DNA of 64,000 nt from NCBI GenBank assembly GCA_036874045.1, contig JAZBRI010000008.1, positions 5,719,001 through 5,783,000 of the forward strand, written 5' to 3'. The notes under the pieces are model-generated. The model saw only the letters and a list, made by a program, of their open reading frames with translations, ran no database searches and was not told the DNA's origin. The translations under genes and the position numbers were made by a program. Source of the stretch: Cymodocea nodosa. Taxonomy: Eukaryota > Streptophyta > Magnoliopsida > Alismatales > Cymodoceaceae. Of the stretch, positions 1 to 64,000 are shown piece after piece (position 1 is the first letter of the stretch; each line of letters starts with the position of its first letter).

Positions 1-1165
1 CCACAAAGAAAAAGAGATAAATACACAAAGAGTTTTTAGGTGGTTCACCACTAACAACTAGTCCACCCCAAAAGGTTACTTAGGCTTTACTATCTACTTC
101 AGTACTTATAGTCACTTACTTTAAGGTCAAAGTAAAAACAAACTAATCAATTTGAGTTTTATGATCGTAGTTCTAATTAATCTATCACTAATTTTTAGGT
201 TGAAAACTTTAACAAACTAACAGCTTGAGTCAATCAAAGATTTATGGCGTAGAGAGCTCTTCACTTATATTTGCACTTGTTGACTTTGAATCAAAAGTAT
301 ATCTTTGATTTATGTAAAACTTGGTGTATGAATGTATATGATCAATGTTTTATTTATCTTCACTTTAATTGATCATATATATACTAAGAGGTATAACGAT
401 CATATTTCTTCTAACGACTTTCATCTTATTGTATTTACTATCTGCTAGTTCCAAATATAGTAAGTTACCATTTTGCATACTATTCTTTATGCAATCTTTC
501 GATTCTATTTGATTTTCGAATAGTTAGATTTATAACCTTCCAAAAACTCGAATAATTATTCTATAATTCTTCAAAAAACTCAAATAATTATGCTTGTCAT
601 GTGATTCTTTAATTTCTACACGTGTCTTTAAATCCAAGACGTGAGTCTTTAAGTTTGGATAGTTAGATCTATTAACTTTTCGAAAAGCTCAAACAATTAT
701 CTTGTAACTCTCTAAAAAACTCGAATAGTTATACTTGTCACGTGATTCTTTAAGTTTTACATATCTTTAAATCTAGCACGTGAGTTTTTAAGTTTGGATA
801 GTTACCCCTGTTAACTTTTCGATTCTATTTTATTTTCGAATAGTTAGCTATTATAACCTTTCGAAAAACTCAAACAATTATTTATCTTTTCAAAAGACTT
901 CTTATTTTCAGATAGTTAACCTTGTAACTTTTCAAAAGACTTTCTTGCCGCTTTTAAGCTTACTTTCGGATACTTAGCCTGGTAACCTTTTGAAATTCTC
1001 TTCTTTCAGATACTTAAGCCTTGAACTATTTTTGAACTATCCAAAGTTCCTACTTTCATCTGACAACTTTTATTGAACTGTCTGTATTTGTTTTTGTTGA
1101 CTTATAAAATAAAAATTATTTCCTCACATTGATTTTTACATTATCAAAATCAAGATTTCCTTTCA
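1..1165 (-). repeat. SIRE-like Copia LTR, cut by window edge
   Basis: This stretch aligns by eye with the LTRs of Copia3. The shared marks are a tttttaggtggttcacca block at about 31-49 and the end block gatttttacattatcaaaat...tcctttca at 1131-1165. In the minus orientation the LTR begins TGAAAGG at 1165. The DNA just right of 1165 has no purine tract, so this is the outer edge of an element whose body lies left of the window, or a solo LTR. About 480-1080 holds a degenerate array of the CACGTG / ttaagtttggatagtta motifs described under findings. It is more diverged than the Copia3 pair, so it is probably older or a different subfamily. Confidence 0.7.
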
Positions 1166-2603
1166 AGTTGAGCAACTATATCGCTCCATTGTTACTCTAT
1201 ACATTAATTTTAACCAATAGTAACAAGAAACATTATAAACTTTTCTTAAACATTGATATTGTTAGTATTTGATATTACACCTTCCTTTTGAAAGAAATTG
1301 CAAATTTTAGAAAAACATGTTAACTCATTTCATATATCTTTTGACAATTATATATTTGATGTAATAGTAAAAAATCTAATAATCTTCTAATATAATTTTT
1401 TTAAACAATCTATACTTATTAGATCCATTAATCCCTATATGAAGAATAATATAAGTAAACATAATTTCAAGTAGAAAATATAATATGATATGTTCAACAT
1501 AACATTTTTAATTAAAAATATAAAATATTGTTTCAAACATAAAACATTTCCATCAATGTTCATCGTTATCTTCATGCATTGTTCATAAGAAATAGAATAA
1601 ACATCAAAAGTTTACTTTATAAGATAACATAAAACATTGTTCATAATATGAAATTAATGTTTGCAATATAGATTCATAACATAAACTCTAAACAAAATAC
1701 ATCTAGGATAAATTATACTGTAACCATTTCACTCTCATATCTTTCAAGAGATTTATAAATTGTTTTGCTAATTTAGCATTTTTTAATAAAGTTACGGTCT
1801 TAAATTTTTCTACATTAGTAAAATATGAGATTTGAAGCAAAACTTGCATAACATCAAAACAATGATTTTGTTGTTTGAACGATCTTATATCAATCATTCA
1901 ATCTTGAATATCAAGCTACCATTGTTGTATATTAATCGATTGTAATACTTCATTCGTTGCATAATTTTCTCATTTTCTTTCTCGCACAAGCTTATAACAT
2001 TTTTAAATAATAATATCATAATTTCTTATGACTTTACATGAGCATTACTCCTTTTTCCTCGTCTCATTAGGTCTCTCTGTATTAGAACTAAAAAATGTAA
2101 ACATCTCAACATTCAAATCTATTGGGCCTTAAGTGGGTGGTGTGAAATACGACTCTTCTCTGTAACTACAATGTCGACATGTTACCAAACTTCTTCATTG
2201 TTATTTTGATTATACCTATTGATATTTCTCGTAATCACATTATCTTGACATGGCATTTGAAAATATTCGTAAACAAGACATGATGTTTCTAAAAATTCAT
2301 TTCATTTGAAATGTACTCAAAACGCACGTGAAGAAGGAAATTAACTTTACATTTTCCCAATTTCCCCAGGTACAAATGAGAGGAAATTCAAATTGTACAT
2401 TCTTAGGTATGGTATGGTTTCAAGGATCCCATTAATGATTCTCAAGGACAACCCGATACATCTCCCCCTGAGTTGGAAGAACTTAGTGCAGTGGTCCTCC
2501 GAAGATAACAAAACAACTCAAGGTCGAAACCACAGCAAGCGGAGGAAAAAAACAAACAAACAAACCACGAAGTCGAGATATTATAACGAAAAGTGCAAAA
2601 CTT
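1166..2603. other. AT-rich stretch without recognised feature
   Basis: I found no coding region, LTR boundary or terminal inverted repeat I could support. The last 200 bases (about 2393-2603) lie directly downstream of the candidate host gene on the minus strand and could be its 3' untranslated region. That is inference from position only. Confidence 0.5.
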
Positions 2604-3065
2604 TTAGGGTTTTTCGACCTTCCCACCTGGAACTGCTTCGGGAACCACATCGGGGGCAACACCAGTTTCTTCCTTCCCCGCATCGATCTGCCCACCAACA
2701 CCTCCGATCGCAGCTCTCACGGAATGATCCTTCTCGAAGTGGGAAGGGACGGGATGCTCGTTGCAGCCAGAGCGTCGGCCTTCCTTTTCTTCTTCATCTT
2801 CTCGTTCGTCGTGGTGGTGGTGCGGAGAGTGGAGGCTAGCGTCTCCATGAGAGGAGGCCGCGATGGTGAAGGCCTCCATGATGGACTCGAGGGGGAGAGC
2901 GCAGTCCTCGAGCCCCGCGTCCTCCAGCCTCGGGGGTTTGAACGGATCGCCCTCCATCTCCTCCTCCGGCGCGTACATAGAACGATAGACGAAAAAGCAC
3001 TCACGGTTTGCGGTAGATTTTTTTGTGACTGATAGGAGAGCTTTGTTTTCGCTTGTGACTTCCAT
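2604..3065 (-). CDS. Candidate small host protein, function unknown
   Basis: An uninterrupted 153-residue reading frame on the minus strand. It is clearly richer in G and C than the AT-rich DNA on both sides and shows no similarity to the transposon proteins around it. Visible features: a possible conserved block at residues 37-66 (MEGDPFKPPRLEDAGLEDC and following), a histidine run at 82-85, an acidic and charged tract at 86-97, and a Gly/Val/Pro-rich tail. No signal peptide or membrane segment is apparent. The first Met (3065) gives the longest frame; Met30 (2978) and Met37 (2957) are alternative starts, and Met37 opens the block that looks most protein-like. I do not recognise the family with certainty. 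It could be a complete small gene, a first exon, or a gene fragment. An overlapping plus-strand frame (2393-2839) looks like a shadow. Confidence 0.4.
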   Translation of the reverse strand: MEVTSENKALLSVTKKSTANRECFFVYRSMYAPEEEMEGDPFKPPRLEDAGLEDCALPLESIMEAFTIAASSHGDASLHSPHHHHDEREDEEEKEGRRSGCNEHPVPSHFEKDHSVRAAIGGVGGQIDAGKEETGVAPDVVPEAVPGGKVEKP

Positions 3066-3409
3066 GGTCGAAGGGTTTTTCTTATTTATTTTAAGTTATC
3101 TATTTTTTTTTAAAAAAAATATTACTAGAATTCATTTCGTAATCTGTCAAAAGAATTTTATGTTATATAAAAGGGAATATAACAAGAAGACTTTATTTTT
3201 AGACACGTGAGTAAATTATTCTTAAATATGAATAAGGTAGACAATTTAAGTGGTAGACGATCTATTACAAGAAATTGTGTGATGTTAGACAATGATCTCA
3301 TCAATTGGTCGACGAGAAAACAAAACACTATTTTACATTCCAGTGTTAAATCAAAATACAAAGTCACTACTACTGCACTAGATGACAGTACATCTACTTT
3401 CCAAGCTTG
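3066..3409. other. AT-rich spacer upstream of the candidate gene
   Basis: Short AT-rich DNA with long T and A runs (about 3098-3120). If 2604-3065 is a real gene, this is its promoter side. No clear TATA element or other feature could be chosen over background. Confidence 0.35.
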
Positions 3410-3429
3410 AAATTTAGTCTTTTAATGAT

Positions 3430-4190
3430 ATAATCAAAGAACCTAAGTTAGTTTTATTATCTTATTCAATAGATTTAACTCCTACGTGAGATCAATCTAA
3501 TGCATGCCTCTGGTGGGCATTGATCTATGCGATCAGAACAACTTTCCATTTGCATGATAGAGTGAAGTCTTCCCGATAAAAGTTTCGTACCTGAACTTCA
3601 TTAAATCTCATAAATCTTATCAGATGCGTAGACTTAGCATAATCTTAGTAGGGTAATTCAACCCCTTGTATAAAACCTGACACTATCTAGACTATACAAT
3701 CTCATGATTGGAACACCTTGTCAACATTCTATTAAAATGTTCAAAGTATTTCTAAAATAGTTCTTCAGATGCTTGCTCAATATTTTTAATAACATTCTAG
3801 GCTTGGATGACAAGATGCAAAGGATAAAATTTTTTAATAAACAAGAGGCAAAATTTCGCCTAAATTCGAATATACTAAAGAGGTAATATGAACATCTAAC
3901 ATTTAGCATCATTCTTAAGTGTCAAACGAATAAAATGTAACTTGATAACATCTAATAGCATATTAAGGATGTGAATCATGTTTCATACAACTTTAAAGTC
4001 ATGTAAGAACAAATATGCACTCTCATTGTCAAGACCATAAAATTTGGACAATTATCTTATATAATTGGAATGCAGTTCAAATTTTTGTCCAGGAGGTAAC
4101 ATAAAGCATGATGACTAATCAAGTTGAATCAAATAACAAATTTCTTGTAAAAGGTGCAATTGCTGGTCAACCATCACTACACTCTTGTTG
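3430..4190 (-). pseudogene. Gypsy3 gag region (fossil)
   Basis: The minus strand shows a clear match to the Athila-type gag of Gypsy1. Recognisable blocks are QEICYL, LPPGQKFELHSNYI, FYGLDNESAYLFLHDF and LLDVIKLHFIRLTLKNDAK (about 4145-3915), followed by weaker similarity to about 3430. The same blocks occur in the same order in Gypsy1 (40990-41240) and Gypsy2 (27500-27200). Gag proteins of this family build the virus-like particle in the cytoplasm. The copy is much decayed and is described as a fossil only. Confidence 0.75.
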
Positions 4191-4519
4191 GCTTGACTTT
4201 CCTCCCTAGCAAGTTTATTAGTTTCATCTCTAGATCAAACACACACTAATCAATTGAGAATGAAAATATTATGCAATAAAAAACAAAGGAACATAGGTTA
4301 AAATGTACCAGGAGTATGAGTGCAAAATTGAACATGAGGAGTCTTGCCAAACAATGATTAATTAGTAACAAAAATAACTAAAATAACAATAAGCACATCA
4401 AATAACTAGAATAAAATAATGAAAGAAGACTATAAAAAACAAATGAAGACTAAATATAAGTAATGAGCTATACAGATAACACAATGGCCCACAACTCAAG
4501 AATATAAAGGATTTGCTAA

Positions 4520-6260
4520 TTCAATATCCTCATTTAGTCTATCCTTCCTAAGAAATAAAAATAGTTTTAACTTATGACTATTGACCTTAATGACTTCCTT
4601 ATTCTTAGGATTCTTTATTTCCATAGCGCCATGGAGAAATACTCTTTAAACCACATAAGGTATGGTCTATCTTAATCTAAATTTCCCAAGAAAGAGATGC
4701 AATCTCAAATTGTATAATAAAACTTGCTTCCCTACAAACAATTCCTTCCTAATAATTCTATTGTTGTGAAATATTTTCACTTTCTCTTTTGCAATTCTAG
4801 AGTTGTCATAGGCCTCTTGTCAAATTTCTTCCAATTTTGATCATTATAATTTCCTTTTCTTTCCTACCACTTCCAAATCCAAGTTGAATCTTTTGATTGC
4901 CCAAAGGGCCTTATGTTCTAACTCAATTGGCAAGTGGCATATTTTCCTAATTATTCTAAAAGGTGACATTCCTAATATAGAGTTGTAAGTTGTTCAATAA
5001 GCTCACAAAGTCTCATCGAATTTCTCTACCCAATCTTTCCTAGATGGTCCAATTATCTTTTCTAATATTTGCTCGATTTGCTTATTTGCATTCTTGACTT
5101 GTTCATTGGTATGTAGGTGATAATGAGTTGTCATTTTATGTGTAACTTTATATTTTTTTATTAATACTTTAAAACCTTTATTACAAAAATGAATTCCTTT
5201 ATTACTCGTAATGATACAAGGAATACCAAATCAAGCAAAGATATTAGACTTAATAAAATTAAGAACAATTTTTTAGAATTAGATACTACCACCTTGCCAA
5301 AACTCTAAGGTGACAATAAAAGCTCCTTAACTCCTCTTAAAGGGTCAACAACACCAAGTCCATAAGTTTGAGTGTGACCTTGAATATCTAGTCCCCAACT
5401 TTCAATCATGCTCCATTGTCATGATAAAGGGTGAGGTACTTCCTTTAGTGCGGGCAACTTAGTTGGGACATGCAAGATGCCAATGTGTAATGAGCACCCA
5501 ACAATCCCCTCTAGCATGCATACACATAAATGTGCTCGTTAGGACTCAAACTCATGACCTTTGGCTTTAATGCCATTTGTTAGGATCAAATATTACCACC
5601 TTGTTAAAACCCCAAGGTGATAACAAAGACTCTTCAAATCCTCTTAAAGGGTTAGTAACACCAAGTCTATGAGTTTGAGTGTGACCTTAGGCATTTAATC
5701 CTTTGCTTTTGATCATCCTCCTCTATCACGATAAAACGTGAGAAACTTCCATTAGCATGGGTAGCTTATTGGGACATGCAAGGTGCCAAAATACGTGTTA
5801 GGCACTCCACACAATCTTTGAATCACATGTGCGAGTGAGAATAGCTTCAATCTACTTTGAGACATAATCTATTACTGATAGAATATACAAAGATCCTCTA
5901 GAATTAGAGAAAGATCCTATAAAATCTATTTCCCACACATCAAACAATTTAACCTCAATAATAGGTGTCAATGACATCATGCTCTTTCTTGTCAATCTAC
6001 TTACTTTTTGACACTTAAAATAGTTTTTCACAAAAAATTGTGTCCCTAAATAAAGTTGGTGAAAAGACCACATTGGAGGACTTTAGCAATAATTTTTCTT
6101 GAATTTAAATGACCACCAAAAGGTTGATCATGATAGAAGAAAGGCACACTACTAAACGTAGAATTAGGTTTTAAGGTAAGTAGCTCAAGTGTGGAGTATG
6201 CCATAAGTTTCTCAGGTCCAATCGAAAGCTTATCAACTATAACTATAAGTCTCCAATAGG
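4520..6260 (-). pseudogene. Gypsy3 integrase region (fossil)
   Basis: Recognisable on the minus strand are FYHDQPFGGHLNS and VLQCGLF from the zinc-binding part (about 6160-6055), SMMSLTPIIEVKLFDVWEID at the start of the core (about 5990-5930), FCNKGF (about 5180), and GMSPFRI and LPIELEHKALWAI from the C-terminal half (about 4990-4890). The order and wording match the Athila-like integrases of Gypsy1 (39480-40370) and Gypsy2. The SINE-like insert at 5270-5810 lies in the core. Fossil copy with many breaks. Confidence 0.8.
5270..5810 (-). mobile_element. SINE-like dimer with 5-bp target duplication
   Basis: A 541-bp insert in the Gypsy3 integrase, flanked by acaat at 5265-5269 and 5811-5815. 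On the minus strand it ends in a short A-run just before the duplication, as retroposed elements do. It consists of two related units, about 5581-5810 and 5270-5580. Both carry the blocks gcatgtccca, ggtcacactcaaact, gacttggtgtt, accctttaagagga and aaggtggta in the same order. The second unit has a head resembling a tRNA-type promoter: an A-box-like tggcattaaagcc (about 5562-5576) and a B-box-like gagtttgagtcc (about 5541-5552). The first unit seems truncated at its 5' end. The likely identity is a tRNA-derived SINE that inserted as a dimer. The family is not recognised, so a non-SINE repeat remains possible. Confidence 0.55.
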
Positions 6261-6271
6261 TTAAATATTTT

Positions 6272-6866
6272 TGAAAGATTATCAACTTAAAGTATCTGAA
6301 AACAACAGAGTAGTTAGAAGGCTCAGACCTAACTATTCAATAGTTAGGAGTTTTGAGAAGGTTATAGCTAGAATCTTCCAAAATGACTTAAGTGGATCTT
6401 TAAATAGTTAATAAGCTAAGTATTCGAAAGTTAGGAGTTTTTGGAAGGTTACAACCAAAACCTTTCAAAATGACTTAAGAGAAACTTAAGTGGAACTTCA
6501 AATAGTTAAGATAGTAAGTATCCGAAAGTCAGGAATTTTGAAAGGTTACAGCTAGAACCTTTCGAAATGACTTAAGTGGATCTTTGGATAGTTAAGAAGT
6601 TAAGTATCCAAAAGTTTAGAATTCTTCAGATAGTTAGTTTACTACAGTATCCAACCATTCTAATAGACGTAGAGATAGAAGCCCTTCGGATAGTTAAGGC
6701 TAGTAACTATCTGAAATGTTGTAGTTGCCGAACCACATAAATCTTATGTCTTTAGTGTATCTTTTTTTTCTTTACTTTTCACTTCACAGTTTCGGTGAGT
6801 TTGAGAGGTGAGTTTTTTAGAATCGTGCTTAGTGTCATCAAAGAAGAGAAGCTTCGAACTCCAACA
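6272..6866 (+). repeat. Copia1 5' LTR (probable)
   Basis: The right edge is fixed by the primer-binding site just downstream; the left edge is inferred from where the Gypsy3 integrase similarity stops. It contains repeats of about 87-97 bp with tgacttaag at about 6384, 6471 and 6568, followed by gtggatcttt and ggatagtta-like motifs, and tatccgaaag at 6427 and 6519. These resemble the module in the Gypsy2 and Copia3 LTRs. Confidence 0.55.
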
Positions 6867-6900
6867 ACTAGTATCAGAGCGAAGGTTCAGATTGACAAAA

Positions 6901-9132
6901 TGGCAAACGGTAGAAAGCTTAAAATCAAGAAGTTTGATGGAAAAGATTTTGAATATTGGAGGTTTCAAATAGAAGACTGTTTGTATTAGAAGGATCTTCA
7001 TCAACCCTTGTTTGAAAGAAAACTAGAGAAGATGGACTAAGAAGAGTGGGAGTTGTTGGACAGGAAGGCACTAGGTCTTATCAGATTGTCATTAACAAGG
7101 AACGTTTACTTGAATGTTGCCAAGGAGAGAACAATAGCTGACTTGATGAAAGCACTATCCAACATGTATAAGAAGTCATCAATTGCCAACAAGGTATTTC
7201 TCATGTGTAGATTATTTAATTTGAAAATGCATGAAAGTGGAAATGTAGCAGACCATGTTAATGAGCTAAATATTATATTGAATCAACTACACTCAATAGA
7301 TATAGTATTTAATGATGAAGTCAGGGCTTTGATCTTATTATCCTCGTTACCAGAAAGTTGGTCTCCTATTGTGACTAGTGTAAGTAGTTCACTAGGTCAT
7401 AAAAAGTTCAAAATGAGTGATATCTGGGATTTAATTTTGAGTGAGGACATTCACAAAAAAAGTGAACTGTCAACCTCAACTTTTGCCCTTAGTGTTGAAA
7501 GTAGAGGGAGAAGTAAATCAAAATAATTTAAATATGGAGGAAGGTCAAAGTCCAGAGGTACCAACAAAGTGAGGTAAGATATTAAGTGCTGGAATTGTAA
7601 TCAATGGGGGCATTTTAAGTCATAGTATAAGGCTCCCAAGAAAGACAACAAAGGGAAGGGATTTAAAGGAGCAAGTGCAAATGTTGTCTCCTATGATTCA
7701 GATGATACCCTAGTATGTTGTGTGGATAGTTCCATTGACTCATGGGTACTAGAGTTAGGAGCTTCATTCCACACTACCTACAAGAAGGATTTGTTGCACA
7801 ATTATTGTGCAACTCTTGTCAAAAAAGTGTATCTTACAAACAACACTAGTTTGGACGTATTGGGAAGATGAGAGGTACACATAAAAACAAAGCAAGGGAT
7901 ATGGAAATTGCAGGAAGTTAGATATGTCCCTAATCTTGCAAAGCAATTAATTTTCATAAGTTCCCTAGATAATGATGGTTACCATATTGACTTTGATGTA
8001 GGTAAATGGAAGGTAATCAAAGGTGTAAGAGTTGTTGCCTCAGCTTAGAGGACTAGCACTTTGTATTTAACATCAGATTAAAATGACACTATTGCAACGG
8101 TCAGTGACACTAAAAACACTAACTTATGACATAAGAGATTGGGACACCTAAGTAAGAAAGAATTAAAAGTTTTAGTGGCAGAAGGGAAGATCCCTAAGTT
8201 GAAGAATGTTAATTTAGGGGTATGTGAGGATTGCATTGAGGGAAAGCAAAAGAGAATCAGCTTTGCCAAGACACCTCATGATCTAAAGTCACAAAAATTG
8301 GAGCTAGTTCACATAGATGTGTAGGGGCCTACCCCTATCAGTTCTTTAGGAAGTGTCCTTTATTATGTCACCTTCATTGATGATAGTACTAGGAAAGTGT
8401 GGATTTATTTTCTAAAACAAAAGTTTGAAGTTTTCCAAGTCTTCATGAAATAGAAGGTAGAAGTGGAAAATCAAAGTGGGAGAAAAATAAAATTCATCAG
8501 GTCAAACAATGCAAGAGAATATGACAACCAAGAATTTAAAATCTATTATGAAGAACAAGGAATTAGAAGGCAAAGGACTGTAGCTGAATCTCCACAATAA
8601 AATGGAGTTGCTGAAAGAATGAACATGACCTTGAATGAAGAAGCAAGATGCATGAGACTATATATAGGTTTTCCTAAAACATTCTGGGTAGAAGCTATCA
8701 ATATAGCTACCTATCTAATAAATAGATGACCATCTTTTCCAATGGGGCTTAAAAACCCTAAAGAATTATAGACTACGAAAGAGGTCAACTATGCTCACTT
8801 GAAGGTCTTTGGATCGAAGTCATTTGTCCACTTAGAGCAGTGACAAAAGGGACAAGTTGCATTCAAAATCACAGAAGTATTATTTCATTAGCTATAGTAA
8901 GGATTATTTTGGTCACAAATTCTAGGTAAAAGAAATTAAGAAAATAATCTGTGCAAAAGATGTCACCTTCATTGAATCTAAGATGCATAAGTACAAAGAA
9001 AGTGTAGATGAATAAGAGTTAGAGTTTTAGTTTAAAAGTACTATTGAAATTAGTCTAGATAATGATGCTAAGCAACTTTAGAAGAAACCTGTAGAAGAAA
9101 TTCAACTTCCAAAAATTGAACAGCAAGAACAG
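6901..9132 (+). pseudogene. Copia1 gag-protease-integrase region (fossil)
   Basis: The gag starts at about 6901 (MANGRKLKIKKFDGKDFEYW) and continues with the UBN2-type gag block (7053-7526). A CCHC zinc knuckle (CWNCNQWGHFKS) lies at about 7590-7625. The aspartic-protease block SWVLELGASFHTTY is at about 7740, and the pre-integrase block HKRLGHLSKKELK with CEDCIEGKQKR at about 8127-8260. The integrase core is at about 8300-8720 (YYVTFIDDST, IKFIRSNNAREY, NGVAERMN). Wording places it near Tork/Tnt1. The Gypsy1 insertion falls shortly after the integrase. Fossil copy. Confidence 0.75.
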
Positions 9133-11051
9133 TGTAAAGTCAAGAATTGTGCATTTTATTATATGTTAAAGCATGCATTTTTTGGATTTCAAGTGCATAC
9201 TATATGATTTTTATATTGAATTACATGAAAGTTATATTTTTAGGCAATGCATGTTTTTATGAATTAAAAATGAAATAATGCACAAATCTACCTTTAATGG
9301 AATTAATGTTAAGTTTAATAGCCCATGTGTAGATAGTTATTTAGAATAAATTACATGGAACACAATTTTATTGCACGCATGTTCTTTACTTATCAATTTC
9401 ACTTGTGCTTTCCAAAGATTTAGTATTAAGATATAAAATTTATGCATGATAAGAATATAAAGTTATACTTTCATCATCTTAATGAAATATTGTTATAGAT
9501 GCACCTATAATATTTGTCTTAATTATTCATGATATAACTCTACATGTGATTGAATGGGTTTAACTTTTGTATGAGTTGTTATTGATGAAAATAGGTGACA
9601 TCAAGGGATTATAAGAGGGTTAAATCTCAATCCTTGGATGGTGTATTAAAGGTGAAAGAGGCTGAGATTTATCTTAGCCATTGGATCTATCTTGGAAGAT
9701 CAAAGGACACCAAGATTAATAGGAGGAGCAAACCCCACGTCTAAGGATATCTTCTCAATTGCTGTCCATTCCAACTGATGTTTCTCTTCTCCAAGGACTC
9801 CTCTCCTCGTGGCTGAAGGTGGACACTCAAGGGTGTTGTTCCCCCTCTCAAACCAACATCATCTCCTTCTTTCTCCTCTTGATTCATGTCCTAAAAGGGT
9901 TTCCAAGGGTGGGAGCTTTGGCTGCCTTGGTGGAGGAAGCTTGGATGGTAAGGTGGAGTGGTGCTTGACGTGTGGATTTGGGTGGTTCCAAGGAGTATTT
10001 TCAGAAGCAAAAGAGGGGCTTGAAACATCTGTTTTGACATCCAAAGAAAGTGGAAGGAGGTTGAGTTCTCTTGTTCTTGCAACCATGGAAGGCCCATGCT
10101 CTAGGTGACGTTCCAAGGGATGAGATCTTGGGAAAACATGGCTGAAGAGTGTGGTTTCATCCAACCACAGATTCACTACTGAGGAAGAGGTGTTCTTCAA
10201 GTTATGAATGAGTTTTGAGAGAGATCCCTATGCATAATTTGTGTTCATGTTGTGTATGTATGCATAGGTATGTTGTTTCATGTTTTTATGTTATGTTTGT
10301 ATACATTTGTGTTGATTGAGTGTTATTGCATTGAATTTCAGTATAGTTTTCATATGGATAGTTAATTCCAAATGTTATCTTGATGTGGATTAAAGTTTAA
10401 CGTAGTTTTCATCTTGTTTGTATGTGAATATCATGACTGTAAATAGGGTATTTGATGAAATGTTTGCTTATGTAAAGGAGAACCGTGTACAGAGTTTGGG
10501 TATTTTTGTTTATTTCGATTCTCTCAACTCAGGTATCGATTCTGAATGATTTTTGATACAATCTCATACATGTTCGAGTCTACTTACCAATGGTTTTGAT
10601 TTCGTAATTTTTGGAGATCATTTGAATGGTATTTTCGATTTAAGTGTTGACAGGTGCATCTGACATAGACGCAAGTTCTGGGCAGAGTTTTTGAGCATCT
10701 TTGATCATCAATTTCTTAGAGTATAAATTGCATTTTTATGATCTATAAAATGGGTTTTTGAAATAACTTGCATTGAGATTTCGTTTCACATCATTTCATA
10801 AAGATTTTAGGGAGATATGAATTTTCTTGTAAAGTCACGCAATCTATGTTTTGATCTTCGTGTGCTGCACATTTGTGTTTGATTCGTCACCAATAACTCT
10901 TTGGTTTGCTTTAGATCTCGAAATTGTGCTAGATTTTTAGATCTTTTAAAACCCTTTCCAAATCATATTTTTACATGATTTTTCAGTAAGTATTTTGGAA
11001 AGGAATGATTTCTAAAAGTGGATGCAATTTTTGTAATTTTAAGAGTTTTAA

Positions 11052-11180
11052 GGGGGGTTTGTGCTACAAGAAACATTGGGAAACCATAGGTAAAGAAACA
11101 TTGGGAAAATGTTTCTTGTATTTGTGCATAATAGAAATCTTGGGAAATCTTTTCCCATGATTTCCCAAGATGTTGTAAAA
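11052..11180 (+). repeat. Harbinger left terminal and subterminal repeats
   Basis: The terminal ggggggtttgtg is followed by several copies of gaaacattgggaaa and related words at 11069-11105, and by inverted forms (tttcccatgatttcccaag) to about 11171. The right end has matching words. Such clustered short repeats near the ends are typical transposase-binding regions; here that is inference. Confidence 0.7.
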
Positions 11181-11206
11181 ATTTGTCATCCGTTGCCGAG
11201 GTCAAG

Positions 11207-11700
11207 AGGTCCGAAACAAAGGGAAAAACCTTGTTTGATGAACCGTGCCTCAATCCCGATCGATGTTGACGATGCAGGCGTTGTCGATGCCCTCACGATC
11301 TAACTTCCCTTCGCTTCTATCGCGTTGTCGTAGGCGTTAGTGCCTTCCTCCTTCCGTTAGCTTCAACTCGCGATAGCGATTTCTTCCACCTTCCCTTCGC
11401 ACGTGTTGTCGACTTGCGATCGAAGCACACTCGCCTTCCTCCAGGTCCGAAACAAGGGGAAAAAGCTCTGAAGATTACCGCGCGTCAATCTCGACCAACA
11501 TTAAGGTAGGCATTGTCGACGCCCTCACGAAGCCCCCTTCCGATCTTGCAGATTCTAGAAACTGTGAGTTGATGACGTAGGCGTTTTCAACACCCTCACA
11601 ATTAAACTTCCCTTCGCTTCCGTCGCGTTGTCGCAGGTGTCGGTGCCTTCCTCCTTCCATCGGCTTCAGCTCGCGATAGCGATTTCCTCTTCCATTTGTT
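11207..11700 (+). repeat. GC-rich imperfect tandem duplication in Harbinger
   Basis: Two diverged copies, starting at aggtccgaaacaa (11207 and 11443). They share blocks such as gatgccctcacg / gacgccctcacg, cttcccttcgcttc, gcgttgtcg, gtgccttcctccttcc and ctcgcgatagcgattt. The second copy has an extra block of about 60 bases. The G+C and CpG content is far above the surrounding DNA. It lies upstream of both transposon genes and could be a duplicated leader or promoter region, or a captured host fragment. No protein was recognised. Confidence 0.7.
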
Positions 11701-11707
11701 GTCCTGC

Positions 11708-11818
11708 TCTACACTTGGCGTTGTTTGTTGTTTCTCTTCAAAATATTTGCAGTCTCGTTATCTTATTAGAGCAATGCTCCTTGCATTTGAACTGAGAAGT
11801 CTTAATGTTATGCATTTT
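11708..11818 (+). repeat. Direct repeat copy 1 (111 bp)
   Basis: Begins tctacacttggcgttg and ends at cttaatgttatgcatttt. It is nearly identical to 12531-12641, with about three differences seen by eye. Confidence 0.85.
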
Positions 11819-12530
11819 GATTTGTATTTTATAATAGGAGTATAGATAATCATCTACTGAACAATACTTATACATTAACGTAGAAAAATTAGTACAATAA
11901 TAGGAACAAATCTATAACAATAATTATATAGGTAATATGGATAGATTTGTAAAGATAACATAGGTAAAAATGAAAGAAGAAAAGAATAAATTAAACCATA
12001 TCATGCCATACTAGGTTGAGGTTAAAAAAGGTGAAAGCACTGTAAAATGCGAAAGTGTAAACCATGAAACTAATTCCATTTTTATAGAAGGGCTTTGAAT
12101 TTTGAATAGATGTACAAATCCATCTTCTTAAGTGTGGCTTTAAGTCACATGTTTGCATTGATTAATTAATGTTGTAAATTGCCTTGTATGAATGTGATTT
12201 TTGTCTATGGGTGCATTTTGTCTTGTACCGAATTTCTACTATAAAGAGTGTTGATGTGGCTGTTCTGTTATTCAATAGTATTTGTTTGGTTAAGATATTT
12301 CTTTACACTTATTGTTCTATCTTTGACACAAGATTACATGAATGTCTTTTTCATGACACACACATTAGATCTTTTTTTGTTACCATCAACCAATTATATC
12401 TAATATGTTCCTTTTGAATATAGTATACAATATAAATCTTTTATTGCCTGAGGGTGTGAAGAACTTTTCTTATATATGAATTTTTATTCAGCTTACAGAC
12501 AATTATTTAAATAGGTGAATATTGTCTTTC

Positions 12531-12641
12531 TCTACACTTGGCATTGTTTGTTGTTTCTCTTCAAAATATTTGCAGTCTCGTTATCTTATTAGAGCAATGC
12601 TCCTTGCATTTGAATTAAGAAGTCTTAATGTTATGCATTTT
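12531..12641 (+). repeat. Direct repeat copy 2 (111 bp)
   Basis: The second copy of the 11708-11818 repeat, separated from it by 712 bp of AT-rich DNA without a recognised feature. The pair could result from an internal duplication in the transposon. Confidence 0.85.
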
Positions 12642-13388
12642 TTATTCCACATTAAATAATTACCTCATTTGATGAATTTCCTCTTCCATTTGGTTTATTT
12701 AGGGTTTCTACAATTCTCTTGAAACCCACCTATTCTTTTTTGTTCTTGTCTATAGCTTGCTTGTTACTTGTGTAAGGCTACTTTTTCCAGATTTTAATCT
12801 TTCTTATTTGATGAATCTTAAGAATCTTAATCAACCTATCATTTCTCCACTTGTAACTATGAGCTTGAGCATGTCTTGCTAGGCAACTATATTTTTTCTG
12901 GAATAGAAATTAAATGTTGAGATTATCTTGGTGGAGACTATGAATATGACTTTCTTATTTGTTATGCGTTAGGTGTCCTCAAGTGTTAGTATTTTATGGT
13001 GAATGTAAATTAAATGAATGATATATAAGAGAAAACAATAATTTATTGTTCATTTGGAGTGTTTGAAGTCTAGGTCTTGTGTTTTTTTGGAAATTCACAT
13101 GATGTGCCTATTATATTCCGCATACTGCATGCATGTGCAATGTTTTACTTGAAGTTATTTCATTGGATTGCACTGATTTCCCTTTTTGGTATTTGTGTCA
13201 TTGTTGTTTTGTTCTATTGTTTCATTGATTTGATGATTCATTGTTTCATTGATTCATTGTTATATTATTGTGAATGCGTATAATCTTAATTTGTAAGAAA
13301 ATTATGTATACGATTGAATACATTTGCAAAAGGAAAAATTCAATTCTCATACTTGTTCTAGCTTTGTTAATGAACATAATATAGGAAT
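12642..13388. other. Harbinger non-coding interval
   Basis: AT-rich DNA between the repeats and the Myb-like gene. A run of degenerate ttgtttcattgatt repeats lies at about 13203-13262. It presumably holds the promoter of the DNA-binding gene; no element could be singled out. Confidence 0.4.
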
Positions 13389-14314
13389 ATGACTTCTGAG
13401 AGAAAGAAGTACGTGAACTGGAGCATTAGATAAAATGAAATTTTTTTAGGTATCTTAGCATCAGAAATAAGAGAGGGAAATGCAAAAGCACATGATGGGA
13501 AGATCAGAGCTGAGACATGGCAAAAGTGATTGCTGAATACAATGATAAAACTAATGCCAATGTTGAGAAAAAATATGTAGAAAGTAGAATGAAAACATGG
13601 AGGACAATGTATAAGAATTATACAAAAATTTTCAAACAAAGTGGATGGGGGTGGGACTACATCCGTGGGCATACTGATATTCCTAAAGAAATTTGGGATG
13701 AATTTGTGTAGGTATGTTATTTTATTTGACAGTATTTATGTATTTCTTTGAACTTTCATATATTAAGTAATTTCTTCATTTATTTCTTATAGCAACATCC
13801 AGATTGTAAAGCATGCTGGGGAAAGTCATGTATAATATATGATGATCTGTATACAGTGTTTGATGGAAATATGGCAATTGGAGTGAATAGTCGCGTTCCC
13901 CATGATTTCACAATACCACAACATGTGGAACCCCAAGAACCTATGGACACCTTTCTTGTATTCAGTACTCAAGTTCCTCCGATACTTCCTAATAGTAGAG
14001 AGGATGAACATTCACTAAGCCCTTATACAAGTGAAAATATCGGTAGAAAGTCAAGGAAAAGAGCCCGACCACATGCTAAATCATCTCATTCAATTGCTAT
14101 ATCAATGAATCAATTGAGTAAAAGTATGGCGAAGATTGCAGAAAATGATGACAAGTGGCAAAAATCAAAACTCAGGAGAGAAATTGATGAAGTTATTCCC
14201 CAAATATGGGATCTTGAGGGTCTTACAGAAGTAGAGAAAATATTGTCCTTGGATTTGCTAGAACAGCCTGTGAAAAGAACTATCTTTTTAGGGTTACCTT
14301 CTAATGCTGTATGA
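13389..14314 (+). pseudogene. Harbinger Myb/SANT-like DNA-binding protein, decayed
   Basis: This is the accessory protein that, in PIF/Harbinger elements, binds the transposon ends and helps bring the transposase to the nucleus. The first exon (13389-13711) begins MTSERKKYVNWS and carries the Myb/SANT-like block FLGILASEIREGNA, then VEKKYVESRMKTWRTMY and KQSGWGWDYIRGH. A probable intron is 13712-13792 (gtatgt...ttatag). The second exon (13793-14314) begins QHPDCKACWGKSCIIYDDLY, has a basic stretch RKSRKRARPH and ends FLGLPSNAV. There is an in-frame stop after WSIR, a frame change at about 13525, and a stop at the first exon's edge. It is therefore a pseudogene, although its second exon is open. 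Spacing and order relative to the transposase match the superfamily. Confidence 0.8.
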
Positions 14315-14776
14315 GTTACATGGATAAGACATCATATTTAGAGAATGTGAACTACTATTTGTTATATGCACCTCTGTTTGAACATTTTATTGTGATGTTA
14401 AGGGTGGATATAGTTATATCCCTTTTTTATTGTGATGTAATAATTTGTAGTTGGACTTTGTTGTTGTTAGTACGATGTCTGTGAGTTATGTTGTTATTGA
14501 AAAAACATTTTATTGTGATGTTGTAATAATTTGTAGTTGGACTTTGTTGTTGTTATTATGATGTTTGTGAATTATGTTGTTATTGAAAGAACATTTTATT
14601 GTCATATTCAAACATTATTGTTATTATTGAGTATTTACCTTCTTTGCTTTATTGACAACACTATTATCAATTGTGCACTCTAATTTTATTCTTAGGTGCT
14701 TCCCTTTGGTTAAATTTTGATATATTTGACATATTTATTTTTTTACATATAGTTTTCCTCTACATGAACAACTACA
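14315..14776. other. Spacer between the two Harbinger genes
   Basis: AT-rich DNA containing a repeated block: attgtgatgt...taatttgtagttggactttgttgttgtta occurs at about 14429-14469 and again at about 14513-14557. No coding potential was seen. Confidence 0.6.
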
Positions 14777-16176
14777 ATGAAAGTTCCCAACGACGATTAT
14801 AAAGGCAAAGACAAAGGCAAATATGCAACATAATTACTCAAGCGTGTGGAGGAGTTGCACATAATATTACACATATTAGAAGGAATTCTATTGAACGAAT
14901 ATATAGTAAGGAGGGAGAATGATATACTAGAACATTATTAGATTCATCAATACCTCACCAATCATATAATTGTTGAAAAATATATCGCATGAGTCAAAAT
15001 GTTTTTATGGAATTTTGTGAGTTGCTTAAAATAGAAAGAGTTATACAAGATAGTTGAGGTATAAGTGTTGAAGAGAAATTAGCAATTTTTCTTGTTATAG
15101 TTGGTCAGAACCAATGATATGGAGTAACTATTGAGTATTTTCGGAGATCTGCTTGGGTGATTAGCACATATTTCAATGAAGTTGTCAATGCTATAATCAG
15201 ATTACATGATATACTTATAGCAAAACCTTCATCATCAACGCCAAACTGAATTCGTAATGATCCAAATGTCTACCCATATTTTAAGGTAAAATGTGAATTA
15301 TATTATTATATTCTTCTATTTTATTGAATGTATTTTGCATAGATGTTTAACAATACATTTTTTACATGTTCTTAATATAGGATTGCATTAGCGCTATCGA
15401 TGGTACACATGTCAATGCTACAATTTATGAACAAGAAACTGCTAAATACAGGAATAGGAAAGGAGAATTAACACAAAATGTATTTGCAGTTTGTAATTTT
15501 GACATGGAAATCACGTATGTACTTGCTGGTTGGGAAGGATCAACTGCAAATGCTAGGACTTTACAAGACGTAACTTCTTGACTGCATGGGCTTGAAGTAC
15601 CACCTGGTATGACAACACTATTGCCATTCAGATTATTTGTTTATATAAATGTAAATAATAGAAAGTGCTAAATGTTATGTATATTGTGCAGGTAAGTATT
15701 ATCTAGTAGATGTAGGATTCCCAAATCGTCTAGAATTTATTTCTCCATTTCGAGGTGTACAATATCATTTATCAGAATATGATTGAAATCGAGTTCCAAG
15801 TAACGCGGTAGAGAATTTCAATTACAGACATTTTCAGTTGAGAAATGTTATAGAACATACATTTGGAGTGATCAAGCATCGGTTTGCAATTTTACGAGGT
15901 TACATGCCATATCCATTTGAAACACAAGTTAAAATTGTTTTAACATGTTTTCTTGTCCATAATTTCATTAGAAGAGCAGATCAAGAAGACTTATTATAAG
16001 ATCTAGTAGATGAATTGCGTGAAGAAAATGTTGTATTAAATGAAGAATTTGTTAACAATGTTAAAGAAGATAATGTACATTATTCTGTTAATTTGAGCAT
16101 GGAACGAAGGAAAGTAGTAGGTGATGTAATGCGTGAAAGAATTATGTATTCCATGTGGAAGAGGGATAATATGTAA
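14777..16176 (+). pseudogene. PIF/Harbinger DDE transposase, decayed
   Basis: The transposase that would cut and join the element ends in the nucleus. The best region starts at MSQNVFMEFCELL (about 14993), followed by EYFRRSAWVISTYF. The DDE_Tnp_4-type catalytic core shows the first Asp in DCISAIDGTH (about 15381-15410), the second Asp in KYYLVDVGFPN (about 15694), and Glu in RNVIEHTFGVIKHRF (about 15842-15886). The end is MWKRDNM before the stop at about 16176. Two short introns fit gt...ag: 15286-15380 and 15607-15691. At least six in-frame stops lie in the readable part. Five are TGA, several where a Trp codon would be expected, which is the pattern produced by G-to-A change at methylated sites. 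The N-terminal part (14777-14990) is the most decayed. Confidence 0.85.
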
Positions 16177-16530
16177 AAAAATATATTCAATGTAGTTCTA
16201 ATGAATTTTACTTTTGATGAAAAAGTTATTTTATATGTGCATTTTGTATAGTTATTTGAAGTTAATACATCAAAAATTTAGAAATATTCATAATATATAT
16301 TTAAAATGGTTTATAAAGGTAAATTTAAACCATTTAAAAAAATTTCTTGTCATTTCCTGGTATGCACAAATAGCTCAAACTTTCCTGACATTTCCTATCA
16401 TTTCCTAGTATGCACAAACATCATTTTATTTCCTATCATTTCCTGTCATTTCTTCTCCTTTCCATTTCACACTATTTCCTGGATCTCCCGTTGTTTCATT
16501 TCCTGACAGGAAATGTACACAAACAGACCC
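16177..16530 (-). repeat. Harbinger right subterminal and terminal repeats
   Basis: From about 16339 the words tttcctgtcatttcc, tttcctggtatgcacaaa and variants repeat about six times, ending at ggaaatgtacacaaacagaccc. This mirrors the left end. Confidence 0.75.
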
Positions 16531-16847
16531 TTAATAGAGTTATGAATGAGATTATATGGAATTGATTTTTGAGTAGTTAGAATGACTTGTTAACTACATA
16601 TGTATAATTTCTAATCTAATTGCTAATCATAATGTTAACTTTTGTCTTGATAGAGTAGGATGTATAGAAAGTTTTCAAGTCATATTATGACATGAGTCAA
16701 GTAATTAATCTAATAAAATTTATTTAGACAAACTCCTTGTGGAAATGACTCGTACTTGCACTGCTTAATACAATAGGCACCGTGCGCTTGCAGTTAAATT
16801 ATAAATGTAAAACTTGTACTTTTATTGACACACATTTCATCCATACA

Positions 16848-16871
16848 AGTTTTTAACGCCGTTGCCAAGGA
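16848..16871 (+). promoter_or_regulatory. Gypsy1 primer-binding site (tRNA-Asp type)
   Basis: taacgccgttgccaagga (16854-16871) differs by a few bases from the tggcgccgttgccgggga used by Athila/Tat-type elements. It starts a few bases after the LTR end and fixes the plus orientation. Confidence 0.85.
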
Positions 16872-17960
16872 GTTTGGTGTTTTTAAATGTTTATTGGTTG
16901 ATTATTAGATTTAATGTGATTTGTATGATGCTAGTTTTATTTAGAATTTTTATTCTCTTGTTTTTCTTTTACAAGGAAATGGGTGTAAGAAGTGTACAAT
17001 CCATGCATTAATCTTTCTTGATGCTTGAATGACTTGTCACATATTTATTTAAGTATACATATTGGTGACAAGTGGCTTAATGAAGTGATGATAATCTTGT
17101 GTATACTTAACTAGGGCATTAATTTTGTCCATCTGATTGTGTTGAAATCTGGTAGTGCATGAGATTGGAACTAAATTTTTGCATTTTTTCTTGAACAATA
17201 GATGATTTTATCTTTCTTTTGAGTATTTGTGCATCAAATTCTGAAGTGTATGGAGGGAGTTATGATTTTTTGAATTCAGACTAACATGCAGCTCTCACAT
17301 ACGAATTCAAGGGAAAAAAAAAATTTGTGCCACTTTGGATGAAATTTGCTATCATCCCAATACTCAAATTGTAAAGTTAGCTATTTTTCCTTGAAAGTTC
17401 ATGCTTTTACCTATAAGATGATTGTTTATTTATTGAAATCAGAGTTTTAGAGATAAAGTTATGAATTTTTGAAAACAGGGACGCATGGCATTTTAAAAAC
17501 AGTCTTGGATTTATGTTGTTTTGAATTCTTTTCTTGAAAAGTAGATAGAGTATCTTTGAAATGGGTGCTTATATGTTGCAATTTCATTGTATTTAGTTAT
17601 GGGAATTCTCTAAGTGGTCGAACTAAAATGGTTGTCTTAGGAATTCCACAAATCTAGCATGCTTATTTTCTATTAAATTTCATCTTGTTATTATTGATAT
17701 ACTCATTCTTGTTATTAAATTGTGCTTAGTACTTCATTTACATTGATAAGATGATTGAAAGAAAATATTCTTAGACATCATGTAAATTTAGAATAATTCC
17801 AGATCAATTTTTTTTTATATTATATTGTAGATTCTTTTAAATTGCTGAGGATCTAAGTGCATGTTAAGTAGGCTAGTTCACTTGTCTAGCATTGCATATC
17901 ATTTTTAATTCCAATGGATAATCATCATAAGATTAAAATTGATAATTTCAAATTTGACCT
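16872..17960 (+). other. Gypsy1 leader without gag
   Basis: In a standard Athila-like element, gag would begin in this interval. I found no gag blocks here on the plus strand, only AT-rich leader sequence. A self-complementary pair (gacttgtcacatatttatttaagtatacat / gtgacaagtgg) lies at 17031-17075. Confidence 0.6.
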
Positions 17961-17970
17961 CACACCTACA

Positions 17971-18573
17971 TGTTTTAAATGCTAGTTAAATGATCATCTT
18001 GCTTCTAATTGTCCATTTTACATGCTAAATGATATTGTAGGTGCACATTCGAATGTTTTTTCAGATTTATCCATGCCATGTTTGAATATTAATGCAAATG
18101 AAGGTAGTACTAGTGGTTGTCAAATGAGACCACAAGTTGAGACATCTAGTGTTGACATAGTAAAGTGTGAACAAAAGGTGGATTTAGCCAAGGCTTTGGA
18201 TGAGTTGAACTCATCCGGTAAGCTATTAGAGTTAACCAGAATTGCCAGCACCCCTATGAAGTTGGAATTAGATGAGGATGTAGGGATAGGACCCATGCCT
18301 CTTTGTGAAAATGAGGAGGTGGAAGCTTTTGTAACTCTAAGATTGGGTAAGGAAGCTCTTCCTCTAGTTCCTTTGACTCCTCCATCTGAAGAGCTAAATC
18401 CCCATCCTAATAAATTAGGAGAAGTTGAGCAACTTGTGCCTATGGAAAAGAACAAGGGTAAGGTTGATGACTTGGGAAATTCTTTAGAGTCCCTTCCTGC
18501 TCCTTTTCCCCATAGACTAAGAATTAAAAATCAAGAAGCACAGTTAAGTGAACTTAGGGAAATATTTAAGTAA
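17971..18573 (+). pseudogene. Gypsy1 CCHC block and acidic linker (fossil)
   Basis: A CX2CX4HX4C zinc-knuckle pattern (C-FK-C ... H-LASN-C) lies at 17971-18012. It is followed by a long frame (18022-18573) of acidic, Pro/Leu-rich linker with no recognised domain, ending shortly before the protease. Gypsy2 has the same arrangement at 35752-35234. It may represent the part of gag left in the normal position. Confidence 0.6.
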
Positions 18574-18723
18574 GTAAGGATTAACATTCCTTTATTAGAT
18601 GCTATTCAATAGATACCTGCCTATGCTAAGTTCCTAAAGGATGTTTGCACACGAAAAAGAGCTAGGAAACTACCTAGGAAAGCTTGCTTAGCAGAATCTA
18701 TAAGCACCTATTTTTGTCAAAGT

Positions 18724-19600
18724 ATGCCCAAAAAGTTTAGTGATCTAGGGACTCCTACCATTTCTTGTACCATAGGAGACACATATTTTGAGAGGGCATT
18801 GATTGATCTAGGAGCCGATGTAAACATAATGGCGTCTAGTATTTATGTAGAGTTAGGTCTTAATGGCATCAAACCTACTAAGATCCTAATCCAACTAGCA
18901 GACTATTCTTATAAGACTCCTTTAGGGGTAGTGGAAGATATCTTAATAAAAGTTGAGAACTTTGTCTACCCAATAAATTTTATAGTATTAGAAAGTCAAT
19001 CGTGTCACCCAGTAGAAGATAAAATATGCCTCTAATTCTAGGAAGGCCCTTTCTCACCACGGTTGATGCTTACATAGGATGTAGAGATGGGTCTATGCAA
19101 ATATTTTATAGTGACTCTAAGGTTGACTTAAATATTTTTGGAGCACATCATGAAATAAAATCTTTAACTAATGGGAATTTCCAAGTGAGTTTCATAGGTG
19201 ATGCCTTAGAGGTTGATGAAGTAGAGGAAAATATCCTATCAAGTAGTGAGGAACCTTATTCACCCAAGGAAGTGAGTGACCTAGATGTTGAGTCCGACTT
19301 AGCTATTGAGGATAGTTTAGGGAGTGATCATGTATGTGAAATTAATTTCATCGAACCATTGGTGAGCGACGTGAGAGAGGTGAAGAAACCGTCCATAGTG
19401 GAACCACCTTTATTAGAATTGAAACTCGTGCCTAAGGACCTCAAGTATGCCTATTTGGGAGAGGGAGATACTTTGCCAATCATCCTATCTTCCCATCTAT
19501 CTATTGAGCAAGAGGAAAAGTTATTAGGGGTTCTGCAGTTGCATAAGGAGGCCATTGGTTGGACCATGGCTAACATAAAAGGGATCAATCCGAGCATATG
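18724..19600 (+). pseudogene. Gypsy1 protease and start of RT region (fossil)
   Basis: Retropepsin-like blocks: ISCTIGDTYFERALIDLGAD with the active-site DLGA (about 18757-18816), NFVYPINFIVLE, and the flap-side motif LILGRPFLTT (about 19032). An acidic linker leads to LVPKDLKYAYLGEGDTLPII and IGWTMANIKGINPSIC, the usual entry to an Athila-like reverse transcriptase. Gypsy2 then interrupts at 19601. Confidence 0.8.
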
Positions 19601-22600
19601 TGTATGCTTACCTAGCACGACACCAGAAAACTTGTTTGGATCTCCAGCAACGCACTAGAAAAACTTTGATTTGTTAACTTCTATTTTTTACTTAGTTAAT
19701 TTATCTTTATGCCTATTCCTATTTAGAAGTAAACAAACAACCTTTCACACAAATTAGATATTAATTCAAATTTGTATTTTAATTGCAAGTGCATAGTGTC
19801 TATTGTATTAGTGTGCAAGTACAGGTCGATCCCATAGGGAATTGCTTAAAAATTGAGAACTGTTTCATTTTTAACAATCAAATTTATATATTCAATAAGC
19901 TCTTCGTTGAGTTACAGTTATTTCAACAGACAAAGTTCGTTGAATTATGGCTAACTCAATGGACTAGCCTCGTGGACTTAAGTTAACTCCACGAGCTTAC
20001 ATTTTCTATTTAATACTGCTATTTACAGAGAAATTCGGCTAACCATTGGGCGGTTTCACAGATTGTAAATAACATCAATTAAGCTCTTTAATGTTAGTAA
20101 ACATTGGATTTATCATTAGGCAATACTAACATTCAGATAATTCAAATAGTAACTATTAAAATCTTTAAGTCTTTTGAACGAACCAATTTCAGTAAATTGT
20201 AAAACTAAAACAAACATAAAACAATCACAACACTGACAAAGATAACATTAACCACGATACAACACAAACAATACAACACTCAAATACTAAGTATAAACAC
20301 AGATAAGTTATTTTTGGTATTTTTGTTTTGATATGAGCACGGAAATGGGTGAAATGTGAAATGTAAAGTAATCTCAATCAATAGTAAATACTTCCGTCAC
20401 TACATGTGATGCGATTACACTACTGAAAATTAAACCACTTACAATTCTGTCTCCTCTCCCTATAAAATCGCAAGTTTAGAATTGCAAGATGATCTCCTCT
20501 TCAGTATACAGGCATCAACCCAAAACCAAGGCTAGAAGCTTTACGATCTCCTAAAATATGAGTTGGCGCTTAGTGAAAATGGCTTCCCTTCCTGCGATGC
20601 GATCACTCCTCACAGTGGTTGTCAAGCACTGTGTTTGGCTCGGAATCAACCCGACATCAGGAAAGTATCCTCACAAACCTCTGATGGTTGGTGATTATGG
20701 TGGTGGTGATAATGGTTGGTGTGGTACTTCAGAGAATTGTCGACAGTGATCCTCCTCTGCACACACTGGCCATACCCATCGATCACACACACTTTACTTC
20801 TTTTTCTTCTTTTCTTTTATATTTCTTCAGTGGTAACTGCTTTTGCTTGAATGGTCAATTGGATTTCCTTCATTCATATCAACGATGATGATTTGTTCTC
20901 CTTGTGCAATACGTGCAATCGTGGTTTTTTTTCCTTTTAACTGTCTTGTTTCTACAAATGCTATAATGGCATATTAGAAAATAAATAGTCTGTGGAGTTA
21001 CATATTGTTCAAGCTTTAATTTTGCCCATTTTTAATGAATTTTATAAGTAATTTTGCATGATATTATGTATCTATGATGGATAAATGATATTAATTATGG
21101 GTAATATAAGTCTTGAAATATAGTGCAATATAGAAATTTAATTAACAAGTGCATCCCCCATTGGATATAATTTTACATGAAACACATTGATTTATTTTGC
21201 ATGTCCTATGTTGGCTAACGTCTCTTGGAGTTCAACTTCCATTAATTGTAGGTAACATATATATGGGAGGAGCTTAATGCAAAAGACCAAAGAAGATGTA
21301 AAGAATCAAAAGTTGGTGGACTAAACTTTAAAGAAGAGGACATGCCAACACCTTATTGGCCCTCCTAGATCTATGGCATCTTATTGGCTTGGTGATAAAA
21401 CCAAGGTGCCACATCAAAGAGAGAGAAGACAAAACAACATAAATACAATGGGAGAGGAATTTTGGCCAACAACTTGGTGTTTCCAACGAGAGAAAGAAGG
21501 AGGAGAAGAAGCTTGGAGGTGAGGCTTGTGCTTCTAAAGAGAGACCATCCATTCATGCTATTCACCATTCCAAGGGCTAAGGAGAAGACGTCCAAGCTTG
21601 GAGGTGGATTTGCTGCCAAGTTCCATTGAATTCAAAGCTCTAGAGAAGAAGATAAGAAGCTCCTAAGGTAGTGACAACTCTTAGAGTTTATTATTTTCTT
21701 GTGTAGAAGGAAGAATTGATGAGAAATGGTGGTGAACATCTCAATTATATGTCTTAACTAGCTAGATAGAGTTCAATGAATGTATATGAATGTTTAATTC
21801 TTCTTTTCAACTTCTAATTTGCATCCTCTATTCACGTGTATTGTTGGGGCTGTTGGTGAGGCTTTCACACGAGTGAATGACACTCACCAATGGTGGCTTG
21901 GCGCATTTGAGAAGAAGGTGTGAATTGAAAGAAGAAGAAAATAAGTGTTGATGTTCATTTGAATGAAGAACCTATCACTTATCTCTAGTTGTTAATTTTA
22001 ATTTCAGTAGTTAATTGAGTTTGTTATATCTTATATTGATCACATTTTGTCCTAATCAATCTCCAAAAAGAATTTCTAATGCAAGTAGTATAGTATAGTT
22101 TAGCTAGATTAGCAAATAGCATAGTTGCATGCATTTAGTATAAATTAGAATAGAGTAGTATAGTCTATTGAACCTTCTTGTTTTATTTTTCTTTCCTTAA
22201 TATTGATGCATGGATATCACTTCTGAAATCACGTGGAACTTGTGTGCATGTTATAATTGAATGAGTTGATAGATTTACAAGTAAAGAAATTGATTCACAT
22301 CACCATTTTCCACTACACATTGCCTTGAAATTGCATGATTTGTGAGCTTGTGTTAACTTTGATTATTCTACATTCACATGTCATTAATTTACTGAAGTAT
22401 ACCTAAGAGCTTGAAGAACAAGTTGAGTAATAGTTGATTAAGTCATAAACACAATCCTTGTGGAAGAATGACCTGTATTTGCCATGTACACCAAAAGAAC
22501 TGTGCACTTGCAGCAAAGCTTGAGCTAAAAATATAGCTCAACACATATAACTCAACATACTTTCTTCATTGATTTAACTATAAAGCACGTGCATAAATTT

Positions 22601-23194
22601 AACTATCCGATGCTCAAGTGCATTTCGGATACTTAAAAACTTAACTATCTGATGCTTAGATGCATTTCAGATAGTTATAGATAACTCATCGATATATAAC
22701 TTAAGTCAATCTACTAGATCATGACATGTGCCATCAGCAGTTTTATAATAAAAGGAACATTTCGAAGAGTTACTGGTCTAACTATCCAATGCCTAGATGC
22801 ATTTCGGATAGTTATAGATAACTCACCGAAAGTTCACTTAAGTCATGCATTATGGTTTCGACATGTGTACTTCATGAAATAATAAAATATTCTTTTAAAA
22901 TATAACTGTTCGGTAATTTAAACATAACTTTCTGGAATATGTTTGGTATGTTAAACATAACTATCCGAAATAACAGAAAATTTGGATACTTAAGAATTTC
23001 ACAGCCTGCAATTTACCGACAGTTCAGAAATGTACTAAAATAACATTAATTCCATGAAATTAAGCAGATTCTTTAATTAAAGCTTATAACAGTGCAATTA
23101 TAACATAATGACTTAATTCTCATATGATAAGCTAAATATTATGCAATTAACCATTATTTAACCGTTAATATTATGCACTTTTTCATTCTAAACA
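19601..23194 (-). repeat. Gypsy2 3' LTR, interrupted by a solo LTR
   Basis: LTR sequence is 19601-21005 and 22549-23194. The interruption carries a catat duplication. The boundary at 23194 is followed immediately by the polypurine tract. It contains a cgttgagtta-type inverted repeat set (about 19905-19990) and the ccgaaa-type module (about 22600-22990). Confidence 0.9.
21006..22543. mobile_element. Solo LTR of another Athila-like family
   Basis: 1538 bp with TGTT...AACA ends (tgttcaagctt / agctcaaca) and a perfect catat duplication (21001-21005 and 22544-22548). No internal genes. Its last 120 bases contain atccttgtggaagaatgacctgt and ctgtgcacttgcag, similar to the end region of the Gypsy1 and Gypsy2 LTRs. 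It is therefore probably from a related family read in the plus direction, left by recombination between two LTRs. Confidence 0.88.
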
Positions 23195-23225
23195 CTTCCC
23201 CCATACCTAAATTTTGCTAGTCCCT
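23195..23225 (-). promoter_or_regulatory. Gypsy2 polypurine tract
   Basis: On the minus strand this reads gggactagcaaaatttaggt then atgggggaag directly before the LTR. Gypsy1 has a near match (43095-43123). It is the usual start site for plus-strand DNA synthesis. Confidence 0.85.
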
Positions 23226-24985
23226 TAGCAAACTAAGATCTAATTAATTGGTTTTTCTAAAAGTGCTAGAATTAATTCTTCCTTTTTTCTTCTGTTCAGC
23301 ATAAGAACTTGTATTATTATATATATATTCTGTATGTTTCAGTAATCAACATGCAAATATACTTAGAATCTATGCAAATTACATACAAAGTATATCATCA
23401 TCACATAGGTATTAATTATATTATCGTTTGTTCTTCTTTTCATCATCTGTCATCCTGAATTTTCGAATAAGATTTCTAGAAGAAATTTCAACAACATACG
23501 AATCAAAGTATAATCCAATTCAATATGATTAAGACAAGTAGAATAAAGAATTGTATCTCCATTAAAACAACTTCAAAAGTCAATTCTTAGATTCATATTT
23601 CAGCAATTCTAGATAATAGAAAATATACTCGATTCATAAGATATCTGTATTTCACAAAACACTTGTATCTTTTCAGAACAGTATATGTATTTTTGTATTT
23701 TAAAAGTTAATTTGACAAACTTGAATCATACAAGAGCTTTCTAATGTACCCATGCAACGAGCTTTCAGTCAACAATCCCAGATCTGATTAGGATCTTAGG
23801 TTGCCAAATTTCAAGAGTCCTTTTTCAGGTCAACAATCCTTACATACCTATTGGCTCAAGTACAAAAGGCTCGTGATCAAACAAGTCAATAAATTCTCAA
23901 AGTTTTTTTTTTTTTTTTAATTTATTTTAAACATAGATAAAAACATTAATCACATACTGTATATGTATGTATTTCATTAATATAGATGCAATAAAACACC
24001 AATCTCATATAGTCCTGCTTCTATCATTTATTGAAAATATGAATCCATAACAATAAGCTCATACTTTTTATGTAGTTTAATAAGATCTATGCATAAATCA
24101 TTCTACAAGTTTAATCAGTCAAATTAAATGTATCTTTAATCATATGTGTTTCATTTAATCTAGAATTCACATCTCAGCTCTTTCAGGACTTCAGATAATT
24201 TACAGATTTTTCATTAAGCTTCTGATTTCATTTTAAAATCGTGAAACTATTAAACTCATGAAACTCAAAAAAAAAACATAAGATACTATATCTAGATTTG
24301 CATAAATAATAAATTCTATAGCATCTTATATAGCCTTCTAAATATAACATTCAAGCAGTTATAGTTTATAAAAATTTTACAGTCTCAATTATCAGATAGT
24401 TATAGCAAGTTCATAAAAAATTTTCAATTTCCACAAAACTTTGCAGTACCATTTTAATTCCTTTAATTAACAAACTTACATGGCTGCTACTTTAATTACC
24501 TCCCCCCCATACCTACATTTTGCATTGTACTCAATGTAAAAGATTTGACAATAAATACAGTAATTGTAGCAGACATGAATACCGTTTCGTTGATTTAGCA
24601 CCTAACTCAACGAATGAGTTTAAATCTAAATTCAGGATAAGTAATCAATTACATACCTTGTTTCATTTGTATCTCCTTTTGCATATTCCGATTTTTTATT
24701 CTGAAAAACATTTCATTCACAGATAAAAGCAGAATATATAACAAAATAACATTTAACGGATATTTATAAATCATTGTCTTGTGTGGAACCCAAGCTCCTA
24801 TGCCTTTAGTGGCTCACAAGCAAACTAGTTGGTTTCCCAGAACAGATACCAACAAACTGGATTGATATTTTGTTTTTGTTTTCTTTTTTTATAAAATAAA
24901 ATTAAAACTAAATTTTTTCTTTTTTTCTTTTTCTAAAAATAAATGTAGAATACACACAACATTAAACACACAAAATCACAACTTA
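23226..24985 (-). other. Gypsy2 3' non-coding region with a second purine tract
   Basis: AT-rich DNA between the F-box copy and the 3' LTR, with no coding region recognised. At 24499-24524 it holds a second sequence like the terminal tract (minus strand: aaaatgtaggt then atggggggga). A T-run lies at 23904-23919. Confidence 0.6.
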
Positions 24986-24989
24986 AGAA

Positions 24990-26121
24990 CATGATTGAAA
25001 AGTAGAAACAAATGGAATAAACGTGTCAGTTCAAGTAAACATTTTAGGCATAATCTTCTTGCTATTAATTCTGTTTTAATGAAGTTCTTGTTCCTTCTTA
25101 ATTTGTAAACTTGTAGTATATTATCAATGTTAAATACAAGTGTATTACCATTAATGAAATGAAATGTAGAAAGGGATCATTTTCGGTTCCAAGATAATGT
25201 AGTAGTTTCTATTTTTACATCTATTTCAATATATTCCTCTTCCCAATTCCATTCATTTATGTCTTTCATAATCCATATTTGAAATTTCATCAATTCATCC
25301 TAGCATCTTATCAGACATAAAGTAGGATCATCATATTCATTATATCACATCCCTATTTGAATTTTATCAAATTCTGCAGATGGTGGTTTAGCTATATCAC
25401 TCGATATAGGTAATATTTCTATAAAATCATCATCATAACTATCTATGCTTACTATGTATAAATCAGATCTAAATGCAACTGATATATCTGTGACAAGATA
25501 TATATATCCATCAAGTATGACATGCATGTTGTTAATTAATGATTTCTATCCTAGATATATCATAGTGTTTTCAGTCCAAGATCTATTCAGAAAATTATAC
25601 ACACTCAAGCATAAATCTTCATCCCAATTTCCTGTAGGTCTCCAATAATATAATTTTTCAGGAATGGTCAAATTTTTATCAGAAAATATTAAAGCTGACC
25701 CACAATTTATAGTTGGTACTTCATATCTATTGGGTCTTCCTATATTCCATTCTTCTCTTGTGATAGGATTTCTTATCAAAATATCAGGTAATAGACTTGC
25801 ATACCTTGGTCTGGTCCTGTATATGATTAATCCTTCATCCATCCCTATAATATGATCTATTCCTTCTAATGTATCGGGTGGAATTCCAATAGTTTCTTCC
25901 ATATTCAGATATTCATGGGTAATTGAAATACGATTAAATGACTTCCATATGAATCCATCTCTAATCTTAGTCATTTTTGTAGCTTGTAATCCCTGAAAAT
26001 ATTTTTCTCTAACATAGTCTTTAATTTCCTTTGATACACAACATAGTCTGCACAAATCTTTAGTTGACAAGTTACTCAGTACTTCCCTTAGTGCATCCAA
26101 CGGTAATTGCATCAATTCCAT
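24990..26121 (-). pseudogene. F-box protein gene copy captured by Gypsy2 (broken)
   Basis: Starting at 26121, the protein opens with a clear F-box: LPLDALREVLSNLSTKDLCR, then LCCVSKEIKDYV (residues about 6-38). An F-box binds SKP1 in SCF ubiquitin ligases. It is followed by an F-box-associated, kelch-like region with RNPITREEWNIGRP (about residues 117-130), a CGSALIF block and YYWRPTGNWDEDLCLSVYNF. More of the same type of sequence continues leftward to about 24990 (for example YIYLVTDISVAFRSDLYIVS). It lies between gag and the 3' LTR, where some Athila elements carry an env-like gene. No intron is evident, which suggests capture through RNA. The copy is broken. The host parent was not identified. 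Confidence 0.75.
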
Positions 26122-26308
26122 TTGTTGATTCTATATACATAAACAAAAATTTTAGCAAAGATAAAAATTAACATAACTACTGCACACCCTCGTGGAGTTA
26201 GGGCATAACTCAACAGACTAAGTTCGTTGAGTTAAGGACTAACTCTATGATACAACTAACCATAAATAAACTTATATATACATATATAGTTACTTCAGTT
26301 ATACTGCT

Positions 26309-27650
26309 TCATTTAGCTATCCTCCCAGAAGAGGTATCAATTTCATTAACAATTCTATTGACAGGGTTAGGTACTACTTGTATTGACAATCCTCTAGTAA
26401 GTCTAACTTCCATTGATTCCTTCTGTCTAAGGGGTATATTTCTATTTATATTTTGATTTGCAGTATTTCCAAATACAAAATCTAGACGATTGTTTAATTG
26501 TTGGATTATCTTTTCTAATTTCTCTATTCTAGATCCTTCTTCAAGTAATGTTTCATAACTTATATTCTTCTCATTTATATTTTCTCCTCCTTGGAAATTG
26601 TTGTTTCTCCAAGATAAATTCGGGTGATTTCTCCAATTAGGATTATAAGAATTTCCAAAGTTATCTTTCTGGTTTCTAGCATAAATAATATCTAGATCAT
26701 TAATGTTTGCATTCTTTTCTGCTAGCTTTTGATTTAATGATAACTCTTCTATTTTCTTTGTTAATTTAGTTAATTTCACTTTAAGCATAGTACTTGAATC
26801 TATTTCATGCATTCCTCTTGGCAATATTCTTTTATCTGCAATAACTTCAACCGAGTTTTTCCACTATGCAGTTCTTTTTGTAAAGTTTTCTAAATATGCC
26901 CATGCTTCTTCACTACATAGTTTTAGAAATCCATTTTAACAAGTAGATTCTAATAAAGATTTTGTTGAAACATCTATGCCTTCATAAATTATACCTATTA
27001 ATTGTGCTTTACTCATTGCATGATGTGGACATTAAGTCAATAAATCTTTAAATCTTTCAAAATATTTCTAGAATGATTCACCCTGTTTTTGGCTACACAT
27101 TAATATTTCTTTTTTCTTTTTAATCATTTGATGTGTTGGATAATATTTTTCCAGAAAAACAGAGTAAAATTCAGTCTATGCAAAAATTGAATCAGGCGAC
27201 AGAGTATATAACCATCTCTTAATAGTGTCTTTTAAAGCAAAATGGATATATCTAAGTTTAATAGCATCTATACTCATGTTCGACATTTTCATCATTTGAC
27301 AAATTTCGTTAAATTCTCTAAGGAAATAATAGGCATCCTCTCTTTCTAATCCATGAAAATGTGGCAATTGACTAATATAATTAGATTTCAGTTCAAACCT
27401 ATCTCCCTCAAAGTTTGGCAATCGAAAACATGAAGGTTCATCAACTAATTCAAGATACAGAATTTCTCCTAATGGTTTTTCTACTGGAACAGCCATCTCT
27501 ACGTTCTCTTTTAAAGAAAGGTTAGCTACACCTCAAAGGATTTCGTTAAAGTCCAATTCAGAAAATGTTTCAGTACACTTCTATGTTGAATATTCCTAGT
27601 TAGGTGTTTTTACTAATCGTTTAGTGCTTAGAGAACGAGTCCATGTGCTC
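26309..27650 (-). pseudogene. Gypsy2 gag region (fossil)
   Basis: Recognisable blocks: PSCFRLPNFEGDRFELKSNY, LPHFHGLEREDAYYFLREFN and IDAIKLRYIHFALKDTIKRW (27440-27200), FLEKYYPTHQMI (about 27150), SLLESTC (about 26945), then a coiled-coil-like C-terminal part (26824-26309). These align with gag of Gypsy1 (40990-41700) and Gypsy3. The approximate start is inferred. It lies about 4 kb downstream of integrase. Fossil copy. Confidence 0.85.
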
Positions 27651-28607
27651 ATAAATAAATAGCAGAAGATTAATTACATACCAGTCTGAAGCTTTCCATT
27701 TAGTAAATATTTGTTGACGAATGAAGTAGAATCAGCTACTTCTCCTTCCAATTCTCCCAACGCATTCTCCTTTCTTTTAAAAGTGCTGGTAACTCATAAA
27801 TAACATTCTGTTATATATATATAATGCACATCCATAAAGTAAATAAATCTCGTTGCAAGAACGTGTCTTGCAACGTGCAGCGTGGTTCCTATTTTTATGG
27901 GTATGTGTACCACTATTAATTTCAAATTTTGGTAACTACTAAGCCGACGAACTTCCCTTCGTGGTTAAAAGAATAACTGTTCTGCTTAATCCACGAACTA
28001 ACCTCGTTGAGTTACAGATAACTCAACGGAACAATGTTGGTTATTGTTGCTAACTTCATGGACTAACTTCGTTGAGTTATAGATAACTCAACAGAGTGAC
28101 CTTATATTATATTACTGACCTTGTGGAGTTAAGTTTAACTCAACGAAGTAAGTTCGTTGAGTTAACACTTAGCAACTTCTAAGTTTACTCCTCATAAGTA
28201 CCTCTATGTTTTTTTTCTTTACATTCTGCTAACTAAAATAAAGTTAAATATATGTCATTAATGCAACATTCTAATCAAAATTCATTTAAATCTAAACATT
28301 ATATAAATATTTAACTTGCAATTCATTTCATGTTATGCAGAATTTACATTTTTCTTTGCAGCATGTAGATATTTTCAAGCATCTATTATTTAATCCTGTC
28401 ATTCAGCATTGTAAATCTTTTTAAACATTCATGCATAATGTTCAACAAATTATATAACATTCAGTATAGTCCATTCATTTCACATTCAAAACATACATGA
28501 AAAGTATATCTAAAAATTTATATTCATTCATATGAATCAATTACAGTACAACTTAATTAGATATTTTTCATATAATTATATACAAGTAGACGAACAATAC
28601 AATTAGT

Positions 28608-30840
28608 CTCTATTCCTAAGTTCATCTACTTCCTTTTGGAGTTTTTCTAATTATTGCTCTAATTGGTTAATTCTCTCTACAACTCTTGTAATTCCTCCAA
28701 AAGGTTCAACAATCTCTGTAGCTACAAAATTTCTCTATTCTTTCATTGAAATGTTTCTTGATTTGATCTTTTTTGATGCCCATTTAGTGAAATCGATACA
28801 ATCCACCATCAGTAGTGGAATCAAATCTCCATAAAACAATTTCTTCTTCACTATTCTCAGCTTGGAGATAAAAACTGCAGACCAATTTATTTGAATTCTA
28901 TTTACAATTGCATATGTGGCCCATTTGACAAATTAACTCAGTTCTATGTTATGACCCTGCCGTTGGTAGATATTTTAAATCAAAATGTTAGCTATCATGT
29001 GTGCTTTACCATTTAAATGCTTCAGTCTATTTAATAAAGGCACACCAAGATTGATAGCCAAACTGTCCTTAATTTCCTACTCTGTCTATTCAATGGTAGT
29101 TGTAATTTCCAAAATTTCCTATCCTTCATTCTTTAATCCAAAAATGTTGTAAAGAAGCTCTAGTGTTATCTGTACATTAGCTTCCTCCATATTGGAAATT
29201 AATTCTCCTTCTCCTTCTCTTAAGTTTGCATAAAAGTAGGGCACTAGATTTTCATACACTACATGCCCTCTTTTTTGAGAAATAAAATTCAGTAAACCTT
29301 GGAATTCAAATAATTCTTTGATTTCTTGCATTCCGTCCCAATTTACTAGTTTATTGTATATGATATCATACCCCCTAATCTCTTGATATTTATTATAAGT
29401 TTTCTGACTCCAAAAATATACTTCATTTAGAACTGTTGCTTCAGTCGGGTTAGGAATGTGACTTTATTGTTTCAAAGGGGGTTGTTCTTAATCTTCCTCT
29501 TCCATAGGCTGCACTTGAACATGTTCTGTAGATTCCTGAACTTTTGCTTCTGCTTTTGTCTGTGGTGGTGAGCCGGCAGAACTCTCCGCTCTGTCTTGAA
29601 TTCTTTCCATAAATTGCTGAAGAGTTTCTTGCTCTTCAGTGGAATTTGCAAAGTCATTTTTGTCCAAATGGCTTTGTTCAGCTTCTTGTTCATTTTCTGT
29701 TCTTTCTTCTTCCTCCTGACTACCAATCTACTCTGTCATTGTTCTTTCTGATTCTGTGGTAGATTGGGATGGAGTCACGGGCAATTCAGTTTCTACCTTA
29801 ATTTTTGTTTCTTCTTCTTGTACAGGTTGTAGACTAATTTCAGCCTGATTTTCTTCTTCTCTTTGCTCTTGCTACTGTTGCTCCTACTCCTCCTTAGAAT
29901 CGGATAGCAGGTTTATAAAAATTGGCTCTACAGGCTCTTTTGATATTGGTACTTCAGATTTAATCTCCTCTTGACTTTCAAGCACTATCTCTTTTCCTTT
30001 CCTTCGTGTGATTAATTGTGTTTGGTCTTCCTCTTCTTCTTCTAAGATTAAATCTAAAAACAAAGGCTCTGCACGCCTTTGAGTCACAGGTATTGGCTCT
30101 TCCTGTTTAATTCTTTCAATATTTGCTGGTCTCGAGGGATCAGCTTCAACTTCTCCTACAGCAAATCTGACAGTAGTTCTAGTAGTAGCTTCTTGATGCT
30201 GTTCTACTTTGATTTTATATTGGGCTTTCAACTTTTCTGCAGCCCTCCTCTTGCGTAGTGCATCAAACACTAGATGTGCTTTGGCTACTACTAAATCTTC
30301 TGGTTCTCCTTGGTTTTTCCCAACTTGAACCAATCCTTGAAATTCTTTTAATTCTTCTTCAATCGAAGGCCCCAACATTGCTGGCCTGAATGGTGGAACT
30401 AAAGGTCCTGGTTGCTGTTTCTCAGGAACAAGTCTTTCAGCAGTCGGCTCCTCCTATTCTTCCTCTGCTTGTTGCTGCCGCCTTATTGCACCCCTTACAC
30501 GACCAGCAATGCACTTTTTGAACCATAATCTGGCTTTACACTAGATTAACTCTAGGGCTACTTCATTGTTCGGCCTGATTTTCCTTTCTTTGCTTAAAGA
30601 AATTTCTGTTGCTACTTTGATTTTTATTTCTACTATTTGGGGTATTTGTATACCCAAATCAACTAAAAATTTTCTCAAGTTGAAGAGTTCTGATTCTACG
30701 TTCTGTAGCTCTTTTTCTCTTGTCGTGTTCCTGATCTTCTGTCACGTGTGCCATTCCTCTCACTCTTTTAGAAATTGTGCTGTGTCAACTGCATCTTCCC
30801 AAAACTCAGGTGTCATCTTCCTCATCGTGGAGTTACACTA
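28608..30840 (-). pseudogene. Gypsy2 extra long coding region between integrase and gag (broken)
   Basis: About 740 codons' length of coding-like minus-strand sequence. The first third is rich in Glu/Gln/Lys (EEELKEFQGLVQVGKNQGEP, RAAEKLKAQYKIKVEQHQ). The middle is acidic. The last third contains LVPYFYANLREGEGELISNM and VQITLELLYNIFGL (29331-29119), which resembles the 'putative plant transposon protein' domain known from plant Ty3/gypsy elements. The end is a probable coiled coil (VVERINQLEQ ... LEKLQKEVDELRNRD). Gypsy1 has only about 170 bases at this place, so this is specific to Gypsy2. Function unknown. Broken. Confidence 0.6.
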
Positions 30841-30899
30841 TAGCATAGAGTCGCTTTGATCTTTCTGTTCTAAGTTCTAAATGATCTACCGGATAATGC

Positions 30900-31390
30900 C
30901 CCCAAAACCCTAGGTTTTAGTCTAAATAAGCCTTAAGTTTAGGCAGGTAACCGGGTCATTTCCCGAACCAACTTTTGCTCTCTCATCTGTGGTCTTAACT
31001 ACAGTACCCCGTTGAGTTACAGTTAACTCAACGGAATAAGCTCGTTGACTAACTCAAGACTCAACGAAGTAAGTTTGTTGAGTTAAGCGTAACTCAATGA
31101 ACTTCCCGTACAAACAGATATATATAAAAAAAATACTTAAGATAATAGTTTTTTTTTTCTGTTTTACCGGTTTAACCGATACTATGTTTTGGTCAAACCA
31201 ACATTTTTTCCCCGGTTGAATCGATAATATGTTTCAGTTAAACCCAAAAAAAAAAATTTTTACTGAAAATATAGATTTTTTTATGTTCCGGTCATACCGA
31301 TGGATCTAGTCGGTTGAACCACAATGATTTTTTATATTTTATATTTATATATATATATATATATTATAAAAATAAAATAAAAACTGATTT
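30900..31390 (-). other. Gypsy2 non-coding spacer with perfect palindrome
   Basis: Lies between the integrase end and the extra coding region. It contains a perfect inverted repeat cgttgagtta (31010-31019), 4-nt loop, taactcaacg (31024-31033), further half-sites to 31100, A/T-rich runs, and an AT dinucleotide repeat (about 31347-31365). Confidence 0.65.
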
Positions 31391-31399
31391 CTTACTAAG

Positions 31400-32600
31400 T
31401 AAGCTCGAGTAGTCCTCTACTCTAACTTCTTCTATAATTTCAAAAGAACTTTTTGGTATTTTCAGAATAGGTCTAAGTCTTTGTCCATTTACTTTAAAGA
31501 TATTCTAATTTTTAGGATTTTCAATCTCAATAGCTCCATAAGGATAAATATTTCAAACTATGTAAGGTCCTACCCATCTAGATCCTAATTTTCCTAGATG
31601 GTTATGGAGTCTAGCTATGTAAAGATATACTTCTTGTCTTATTTCAAAGCTTTTTGGAATAATTTTCCTATCATGCTAGAATTTCATTTTCTCTTTTTCT
31701 CTTACAGTCTTTGAATAAGCTTTATTTCTAAATTCTTCTAATTCAATTAATTGCATTTTACTATTTTCAGCAGCTTTATTTAAATTAGTGTTCAGAGTTT
31801 TTAATGCCCAATAAGCTTTATGTTCTATTTCAGCTGGTAAATGACAACTTTTTCCATATACTAGTCTAAAAGGTGACATACCTAAGCTTGTCTTATAAGC
31901 AGTTCTATAAGCCCAAAGTGCATCTACCAATCTATTAGCCCAATCTGTTCTAGTAGGATTTACTACTTTTTCTAAAATTAACTTAATTTGTTTGTTAGTA
32001 CTTTCTACTTGTCCACTTGTTTGCTTATCTAGCACGACACCAGAAAACTTGTTTGCGGATGATATGATGTTGCAATTTTGTGGTTTACTCCATATTTCTT
32101 CATTAAGGCTTCAAAACTTCTATTACAGAAATGAGTTTCTCTATCACTGATAATAACTTTAGGTATTCCAAATCCGACAAATATATTGCTTCTTATAAAT
32201 TGTCTTACCACTTTGTTGTCATTAGTTTTTGTAAGAATAGCTTCTATCCATTTAGATACATAATCCACCCCCAACAATATGTAATTAAACTGATTAGACA
32301 TAGGAAATGGACCCATAAAATCTATTCCCCACACATCAAAGATTTCAACCTCAACAATAGGATTAAGAGGCATCATATTCCTCTTTGATATTCTTCCTAT
32401 TTGTTGACATCTTAAACAACTTAAGCAATATTTATGAGCATCTTTGAATAGTGTTGGCCAATAAAACCCACATTACAGAATTTTTGCAGTAGCTTTCCCT
32501 GAGCCAAAATGCCCTCCACAATCTTGGTCATGATAGAAAGACAATATGCTCTAATATTCAGTTTTTGAAACACACCTCCTTAAAACCAGATCAGGACATT
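31400..32600 (-). pseudogene. Gypsy2 integrase region (fossil)
   Basis: Blocks in order: SILSFYHDQDCGGHFGSGKA (about 32545), CLRCQQIGRISKRNMMPLNP, IVEVEIFDVWGIDFMGPF with core Asp, YVSKWIEAI, FGIPKVIISDRETHFCNRSF with the second core Asp, and the C-terminal [18 protein letters not shown] and [13 protein letters not shown] (to about 31690). It would insert the cDNA into host DNA. Fossil copy. Confidence 0.88.
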
Positions 32601-32799
32601 TATTAAATAAGTATGGGTCTTCCTAATAGTAATATTTTATTCTTGAGAAAAACAATTTCTTATCCTGTCTATTCCAATCCTTAGGTGTTAAACTAGTAAC
32701 TAAGTAATTAACTATGCCTGCATACCAAGGTATTGTGTTGATGGTCATTAATTGTTCATCAGGAAAATTATCCTTAATTTCTATATTTGATTTTTCTAT

Positions 32800-34060
32800 T
32801 TGTAATCTTGATAAATGATCTGCTAATACATTCTCTTAACCTTTTTTATCTTTAATTTCTAGATCAAATTCTTGTAATAATAATATCCATCGGATCAATC
32901 TAGGCTTAGTCTCTTTTTTTGCTATTAGATGTTTTAAAGCTGCATGATCCGTGTATACTATTACTTTAGCTCCAATCAGATATGATCTAAACTTTTCTAA
33001 GGCAAACACAACAGCTAATAGTTCTTTTTCAGTAGTTGTGTAATTAACTTAAGCATCATTTAAGGTTTTGCTTGCATAATGAATCACTCTAGGAGATTTT
33101 TCTATCTTTTGTCCCAACACTGCTCCTATAGCAAAATCAGATGCATCACACATTAATTCAAATGGATGGCTCCAATCAGGTGCTTGAATTATAGGAGTTG
33201 AAATTAAGCTAGTTTTAAGTCTGAAAAATGCTTCCTTGCAATTTTTATCAAAGTTGAATGGGACATTTTTTAATTGATTAGTTAAAGGTCTAGCTATTTT
33301 GCTAAAGTCTTTAATAAATCTTCTATAAAAACCAGCATGTCCTAGAAATGATCTAATATCTTTTACTGATTTAGGTTTTGGTAGATTAGAAATTACTTCT
33401 ATTTTAGCTTTATCTACTTCCAACCCTTTCTTAGAAACAACATGCCCTAAGACTATTCCTTGTTTAACCATAAAGTGACATTTTTCCCAATTTAAAACCA
33501 GATTATTTTTCACACAGCGTTTTAATATTTGGTCTAAATTGCTTAAACAAACTTCATATGAGTTGCCATATATAGTAAAATCATCCATAAATATTTCTAA
33601 GAAATCTTTAGTCATTCTAGTAAATATGCCCTGCATACACCTTTGAAAGGTAGCTGGTGCATTGCATAATCCGAATGGCATTCTCTTAAAAGCATAAGTT
33701 CCATTAGGACAGGTGAAAGTTGTTTTCTCTTGATCCTCTAATGCTACTGGAATTTGATTATAACCTGAATACCCGTCTAGGAAACAAAAATATTCTTGCC
33801 TTGCTAATCTTTCCAGCATTTGATCTATAAAAGGTAAGGGAAAATGATCTTTCCTAGTCACAGCATTCAGCTTTCTATAGTCTATACATACTCTCCAGCC
33901 AGATTGAATTCTAGTAGATATCAAGTCTTGACTTTCATTCCTAATAATTGTTAATCCTAATTTCTTGGGAACTACATGGATTGAGCTAACCCACGAGCTA
34001 TCAGAAATCGGATAAATTATTTCATTATCTAACCATTTCACCATTTCCTTCCTTACTACT
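32800..34060 (-). pseudogene. Gypsy2 reverse transcriptase and RNase H region (fossil)
   Basis: RT blocks: IDYRKLNAVTRKDHFPLPFI, FLDGYSGYNQIPV, MPFGLCNAPATFQRCM, the catalytic FMDDF (about 33600-33585), GHAGFYRRFIKDFSKIARPL. RNase H blocks: LMCDASDFAIGAVLGQ (about 33150) and, further left, [10 protein letters not shown] (about 32950) and ADHLSRL. The wording is that of the Athila lineage. Together these would copy the RNA into DNA. Fossil copy. Confidence 0.9.
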
Positions 34061-34107
34061 TCTTTAAGGTTAGATCATAATTATGCTAAATTAATTTATT
34101 CTAGATC

Positions 34108-34720
34108 TCATTCTATATTTATGCTTTCACTTTCTAAAGTTTCAGAATTGATTTGCCTATTTAATTCTTCTTGAATCACATCATCTAACATATCTCCTTC
34201 ATCTTCTAAAAAGTCTTTGGTATGTAAGGACATTTCTAACTCCTCAAACGTTTCTAGTTTGAAAATATTTAATTGAGTATCCTCATTACCATATGCCAAC
34301 TTCATTACTCCAGTTTTACAATTTATAACAGCCCTTGATGTTACTAAAAATGGCCTTCTCAAAATTAAAGATGTATCACTATTTTTATGCTTAATTTGTT
34401 GGGAATCCAAAATTACAATATCAATAGGATATATAAAGTTTTTGATTTTAATTAAGACATCCTCTATTTTTCCTCTAGGGTATCTTATACTTCTATCAGC
34501 TAATTGAATAACCTTATTAGTAGGAGTTAAGCCTTCTAATCCTAAGGATTCAAATATATCACTTGGCATAACATTTATACTTGCACCTAAGTCTATTAAG
34601 GTTCTTTCTAAAATGGTATTTTCTATGGTGCATGATATAATAGGGATTCAAGGATCTGATAACTTTTTAGGAATTTGTGGCAGAAATAGGGAACTACTTT
34701 GCTAAACTAAAAAGACCTTT
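34108..34720 (-). pseudogene. Gypsy2 protease region (fossil)
   Basis: The active-site region RTLIDLGASINVMPSDIF (about 34610-34555), then NFIYPIDIVILDSQ, LILRRPFLVTSRAVINCKTG and an acidic tail. It aligns with the Gypsy1 protease (18724-19140). Confidence 0.85.
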
Positions 34721-35752
34721 CTAAGAACTTTCGCTCTCTTTTCTTAGTACATCAATCCTTCAGAAATTTAGCACAAGGTGACATTTTCTGCAATAGATCT
34801 AACAAAGGAATGTTAACATGTACTTTTTCAAAAATTTCTTTGATTTTTTCTTGGTTTTCAAGTATTGTTTGTTGTAATCTTTCAGGATAGGGTGCTAAAG
34901 ATTTTGATTTAAAAGATTCTTTTTCTTTCATTTGATTTGCTAGATCATTTTTAGCCTCATTAGCAGATTCAAATTGTTCTTCATTGATTCTAGATTTTTA
35001 GCTATTACATTTTCATTATCATTTTGATTTTTACTCTTATCCACCTTCATATTATTTTTATTTTGAGTTCTTGATGGTATATCAGTTCTAGATCTTAATG
35101 TTACACATACATCTTCCAGATTTTCGTTACTCTCATGATGTTTTTGTATATCATTTTCATGATTATGATCTTCAATTGTTTTTAGTTTTAAAGTGCATTC
35201 TTTAAATTCTATTGCATTAATATTTTCTTTTGACTACATATTTTGCAAATTATATAGATCTATAACATTATAATTTCCATTGTCCTGTTGCATAACTTGT
35301 ATTTTCATTGTATATTCATCCAATGCTTTTAGTTTTCTTTCCAGATCATCTAATCTCATTGCATTCAATTTTTGATCAATTTTCATTATGATTTTTTCAG
35401 TTTCGTAAATTATATCCATTTTAGGTTTTGAATATGCTTTCTTATAGTTTAATTGGTTGACTTCTTGTTGCTGACACATAAAGTATTCTAGTTTGTCCAA
35501 GTTTTGCTTTATATTACGCTCTAGTCTACCATACCTATCCTAAACTTCAGTGTTTCTCAACATATTACACATTCTATGCTGACCATCAATTGGGTAAACT
35601 ATAGGATTCTCATACTCGGCTCTATTATATTGAGGATAATTCATTTGTTGTTCATAGGATCTAACCATCTGCAAACGTCTCAGTTTCAAACAGTCAGAAA
35701 TGTCGTGACCTTCAGAATTGCAGAATTCACATATGCTAACTATAGGTTTCAA
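34721..35752 (-). pseudogene. Gypsy2 CCHC block and linker (fossil)
   Basis: A zinc knuckle CEFCNSEGHDISDC (35731-35690) is followed by a Tyr/Asn/Gln-rich stretch and a coiled-coil-like segment (ERKLKALDEYTMKIQVMQQ, about 35340-35280), then a Lys/Asn-rich linker to the protease. It is the counterpart of 17971-18573 in Gypsy1. The major gag domain is not present here. Confidence 0.65.
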
Positions 35753-35854
35753 AAATCTTTGAGCATAAGATATGCCATATTCTCAATTACAGAAGAAAAC
35801 ATACAACACTTTGGCTATTAAAACAAAACAGCTCTAATAGTTGCTTATATTAAT

Positions 35855-35872
35855 TCCCCGTCAACGGCGCCA
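35855..35872 (-). promoter_or_regulatory. Gypsy2 primer-binding site (tRNA-Asp type)
   Basis: On the minus strand this reads tggcgccgttgacgggga, one base away from the Athila/Tat-type site. It lies seven bases inside the 5' LTR edge at 35880. Confidence 0.92.
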
Positions 35873-35879
35873 TAAAACC

Positions 35880-37920
35880 TGTATGCTTACCTAGCACGAC
35901 ACTAGAAAAATTGTTTGGATCTCCAGCAACGCACCAGAAAAACTTTGATTTGTTAACTTCTGTTTTTTACTTAGTTAATTTATCTTTATGCCTATTCCTT
36001 TTTAGAAGTAAACAAAACACCTTTCACACAAATTAGATATTAATTCGAATTTGTATTTTAATTGTAAGTGCACAGTGTCTATTGTATTAGTGTGTAAGTA
36101 CAGGTCGATCCCACAGGGAATTGCTTAAGAATTGAGAACTGTTCCATTTTTAACAATCAAATTTATATATTCAATAAGCTCTCTGTTGAGTTACAGTTAT
36201 CTTAACAAACAAAGTTCGTTGAATTATGGCTAACTCAACGGACTAGCCTCGTGGACTTATGTTAACTCCACGAGCTTGCATTTCCTATTTAATACTGCTA
36301 TTTACACAGGAATTCGGCCAACCATTGGGCGGTTCCACAAATTGTAAATAACATCAATTAAGCTCTTTAATGTTAGTAAACATTGGATTTATCATTAGGC
36401 AATACTAGCATTCAGATAATTCAAACAGTAACCATTAAAATCTTTAAGTCTTTTGAACGAACCAATTTCAGTAAACTATAAAACTAAAACAAACATAAAA
36501 CAATCACAATACTGACAAAGATAACATTAATCACGATATAACACAAACAATACAACACTCAAATACTAAGTATAAACATAGATAAGTTGTTTTTGGTATT
36601 TTTGTTTTGATATGAGCATGGAAATGGGAGAAAGGTGAAATGTAAAGTAATCTCAATCAATAGTAAATACTTCCGTCACTACATGTGATGCGATTACACC
36701 ACTAAAAATTAAACCACTTACAATTCTGTCTCCTCTCCCTATAGAATCGCGAGTCCAGAATTGCAAGATGATCTCATCTTCAGCATACAGGCATCAACCC
36801 GAAACCAAGGCTAGAAGCTTTACGATCTCCTGAAATATGAGTCGGCGCTTGGTGAAAATGGCTTCCCTTCCTGCGACGTGATCACTCCTCATAGTGGTTG
36901 TCAAGCATTGTGTTTGGCTCAGAATCGACCCAACATCAGGAAAGTATCCTCACAGACCTCCGATGGTTGGTGATTATGGTGGTGGTGATAATGGTTGGTG
37001 TGGTACTTCAGAGAATTACCGACATTGATCCTCCTCTACACACACTGGCCATACCCATCGATCGCACACACTTTACTTCTTTTCTTTTATATTTCTTTAG
37101 TGGTAATTGCTTCTGCTTGAATGGTCGGATGGATTTCCTTCATTCATATCAACGACGATGATTTGTTCTCCTTGCGCAATACGTGTAATTGTGGTTTTTT
37201 TCCTTCCAACTATCCTATTTCTGCAACCGCTACAATGGCATATTAAAAAATAAATAGTCTGTGGAGTTATAGATAACTCAACAGACTTTCTTCGTTGATT
37301 TAACTATAAAACACGTGCATAAATTTAACTATCCGATGCTCAGGTGCATTTCGGATACTTACAGATTTAACTATCTGATGCTCAGATGAATTTCGAATAG
37401 TTACAAATAACTCACTGATATATAACTTAAGTCAATCTACTAGATCACGACATGTTTCATCAGCAATTTTATAATAAAAGGAACATTTCAAAGAGTTACT
37501 AGTCTAACTATCCGATGCCCAAATGCATTTCGGATAGTTATAGATAACTCATCGAAAGTTCACTTAAGTCATGCATTATAGTTTCAACACGTGTACTTCA
37601 GGAAATAATAAAATATTCTTTTAAAATATAACTGTTCGGTAATTTAAACATAACTTTTCAGAATATATTCGGTATGTTAAACATAACTATCCAAAATAAC
37701 AGAAAATTTGGATACTTAAGAATTTCACAGCCTGCAATTTATCGACAGTTCAGAAATATACTAAATTAACATTAATTTCACGAAATTAAGCAGATTCTTT
37801 AATTAGAGCTTATAACAGTGCAATTATAACATAATGGCTTAATTCTCATATGATAAGCTAAATATTATGCAATTAATCATCATTTAACCGTTAATATTAT
37901 GCACTTTTTCATTCTAAACA
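35880..37920 (-). repeat. Gypsy2 5' LTR
   Basis: 2041 bp, uninterrupted. It gives the reference structure for the interrupted 3' LTR and for the two solo LTRs of the same family. It contains the cgttgagtta set (about 36180-36260), a GC-richer stretch (about 36730-37050) and the ccgaaa/ttcgga module (about 37320-37720). Confidence 0.92.
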
Positions 37921-37925
37921 ATATG

Positions 37926-39300
37926 TCAATATAGGATTTACTTAGAGAGCGATAGTACTCCATCTAGAATTCCATAGAGACAACTGAACCTGAACATTAA
38001 GGACGTTGTAAAGAAAGAAATCATCAAGTGGTTGGACCATGGCATAATTTATCCTATCTCCGATAGTTCTTAGGTTAGCTCTATACAGGTAGTCCCAAAG
38101 AAGTCAGGTATCATTGTAGTTGAAAACGGTAGCCATGAGCTCGTTCCCACGAGAGTGCAAGTAAGATGACAAGTATGTATAGACTATAGAAAGCTTAACA
38201 CCGCCACTAGGAAAGACTACTTTCCTTTACCTTTTATAGATCAAATGTTAGAGAAACTAGCGGGACAAGAGTATTACTGTTTCTTAGATGGTTACTCTAG
38301 CTACAATTAAATCCCCGTCACACCTTGTGATCAGGATAAGACCACATTCACTTGTCCATTTGGTACTTTTGCATTCCAGCACATGCCTTTTGGTTTATGT
38401 AATGCTCCAGCAACATTTCAAAGGTGCATGATTGGTATGTTTTCGAATGTAGTGGATAATTTTTTAGAGATTTTTATGGATGACTTCTCTATAATTGGAC
38501 CTTCTTTTGATTCATGCCTTCAGAATCTAGAATTAGTGTTAAAAAGGTTTATAGAGAAGAAATTAGTTTTAAGTTGGGAAAAATGTCACTTCATGGTTCA
38601 GCAGGGTATTGTGTTGGGTCATGTAGTATCTAAGAATGAGTTGGAAGTTAATAGGGCAAAAGTAGATCTCATAGCCAACCTACCAATCCCTAAATCTATA
38701 AAAGATATAAGAGCATTCTTGGGCCATGCAGGCTTTTATAGACGGTTTATTAAGGATTTTAGTAAAATTGCCTGTCCATTAATACTATTATTATCAAAGG
38801 ACACATCATTTGAATTTTCAAAAGATTGTCATGATGCCTTTGAGGAGCTTAAGAGAGTCCTAGTCTCTGCACCTATTGTGCACCCTTTGATTTGGTCTCA
38901 CCCATTCGAGTTGAGGTGTGATGCCTCAGACTATGCAGTAGAGGTAGTTCTAGGACAAAGGATAGATAACTTACCTAGGGTGATTTACTATACAACAAAA
39001 ACCTTAAACCCGACCCAAGTAAACTACACTGTTATAGAGAAGGAATTCTTAGCCATAGTGTTTGCCCCATTCTTATCTTCTAGGGTAAAAAACTATCATT
39101 TACACCGATCACTTAGCCATCAAGTTCTTGTTAACTAAGCAAGACGCAAAAGCTAGGCTAGTTAGGTGGATCCTCCTACTTCAAGAATTTGATATAGAAA
39201 TATGAGATAAGAAAGGTAGTGAAAACATTGTGGCTGACCATTTGTCTTGTCTTGTCACACCCTAAGAGGGAGTACCTATTGGTGATTCATTCCCTGATCA
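37926..39300 (+). pseudogene. Gypsy1 reverse transcriptase and RNase H region (fossil)
   Basis: Resumes after the atatg duplication. Blocks: IIKWLDHGIIYPISDSS, CIDYRKLNTATRKDYFPLPF, FLDGYSSYN, MPFGLCNAPATFQRCM (38383), FMDDF (about 38475), GHAGFYRRFIKDFSKIACPL, then RNase H LRCDASDYAVEVVLGQ (about 38912) and NYTVIEKEFLAIVFA. The Athila-like wording is very close to Gypsy2. Fossil copy. Confidence 0.9.
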
Positions 39301-39359
39301 ACAGTTGATGGCGGTAACTCCAGTCCCTTGGTTTGCTAACATTGTAAACTACTTGGTGA

Positions 39360-40563
39360 CAAAGTGAGTGCCTAAAAATTGGTCAGGCCAACAAATTAAG
39401 AGATTTATAGCCAAGGCAAGAGAATACCATTGGGATGATCCATATCTCTTCAAATCTTGTCAAGACTTGATTATAAGAAGATGCATCCTTGACTTCGAAG
39501 TTCATAGTGTGCTATCTTTTTGTCATGACCAACCCGTAGGTGGTCATCTCAATCCTCTTAAGACGGCCACAAAGGTTTTGCAATGTGGTTTCTTCTAGCC
39601 CATGCTGCATAAGGATGCATATTTTTTTGTAAAGAACTATGCTGAATGTCAAAAGGTGGGCAGACTTACAAGGAGAAACATGATGCTGCTCACTCCTATT
39701 ATTGAGGTAGAGATATTTGATGTTTGGGGTATTGACTTCATGAGACTATTCCCTAACTTTAGAGGTTTCACATACATTCTCTTGGTCATTGATTATGTGT
39801 CAAAATGGGTGGAGGCCATACCCACTCGCACTTGTGACTTAAGAGTCGTAGTAAATTTTATTAAGAGTCACATCTTTGTTAGGTTTGGCATTCCACAAGC
39901 TATTTTAAGTGATAGGGGCACCCACTTTTGTAACAGGAGTTTTGAAGCATTAATGAAAAGATATGGTGTAATGCATAAAATGAGTACCCCTAATCACCCA
40001 CAAACAAATGGGCAAGTGGAAAATGCCAATAAATAGATTAAGCAAATATTAGAAAAGATAGTAGGAAAGTCAACAAAAGACTAGGCTGAAAAATTAGATG
40101 AGGCATTATGGGCTTACCGTACAACATATAAGTCAATTTTGAAACTGTCTCCATATAGAGTAGTGTATGGAAAAGCATGTCACCTACCGGTGGCACTAGA
40201 ACATAAGGCCTTATGGGCAATAAAGGGGCTTAATTTAGATCTAAAAGCTGCTGGTAGTAAAAGATCTTTCCAACTAGTTGAGCTTGAAGAAATAAGGCGC
40301 GAGGCATATGAGAATTCGAGTATTGCTAAGGAGCAAAACAAGGTATTTCATGATAGCAAACTTTTACGCTAGGATTTTGAAATAGGGCAGCAAGTATTAT
40401 TATACAATTCAAGATTGCATCTATTTCCCAGAAAACTCAGATCTAGGTGGACTAGACCTTTTGTGGTTAAAAGTATATTCCCGCATGGAGCAGTAGAAAT
40501 AGAAGATCCTAAGAGTGGGAGCTTAACTAAGGTCAATGGCCATCATCTTAAACCATTTCTATA
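39360..40563 (+). pseudogene. Gypsy1 integrase region (fossil)
   Basis: Blocks: FCHDQPVGGHLNP and VLQCGFF (zinc-binding part, about 39519-39595), CQKVGRLTRRNMM, VEIFDVWGIDFM with core Asp (about 39708), YVSKWVEAIPTRTCD, FGIPQAILSDRGTHFCN with second core Asp (about 39887), NHPQTNGQVENANK, and C-terminal LSPYRVVYGKACHLPVALEH and [10 protein letters not shown] (to about 40561). Gag begins shortly downstream. Confidence 0.9.
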
Positions 40564-40736
40564 GTAGGGTTTCGTGGGTCGTGGATCTAGTATGGGTTTA
40601 AGCCCTGCTATTTACATGTAAATGTCTAGTAGTTTTATTTCTTTTCTTTTTGTTTCTGTTATGATTGTTGTAATATTTATTTAATCCCTATGTGTTGTTT
40701 TATTATTTGAATTATGTACTTAATTTTGTATAAAAC

Positions 40737-41860
40737 TTGCTCCTCATCTTGTTTGATGATGCAGGTATTGGATATGTAGATCTTCCCAATGTGAGTCTTT
40801 CTTTTAGATTACTAGTACTTTTGCTCGTACTTTTGAGTGGCTGTTTTATTTTTTTTATGCAAACCTTTGGTTGGGTGAGAGATAGTACATTGAGACTAGT
40901 TAGAGGGGGGATTGGAAATGAGCGTGATGAACTAGATAGTGTAGAACCCATGGTGAACCAAGAATTACAATCACTAGAGGATATCTGTTACCTTAGGGTT
41001 CACAACCACCCTTCTTGTCTATACTTACCACCCATAGATGGGCAAAAATTTGAACTTCATATGAACTATGTCAATCAATTGCCCTAGTACCATGGATTAG
41101 ACAAGGAGGACGCATATGTCTTTTTAAACGACTTTAATGATGTGTGTAACATGGTCAGCTTGCTGAATGTGCCAATAGATGCCATCAAGCTTAGATTTGT
41201 GCCCTTTGCTCTTCGTGACGGTGCAAAACTTTAGTTGCACACCTTGCCAGCCGAGCCCATCCATACCTGGACTGACTTTGTGTAGTATTCCTAAAGAAAT
41301 TTCACCCTTTGCACAAAACAATCCAAGCTAAAAATGCAATCTTAGGTATCAACCAACAACTCCATGAACCCTTTTGGAAGTATTTTGATCGTTTCAACAA
41401 GATGTTGGCTAAATGCCCTAATCATGGATTGTCGCAATCTAAGCAATGTCAAGCATTGTATGAAGGACTTGATTATAACACAAAGCTGATGTTGGAGTCC
41501 ATGTGTCCTAGACATTTCATGCACTTGAATGAGAGTAGAGTGTGGGAGGTATTGGTTGATCTAGCTGAAAGAACCATAGAGATGGAGACTTCCATAGACA
41601 AGATGTATGATAGATCACCAGCTAGGGGGATGCATTCTATAGACCCTATGATTGGTATGGAGGCAAGGATGTCCTCCATGTTCAAGAAGATGGAAGATCT
41701 CATCATCTCACAACAAAAAGGAAAAAACCTTGTTATTGGAGTTCATTGTATTGCATGTGGAATGCAGGGTCATGTTATTGAGGATTGTCTAGTAGTTCAA
41801 GGCCAGGATGTAGAATAAGTGGATGCTATAGGTGTGGGACAACAAATGTTCCAACCTTCT
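40737..41860 (+). pseudogene. Gypsy1 gag region, placed after integrase (fossil)
   Basis: Blocks: LEDICYLRVHNHPSCLYLPP, GQKFELHMNYVNQLP (about 40975-41085), DAYVFLNDFNDVCNM, IDAIKLRFVPFALRDG (to about 41220), EPFWKYFDRFNKMLAKCPNH, CQALYEGLDYNTKLMLESMC (to about 41505), and a CCHC zinc knuckle CIACGMQGHVIEDC (41747-41788). This is the Retrotrans_gag-type capsid region of Athila-like elements. A pyrimidine-rich stretch ending gatgcag lies just upstream (about 40738-40764) and could act as a splice acceptor for a gag message; that is inference. Fossil copy. Confidence 0.88.
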
Positions 41861-43092
41861 TCCCATTATACCCTGGGATGGCAAAGCCATCCCAATTTTT
41901 CGAGAAGACAACAAGGATTACCATCGCCCATGACAAAACATCAATTGGCTGAAGTACCTGCATTATAAGACCGGATGACAATTTTGGAAAAGAGATTTAC
42001 TGAGATTGAAAAAGAGATTTAGTCAATGTTATTGCTAAGTGGACAAACAATGTCGATTCTCACGAATCACAATTAGTCCATAAAGAACATGGAAGCTTAA
42101 TTGGAAAGGTTGAATGCCCAACATGGAGGGTGAGCATAGGGGGAACTTCCGAGTAACACTATTCCCAACCCTCGTATGACCAATGTGCATGCTGCGTAGG
42201 GGGAGATTCGAGGGTCTGATCCCTTATCATCGTCTTAGTGAGTTGTGAGGCTTGGTTTATAATAAAAAAAAAAAAAGAGAAGAAAAATAAAAAAATTATG
42301 GTGTTTAAAAAAAGAAAGAAAGAAGGAACAAAACAAAAACATCATTTGGGTAGAATGGGGGTGTGAAGTCACTTGGAAAGTGAGAGTGAAGTGGATGTCA
42401 ATAAAAACTCCTAAGTGATGGTGTGTAATGACATATTAGTGTCTAATCCCTTGTTCACTAGTCATAGACTAACAACTATGACAGGAAGGGAGGGGACCCA
42501 CCTATTTATTTTTATTCAGCTTTGCATGCTTGCACTTTGGTTTATTTCTCTTTGGTGTGAAGTGAGGGTGTGAATCCTTTTGTGTAAGGCAGATGGTTCT
42601 CTTGAACGGGTAACTCCCTATTCACTATCTAAGGCAAGTTTATTCAATCTAAGGAACAAGTGAGGGAATGATGTGAGGTTAAGCCACCACCATATGCCCA
42701 AAGATCTTAATACGGTAATGAATCAAATAGTCTTTCATTTGGTTGTTAGATCACTTCTTTACCTCTTTTACCTTTGATTCTCTTTTGTGTTTTGTTTTCT
42801 TATGTGTTTTATGTATTGATTTTTCATAGTTTTATTTTGTTTTCTTTCTTTTTATTTATTTTATTTTGATTTGGACTTTGTAGGTATGTCCTCTACAAAC
42901 CCTTCAGAGACACAACTCTGCCTCTTTGGTGACTTAAAGGTTTAACGGTTTGCTGCATATGCTAAATGCAGTCGTGCTCCCTACGAAAGTGGCCTAGGTT
43001 AGATTTGTTTATTTTGTTGCTTTTGCTTTATTTTTCATTAGGAGTGTTTCTCATGTGGGCTATTTACTTCTTTATAGATCTAGTTCTTTACT
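41861..43092 (+). other. Gypsy1 3' non-coding region
   Basis: Remains of a gag tail (to about 42200), an A-rich simple stretch (about 42265-42340), then a region without coding signal up to the polypurine tract. Confidence 0.55.
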
Positions 43093-43123
43093 AAGGGACT
43101 AGCAAAGGCTAGGTATGGGGGTG
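43093..43123 (+). promoter_or_regulatory. Gypsy1 polypurine tract
   Basis: aagggactagcaaaggctag then gtatgggggtg immediately before the 3' LTR; it is closely similar to the Gypsy2 tract. It proves that gag lies inside the element. Confidence 0.88.
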
Positions 43124-43180
43124 TGTAAAGTCAAGATTTGTACATTTTATTATATGTTAATGTTATGCGAAGAGAAGTGC

Positions 43181-45391
43181 TATTTAGAATGAAAAAGTGC
43201 ATATTATTAATGGTTAAATGATAGTTAATTGCATAATATTTAGCTTATCATATGAGAATTAAGTTATTATATCATAATTGCACTGTTATATGCTTTAATT
43301 AAAGAATCTGCTTAATTTTGGGGAATTAATGTTAATTTAGTACATTTCTGAAGTGTCGTTAAGTTGTAGGTTGTGAAATCCTTAAGTATCTGAATTTTCT
43401 GATATTTCTGATAGTTATGTTTAACATACTGAACATGTATCAGATAGTTATGTTTAACATATCGAACAATTATGTTTTAAAAGAATATTTTATTATTTCT
43501 TGAAGTATACGTGTTGAAACCATAATGCATGACTTAAGTGAACTTTCGGTGAGTTATCTCTAACTATCCGAAATTGCAGCTGAGCATCGAATAGTTATAT
43601 GTGTAACTCTCCGAAATCTCCTTTTATTTATAAAATAGCTGTGGACACGTGTCATGTTCTAGGAAAGTGACTTAAGTGGATTTTCAGTGAGTTATCTGTA
43701 ACTATCCGAAATGCATCTGAGCATCAGATAGTTAAACTTGTAACTCTCCAAAATGTTTTTTTTATTATTAAACTGCTAATGACACGTGTCGAGATCTGGT
43801 AGATTTATTTAAGTTATATATCGGTGAGTTATCTGTAACTATCCGAAATTCACCTAAGCCTCAGATAGTTAAGTTTGTAAGTATCCGAAATGCATCTAAG
43901 CATCGAATAGTTAAATTTATGCATGTGTTTTATAGTTAAATCAATGACGTAAGTCTGTTGAGTTATTTGTAACTCCACAGACTATTTATTTTCTAATATG
44001 TCACTGTAGCGGTTGCAGAAATAGGATAGTTGGAAGGAAAAACCACAATCGCACGTATCGCGCAAGGAGAAGAAATCATCGTCGTTGATATAAAGGAAAG
44101 AAATACAACCGACCATTCAAGCAGAAGTAGTTACTACTAAAGAAATATAAAAGAAAAAAAGAAGAAGAAGAGGGTGTGATCGATGGGTATGGCTAGTGTG
44201 TATAGAGGAGGAGCACCGAGCTTTCTACAGATAGTGTCGGCAATTCTCTGAAGTACCACACCAACCATTATCACCACCACATTATCACAACCATAATCAC
44301 CAACCATCGGAGGTCTGTGAGGATACTTTCTTGATGTCGGGTCGATTCTGAGCCAAACACAGTGCCTGACAACCATTGTGAGGAGTGATTGCGTCACGGG
44401 AAGGGAAGCCATTTTCACCAAGCGCCAACTCATATCTCAGGAGATTGTAAAGCTTCTAGCCTTGGTTTTGGGTTGATGCTTGTATGCTAAAGAGGAGATT
44501 ATCTTGCAATTTTGGACTCGCGATTCTATAGGGAGAGGAGATAGAATTGTAAGTGGTTTAATTTTCAGTGGTGTAATCGTGTCGCATGTAGTGACAGAAG
44601 TATTTACTATCGACTGAGATTACTTTACATTTCACCTTTCGCCCAGTTCCATGCTCATATCAAAACAAAAATACCAACAACAACTTATCTGTGTTTATAT
44701 TTTGTATTTGAGTGTTGTATTGTTTGTGTTGTATCGTGATTAATGTTATCTTTGTTAGTGTTGTGATTGTTTTATGTTTGTTTTAGTTTTACAGTTTACT
44801 GAAATTGGTTCATTCAAAAGACTAAAAGATTTTAATGGTTACTATTTGAATTATCTGAATGTTAGTATGGCTTAATGATAAATCTAATATTCACTAACAT
44901 TAAAGAGCTTAATTATGTTATTTACAATATGTGGAACCACCCAATGGTTAGCCGAATTCCTCTATAAATAGCAGTATTAAATAGGAAATGCAGGCTTGTG
45001 GAGTTAACTTAAGTCCACGAGGTTAGTCCGTTGAGTTAGCCATAACTCAACGAACTTTTTCCGTAGAGTTAATTGTAATTCAACGAAGAGCTTATTGAAT
45101 ATATAAATTTGATTGTTAAAAACGGAACAGTTCTCAATTCTTAAGCAATTCACTATGGGATCGACCTGTACTTGCACACTAATACAATAGACACTATGCA
45201 CTTGTAAATAAAATACAAATTGGAATTAATATCTAATTTGTGTGAAAGGTTGTTTGTTTACTTCTAAAAAAAAGGAATAGACATAAAGATAAATTAACTA
45301 AGTAAAAATAGAAGTTAACAAATCCAAGTTTTTCTAGTGCGTTGCTGGAGATCTAAACAAGTTTTCTGGTGTCGTGCTAGCCAAGCGAACA
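43181..45391 (+). mobile_element. Solo LTR of the Gypsy2 family (copy 1)
   Basis: 2211 bp inserted in the Copia2 3' LTR with a perfect agtgc duplication (43176-43180 and 45392-45396). It begins tatttagaatgaaaaagtgc and ends ggtgtcgtgctagccaagcg then aaca, in plus orientation. No internal genes. It carries clear forms of the ccgaaa module (43530-43930) and of the cgttgagtta set (about 45000-45085). Confidence 0.92.
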
Positions 45392-45684
45392 AGTGCAGAA
45401 AGGGAGAAGCTTGGACTCGTGGAGAAGAAAGAAGAAGGCAAAGGAGAAAAAATGTGTGAAGCAAATACAAAAACACCAAGGTTTAACGTGGTTCCCCAAT
45501 TGGGTACGTCCACGGATGGAGCTTAACTGATTGATTCTCTCTAGGTGATCACAAAGGGATACAAGATTCATCATCCTTCAAAAAGCACATGTTGGGGGTC
45601 TATTTATAACATTTGTGTACCCCAAGTGGCTAAGGACAAAACTACCCCTATGTGTAACAAACTAATTCAAGACACATAATAACA

Positions 45685-45699
45685 ATCTCCACCTTGCCT
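45685..45699 (-). promoter_or_regulatory. Copia2 polypurine tract
   Basis: On the minus strand this reads caaggtggagatt, directly before the 3' LTR edge at 45684. Confidence 0.75.
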
Positions 45700-45909
45700 T
45701 GAATTTACAAACTCCAGCTAGAACCAAACAAATTTCCATCTTCAAAAGACCTGAAGTGTCAACTATAAGCAAACACATTAAGTAAGTCTAAGCAATGCTT
45801 AAACTTGCTTTCAAGAATGCCTTTCGTAAACATATCGGTTGGATTGTCATGTGTGTTGATCTTCAAAATCTTCACGCGATCTTCTATTCTAAGAAAGTGA
45901 TAACGAACA

Positions 45910-48900
45910 TCAATGTGTTGTCCTATTAGGAAACACATTGTCCTTCGTTAAGCTGATGGCACTGAGACTGTCACAGAAAATTTCTGCTTTATCATATCGC
46001 AGACCAAAGTCTCCAAGTAACCCCTTCAGCCAAATACCTTCTTTTGCAGCTTCTGTGATCGCCATATACTTAGCCTTTGTGGTGGATAAAGATACAGTAG
46101 GCTGTAGAGTAGATTTCCAACTAATAATAGAATCTGCCAATGTGAAGACATATCCTGTTAAGGATCTACGCTGATCAACATCACCTGCAAAATGTGAATC
46201 AGAATATCCAGCCATACTACAGTTATGTTTAACACCATAAATCAGTCCTACATCAGACGTGCCTTTCAAGTACCTAAATATCCTTTTCACGGCCTACCAA
46301 TGACTCTTCCCTAGATTCGACATAAACTTGCTTACAACACTAAGAGGGTAAGCAAGATCAAGGCGAGTACAAACCATGGCATACATAAGACTGCCAATTG
46401 CCTGTGAATATAGAACTTTCTTCATGTACTTTTCAGATTGCGTCTAAGGTGCCATAGCAATTGATAATCGCAGGTTCCTATCATAGGGCGTTTCGATGGC
46501 CTTACTTGTAGCCATGCCAAACCTGCTCAAAATCTTTAGAACATAATTGTGCTGATGGAGAAATAATCTTTCAATGTTCCTGTCACGATAAATCTCCATC
46601 CCAAGGATTTTACCTACCAGTCCTAAATCCTTCATTGCAAATTCAGATTTCAATGTGTCTTTCAAAACCTGTATTTCATTGACATCTTTTGCTGCAATCA
46701 AAATGTCATCCACATACAAGAGTAAGTAAACAAATTCTTCTTTAATTTGTTTAATATAGACACATGAATCAAAACTACTTCTAACAAAACCAACATCAGT
46801 GATAAAAGAATCAAATCTTTTATACCACTACTTGGGAGACTGTTTCAGCCCATACAAAGATTTTTGCAGCTTACAAACAATGTCTAATCTACCTCTTTCT
46901 GCAAAACCTATTGGCTATTCCATCTAGATGTCCTCATCTAAATCACCATGCAAGAAAGCTATTTTCACATCTAACTGTTCAAGTTCTAAATCCTTTACTA
47001 CAACAATTGCCAAGAGGACTTGAATGGAGGTGCGTCTAACTACTAGAGCAAAGACTTCATTGAAGTCCACACCCTCCTTCTGTGAAAACCCTTTTGCTAC
47101 CAATCTTGCCTTATATTGTATTCCAAGGTTTCCCTATGTTCTTGATTTCCTTTTGAGCACTCATTTGCAACCAACAACATTCCTGTCCTTGAGACGTTTT
47201 ACCAACTCCCAAGTCCTATTCTTATGCAAAGATTGTAGTTCTTCTTGCATAGCTCCCAACCAATGTACGGCTTCTAGTCTGCTAATGGCAGCATCAAAAC
47301 TAGGTGGGTCAGCATCCTCTACCTCACTAGCTACTTGTAAGGCAAAAGTGACCATATTATTGTAGCCATACCTCTGTAGAGGGTGAACATCCCTCTTAGG
47401 ATGATCTCTGGCAACACACCTTGGATGTGTGTCCTTAACAAATTCATCTCCTTGATCATCTTCTAAAATCAAACATTGATCTATATCAACAGGAACAGAC
47501 TGATATCAATGGTTGATTCAAATCAAACTCCACCTGCTTAGGAGTACTAGGTGGATCCAAAAATGTTGGCTTTTCTTTCTTGTGCATCAAAGAAACCTCA
47601 TCAAAGGTAACATCCCTACTATGAATGACATTTCTTGTTTCTTTATCATATATTCTATATCCTTTTACTCCCATTCCATATCTCACAAAGATGCCTTCCT
47701 TGGCACGTGGCTCCAATTTACCATGATTCACATGGTAATACGTAGGACATCCAGATACTTTCAATTTGGAGTAGTTAGCCACTTTATCCATCCATACTTC
47801 ATAAGGGATCTTGTCGCCAATTGCATTAGATGGCAACTTGTTCACCAAATAGGAGGCTATGTTAACAGCTTCAACCCAAAAACATTTTTTCAACCCAATA
47901 TGAAAGAGCATACACCTAGCTCTCTCCAACAACATCCTATTAAGATGTTTTGCAACTCCATTCTGTTGTGGAGTTCCCCTGACAGTATAATGTCTAGTTA
48001 TGCCTGCATCTCTGCAAAAAATCTCAAATTCATTTGAGCAAAATTCTAATCCATTATCTGTTCTCAAGCATTTTACTTTCCTCCCTACTTGGTTTTCAAC
48101 AATAGTCTTTCACTGTTTAAAGTTCTTGAAGGCCTCACTCTTATGTTTCATAACGAAAACCCAAGTCATATGACTAAAGTCATCAATAATGGAGAGAAAA
48201 TACTTAGAACCTGCTAAAGAGGGTTGTTGAGATGGTCCCCAACAATCTACATGGACATAATCCAACTTTCCCTTGGTAGAATGTTCTACTCTTCCAAAGG
48301 AAACACATTTCTATTTCCCATAGATACAATGCCTACATAAATCAATATCTGTAAAGATATGACCATCTAACCTGCCAAGTGTGCTGAGCTTCTACATTCC
48401 CTTTAGACCCAAATGTCCTAATCTAGAATGCCAAATAGCTAACATAGACTGTTGATCACTGATTGTCGCAGCTGTTGATCTAATGATAGGTTTGCCTTGA
48501 AGAATGTATAAAGGTCCATCCTTGATTCCCTTTATTACTATTAGGGAATCTTTCAAAACATGAAGTTTTACCTCCTCCACTTGAAAAACTGAAACCTTTC
48601 TGATCAAGAGCCATTAGTGAAATAAGGCTCTTGCCCAACCTTGGCACATGCCAAACATCCTCCAAGACTTTGACTGTCCCATCATGCATCCTGAATCTAA
48701 TAGATCCAACACCTATTTTGTCACAAACATCATTATCTGCTAAAGTGACCTGTCCACCATCTACCTCCTCATATGTATGGAAATATTCTTTGTTGGGAGT
48801 CATATGATATGATGCACCAGAATCCATAATCCAACTCTGATTGGAGTAGACACTACAACATATAGTAAGGGAGAAATCACAGTCAGACCCTGAGTCTCCA

Positions 48901-49673
48901 TTTTCAATGACTATTGCATTTCCCTTAGTCTTCAATTTAGGGCAGTTTACCTTCCAATGCCCCTTTTCCTTGCAATAATTGCAAGTGTCCTTGGAAATTC
49001 TACCTCTGGACTTACTTCTGCCTCTGCGCCTGTTGTCTCTTCTACTCTATCGTCCTCTAGACTTTGAATGATGCACTGTCAAACCTGATCCACCAACATC
49101 ATTGCTACCATGTGTAGCCAAATATCTCAATTCTCGAGAAGGAAGACTCGATCTTACCTCCTCCAAGGTAATAGAATCTTTGCCAACCACAAAAGATTGC
49201 ACAAAATTCTCAAAGGTGAGAGGGAGAGATACCAATAAGATGAGAGTAGCATCCTCATCTTCCACAGTAACACCAATGTTCCTCAGCTCCATGAGAATGG
49301 TGTTGAGTTGATCCAAATGTTGCTTCAATGGTGTACCTTCCTTCATTCTGAGAGAGAACAACCTTTGCTTCAACAATAGCTTATTCATGAGAGACTTAGT
49401 CATATACAGAGATTCTAACTTATTCTAAAGATCCAAAACTGTATTTTCATCTGCTACCTCAATGATTATCTTATTTTATAAACATAGCAGAATAGTCGAA
49501 TGTGCTTTCTCCTATTGCTGTTCAAATTCGGCAAACTTCTTATCTAGGGTTGTCTCCACATTTAAGGGAGCCCAAATACTCTACTATTTCAAAAGTGCTT
49601 TCATCTTAATCTGCCACAAACTAAAGTTGTTCTTGTCGTTGAACTTCTCAACTTTCAAGGCTAAAGATGCCAT
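45910..49673 (-). pseudogene. Copia2 gag-pol region (fossil)
   Basis: From right to left: gag start MASLALKVEKFNDKNNFSLW (about 49671) with MKEGTPLKQHLDQLNTILME and LPLTFENFVQSF (49340-49190). Zinc knuckle CKYCKEKGHWKVNC (about 48985-48944). Protease WIMDSGASYHMTPNKEYF (about 48830). Pre-integrase WHSRLGHLGLKGM (about 48430). Integrase LRTDNGLEFCSNEF and TPQQNGVAKHLNRM (about 48065-47930). RT with MYVDDILIAAKD (46719). RNase H with AGYSDSHFAGDVDQRRSLTG and CDSLSAISL (46206-45945). Tork/Tnt1-like. Fossil copy. Confidence 0.88.
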
Positions 49674-50333
49674 GACAATAGAACAACACAAACATAGCAA
49701 GCAAATACCAAAGAATTCGGACAACAAATAAGCATAAAATTTACTATCCCAAAGCTGTGAACGAATCTTTTATTCAAAATATCCCAACTAACAAATGTAG
49801 CTACCAAATTCAAAATATCACTTGCAAAGAATCCCAAACAAACAAAGATGAGCCAAGATCACACGTATTGTCTTAAGAAACAAAAAAAATTCCCGAAGAA
49901 CTTCAAAGAATTCCAAAGAACTGCTAAAGAATTCCAAAGAACTGGCCACACTTGGTCTACTTTAAAAAAGCCGAAAAAGAATTTTGCAGAATCACAACAA
50001 CAAACTTCAAAAGTTATGATAGGAATTCTTACTACCTGTTTCACCAACGTGGAAATGACAGATGACCAAGTGCATGTTGTCAAATTCAAGATTGTAGGCG
50101 TCGAATAAGAATTCCAATCATGGATGCTTGTCGTGAACACAAGTCGCAAGCAAAGATCGCACGAGCGCTGGCGTCGAACGAAGAACGCAAGCTATGATAC
50201 GTGAATGTTGGCATCAGGCAGAACGCGAGCGATCATGCACGGGCATTGGCGTAGGCAACGATGCAGACGAATGCACGCGGGCGCTGGCGTCGGGCAAGGA
50301 TGCGAGTGATCATGCATGGAAGCTGGTGCGGAC

Positions 50334-50530
50334 AAAGACGTAGGTGAATACGTGTGGGTGCTGGTGCAGGTGGAGACGAGGACGATCGCGCAGGCAAGAA
50401 TGCGGGAGAATGCATGTGGACGCTGGCGCGGGTGGAGATGCGGACGATCGTGCAGGCAAGAACGCGGGTGAATGTGCGCGGACACTAGCGTGGGCGGAGA
50501 CGTGGACGATCGCGCAGGCAAGAACGCGGG
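50334..50530 (-). repeat. GC-rich 62-bp tandem repeat in Copia2 leader
   Basis: Three consecutive 62-bp units (50334-50395, 50396-50457, 50458-50519) plus a partial fourth. Each runs from aagaacgcgggtgaatg to ggacgatcgcgcaggc with variants; degenerate shorter copies reach back to about 50200. It is far richer in G+C than anything nearby. It lies between the primer site and gag, in what would be the element's 5' leader RNA. Open frames crossing it on the minus strand look like by-products of the repeat. Confidence 0.85.
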
Positions 50531-50664
50531 CATCAGGTGCGGGCACTAGGCGCGGACGTCGAGCATCGAGCGTAGGCATTGGGCATGGGCGTCAGCTTCG
50601 TGCGTTGGCCAAGATCTTTCTTTTCTTCTTTCAAGACTAATCCACGGCCAACTCCTCAAGCTTC

Positions 50665-50676
50665 ACTTTGATACCA
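50665..50676 (-). promoter_or_regulatory. Copia2 primer-binding site
   Basis: Minus strand tggtatcaaagt, complementary to the initiator-Met tRNA end as used by Tork-type elements, two bases inside the 5' LTR. Confidence 0.85.
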
Positions 50677-50678
50677 CT

Positions 50679-50986
50679 TGTTATGCGAAGAGAAGTGTAG
50701 AAAGGGAGAAGCTTGGACTCGTGGAGAAGAAAGAAGAAGGCAAAGGAGAAAAAATGTGTGAAGCAAATGCAAAAACACCAAGGTTTAACGTGGTTCCCCA
50801 ATTGGGTACATTCACGGATGGAGCTCAACTGATTGATTCTCTCTAGGTGATCACAAAGGGATTCAAGATTCATCATCCTTCAAAAAGCACACGTTGGGGG
50901 TCTATTTATAACATTTGTGTACCCCAAGTGGCCAAGGACAAAATTACCGCTATGTGTAACAAACTAATTCAAGACACATAATAACA
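50679..50986 (-). repeat. Copia2 5' LTR with TATA element
   Basis: 308 bp. On the minus strand a TATA box (tataaatag, 50902-50910) is followed by the presumed transcription start. The same box occurs in the 3' LTR (about 45605-45613). Confidence 0.88.
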
Positions 50987-52493
50987 GTTAAAGCATGCAT
51001 TTTATGGATTTCAAGTGCATAGTATATGATTTTTATATTGAATTACATGAAAGTTATATTTTTAGGCTATGCATGTTTTTATGAATTAAAAATGAAATAA
51101 TGCACAAATCTACCTTTAATGGAATTAATGTTAAGTTTAATAGCCTATGTGTAGATACTTAGTTATTTAGAATAAATTACATGGAACACAATTTTATTGC
51201 ACGCATGTTCTTTACTTATCAATTTCACTTATGCTTTCCAAAGATTTAGTATTAAGATATAAAATTGATGCATGATAAGAATATAAAGTTATACTTTCAT
51301 CATCTTAATGAAATATTGTTATAGATGCACCTATAATATTTGTCTTAATTATTCATGATATAACTCTACATGTGATTGAATGGGCTTAACTTTTGTATGA
51401 GTTGTTATTGATGAAAATAGGTGACATCAAGGGATTATAAGAGGGTTAAATCTCAGCCCTTGGATGGTGTATTAAAGGTGAAAGAGGCTAGGATAAATCT
51501 CAACCATTGGATCTATCTTGGAAGATCAAAGGACACCAAGATTAATAGGAGCAAACCCCACATCCAAGGATATCTTCTCAATTGCTCTCCATTCCAGCCA
51601 ATGTTTCTCTTCTCCAAGGACTCCTCTCCTCGTTGCTGAAGGTGAACACTTAAGGGTGTCGTTCCCCCTCTTAAACCAACATCATGTCCTTCTTTCTCCT
51701 CTTGATTCTGTTAGGAACTTAAGGCTTACCAGAGGGGGGGGTGAATGGTAATAATTCATTTCTTAACCTTTTAGAAGAAGTTTAATGTAAAGAGATATCA
51801 AGCACACAATAAAAGAATTCACACAGAGATTTTTAGGTGGTTCACCACTAACAGGTAGTCCACCCGCAAGGGATACTTGGGCTTCACTAACTCTTGCAAA
51901 CTTACAATCACTTGCTTTAAGGTTTAAGCAAGAACCAACCAACCATTCACTTGAGCTTTCTTGTCAAAGCTTCAATCAATCCTTTCTCTAAAGTTTTGAT
52001 CTATGTACTTCAGTAAACACTAGCTTGTGAACAATAGAGTTGAGTGCGTGATGAGCTTCTGAAATTTAGTGTGTAAGTGTTGAAGATGATTTGATCTCTA
52101 AAGCTTTTCTTCTGTTGAGCTTGGTGTAAGTATGTATATGAGCAAAAGTTATCTAAATTTGTTGTCTATATCTTGTATATATACCAAACATGTGTAACAA
52201 TCATATTCTCTTCCAACGGATGTATTCTATTGTACTTGATTAGACTTCAGTCCCAAATATGGTAAATTACTGTTCAGAAAGTTATTTCAAGACGTCCTTC
52301 TGATTTTCTTAACATTTCTGATAGTTAGCTGTGTAACTCTCCGAAGAATATCTGTAACTCATCGAAAGATCACTTAAACCTTTCTACCATGTAGGATTCC
52401 AAAATATATGCTGCGAGCTGTCACTCAATCGGATACTTATAACTGTAACTTACCGAACAGTTATTTAACTATCGAATAGTTGGCGACAATAAT

Positions 52494-54728
52494 TGTTCAG
52501 TTACCCAGCACGACACCAGAAAACTTGTTTGGATCTCCAGCAATGCACCACAAAAACTATGATTTGTTAACTTCTATTTTTACTTAATTAATTTATCTTT
52601 ATGCCTATTCTTTTTCTTTTAGAAGTAAACAAACAACCTTTAATACAATTTAGATATTAATTCCAATTTGTACTTTAACTGCAAGTGCACAGTGTCTATT
52701 GTATCAGTGTGCAAGTACAGGTCGATCCCATAGGGAATTGCTTAAGAGTTTAGAAATGTCTGTTTGTTAACAATCAAATTTATATATTCAATAAGCTCTC
52801 CGTTGAATTACAGTTAACTCAACGGACAAAGTTCGTTGAGTTATAGCTAACTCAACGGACTAACCTCATGGACTTAAGTTAACTCCATGAGTCTGTCTTT
52901 TTTTTTTAATACTGTTATTTACAAAGGAATTCGGCCAACCATTGGGTGATTCCACAAATTGTAAATAACATCAATTAAGCTCTTTAATGTTAGTAAACAC
53001 TGGATTTATCATTAAGCAATACTAACATTTAGATAATTTAAACAGTAACCATTAAAATCTTTAAGTCTTTTGATCGAACCAATTTTAGTAAACTATAAAA
53101 CTGAAACTAACATAAAACAATCACAACACTGACCAAGATAACATTAATCATGATACAACACAAACAATACAACACTCAAATACAACATACAAACATAGAT
53201 AAATTATTTTTGGTATTTTTGTTTTAATATGAACATGGAAATGGGCGAAAGGTGAAATGTAAAGTAATCTCAATCGACAGTAAATACTTCCGTCACTACA
53301 TACGACGCGATTACACCACTGAAAATTTAACCACTTACAATTCTGTCTCCTCTCCCTATAGAATCGCGAGTCCAGAATTGCAAGATGATCTCTTCTTCAG
53401 CATACAGGCATCAACCTGAAGTCAAGGCTAGAAGCTTTACGATCTCCTGAGATATGAGTCGGCGCTTGGTGAAAATGGCTTCCCTTCCCTCGACGTGATC
53501 ACTCCTCATAGTGGTTGTTAGGCATCGTGTTTGGCTCGGAATCGACCTGACATCAAGAAAGTATACTCACAGACCTCTGATGGTTGGTGACTGTGGTGGT
53601 GGTAACGATGGTTGGTGTGGTACTTTGGATAATTGTCGATACTGTCTGTAGAAGGCTCGATGCTCCTCCTCTATACACACTGGCCGTCCATCGATCACAC
53701 ACCTTTCTTCTTTTTCTTCTTTTCTTTTATATTTCTTCAGTAGTAACTGCTTCTACTTGAATGGTCAGTTGGATTTCCTTCATTCATATCAACGGCGATG
53801 CTTTCTTCTCCCTACGTAATACGTGCAATCGTGGTTTTTCTTCCAACTATCCTGTTTCTGCAATCGCTACAGTGGCATATTAGAAAATAAATAGTCCGTG
53901 GAGTTACAGATAACTCAACGGACTTACCTCGTTAATTTAACTATAAAACACATGCATAAATTTAACTATTCGATGCTTAGGTGCATTTCGGATACTTAAA
54001 AACTTAACTGTCCGATGCTTAGATGCATTTCGGATAGTTACAAATAACTCACTGATATATAACTTAAGTAAATCTACCAGATCTCGACACGTGTCAACAA
54101 TAGTTTAATAATAAAAGAAACATTTCGGAGAGTTACAGGTCTAACTATCCGATGCTTAGATGCATTTCGGATAGTTATAGATAACTCACCGAAAATCCAC
54201 TTAAGTCACTTTCTCAGAACATGACACGTGTCCATAGCTATTTTATAAATAAAAAGAGATTTCAGAGAGTTACACATATAATTGTCTGATGCCCAACTAC
54301 AATTTCGGATAGTTATAAATAACTCACCGAAAGTTCACTTAAGTCATGCATTATGGTTTCGACACGTGTACTTCAGGAAATAATAAACTATTCTTTCAAA
54401 ACATAACTGTTCGGCAGTTTAAACATAACTATCCGATACATGTTCGGTCTATTAAATATAAATGTCCGAAATATGTTCGGTATGTTAAACATAATTGTTC
54501 GAAATATCAGAAAATTCGGATACTTTAGAATTTCATAGCCTACAACTTACTGACAGTTCAGCAATATACTAAATTGACATTAATTCCCCAAAATTAAATA
54601 GATTCTTTAATTAAAGCATATAACAGTACAATTATAACATAATGGCTTAATTCTCATATGATAAGCTAAATATTATGCAATTAACCATCATTTAACCGTT
54701 AATAATATGCACTTTTTCATTCTAAACA
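52494..54728 (-). mobile_element. Solo LTR of the Gypsy2 family (copy 2)
   Basis: 2235 bp in minus orientation inserted in the Copia3 3' LTR. Its ends are tgtt...gcacgacaccag and tttttcattctaaaca. Flanks are ataat (52489-52493) and gtaac (54729-54733). The undisturbed 5' LTR reads gtaac at this place, so the duplication is present but has changed by two transitions on one side. No internal genes. Confidence 0.88.
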
Positions 54729-54782
54729 GTAACCCTCCATTAACTTTCTGATTGCTTTAATTTAGCATGTGCATAAAAGATT

Positions 54783-55340
54783 GACTTAAGTTTCGGATGG
54801 TTATCCCTGTAACTCACTGAAATGCTTCAGGATTTCAGATAGTTATCTTTCTAACTCTTCGAAAACTTATTTGAGCTTCTCTCTAAAATTCTACACGTGG
54901 GAAATTCAATGACTTAAGTTTCAGATAGTTAAACTGTAACTCACTGAAACTCTCTTGAATGTTCGAATAGTTATCTTTCTAACTCTCCGAAAACTTATTT
55001 GAGCTTCTCTCTGGAATTCTGCACATGAGAAATTCAATGACTTAAGTTTCAGATAGTTAAACTATAACTCACTAAAACTCTCTTGAATATTCAGATAGTT
55101 ATATTTCTAACTCTTCGAAAACTTATTTGAGCTTCTCTCTGAAATTCTGCACGTGGGAAATTCAATGACTTAAGTTCCAGAAAATTATACCTATAACTCA
55201 CTGAAAAACTCGAATAGTTATCTAACTCTCCGAAAAGAAAACTCGGATAGTTATCTAACTCTCCGAAAAGAAAACTCAGATAGTTATCTAACTCTCCGAC
55301 AAGTCCTTTAAGCTTCCTTTCTGTATTTCTTCACGTGATT
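54783..55340 (-). repeat. 128-bp tandem module array (3' LTR copy)
   Basis: Each unit has cacgtg or a variant, ~15 bases, gacttaagttt, a ggatagtta / taactcaccgaaa inverted pair, ~15 bases, and a second ggatagtta / taactctccgaaa pair, then acttatttgagcttctctct. About three full units plus shorter ctcggatagttatctaactctccgaaa repeats near 55205-55300. Confidence 0.88.
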
Positions 55341-55598
55341 AATTGAATGACTTAACTTTCAGATAGTTATACTTGTAACTCTTCAAAAAGTCCTTTAAGC
55401 TTCCGGATAGTTAACTCCTTAACTATCTGATCATTCAATCCTTTCTTAACTGTTCGATTTTCTGTAGCAGCACATTCTGAGATTTACTGCTTCAATTTGT
55501 TTGTCTTCTGATCTTTTTGTTGTACTGACTAAACCTAATAAATACATTTCAAAACCTTACATTGATTTTTGCATTACGAAAATCTAGAGGTCCTTTCA

Positions 55599-55982
55599 AT
55601 CTCCTTTTTGATAATGGCAAAAACCTTACAATGTATTACATGTATTTCTCTCCCTATATATCTATACAGAAAAGCACACGAGGAATACAGAATAATTTAA
55701 ATTTAAAGACTCCCCTTGATTTTCTGAAATCACTCCCCCTGAATTTCTCCCCCTACTTTACTGCTGCTTTGCTTACCAAAATATGATATTTCTCCCCCTT
55801 TTTTGCCAATTGTCAAAAAGAAGTGAGAAGTCAGATACTGAGTTGGTGGAGCAATTATAGCTAAGTATCAAAATGTCTAAGTTGCTGCAAAACAGAGATG
55901 TTAGTAGAACAAGCTCCTAGTTGTGAGCTTGGAGAGTAGAGATATGAAATTATAAATCATATAAAGAACAAATCCCTAAATT
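55599..55982 (-). other. Copia3 3' non-coding region with purine tracts
   Basis: Between the RNase H end and the 3' LTR. The minus strand has aaaaaggagat next to the LTR, and further runs (aaaaaagggggaga at about 55790-55803; aggggga blocks near 55730-55755). Repeated purine runs here are usual in SIRE-type elements. Confidence 0.65.
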
Positions 55983-58900
55983 TCATCTAATATGATTAAA
56001 TACAGCTTCAGATAATGGTTTGGTGAATATATCTGCAAGTTGTTCTTTAGTAGAGACATATTCTAAGGAAATATGACCTTTTTCAACATGGTCTCTTAAA
56101 AAGTGGTGCCTAATCTCGATATGTTTTGCTCTAGAGTGTAGAACTGTATTTTTGGAGAGATTGATGGCATTACTGCTATTACAGTAAATAATGGTATTCT
56201 GAAAATTTAGCTTATAATCTGCCAGAGTTTGTTGCATCCATAAGATCTATGCACAACATAGGCCTGCTGCCATATATTCAACTTCAGTGGTGGATAGAGC
56301 TATAGAGTTTTGTTTCCTGCTGAACCAAGAAACAAGTGAATGACCAAGCAACTAACATGTCCCACTGGTGCTTTTTCGATTTGATTTGCATCCTGCATAA
56401 TCTGCATCACTGTATCCTGCTAATATCATTTGATTCTGTGAAGAATAAAATAAGTCAAAGTCTTTGGTACCCTGTAGATATTTAAATATACGTTTAACTG
56501 CTTTTAAGTGTGATGCTTTTGGAGAGGCTTGATATCTTGCACAAGCACAAACACTAAACATTATATCTAGTCTACTAGCTGTTATATACAGAAGTGATCC
56601 AATCATATCTCTATATTTCTTTTGATCTACTGGAATGCTAGAAATGTCCTTATCAAGTTTTTCATTTGAGTTCATAGGAGTACCTGCTACTTTGGATTTA
56701 TCCATACCAAATTTTAAGAGAATCTCTTTGCAAAATTTTTCTTGATTCAGGAAAATACCATGCTGAAGTTGATGAATTTGTAATCCTAGAAAGAATTTTA
56801 ATTCTCCCATAAGACTCATCTCAAATTCATTCTTCATTAAGATTTGAAAATCATGACATAGTTTCTCATGTGTGGCACCAAAAATGATATCATCCATGTA
56901 GATTTGAATAATCAACATATGAGAACTTTCAGATTTGATGAATAAGGTGTTGTTTGTAGTTCCTATGTTAAACTGATTCTCAAGAAGGAAACTCTTCAGT
57001 TTATCATACCATGCACGTGGTGCTTGCGTCAAACCATAGAGAGTCAGTTTGTATACATGGTTTGGATTTTCTTCATCTTCAAAACTTGGTGGCTGTTCTA
57101 CATATACTTCTTGCAGAATGCCATTAAGAAATGCACTTTTAACATCCATCTGATAAAGCTTGATTTTCATACTACTTGCAAAGGCAAGTAACATTCTAAT
57201 TGCTTCAAGTCTTGCAACAGGTGCAAAAGTTTCTTCATAGTCGATCCCTTCTTGTTGGTTGTATCCCTAAGCAACAAGTCTAGCTTTATTTCTGATAATA
57301 CTACCATTATTATTAAGTTTGTTCTTAAACACCCATTTAGTACCAATAATTGATTTTTCGATGGGCCTTTCAATCAAGTTCCAAACTTCATTTTTCTTGA
57401 ACTGATTTAGTTCCTCTTGCATGGCCATGATCTAGTATTCATCATTGCAGGCATCTTCAACTGTTGAAGGTTCAAGTTCGGACACAAAAGCACAATAATT
57501 ACAAATATTTTGAATTTTTCTTCTTGTTTGAACACCTTAATTTATATTCTCAATAATTTGTCCAATGGGATGTTCAGACTTTGTCTTCCATGCTTTTTAT
57601 ATCTCAGTAGGTGTAGGTAGTGTTGAACTATCCTTTTTTTGAGGAATTTTCTGATTTATTAATTCACTTTCACTTTCACTGTCTATTGTTAGCCTCTTCA
57701 ATTTTCCTATTATGTCTTCATCAAAGAATACGTTTATTGACTCTTCTACTCTTCTTTTATGTTCAAAATAGACCCTATAGGCCTTGCTTCTTGAAGAGTA
57801 TCCAACAAGTAGAGTAGGATCAGATTTTGCATCAAATTTTTCCTTTTGATCCTTAGCATTAAGCACAAAGCATCTTGATCCAAAGACCTTAAAATATCCA
57901 ACATTTGGTATTTTACCATACCATAGTTCAAAAGGTATCTTATGTAGAATAGGTCTAAGGTGAGTTCTATTTATAGAATAACATGTAGTATTTACAGCTT
58001 CAGCCCATAGAGACTTTGGTAGATCAGATGCATTAAGAATTGTCCTTGCCATTTCTTGTTCTAATCCATTCTTCCTCTCTACAACTCCGTTCTGAGTAGG
58101 AGTTCTTGGACATGAGAATTTGTGTAGTATGCTAAAAGAATTGTATAATTCTTCAAATTCTAAACTTTCAAATTCACCATCATGATCACTTCTGATCTTC
58201 TTCACGGTTGATTCTTTTTCATTTTGAATTCTAATACAGAGATGTTTGAATTCATCACAGGCTTCATTCTTGTGTGTTAAGAAAATAACCCAAGTGAATC
58301 TTGTATAATCATCAACTACCACTAAGGTATATTTTCTTCCTCTTAAACTAGCTGTCTGTGTAGGACCAAATAGGTCCATATGCAATAGATCCAATGGTTG
58401 ACATGTGGCAATGTCTTCAATACTCTTGTGTGTTGATTTCTTTTGTTTTCCAATTGTATAGTCACTACACAATTTATCTTTCTTAAATTTGAGCTTAGGC
58501 ACACCTCTAACAAGATCATGTTTGGTCAATTTTCTTATAAGTCTCATGTTTACATGATTTAATCGTTTATTCCATAACCATTCATCTTCATTAGAAGCAA
58601 CTAAACATGCATCACTAGATATAATATCACATGGAAATTCCAAATTATAAATTGAATTATTTCTATATCCAGTAAATTTGATTTCATGTGTATCCTATTG
58701 TAATATAAAATAGTTTTCTGTAGTAAAAAGTATATTGTAACCTTTGTCACATAATTGACCTACACTTAGCAGATTCTGTTTTAAACCATTTACATGTAAG
58801 ACATTTTCTATTTTTCCATTTTCAAATGCAACATTTCCTATGGCAGTAATTCTACATTTTTCATTATTACCAAACTTAACAGATCCTGAATTTATTGATT

Positions 58901-60545
58901 TAATAGATTCCAAAAGTCTTTTCTTACCAATCATATGCTTTGAGCAACCACTGTCAATGATCCACTTGGACATTTGAGCTTTCTTGTCCATGCAGTCCTA
59001 CAAGTTATGTTGAAATTAAGACTTTTGGTACCCATATCTTCTTGGGTCCATCACTGTTAGTCCTTTGTATGCTAAACCTGTTGCCTTTTGGTAGCCATAT
59101 AGACGTAGATCTCTTCTTAATGACGAACACAGTTGTGCCATCTTTATAAGATCTAATTTTTCCACCATAGTAAGGGGTTTCCTGTGGTACAACATACCCT
59201 AGGCCAAATTTACTTCTTCCTATTCTTTGAGATCCTATGATTTTGTTTAAGCTATTTTCACCCTTAGTAAATTTACATACAGTTTTCTTTAAATCAGTAA
59301 CTTTAGATAACAGATTTTTATTTTCTTCTTTCAGATCAAAATTTTTACAACTATAGCTATCCATTTTAGTTTTTAATTCCTTATTATCAACTAGGGCTTT
59401 TTCTAGTTCAGCAAAAACATCTTCTAGATAGGAATTTAAACTCTTTAATTCTTTCTTGTACTTCTTACATTTTATATATAAGTTATCTACTGTATAGAGA
59501 AGACTATCTATATCTACATCATCATTTTCTTTTTCTAAGCAATAGGGAGATGTAGAGCATACCTCTTGTGCAGTAAAACACACGTTTGTAGATGCCTCCT
59601 CATCTGAGTCTGATGAGCTGCTGGATGAACTGCTGTCATCCCAAGTGGCTTTCAAGGCCATCTTCTTCTTATTCTTCCTTTTCCATTTCTATTTGTCCTC
59701 CTATTGAAAAGGACAGTAAAGTTGAATGTGTCCTAGTTTCTTGCACTTGTAGCATGTAGGGACTTTTGGTTTTGAGGAGCTGGCTTTGCCTCCCTATCTC
59801 ATCATCCTTCTGAAGTTCTTGGCTAGCAGTAACACTTCATCCTCATCCGAGCTTAGTTAATCTTTTGTTAACGGAAAAGCTAGTTCTTTCTTTTTCTCTG
59901 CTTTCTTTCAATGACTCCTTCTTTCCATTCCTTCATTTGGACTTCATGGGCTAGAAGGTTTCCCAACAGATCTTTAACTGAATAGCTATTCAGATCCTTT
60001 GAATCCTATATGGAAGTAGACTTTTGCTTCCATTCGACTGTCAGGCTCCTTAAGATCTTTTGTACCTGTTCACGATTAGAAAAAATCCTCCCAAGGCCTC
60101 TTAGTTCATTCACAATTTCTGTGAATCTAGAAAACATTTCAGTGATGTTTTCTTTTTCAAGCATTTTGAATAATTCATATTTTCTTAACAAAATGTTGAT
60201 TTTAGTATCTTTAACTTGGTTGGTTCCTTCATATGTAATTTAAAGGATCTTCCAAGCTTCACGAGAGAATTTACAAGCAGATATTTTATTATATTGTTCA
60301 CTAGTTAGTGCACAGTAAATGGAATTAAGCCCACGAGCATCCATCTGGATGATTTTTTCATCCTCCTCAGTCCAGTCACTTTCATGACTGATTGGAGTTG
60401 GTGTACCATGTATAACCATTCTCCAAAGTTTCACATCTGTACTCCTAAGAAAGCACTCCATCCTATTTTTCCAGTAGCTATAATTGCTACCATCAAAGAG
60501 GGGAGGTCGATGGATATTCTGACCCTTTGTAGTGTAGAAAGCCAT
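55983..60545 (-). pseudogene. Copia3 gag-pol region (fossil)
   Basis: From right to left: gag MAFYTTKGQNIHRPPLFDGS and YSYWKNRMECFLRS (60545-60440), ENITEMFSRFTEIVNELRGL and a zinc-knuckle region (about 59750), then a Ser/Asp-rich and coiled-coil linker (59661-59005). Protease WIIDSGCSKHMIG (about 58960). Pre-integrase WNKRLNHVNMRLIRKL (about 58580). Integrase YTLVVVDDYTRFTWVIFL, IRSDHDGEFES, TPTQNGVVERKN (58350-58060). RT with MDVKSAFLNGILQEVYVEQP and IYMDDIIFG (57150-56880). RNase H with GYSDADYAGCKSNRKSTSGT and HIEIRHHFLRDHV (56430-56085). SIRE/Maximus-like. Fossil copy. Confidence 0.88.
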
Positions 60546-60583
60546 GATCTCAGATGGTTAAATCTATTAGCGAGATCAACCTT

Positions 60584-60595
60584 GCTCTGATACCA
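60584..60595 (-). promoter_or_regulatory. Copia3 primer-binding site
   Basis: Minus strand tggtatcagagc, the exact initiator-Met tRNA complement used by many plant Copia elements, two bases inside the 5' LTR. Confidence 0.93.
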
Positions 60596-60597
60596 AT

Positions 60598-62211
60598 TGT
60601 TAGGACCTTAAGGCTTACTAGAGGGGGGGGTGAATGCTAATAATTCGTTTCTTAACCTTTTAGAAGAAGTTTAATGTAAAGAGATATCAAGCACACAATA
60701 AAAGAATTCACACAAAGATTTTTAGGTGGTTCACCACTAATGGCTAGTCCACCCCCAAGGGATACTTGGGCTTCACTAACTCTTGCAAACTTACAATCAC
60801 TTGCTTTAAGGTTTAAGCAAGAACCAACCAACCATTCACTTGAGCTTCTTTGTCAAAGCTTCAATCAATCCTTTCTCTGAAGTTTTGATCTATGTACTTC
60901 AGTAAACACTAGCTTGTGAACAATAGAGTTGAGTGCGTGATGAGCTTCTGAAATTCAATCTGTAAGTGTTGAAGATGATTTGATCTCTAAAGCTTTTCTT
61001 CTGTTGAGCTTGGTGTAAGTATGTATATGAGCAAAAGCTATCTAAATCTGTTGTCTGTATCTTGTATATATACCAAACAAGTGTAACGATCATATTTTCT
61101 TCCAACGGATGTATTCTACTATACTTGATTAGACTTCAGTCCCAAATACGGTAAGTTACCATTCAGAAAGTTATTTCAAGATGCCCTTCCGATTTTCTTA
61201 ACCTTTCGGATAGTTAGCTGTGTAACTTTCTGAAGAATATCTATAACTCATTGAAAGATCACTTAAACCTTTCTATGTAGGATTCCAGAATATATGTTAC
61301 GAGCTGTCACTTAATCGGATACTTATAACTGTAACTTACTGAATAGTTATTTAACTGTCGGATAGTTGGCTACAGTAACATTTTGTTAACTTTTCGATTG
61401 CTTTAATTCAACACGTGCATAAAAGACTGACTTAAGTTTCGGATGGTTATCCCTGTAACTCACCGAAACGCTTCAAAATTTCAGATAGTTATCTTTCTAA
61501 CTCTTTGAAAACTTATTTGAGCTTCTCTCTGGAATTTTACACGTGGGAAATTCAATGACTTAAGTTTTAGATAGTTAAACTATAACTCACCGAAACTCTC
61601 TTGAATGTTTGGATAGTTATCTTTCTAACTCTCCGAAAACTTATTTGAGCTTCTCTCTGGAATTTTGCACATGAGAAATTCAATAACTTAAGTTTCGGAT
61701 AGTTAAACTATAACTCATCGAAATTCTCTTGAATGTTCAGATAGTTATCTTTCTAACTCTCCAAAAACTTATTTGAGCTTCTCTCTAGAATTCTGCATGT
61801 GGGAAATTCAATGACTTAAGTTCTGGAAAGTTATACCTGTAACTCACTGAAAAACTCGAATAGTTATCTAACTCTCTGAAAAGAAAACTCGGATAGTTAT
61901 CTAACTCTCCGACAAGTCCTTTAAGCTTCCTTTCTGTATTTCTTCACGTGATTAATTGAATGACTTAACTTTCGGATAGTTATACCTGTAACTCTCCGAA
62001 AAGTCCTTTAAGCTTCCGGATAGTTAACTCATTAACTATCCGATCATTCAATCCTTTCTTAACTATCCGATTTTTTGTAGTAGCACATTCTGAGATTTAC
62101 TGCTTCAATTTGTCTGTCTTCTGATCTTTTTGCTATACTGACTAAACCTGATAAATACATTTCAAAACCTTACATTGATTTTTGCATTATCAAAATCTAG
62201 AGGTCCTTTCA
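60598..62211 (-). repeat. Copia3 5' LTR
   Basis: 1614 bp, uninterrupted. The 128-bp module array occupies 61429 to about 61940, with gacttaag-like starts at 61429, 61557, 61685 and 61813. Confidence 0.93.
61429..61940 (-). repeat. 128-bp tandem module array (5' LTR copy)
   Basis: Same unit as 54783-55340 with an identical period. Individual inverted pairs can fold as short hairpins, for example tttcggatggtta (61436-61448) with taactcaccgaaa, separated by 6-7 bases. Confidence 0.88.
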
Positions 62212-63708
62212 GATTCATGTCCTAAAAGTGTTTCCAAGGGTGGGAGCTATGGTTGCCTTGGTGGAGGAAGCTTGGATGGCAAGGTGGAGTGGTGCTTGAC
62301 GTGTGGATTTGGGTGGTTCCAAGGAGTATTTTCAAAAGCAAAGGAGGGGCTTGAAACATCTGTTTTGATGTCCAAAGAAAGTGGAAGGAGGTTGAGTTCT
62401 CTTGTTCTTGCAATCGTGGAAGGCCCATGCTCTAGGTGACATTCCAAGGGGTTAGATCTTGGGAAGACGTGGTTGAAGAGTGTGGTTTCATCCAACCATG
62501 GATTCACTACTGAGGAAGAGGTGTTCTTCAATGTATGAGTGAGTTTTGAGAGAGATCCCTATGCATAATTTGTGTTCATGTTGTGTATGTATGCATAAGT
62601 ATGTTGTTTCATGTTTTTATGTTATGTTTGTATACATTTGTGTTGATTGAGTGTTATTGCATTGCATTTCAGTATAGTTTTCATATGGATAGTTAATTCC
62701 AGATGTTATCTTGATGTGGATTAAAGTTTAACATGGTTTTCATCTTGTTTATATGTGAATATCATGGGTGTAAATAGGGTATTTGATGAAATGTTTGCTT
62801 ATGTAAAGGAGAACTATGTACAAAGTTTGGGTATTTTTGTTTATTTCGATTCTCTCAGTTGAGGTATCGGTTCTGAATGAATTTTGATGCAATCTCATAC
62901 ATGTTCGAGTCTACTTACCAATGGTTTTGGTTTCATAATTTTTGGAGATCATTTGAATGGTATTTCGATTTAAGCGTTGACAGGTGCATCTGACCTAGAC
63001 GCAAGTTCTAGGAAAAGTTTTTAAGCATTTTTGATCATCAATTTCTTAGATTATAAATTGCATTTTTATAATCTATAAAATGGGTTTTTGAGATGACAAA
63101 GTTAACTAGCATTGAGATTTTGTTTCACATCATTTCATAAAGATTTCAGGGAGATATGAATTTTCTTGTAAAGTCACGCAATCTATGTTTTGATCTCCGA
63201 GTGTTGCACATTTGTGTTAGATTCGTCACCAATAACTCTCTAGTTTGCTTTAGATCTCGAAATTATGCTAGATTTTTAGATCTTTTAAAACCCTTTCCAA
63301 ATCATATTTTTACATGATTTTTCAGTGAGTAGTTTGGGAAGGAATGATTTCTACAAGTGGATGCAATTTTTGTAATTTCAAGAGTTTTAATAGAGTTATG
63401 AATGAGATTGTATGGAATTGATTTTTGAGTAGTTAGAATGACTTGTTAACTACATATGTATAATTTCTAATCTAATTGCTAATCATAATGTTAACTTTTG
63501 TTTTGATAGAGTACGATGTATAGAAAGTTTTCAAGTCGTATTATGACATGAGTCAAGTAATTAATCTAATAAAATTTATTTAGACAAACTCCTTGTGGAA
63601 ATGACCCATACTTGCACTGCTTAAAACAATAGGCACCGTGCACTTGCAGTTAAATTATAAATGTAAAACTTGTGCTTTTATCGACACACGTTTCATCCAT
63701 ACAAACAA

Positions 63709-64000
63709 CTAAACAACTAGGAGGATGAAGTTGTCATTAGACAACCTAGAAGATCTAGAAGGGTTTCTAGACCTCCTGAAAGATATGTACCATCATTTAA
63801 TTATCTATTATTGATGGATGATGGTGAACTTGAAACATATCAAGAAGTAGTCTGTGCAAGTGATGCACAATAATGGGAGTTAGCAATGAAAGAAGAACTT
63901 AGGTCCCTTGAAAAGAACAAGACTTGGAAGCTAACTCCATTGCTAGAAGGGAAGAAAATCTTAGGAAATAAGTGGGTGTTCAAGTTAAAAGACCAACTAG
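63709..64000 (+). pseudogene. Copia1 resumed: start of reverse transcriptase region (fossil)
   Basis: After the 5-bp duplication aacaa (63704-63708), Copia coding sequence continues: RRSRRVSRPPERYVPSFNYL, then WELAMKEELRSLEKNKTWKL and GNKWVFKLKDQL, the usual N-terminal edge of a Copia reverse transcriptase. This is what should follow the integrase of Copia1, and it shows that 9133-63703 is one compound insertion. The element continues past the window end. Confidence 0.8.

Follow-up and report, generated by a model that had tools for sequence, protein, structure and literature searches.

What becomes of a retrotransposon in which the capsid gene stands last? A gag-first order lets a single transcript give much Gag, with a little Gag-Pol packaged alongside, and this is the usual reason offered for it. 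The stretch of Cymodocea nodosa DNA analysed here (64,000 nucleotides, referred to as the window) contains members of an Athila-related plant LTR retrotransposon lineage, present in many copies, in which the capsid gene (gag) is placed after the enzyme genes. These pol-gag elements depart from the order customary in LTR retrotransposons and retroviruses, and one must ask how their capsid protein is produced. Group descriptions in the ICTV Metaviridae profile and in a large plant survey (GAG-PROT-RT-RH-INT; PMC6317226) place gag before pol, and no description of a lineage with gag after integrase was found in the literature. A lineage that has multiplied with its order reversed allows the needed parts of the Gag/Gag-Pol coupling to be tested. 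Annotation that expects GAG-PROT-RT-RH-INT may also classify elements of this kind wrongly, as defective or composite.

Elements of the window

The window holds two LTR-bounded Athila-type elements, the inner nested inside the outer, together with one old remnant, and in each of the three an integrase is followed by gag on the same strand. Both complete elements have the layout LTR-PBS-[CCHC-PR-RT-RH-INT]-gag-PPT-LTR, in which pol occupies a 5′ reading frame of its own, opening with a CCHC-like motif. The initial annotation had reported three elements with this order between positions 3410 and 43123; all three were recovered, but the end point is that of the outer polypurine tract (PPT), and the outer element itself runs to 63703.

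The outer element (9133-63703, plus strand throughout) opens with a 5′LTR (9133..16847) that starts TGTAAAGTC, ends CATACA, matches the 3′LTR pieces at 94-97% and is interrupted by an unrelated insertion at ~11052-16530. A degenerate primer-binding site (PBS), AACGCCGTTGCCAAGG (16854..16872), lies a few nucleotides past its end. The first part of pol (17914..19600) comprises a CCHC motif, read by eye and with a stop inside (17971-18012), and a protease (18613-19139) that matches the inner protease at 56% (tblastn) and Pfam Asp_protease_2 at 4.7e-4, below the cut-off. The inner element is inserted after this protease, and the outer element continues at 37993 with a stop-broken RT and RNase H (37993..39430; Pfam RVT_1 / RT_RNaseH; 67% amino acid identity to the inner RT) and an integrase (39368..40564; Pfam rve 7e-17) homologous to those of the inner element and the old copy. 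Downstream of the integrase lies gag (40857..42224), broken by stops and frameshifts, with its ATG at 40857, an internal CCHC (41747-41788), a Pfam Retrotrans_gag match at 3.7e-9 and an end estimated from another gag locus, L028. The PPT (43112..43123; GGTATGGGGGTG, then TGTAAAGTCAAG) adjoins the 3′LTR, which begins at 43124 and is split by two insertions into pieces at 43124-43163, 50987-51708 and 62212-63703. Further insertions and solo LTRs are found inside this 3′LTR. The target duplication reads AACAG/AACAA, with one of five bases different.

The inner element runs on the minus strand from 37920 down to 19601, between exact ATATG target duplications (37921-37925 and 19596-19600). Its 5′LTR (35880..37920; TGTTTAG...GCATACA) is followed 7 nt past its end by the PBS TGGCGCCGTTGACGGGG (35856..35872), and the pol ATG stands about 80 nt from the latter. 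The N-terminal part of pol (34111..35778) includes the CCHC motif CEFCNSEGHDISDC and the protease (34647-34111; Pfam Asp_protease_2 2.9e-5), with RT and RNase H (32623..34074; Pfam RVT_1 6e-33, RT_RNaseH 7e-22) and integrase (31463..32685; Pfam rve 9e-14, and tblastn) behind it. Between integrase and gag is a region of extra ORFs (28620..30860; ORFs 30741-30544, 30453-29887 and 29463-29122), two of which gave nothing above the cut-off in a Pfam scan; the region is kept in copies L019, L021 and L022 of family E (68-81% in amino acids), one of five sequence families, A to E. The broken gag (26309..27652) is recognised by its matches to the gags of L017, L019 and L022 (N part 88-90%, C part 80-82% in amino acids); its pieces gave no Pfam Retrotrans_gag match, and no CCHC was seen in it. 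The element also carries an F-box ORF (25345..26121; Pfam F-box 7e-11), which is present in L017, L022 and L056 and partially in L021. The PPT (23195-23208) is followed by a 3′LTR (19601..23194) that holds a 1.5 kb insertion (21006-22542) and matches the 5′LTR at 93%, the K2P distance of the pair being 0.071. In both complete elements, then, gag is internal as judged by PBS, PPT, LTRs and target duplications, as had first been claimed.

The old copy, also on the minus strand, consists of an integrase remnant (4556..6150; 46-67% to the outer and inner integrases, tblastn) and, downstream of it, a gag remnant (3635..4231; 45-54% to the outer and inner gags, tblastn). The asserted homology of the three gags holds, the N-terminal part of the inner gag matching the outer at E 7e-31 and the old copy at 5e-19 (tblastn). 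Scans of the window with Rfam (at gathering score) and for tRNA returned nothing.

The identity of the gene as gag is supported by the longer copies of the five families, the inner element's family included, which match Pfam Retrotrans_gag at 1e-17 to 1e-22 (64-80 bits in five copies; L017 at 2e-21). The gags of families A, B and C contain a CCHC, and those of A, B, D and E can be aligned from a common W-x-R...R-L start. A PDB sequence search with gag gave two weak matches (E 0.02-0.08). A protein search with a gag piece returned one relative on a short contig, which was not informative, and a search of viral contigs by RT patterns returned no relatives.

Recurrence of the order across the genome

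Forty-four gag loci of the same genome were chosen by gag similarity, and the pol-gag lineage is therefore over-represented among them. In 39 of the 44, on many contigs, gag is preceded on its own strand by an integrase, and within the flanking sequence examined neither protease nor RT lies downstream of gag in any (0/44). The order occurs in all five sequence families of this one genome, which supports the earlier suggestion of an inherited architecture rather than an accident. Three further copies are LTR-bounded and read integrase-gag-LTR (L054+L015; L055+L016, with an LTR match of 565 bp; and L057+L009). None of the 44 loci could be recognised as a spliced copy lacking pol. Five loci have no integrase upstream; as candidate spliced copies, L037 was set aside because it resembles an internal deletion from RT to gag, and L041, L043, L051 and L052 because other repeats or joins lie upstream.

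A nested or tandem insertion, or an assembly error, could bring an integrase and a gag from different elements into this order, and nesting in the window is indeed heavy: the outer element contains the inner one, and its 3′LTR holds more insertions as well as solo LTRs. However, the same order recurs at those 39 loci, five elements are LTR-bounded, and the integrase-gag spacers of families A to D are of similar length (370-458 nt, 35 loci) and can be aligned within each family. The element boundary that might have been hidden between integrase and gag did not appear: the spacers of the outer element, family C (L015) and family D (L009) showed no LTR remnant when compared with a set of LTRs that included theirs, nor did those of the old copy and family B (L048) when compared with the LTRs of other families only. 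Because of the LTR bounds, the target duplications and the genome-wide recurrence of the order, an artefact of this kind is rejected for the lineage as exceedingly improbable.

Relationship to Athila and to gag-first relatives

The elements show the features of Ty3/gypsy retrotransposons, namely TG..CA LTRs, PBS, PPT, a short target duplication and the order PR-RT-RNase H-integrase, whereas gag follows the integrase in 39 of 44 loci where the plant survey has GAG before PROT (PMC6317226). With the Athila clade (Athila, Calypso, Diaspora, Cyclops) they share the PR-RT-RH-INT order, a long leader and a long interval between integrase and PPT. The RNase H and integrase matches overlap, which leaves no space between them for a second (archaeal-type) RNase H as in Tat/Ogre. 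In family C, copy L053 has the PBS TGGCGCCGTTGCCGGGGA a few nucleotides past its LTR, and this may fit a tRNA-Asp site. The PBSs of Diaspora and Calypso are complementary to tRNA-Asp (PMC1142308). Unlike the Athila clade, however, the pol-gag elements carry gag after integrase as a frame of its own, and their Pol has a start codon of its own and an initial CCHC motif that Pfam does not call. In Diaspora, gag and pol form a single frame of 1892 codons, gag first (PMC1142308).

In a tree of 59 RTs, the nine from families A, C, D and E form one group with moderate support (74/78), the kind of grouping that the initial annotation had named as support for its claim. Within it, A, C and D group at 99/95, P0005, not one of these nine, joins at 83/93, and family E sits on a long branch. 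The RTs are 66-74% identical to 120 listed database RTs, several of them from named angiosperms, and they group among such plant and other RTs in the tree, which includes no RT labelled as Athila. The modest support for a single group, the long branch of family E and its extra ORFs between integrase and gag would suit an order that arose several times independently, for instance by repeated recombination between elements, and recombination among distantly related Athila elements has been reported (PMC2410132). Against such multiple origins, which we regard as improbable, the nine RTs need a single change on the tree, the gags of A, B, D and E align from their shared start, and the spacing from integrase to gag is similar from A to D. 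It is probable that the pol-gag group is an Athila-type Ty3/gypsy lineage in which gag moved, once or very few times, from before pol to between integrase and PPT, and which then spread into several many-copy families.

Canonical relatives of this gag are gag-first. P0122, a gag-PR protein from ENA (666 aa, 62 members), has gag before protease in one frame, and in both P0122 and P0125 of Tanacetum coccineum gag runs in frame into protease (P0125 by eye), unlike in the pol-gag elements. The pol-gag Gag aligns with P0122 over 93% of the query at 35% identity and has the same N-terminus and C-terminal PNP motif. Gag-before-protease members, which would have spoken against an inherited pol-gag order, were sought with both proteins, although for neither query was there a positive control from this genome to show that the search reports fused copies. 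All 67 scored P0122 matches (of 12,199 first-look candidates; 17 of the 67 without an internal stop) break off short of the protease, at residue 417-443 of 666, and so none joins gag and protease in a single frame as in Diaspora; all 59 scored P0125 matches (of 9,945) are confined to its gag. One match in an open frame of 1211 aa was considered as a gag-first copy and rejected, as the 261 bases upstream are integrase, 97-98% to family B, and the 301 bases downstream are non-coding-like.

The slot between integrase and PPT, filled here by gag as the 3′ ORF, holds envelope-like or other additional ORFs in Athila and SIRE elements. The gag could accordingly be an accessory extra, captured from another element at this slot, while a different gag, acting in cis or in trans, supplies the capsid for replication. 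Additional ORFs do occur there in relatives (PMC6317226; PMC1142308), the CCHC motif of pol could be what is left of an earlier 5′ gag, and a CCHC is present inside the gag of families A, B and C as well. Several observations nevertheless make an accessory gag unlikely. No other capsid gene appears in the upstream stretches of L053, L054, L055 and L057, where tblastn with window pieces gave no gag match, and among leader ORFs of at least 45 aa in L053-L055 the longest is 62 aa; in the inner element the leader measures about 80 nt. In A, B and E, gag runs collinear with the canonical gag of P0122, from the W-x-R...R-L start to the PNP motif, and the 67 and 59 scored matches include no gag-PR copy able to supply capsid. 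Finally, dN/dS between families is low: for A against B (L028, L045) dN is 0.253 and dS 2.9, which is saturated, for a ratio of 0.087 over 461 codons (NG86), and L045 against L019 gives 0.207. The other three between-family pairs have no dS value, and YN00 gave no value on any of the five. Judged from these sequences, gag looks constrained between two families; within families the ratio is 0.5-1.3 (two methods, three pairs), as expected of decaying copies.

A proposed route of expression and packaging

Because pol is the 5′ reading frame of these pol-gag elements, the genomic RNA would serve as Pol mRNA. Gag would then come from a second RNA of its own, most likely a spliced subgenomic one. 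The leaders of A, C and D are 1053-1181 nt long with 28-34 upstream ATGs, and this speaks against simple scanning of unspliced RNA. Pol would then not be made as a Gag-Pol fusion and would have to enter the particle in another way, perhaps brought in through RNA bound by its N-terminal CCHC motif.

Foamy viruses keep gag first. They are also a working parallel, in that their Pol is made apart from Gag and packaged via the genomic RNA (PMC7828637). The parallel with these Spumaretrovirinae is a proposed one that claims no sequence relation, and the arrangement differs, since foamy viruses splice pol and keep gag in front whereas the pol-gag elements have pol first. It is plausible, if tentative, that these elements gave up the Gag-Pol fusion in favour of a zinc-knuckle-tagged Pol translated first from genomic RNA and a Gag translated from spliced subgenomic RNA. 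Such a strategy would be that of the foamy viruses turned round, and it would have succeeded well enough to yield many copies in several families of one genome.

No splice donor shared among the families was found. In families A to D an acceptor-like AG|G stands 84-157 nt ahead of the presumed start codon of gag; conservation in the A/B spacer is highest elsewhere than at this site, and in family D the site falls near one of the best-conserved stretches. Short out-of-frame ATGs stand between the acceptor-like site and the gag ATG in A and D, and in family C the first ATG comes only after a stretch similar to the N-terminal end of the gags of the other families.

Nested elements of the window

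Self-comparison, ORF lists and tblastn with pieces of the window show the region to be made up of nested elements. Together with their LTRs, primer-binding sites (PBS), polypurine tracts (PPT) and target duplications, these confirm the three elements with gag after integrase (INT) described in the initial annotation. Both the elements and the relatives found for them in databases are of plant type. The outer element (9133-63703, + strand) opens with a 5'LTR, a degenerate PBS, a 1.06 kb leader and pol, which is broken at 19600 by the inserted inner element. Past this insertion follow reverse transcriptase (RT), RNase H (RH), INT, gag, the PPT and a 3'LTR itself divided by insertions, and the flanks (AACAG and AACAA) form a duplication differing at one base. 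The inner element (37920 to 19601, - strand) has an exact 5-base duplication, ATATG, at both ends and reads LTR, PBS, CCHC, protease (PR), RT, RH, INT, extra ORFs, gag, F-box ORF, PPT, LTR. The old copy (6150-3635, - strand) retains INT and gag; none of its other parts was found within the window.

The inner LTRs (19601-23194 and 35880-37920; K2P 0.071, 115 transitions, 22 transversions) have diverged more than the outer pair (9133-16847 and 43124-63703; 0.036-0.058), though the inner element is younger by nesting, and dates from LTRs are therefore unsafe here. The outer 5'LTR carries a PIF/Harbinger-like insertion at 11052-16530 (DDE_Tnp_4 match, 6e-6). Two elements, copia-like by eye, lie in the 3'LTR (43164-50986 and 51709-62211), each bearing an inner-type solo LTR within one of its own LTRs (43180-45392 and 52493-54731). 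The F-box ORF (25345-26121, - strand; Pfam F-box 7e-11) lies between gag and PPT in the inner family, recurring in L017, L022 and L056 and partly in L021, with stops in some copies. It looks like a host gene captured within an LTR retrotransposon. Compared with three further copies, the one in the window gives a dN/dS of 0.6-0.7.

Domain order across the genome

The search covered one genome of 374.6 Mb. The Pfam Retrotrans_gag profile gave 150 places, the best 150 scored of 4640 first-look candidates; in the 10 kb taken around 14 of these, gag is preceded by INT on its own strand in every case, with RT visible further upstream in eight. The outer gag as query gave 151 matches among those listed (150 of 4884 candidates scored), from which 30 loci of 3.5 kb were drawn, one being the window's own copy; INT precedes gag in 25. 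Combined, INT is upstream in 39 of 44 loci, and PR or RT was found downstream of gag in none (downstream flank 1.5 kb in 30, ~5 kb in 14), as expected if the order is inherited, although the loci were chosen by gag similarity and are not a random sample. The same order recurs beyond the 44, in the inner and old window copies, L056 and L058. The gag-after-INT order is not a local accident.

INT lies within 2.2 kb of gag in 36 of the 44 loci and ~4.1 kb away in L019, L021 and L022; the distance from it to the gag match falls in the range 370-458 nt for 35 loci and reaches 1671 nt in L017. A CCHC-region match ~4 kb behind gag in L018 presumably belongs to another element. Among the five loci with no INT upstream, L041, L043, L051 and L052 have other repeats or joins ahead of gag. 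In L037 (C21:4635023 region) RT sequence runs straight into gag, apparently an internal deletion that removed the remaining pol.

Five families were defined by sequence: A (outer, L023-L041), B (L042-L052), C (L010, L015, L016), D (L009, L011-L014, L018, L020) and E (inner, L017, L019, L021, L022, L056). One gag copy from each matches Retrotrans_gag, at 1.4e-17, 2.3e-19, 1.6e-22, 6e-21 and 2.2e-21, respectively. Three further copies with matching LTRs hold gag between INT and the 3'LTR: L054+L015 (K2P 0.041), L055+L016 (0.024, a pairing based on 565 bp of matched LTR only) and L057+L009 (0.053-0.076). By tblastn no gag was found in L053, L054, L055 or L057, and no ORF >62 aa occurs in the leaders of L053-L055.

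A hidden element boundary between INT and gag might show as an LTR remnant in the spacer. None was found in the outer element, L015 (C) or L009 (D) against LTRs including their own, nor in the old copy or L048 (B), for which the LTRs used came from other families only; no match of these short spacers was better than E 0.009. Short palindromic repeats are shared between the inner element's own LTR and its 3.9 kb INT-gag region (best 89 nt, 76%, E 2.6e-10); we take them for a dispersed motif rather than a boundary, because the intervening ORFs are conserved in L019, L021 and L022. A palindromic motif, AACTCAACGAA...TTCGTTGAGTT, recurs in inner intergenic stretches at 31000-31100, 28000-28200, 26220-26260 and 24600 (- strand), and in the inner LTR.

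Ancestry and constraint

The closest relative of this gag among 12 database proteins found is P0122 (666 aa), in which the same gag runs on into protease. In an alignment that took in A, B, D and E, the gags of A, B and E follow P0122 from the W-x-R...R-L start through the PNP motif and end shortly after, and that of D (L020) stops earlier in the frame used. Against the genome, all 67 scored P0122 matches (of 12,199 candidates) stop short of protease, at residue 417-443; most lie in open frames of 451-469 aa, and 17 of the 67 contain no stop. All 59 scored matches (of 9,945 candidates) to P0125, a Tanacetum gag-protease protein, fall within residues 22-380, its gag. Because both proteins fuse gag to protease and the genome matches are confined to gag, the ancestral state was probably gag first, with gag moved later.

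The RT tree, of 59 rows in all, set nine pol-gag RTs from families A, C, D and E beside 50 database RTs, a thinned subset of 119 of the 120 listed, which carry no gag-position information. The nine form one group, as a shared origin predicts, with moderate support (74/78); the database RT P0005 joins them at 83/93, and A, C and D group at 99/95. Among titles and abstract openings, with subscription journals mostly outside the scope, none was found to describe gag placed behind integrase in a Ty3/gypsy element. One survey reports 8453 Ty3/gypsy sequences ordered GAG-PROT-RT-RH-INT, with gag not reliably identified in 159 (Neumann 2019, PMC6317226); further comparison literature includes ICTV Metaviridae and Diaspora 2005.

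Between families, the gag dN/dS ratio, from one method, is 0.087 for L028 (A) and L045 (B) over 461 codons (dN 0.253; dS 2.9, saturated) and 0.207 for L045 and L019 (E) over 185 codons; three further pairs gave no dS. Within families it is 0.5-1.3 (three pairs). We read these values as a sign that gag has been functional since the families parted, with its 3' position present in both.

Possible expression and packaging

The first long reading frame is pol. In the inner family it begins ~80 nt from the PBS; in A, C and D it follows leaders of 1053-1181 nt that contain 28-34 upstream ATGs. Gag sits behind integrase after a spacer. An acceptor-like CAG|G lies 84-157 nt ahead of the putative gag ATG in A to D (TAG|G in some A copies, CAA|G in some D copies). 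The first ATG past this site belongs to the gag frame in B and C, and short other ATGs come earlier in A and D. By eye, acceptor-like sites precede pol too in A, C and D. These sites fit one leader spliced alternatively to pol and to gag. A donor shared among families did not turn up, however, and between A and B other stretches are better conserved than the site, so the splicing step is inferred.

Lacking a fusion to Gag, Pol would need another route of packaging. Foamy viruses can package a separate Pol through the genome (PMC7828637), a proposed parallel for the unfused Pol here. A candidate RNA tether is the C-x2-C-x4-H-x4-C motif that, by eye, opens Pol in A (with a stop inside), C, D and E and was not seen in B; Pfam left it uncalled in three scanned C copies. 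No CCHC motif was found in the aligned gag copies of D (L020) and E (L017). One does lie inside gag in A, B and C, where Pfam calls that of B only, and weakly.
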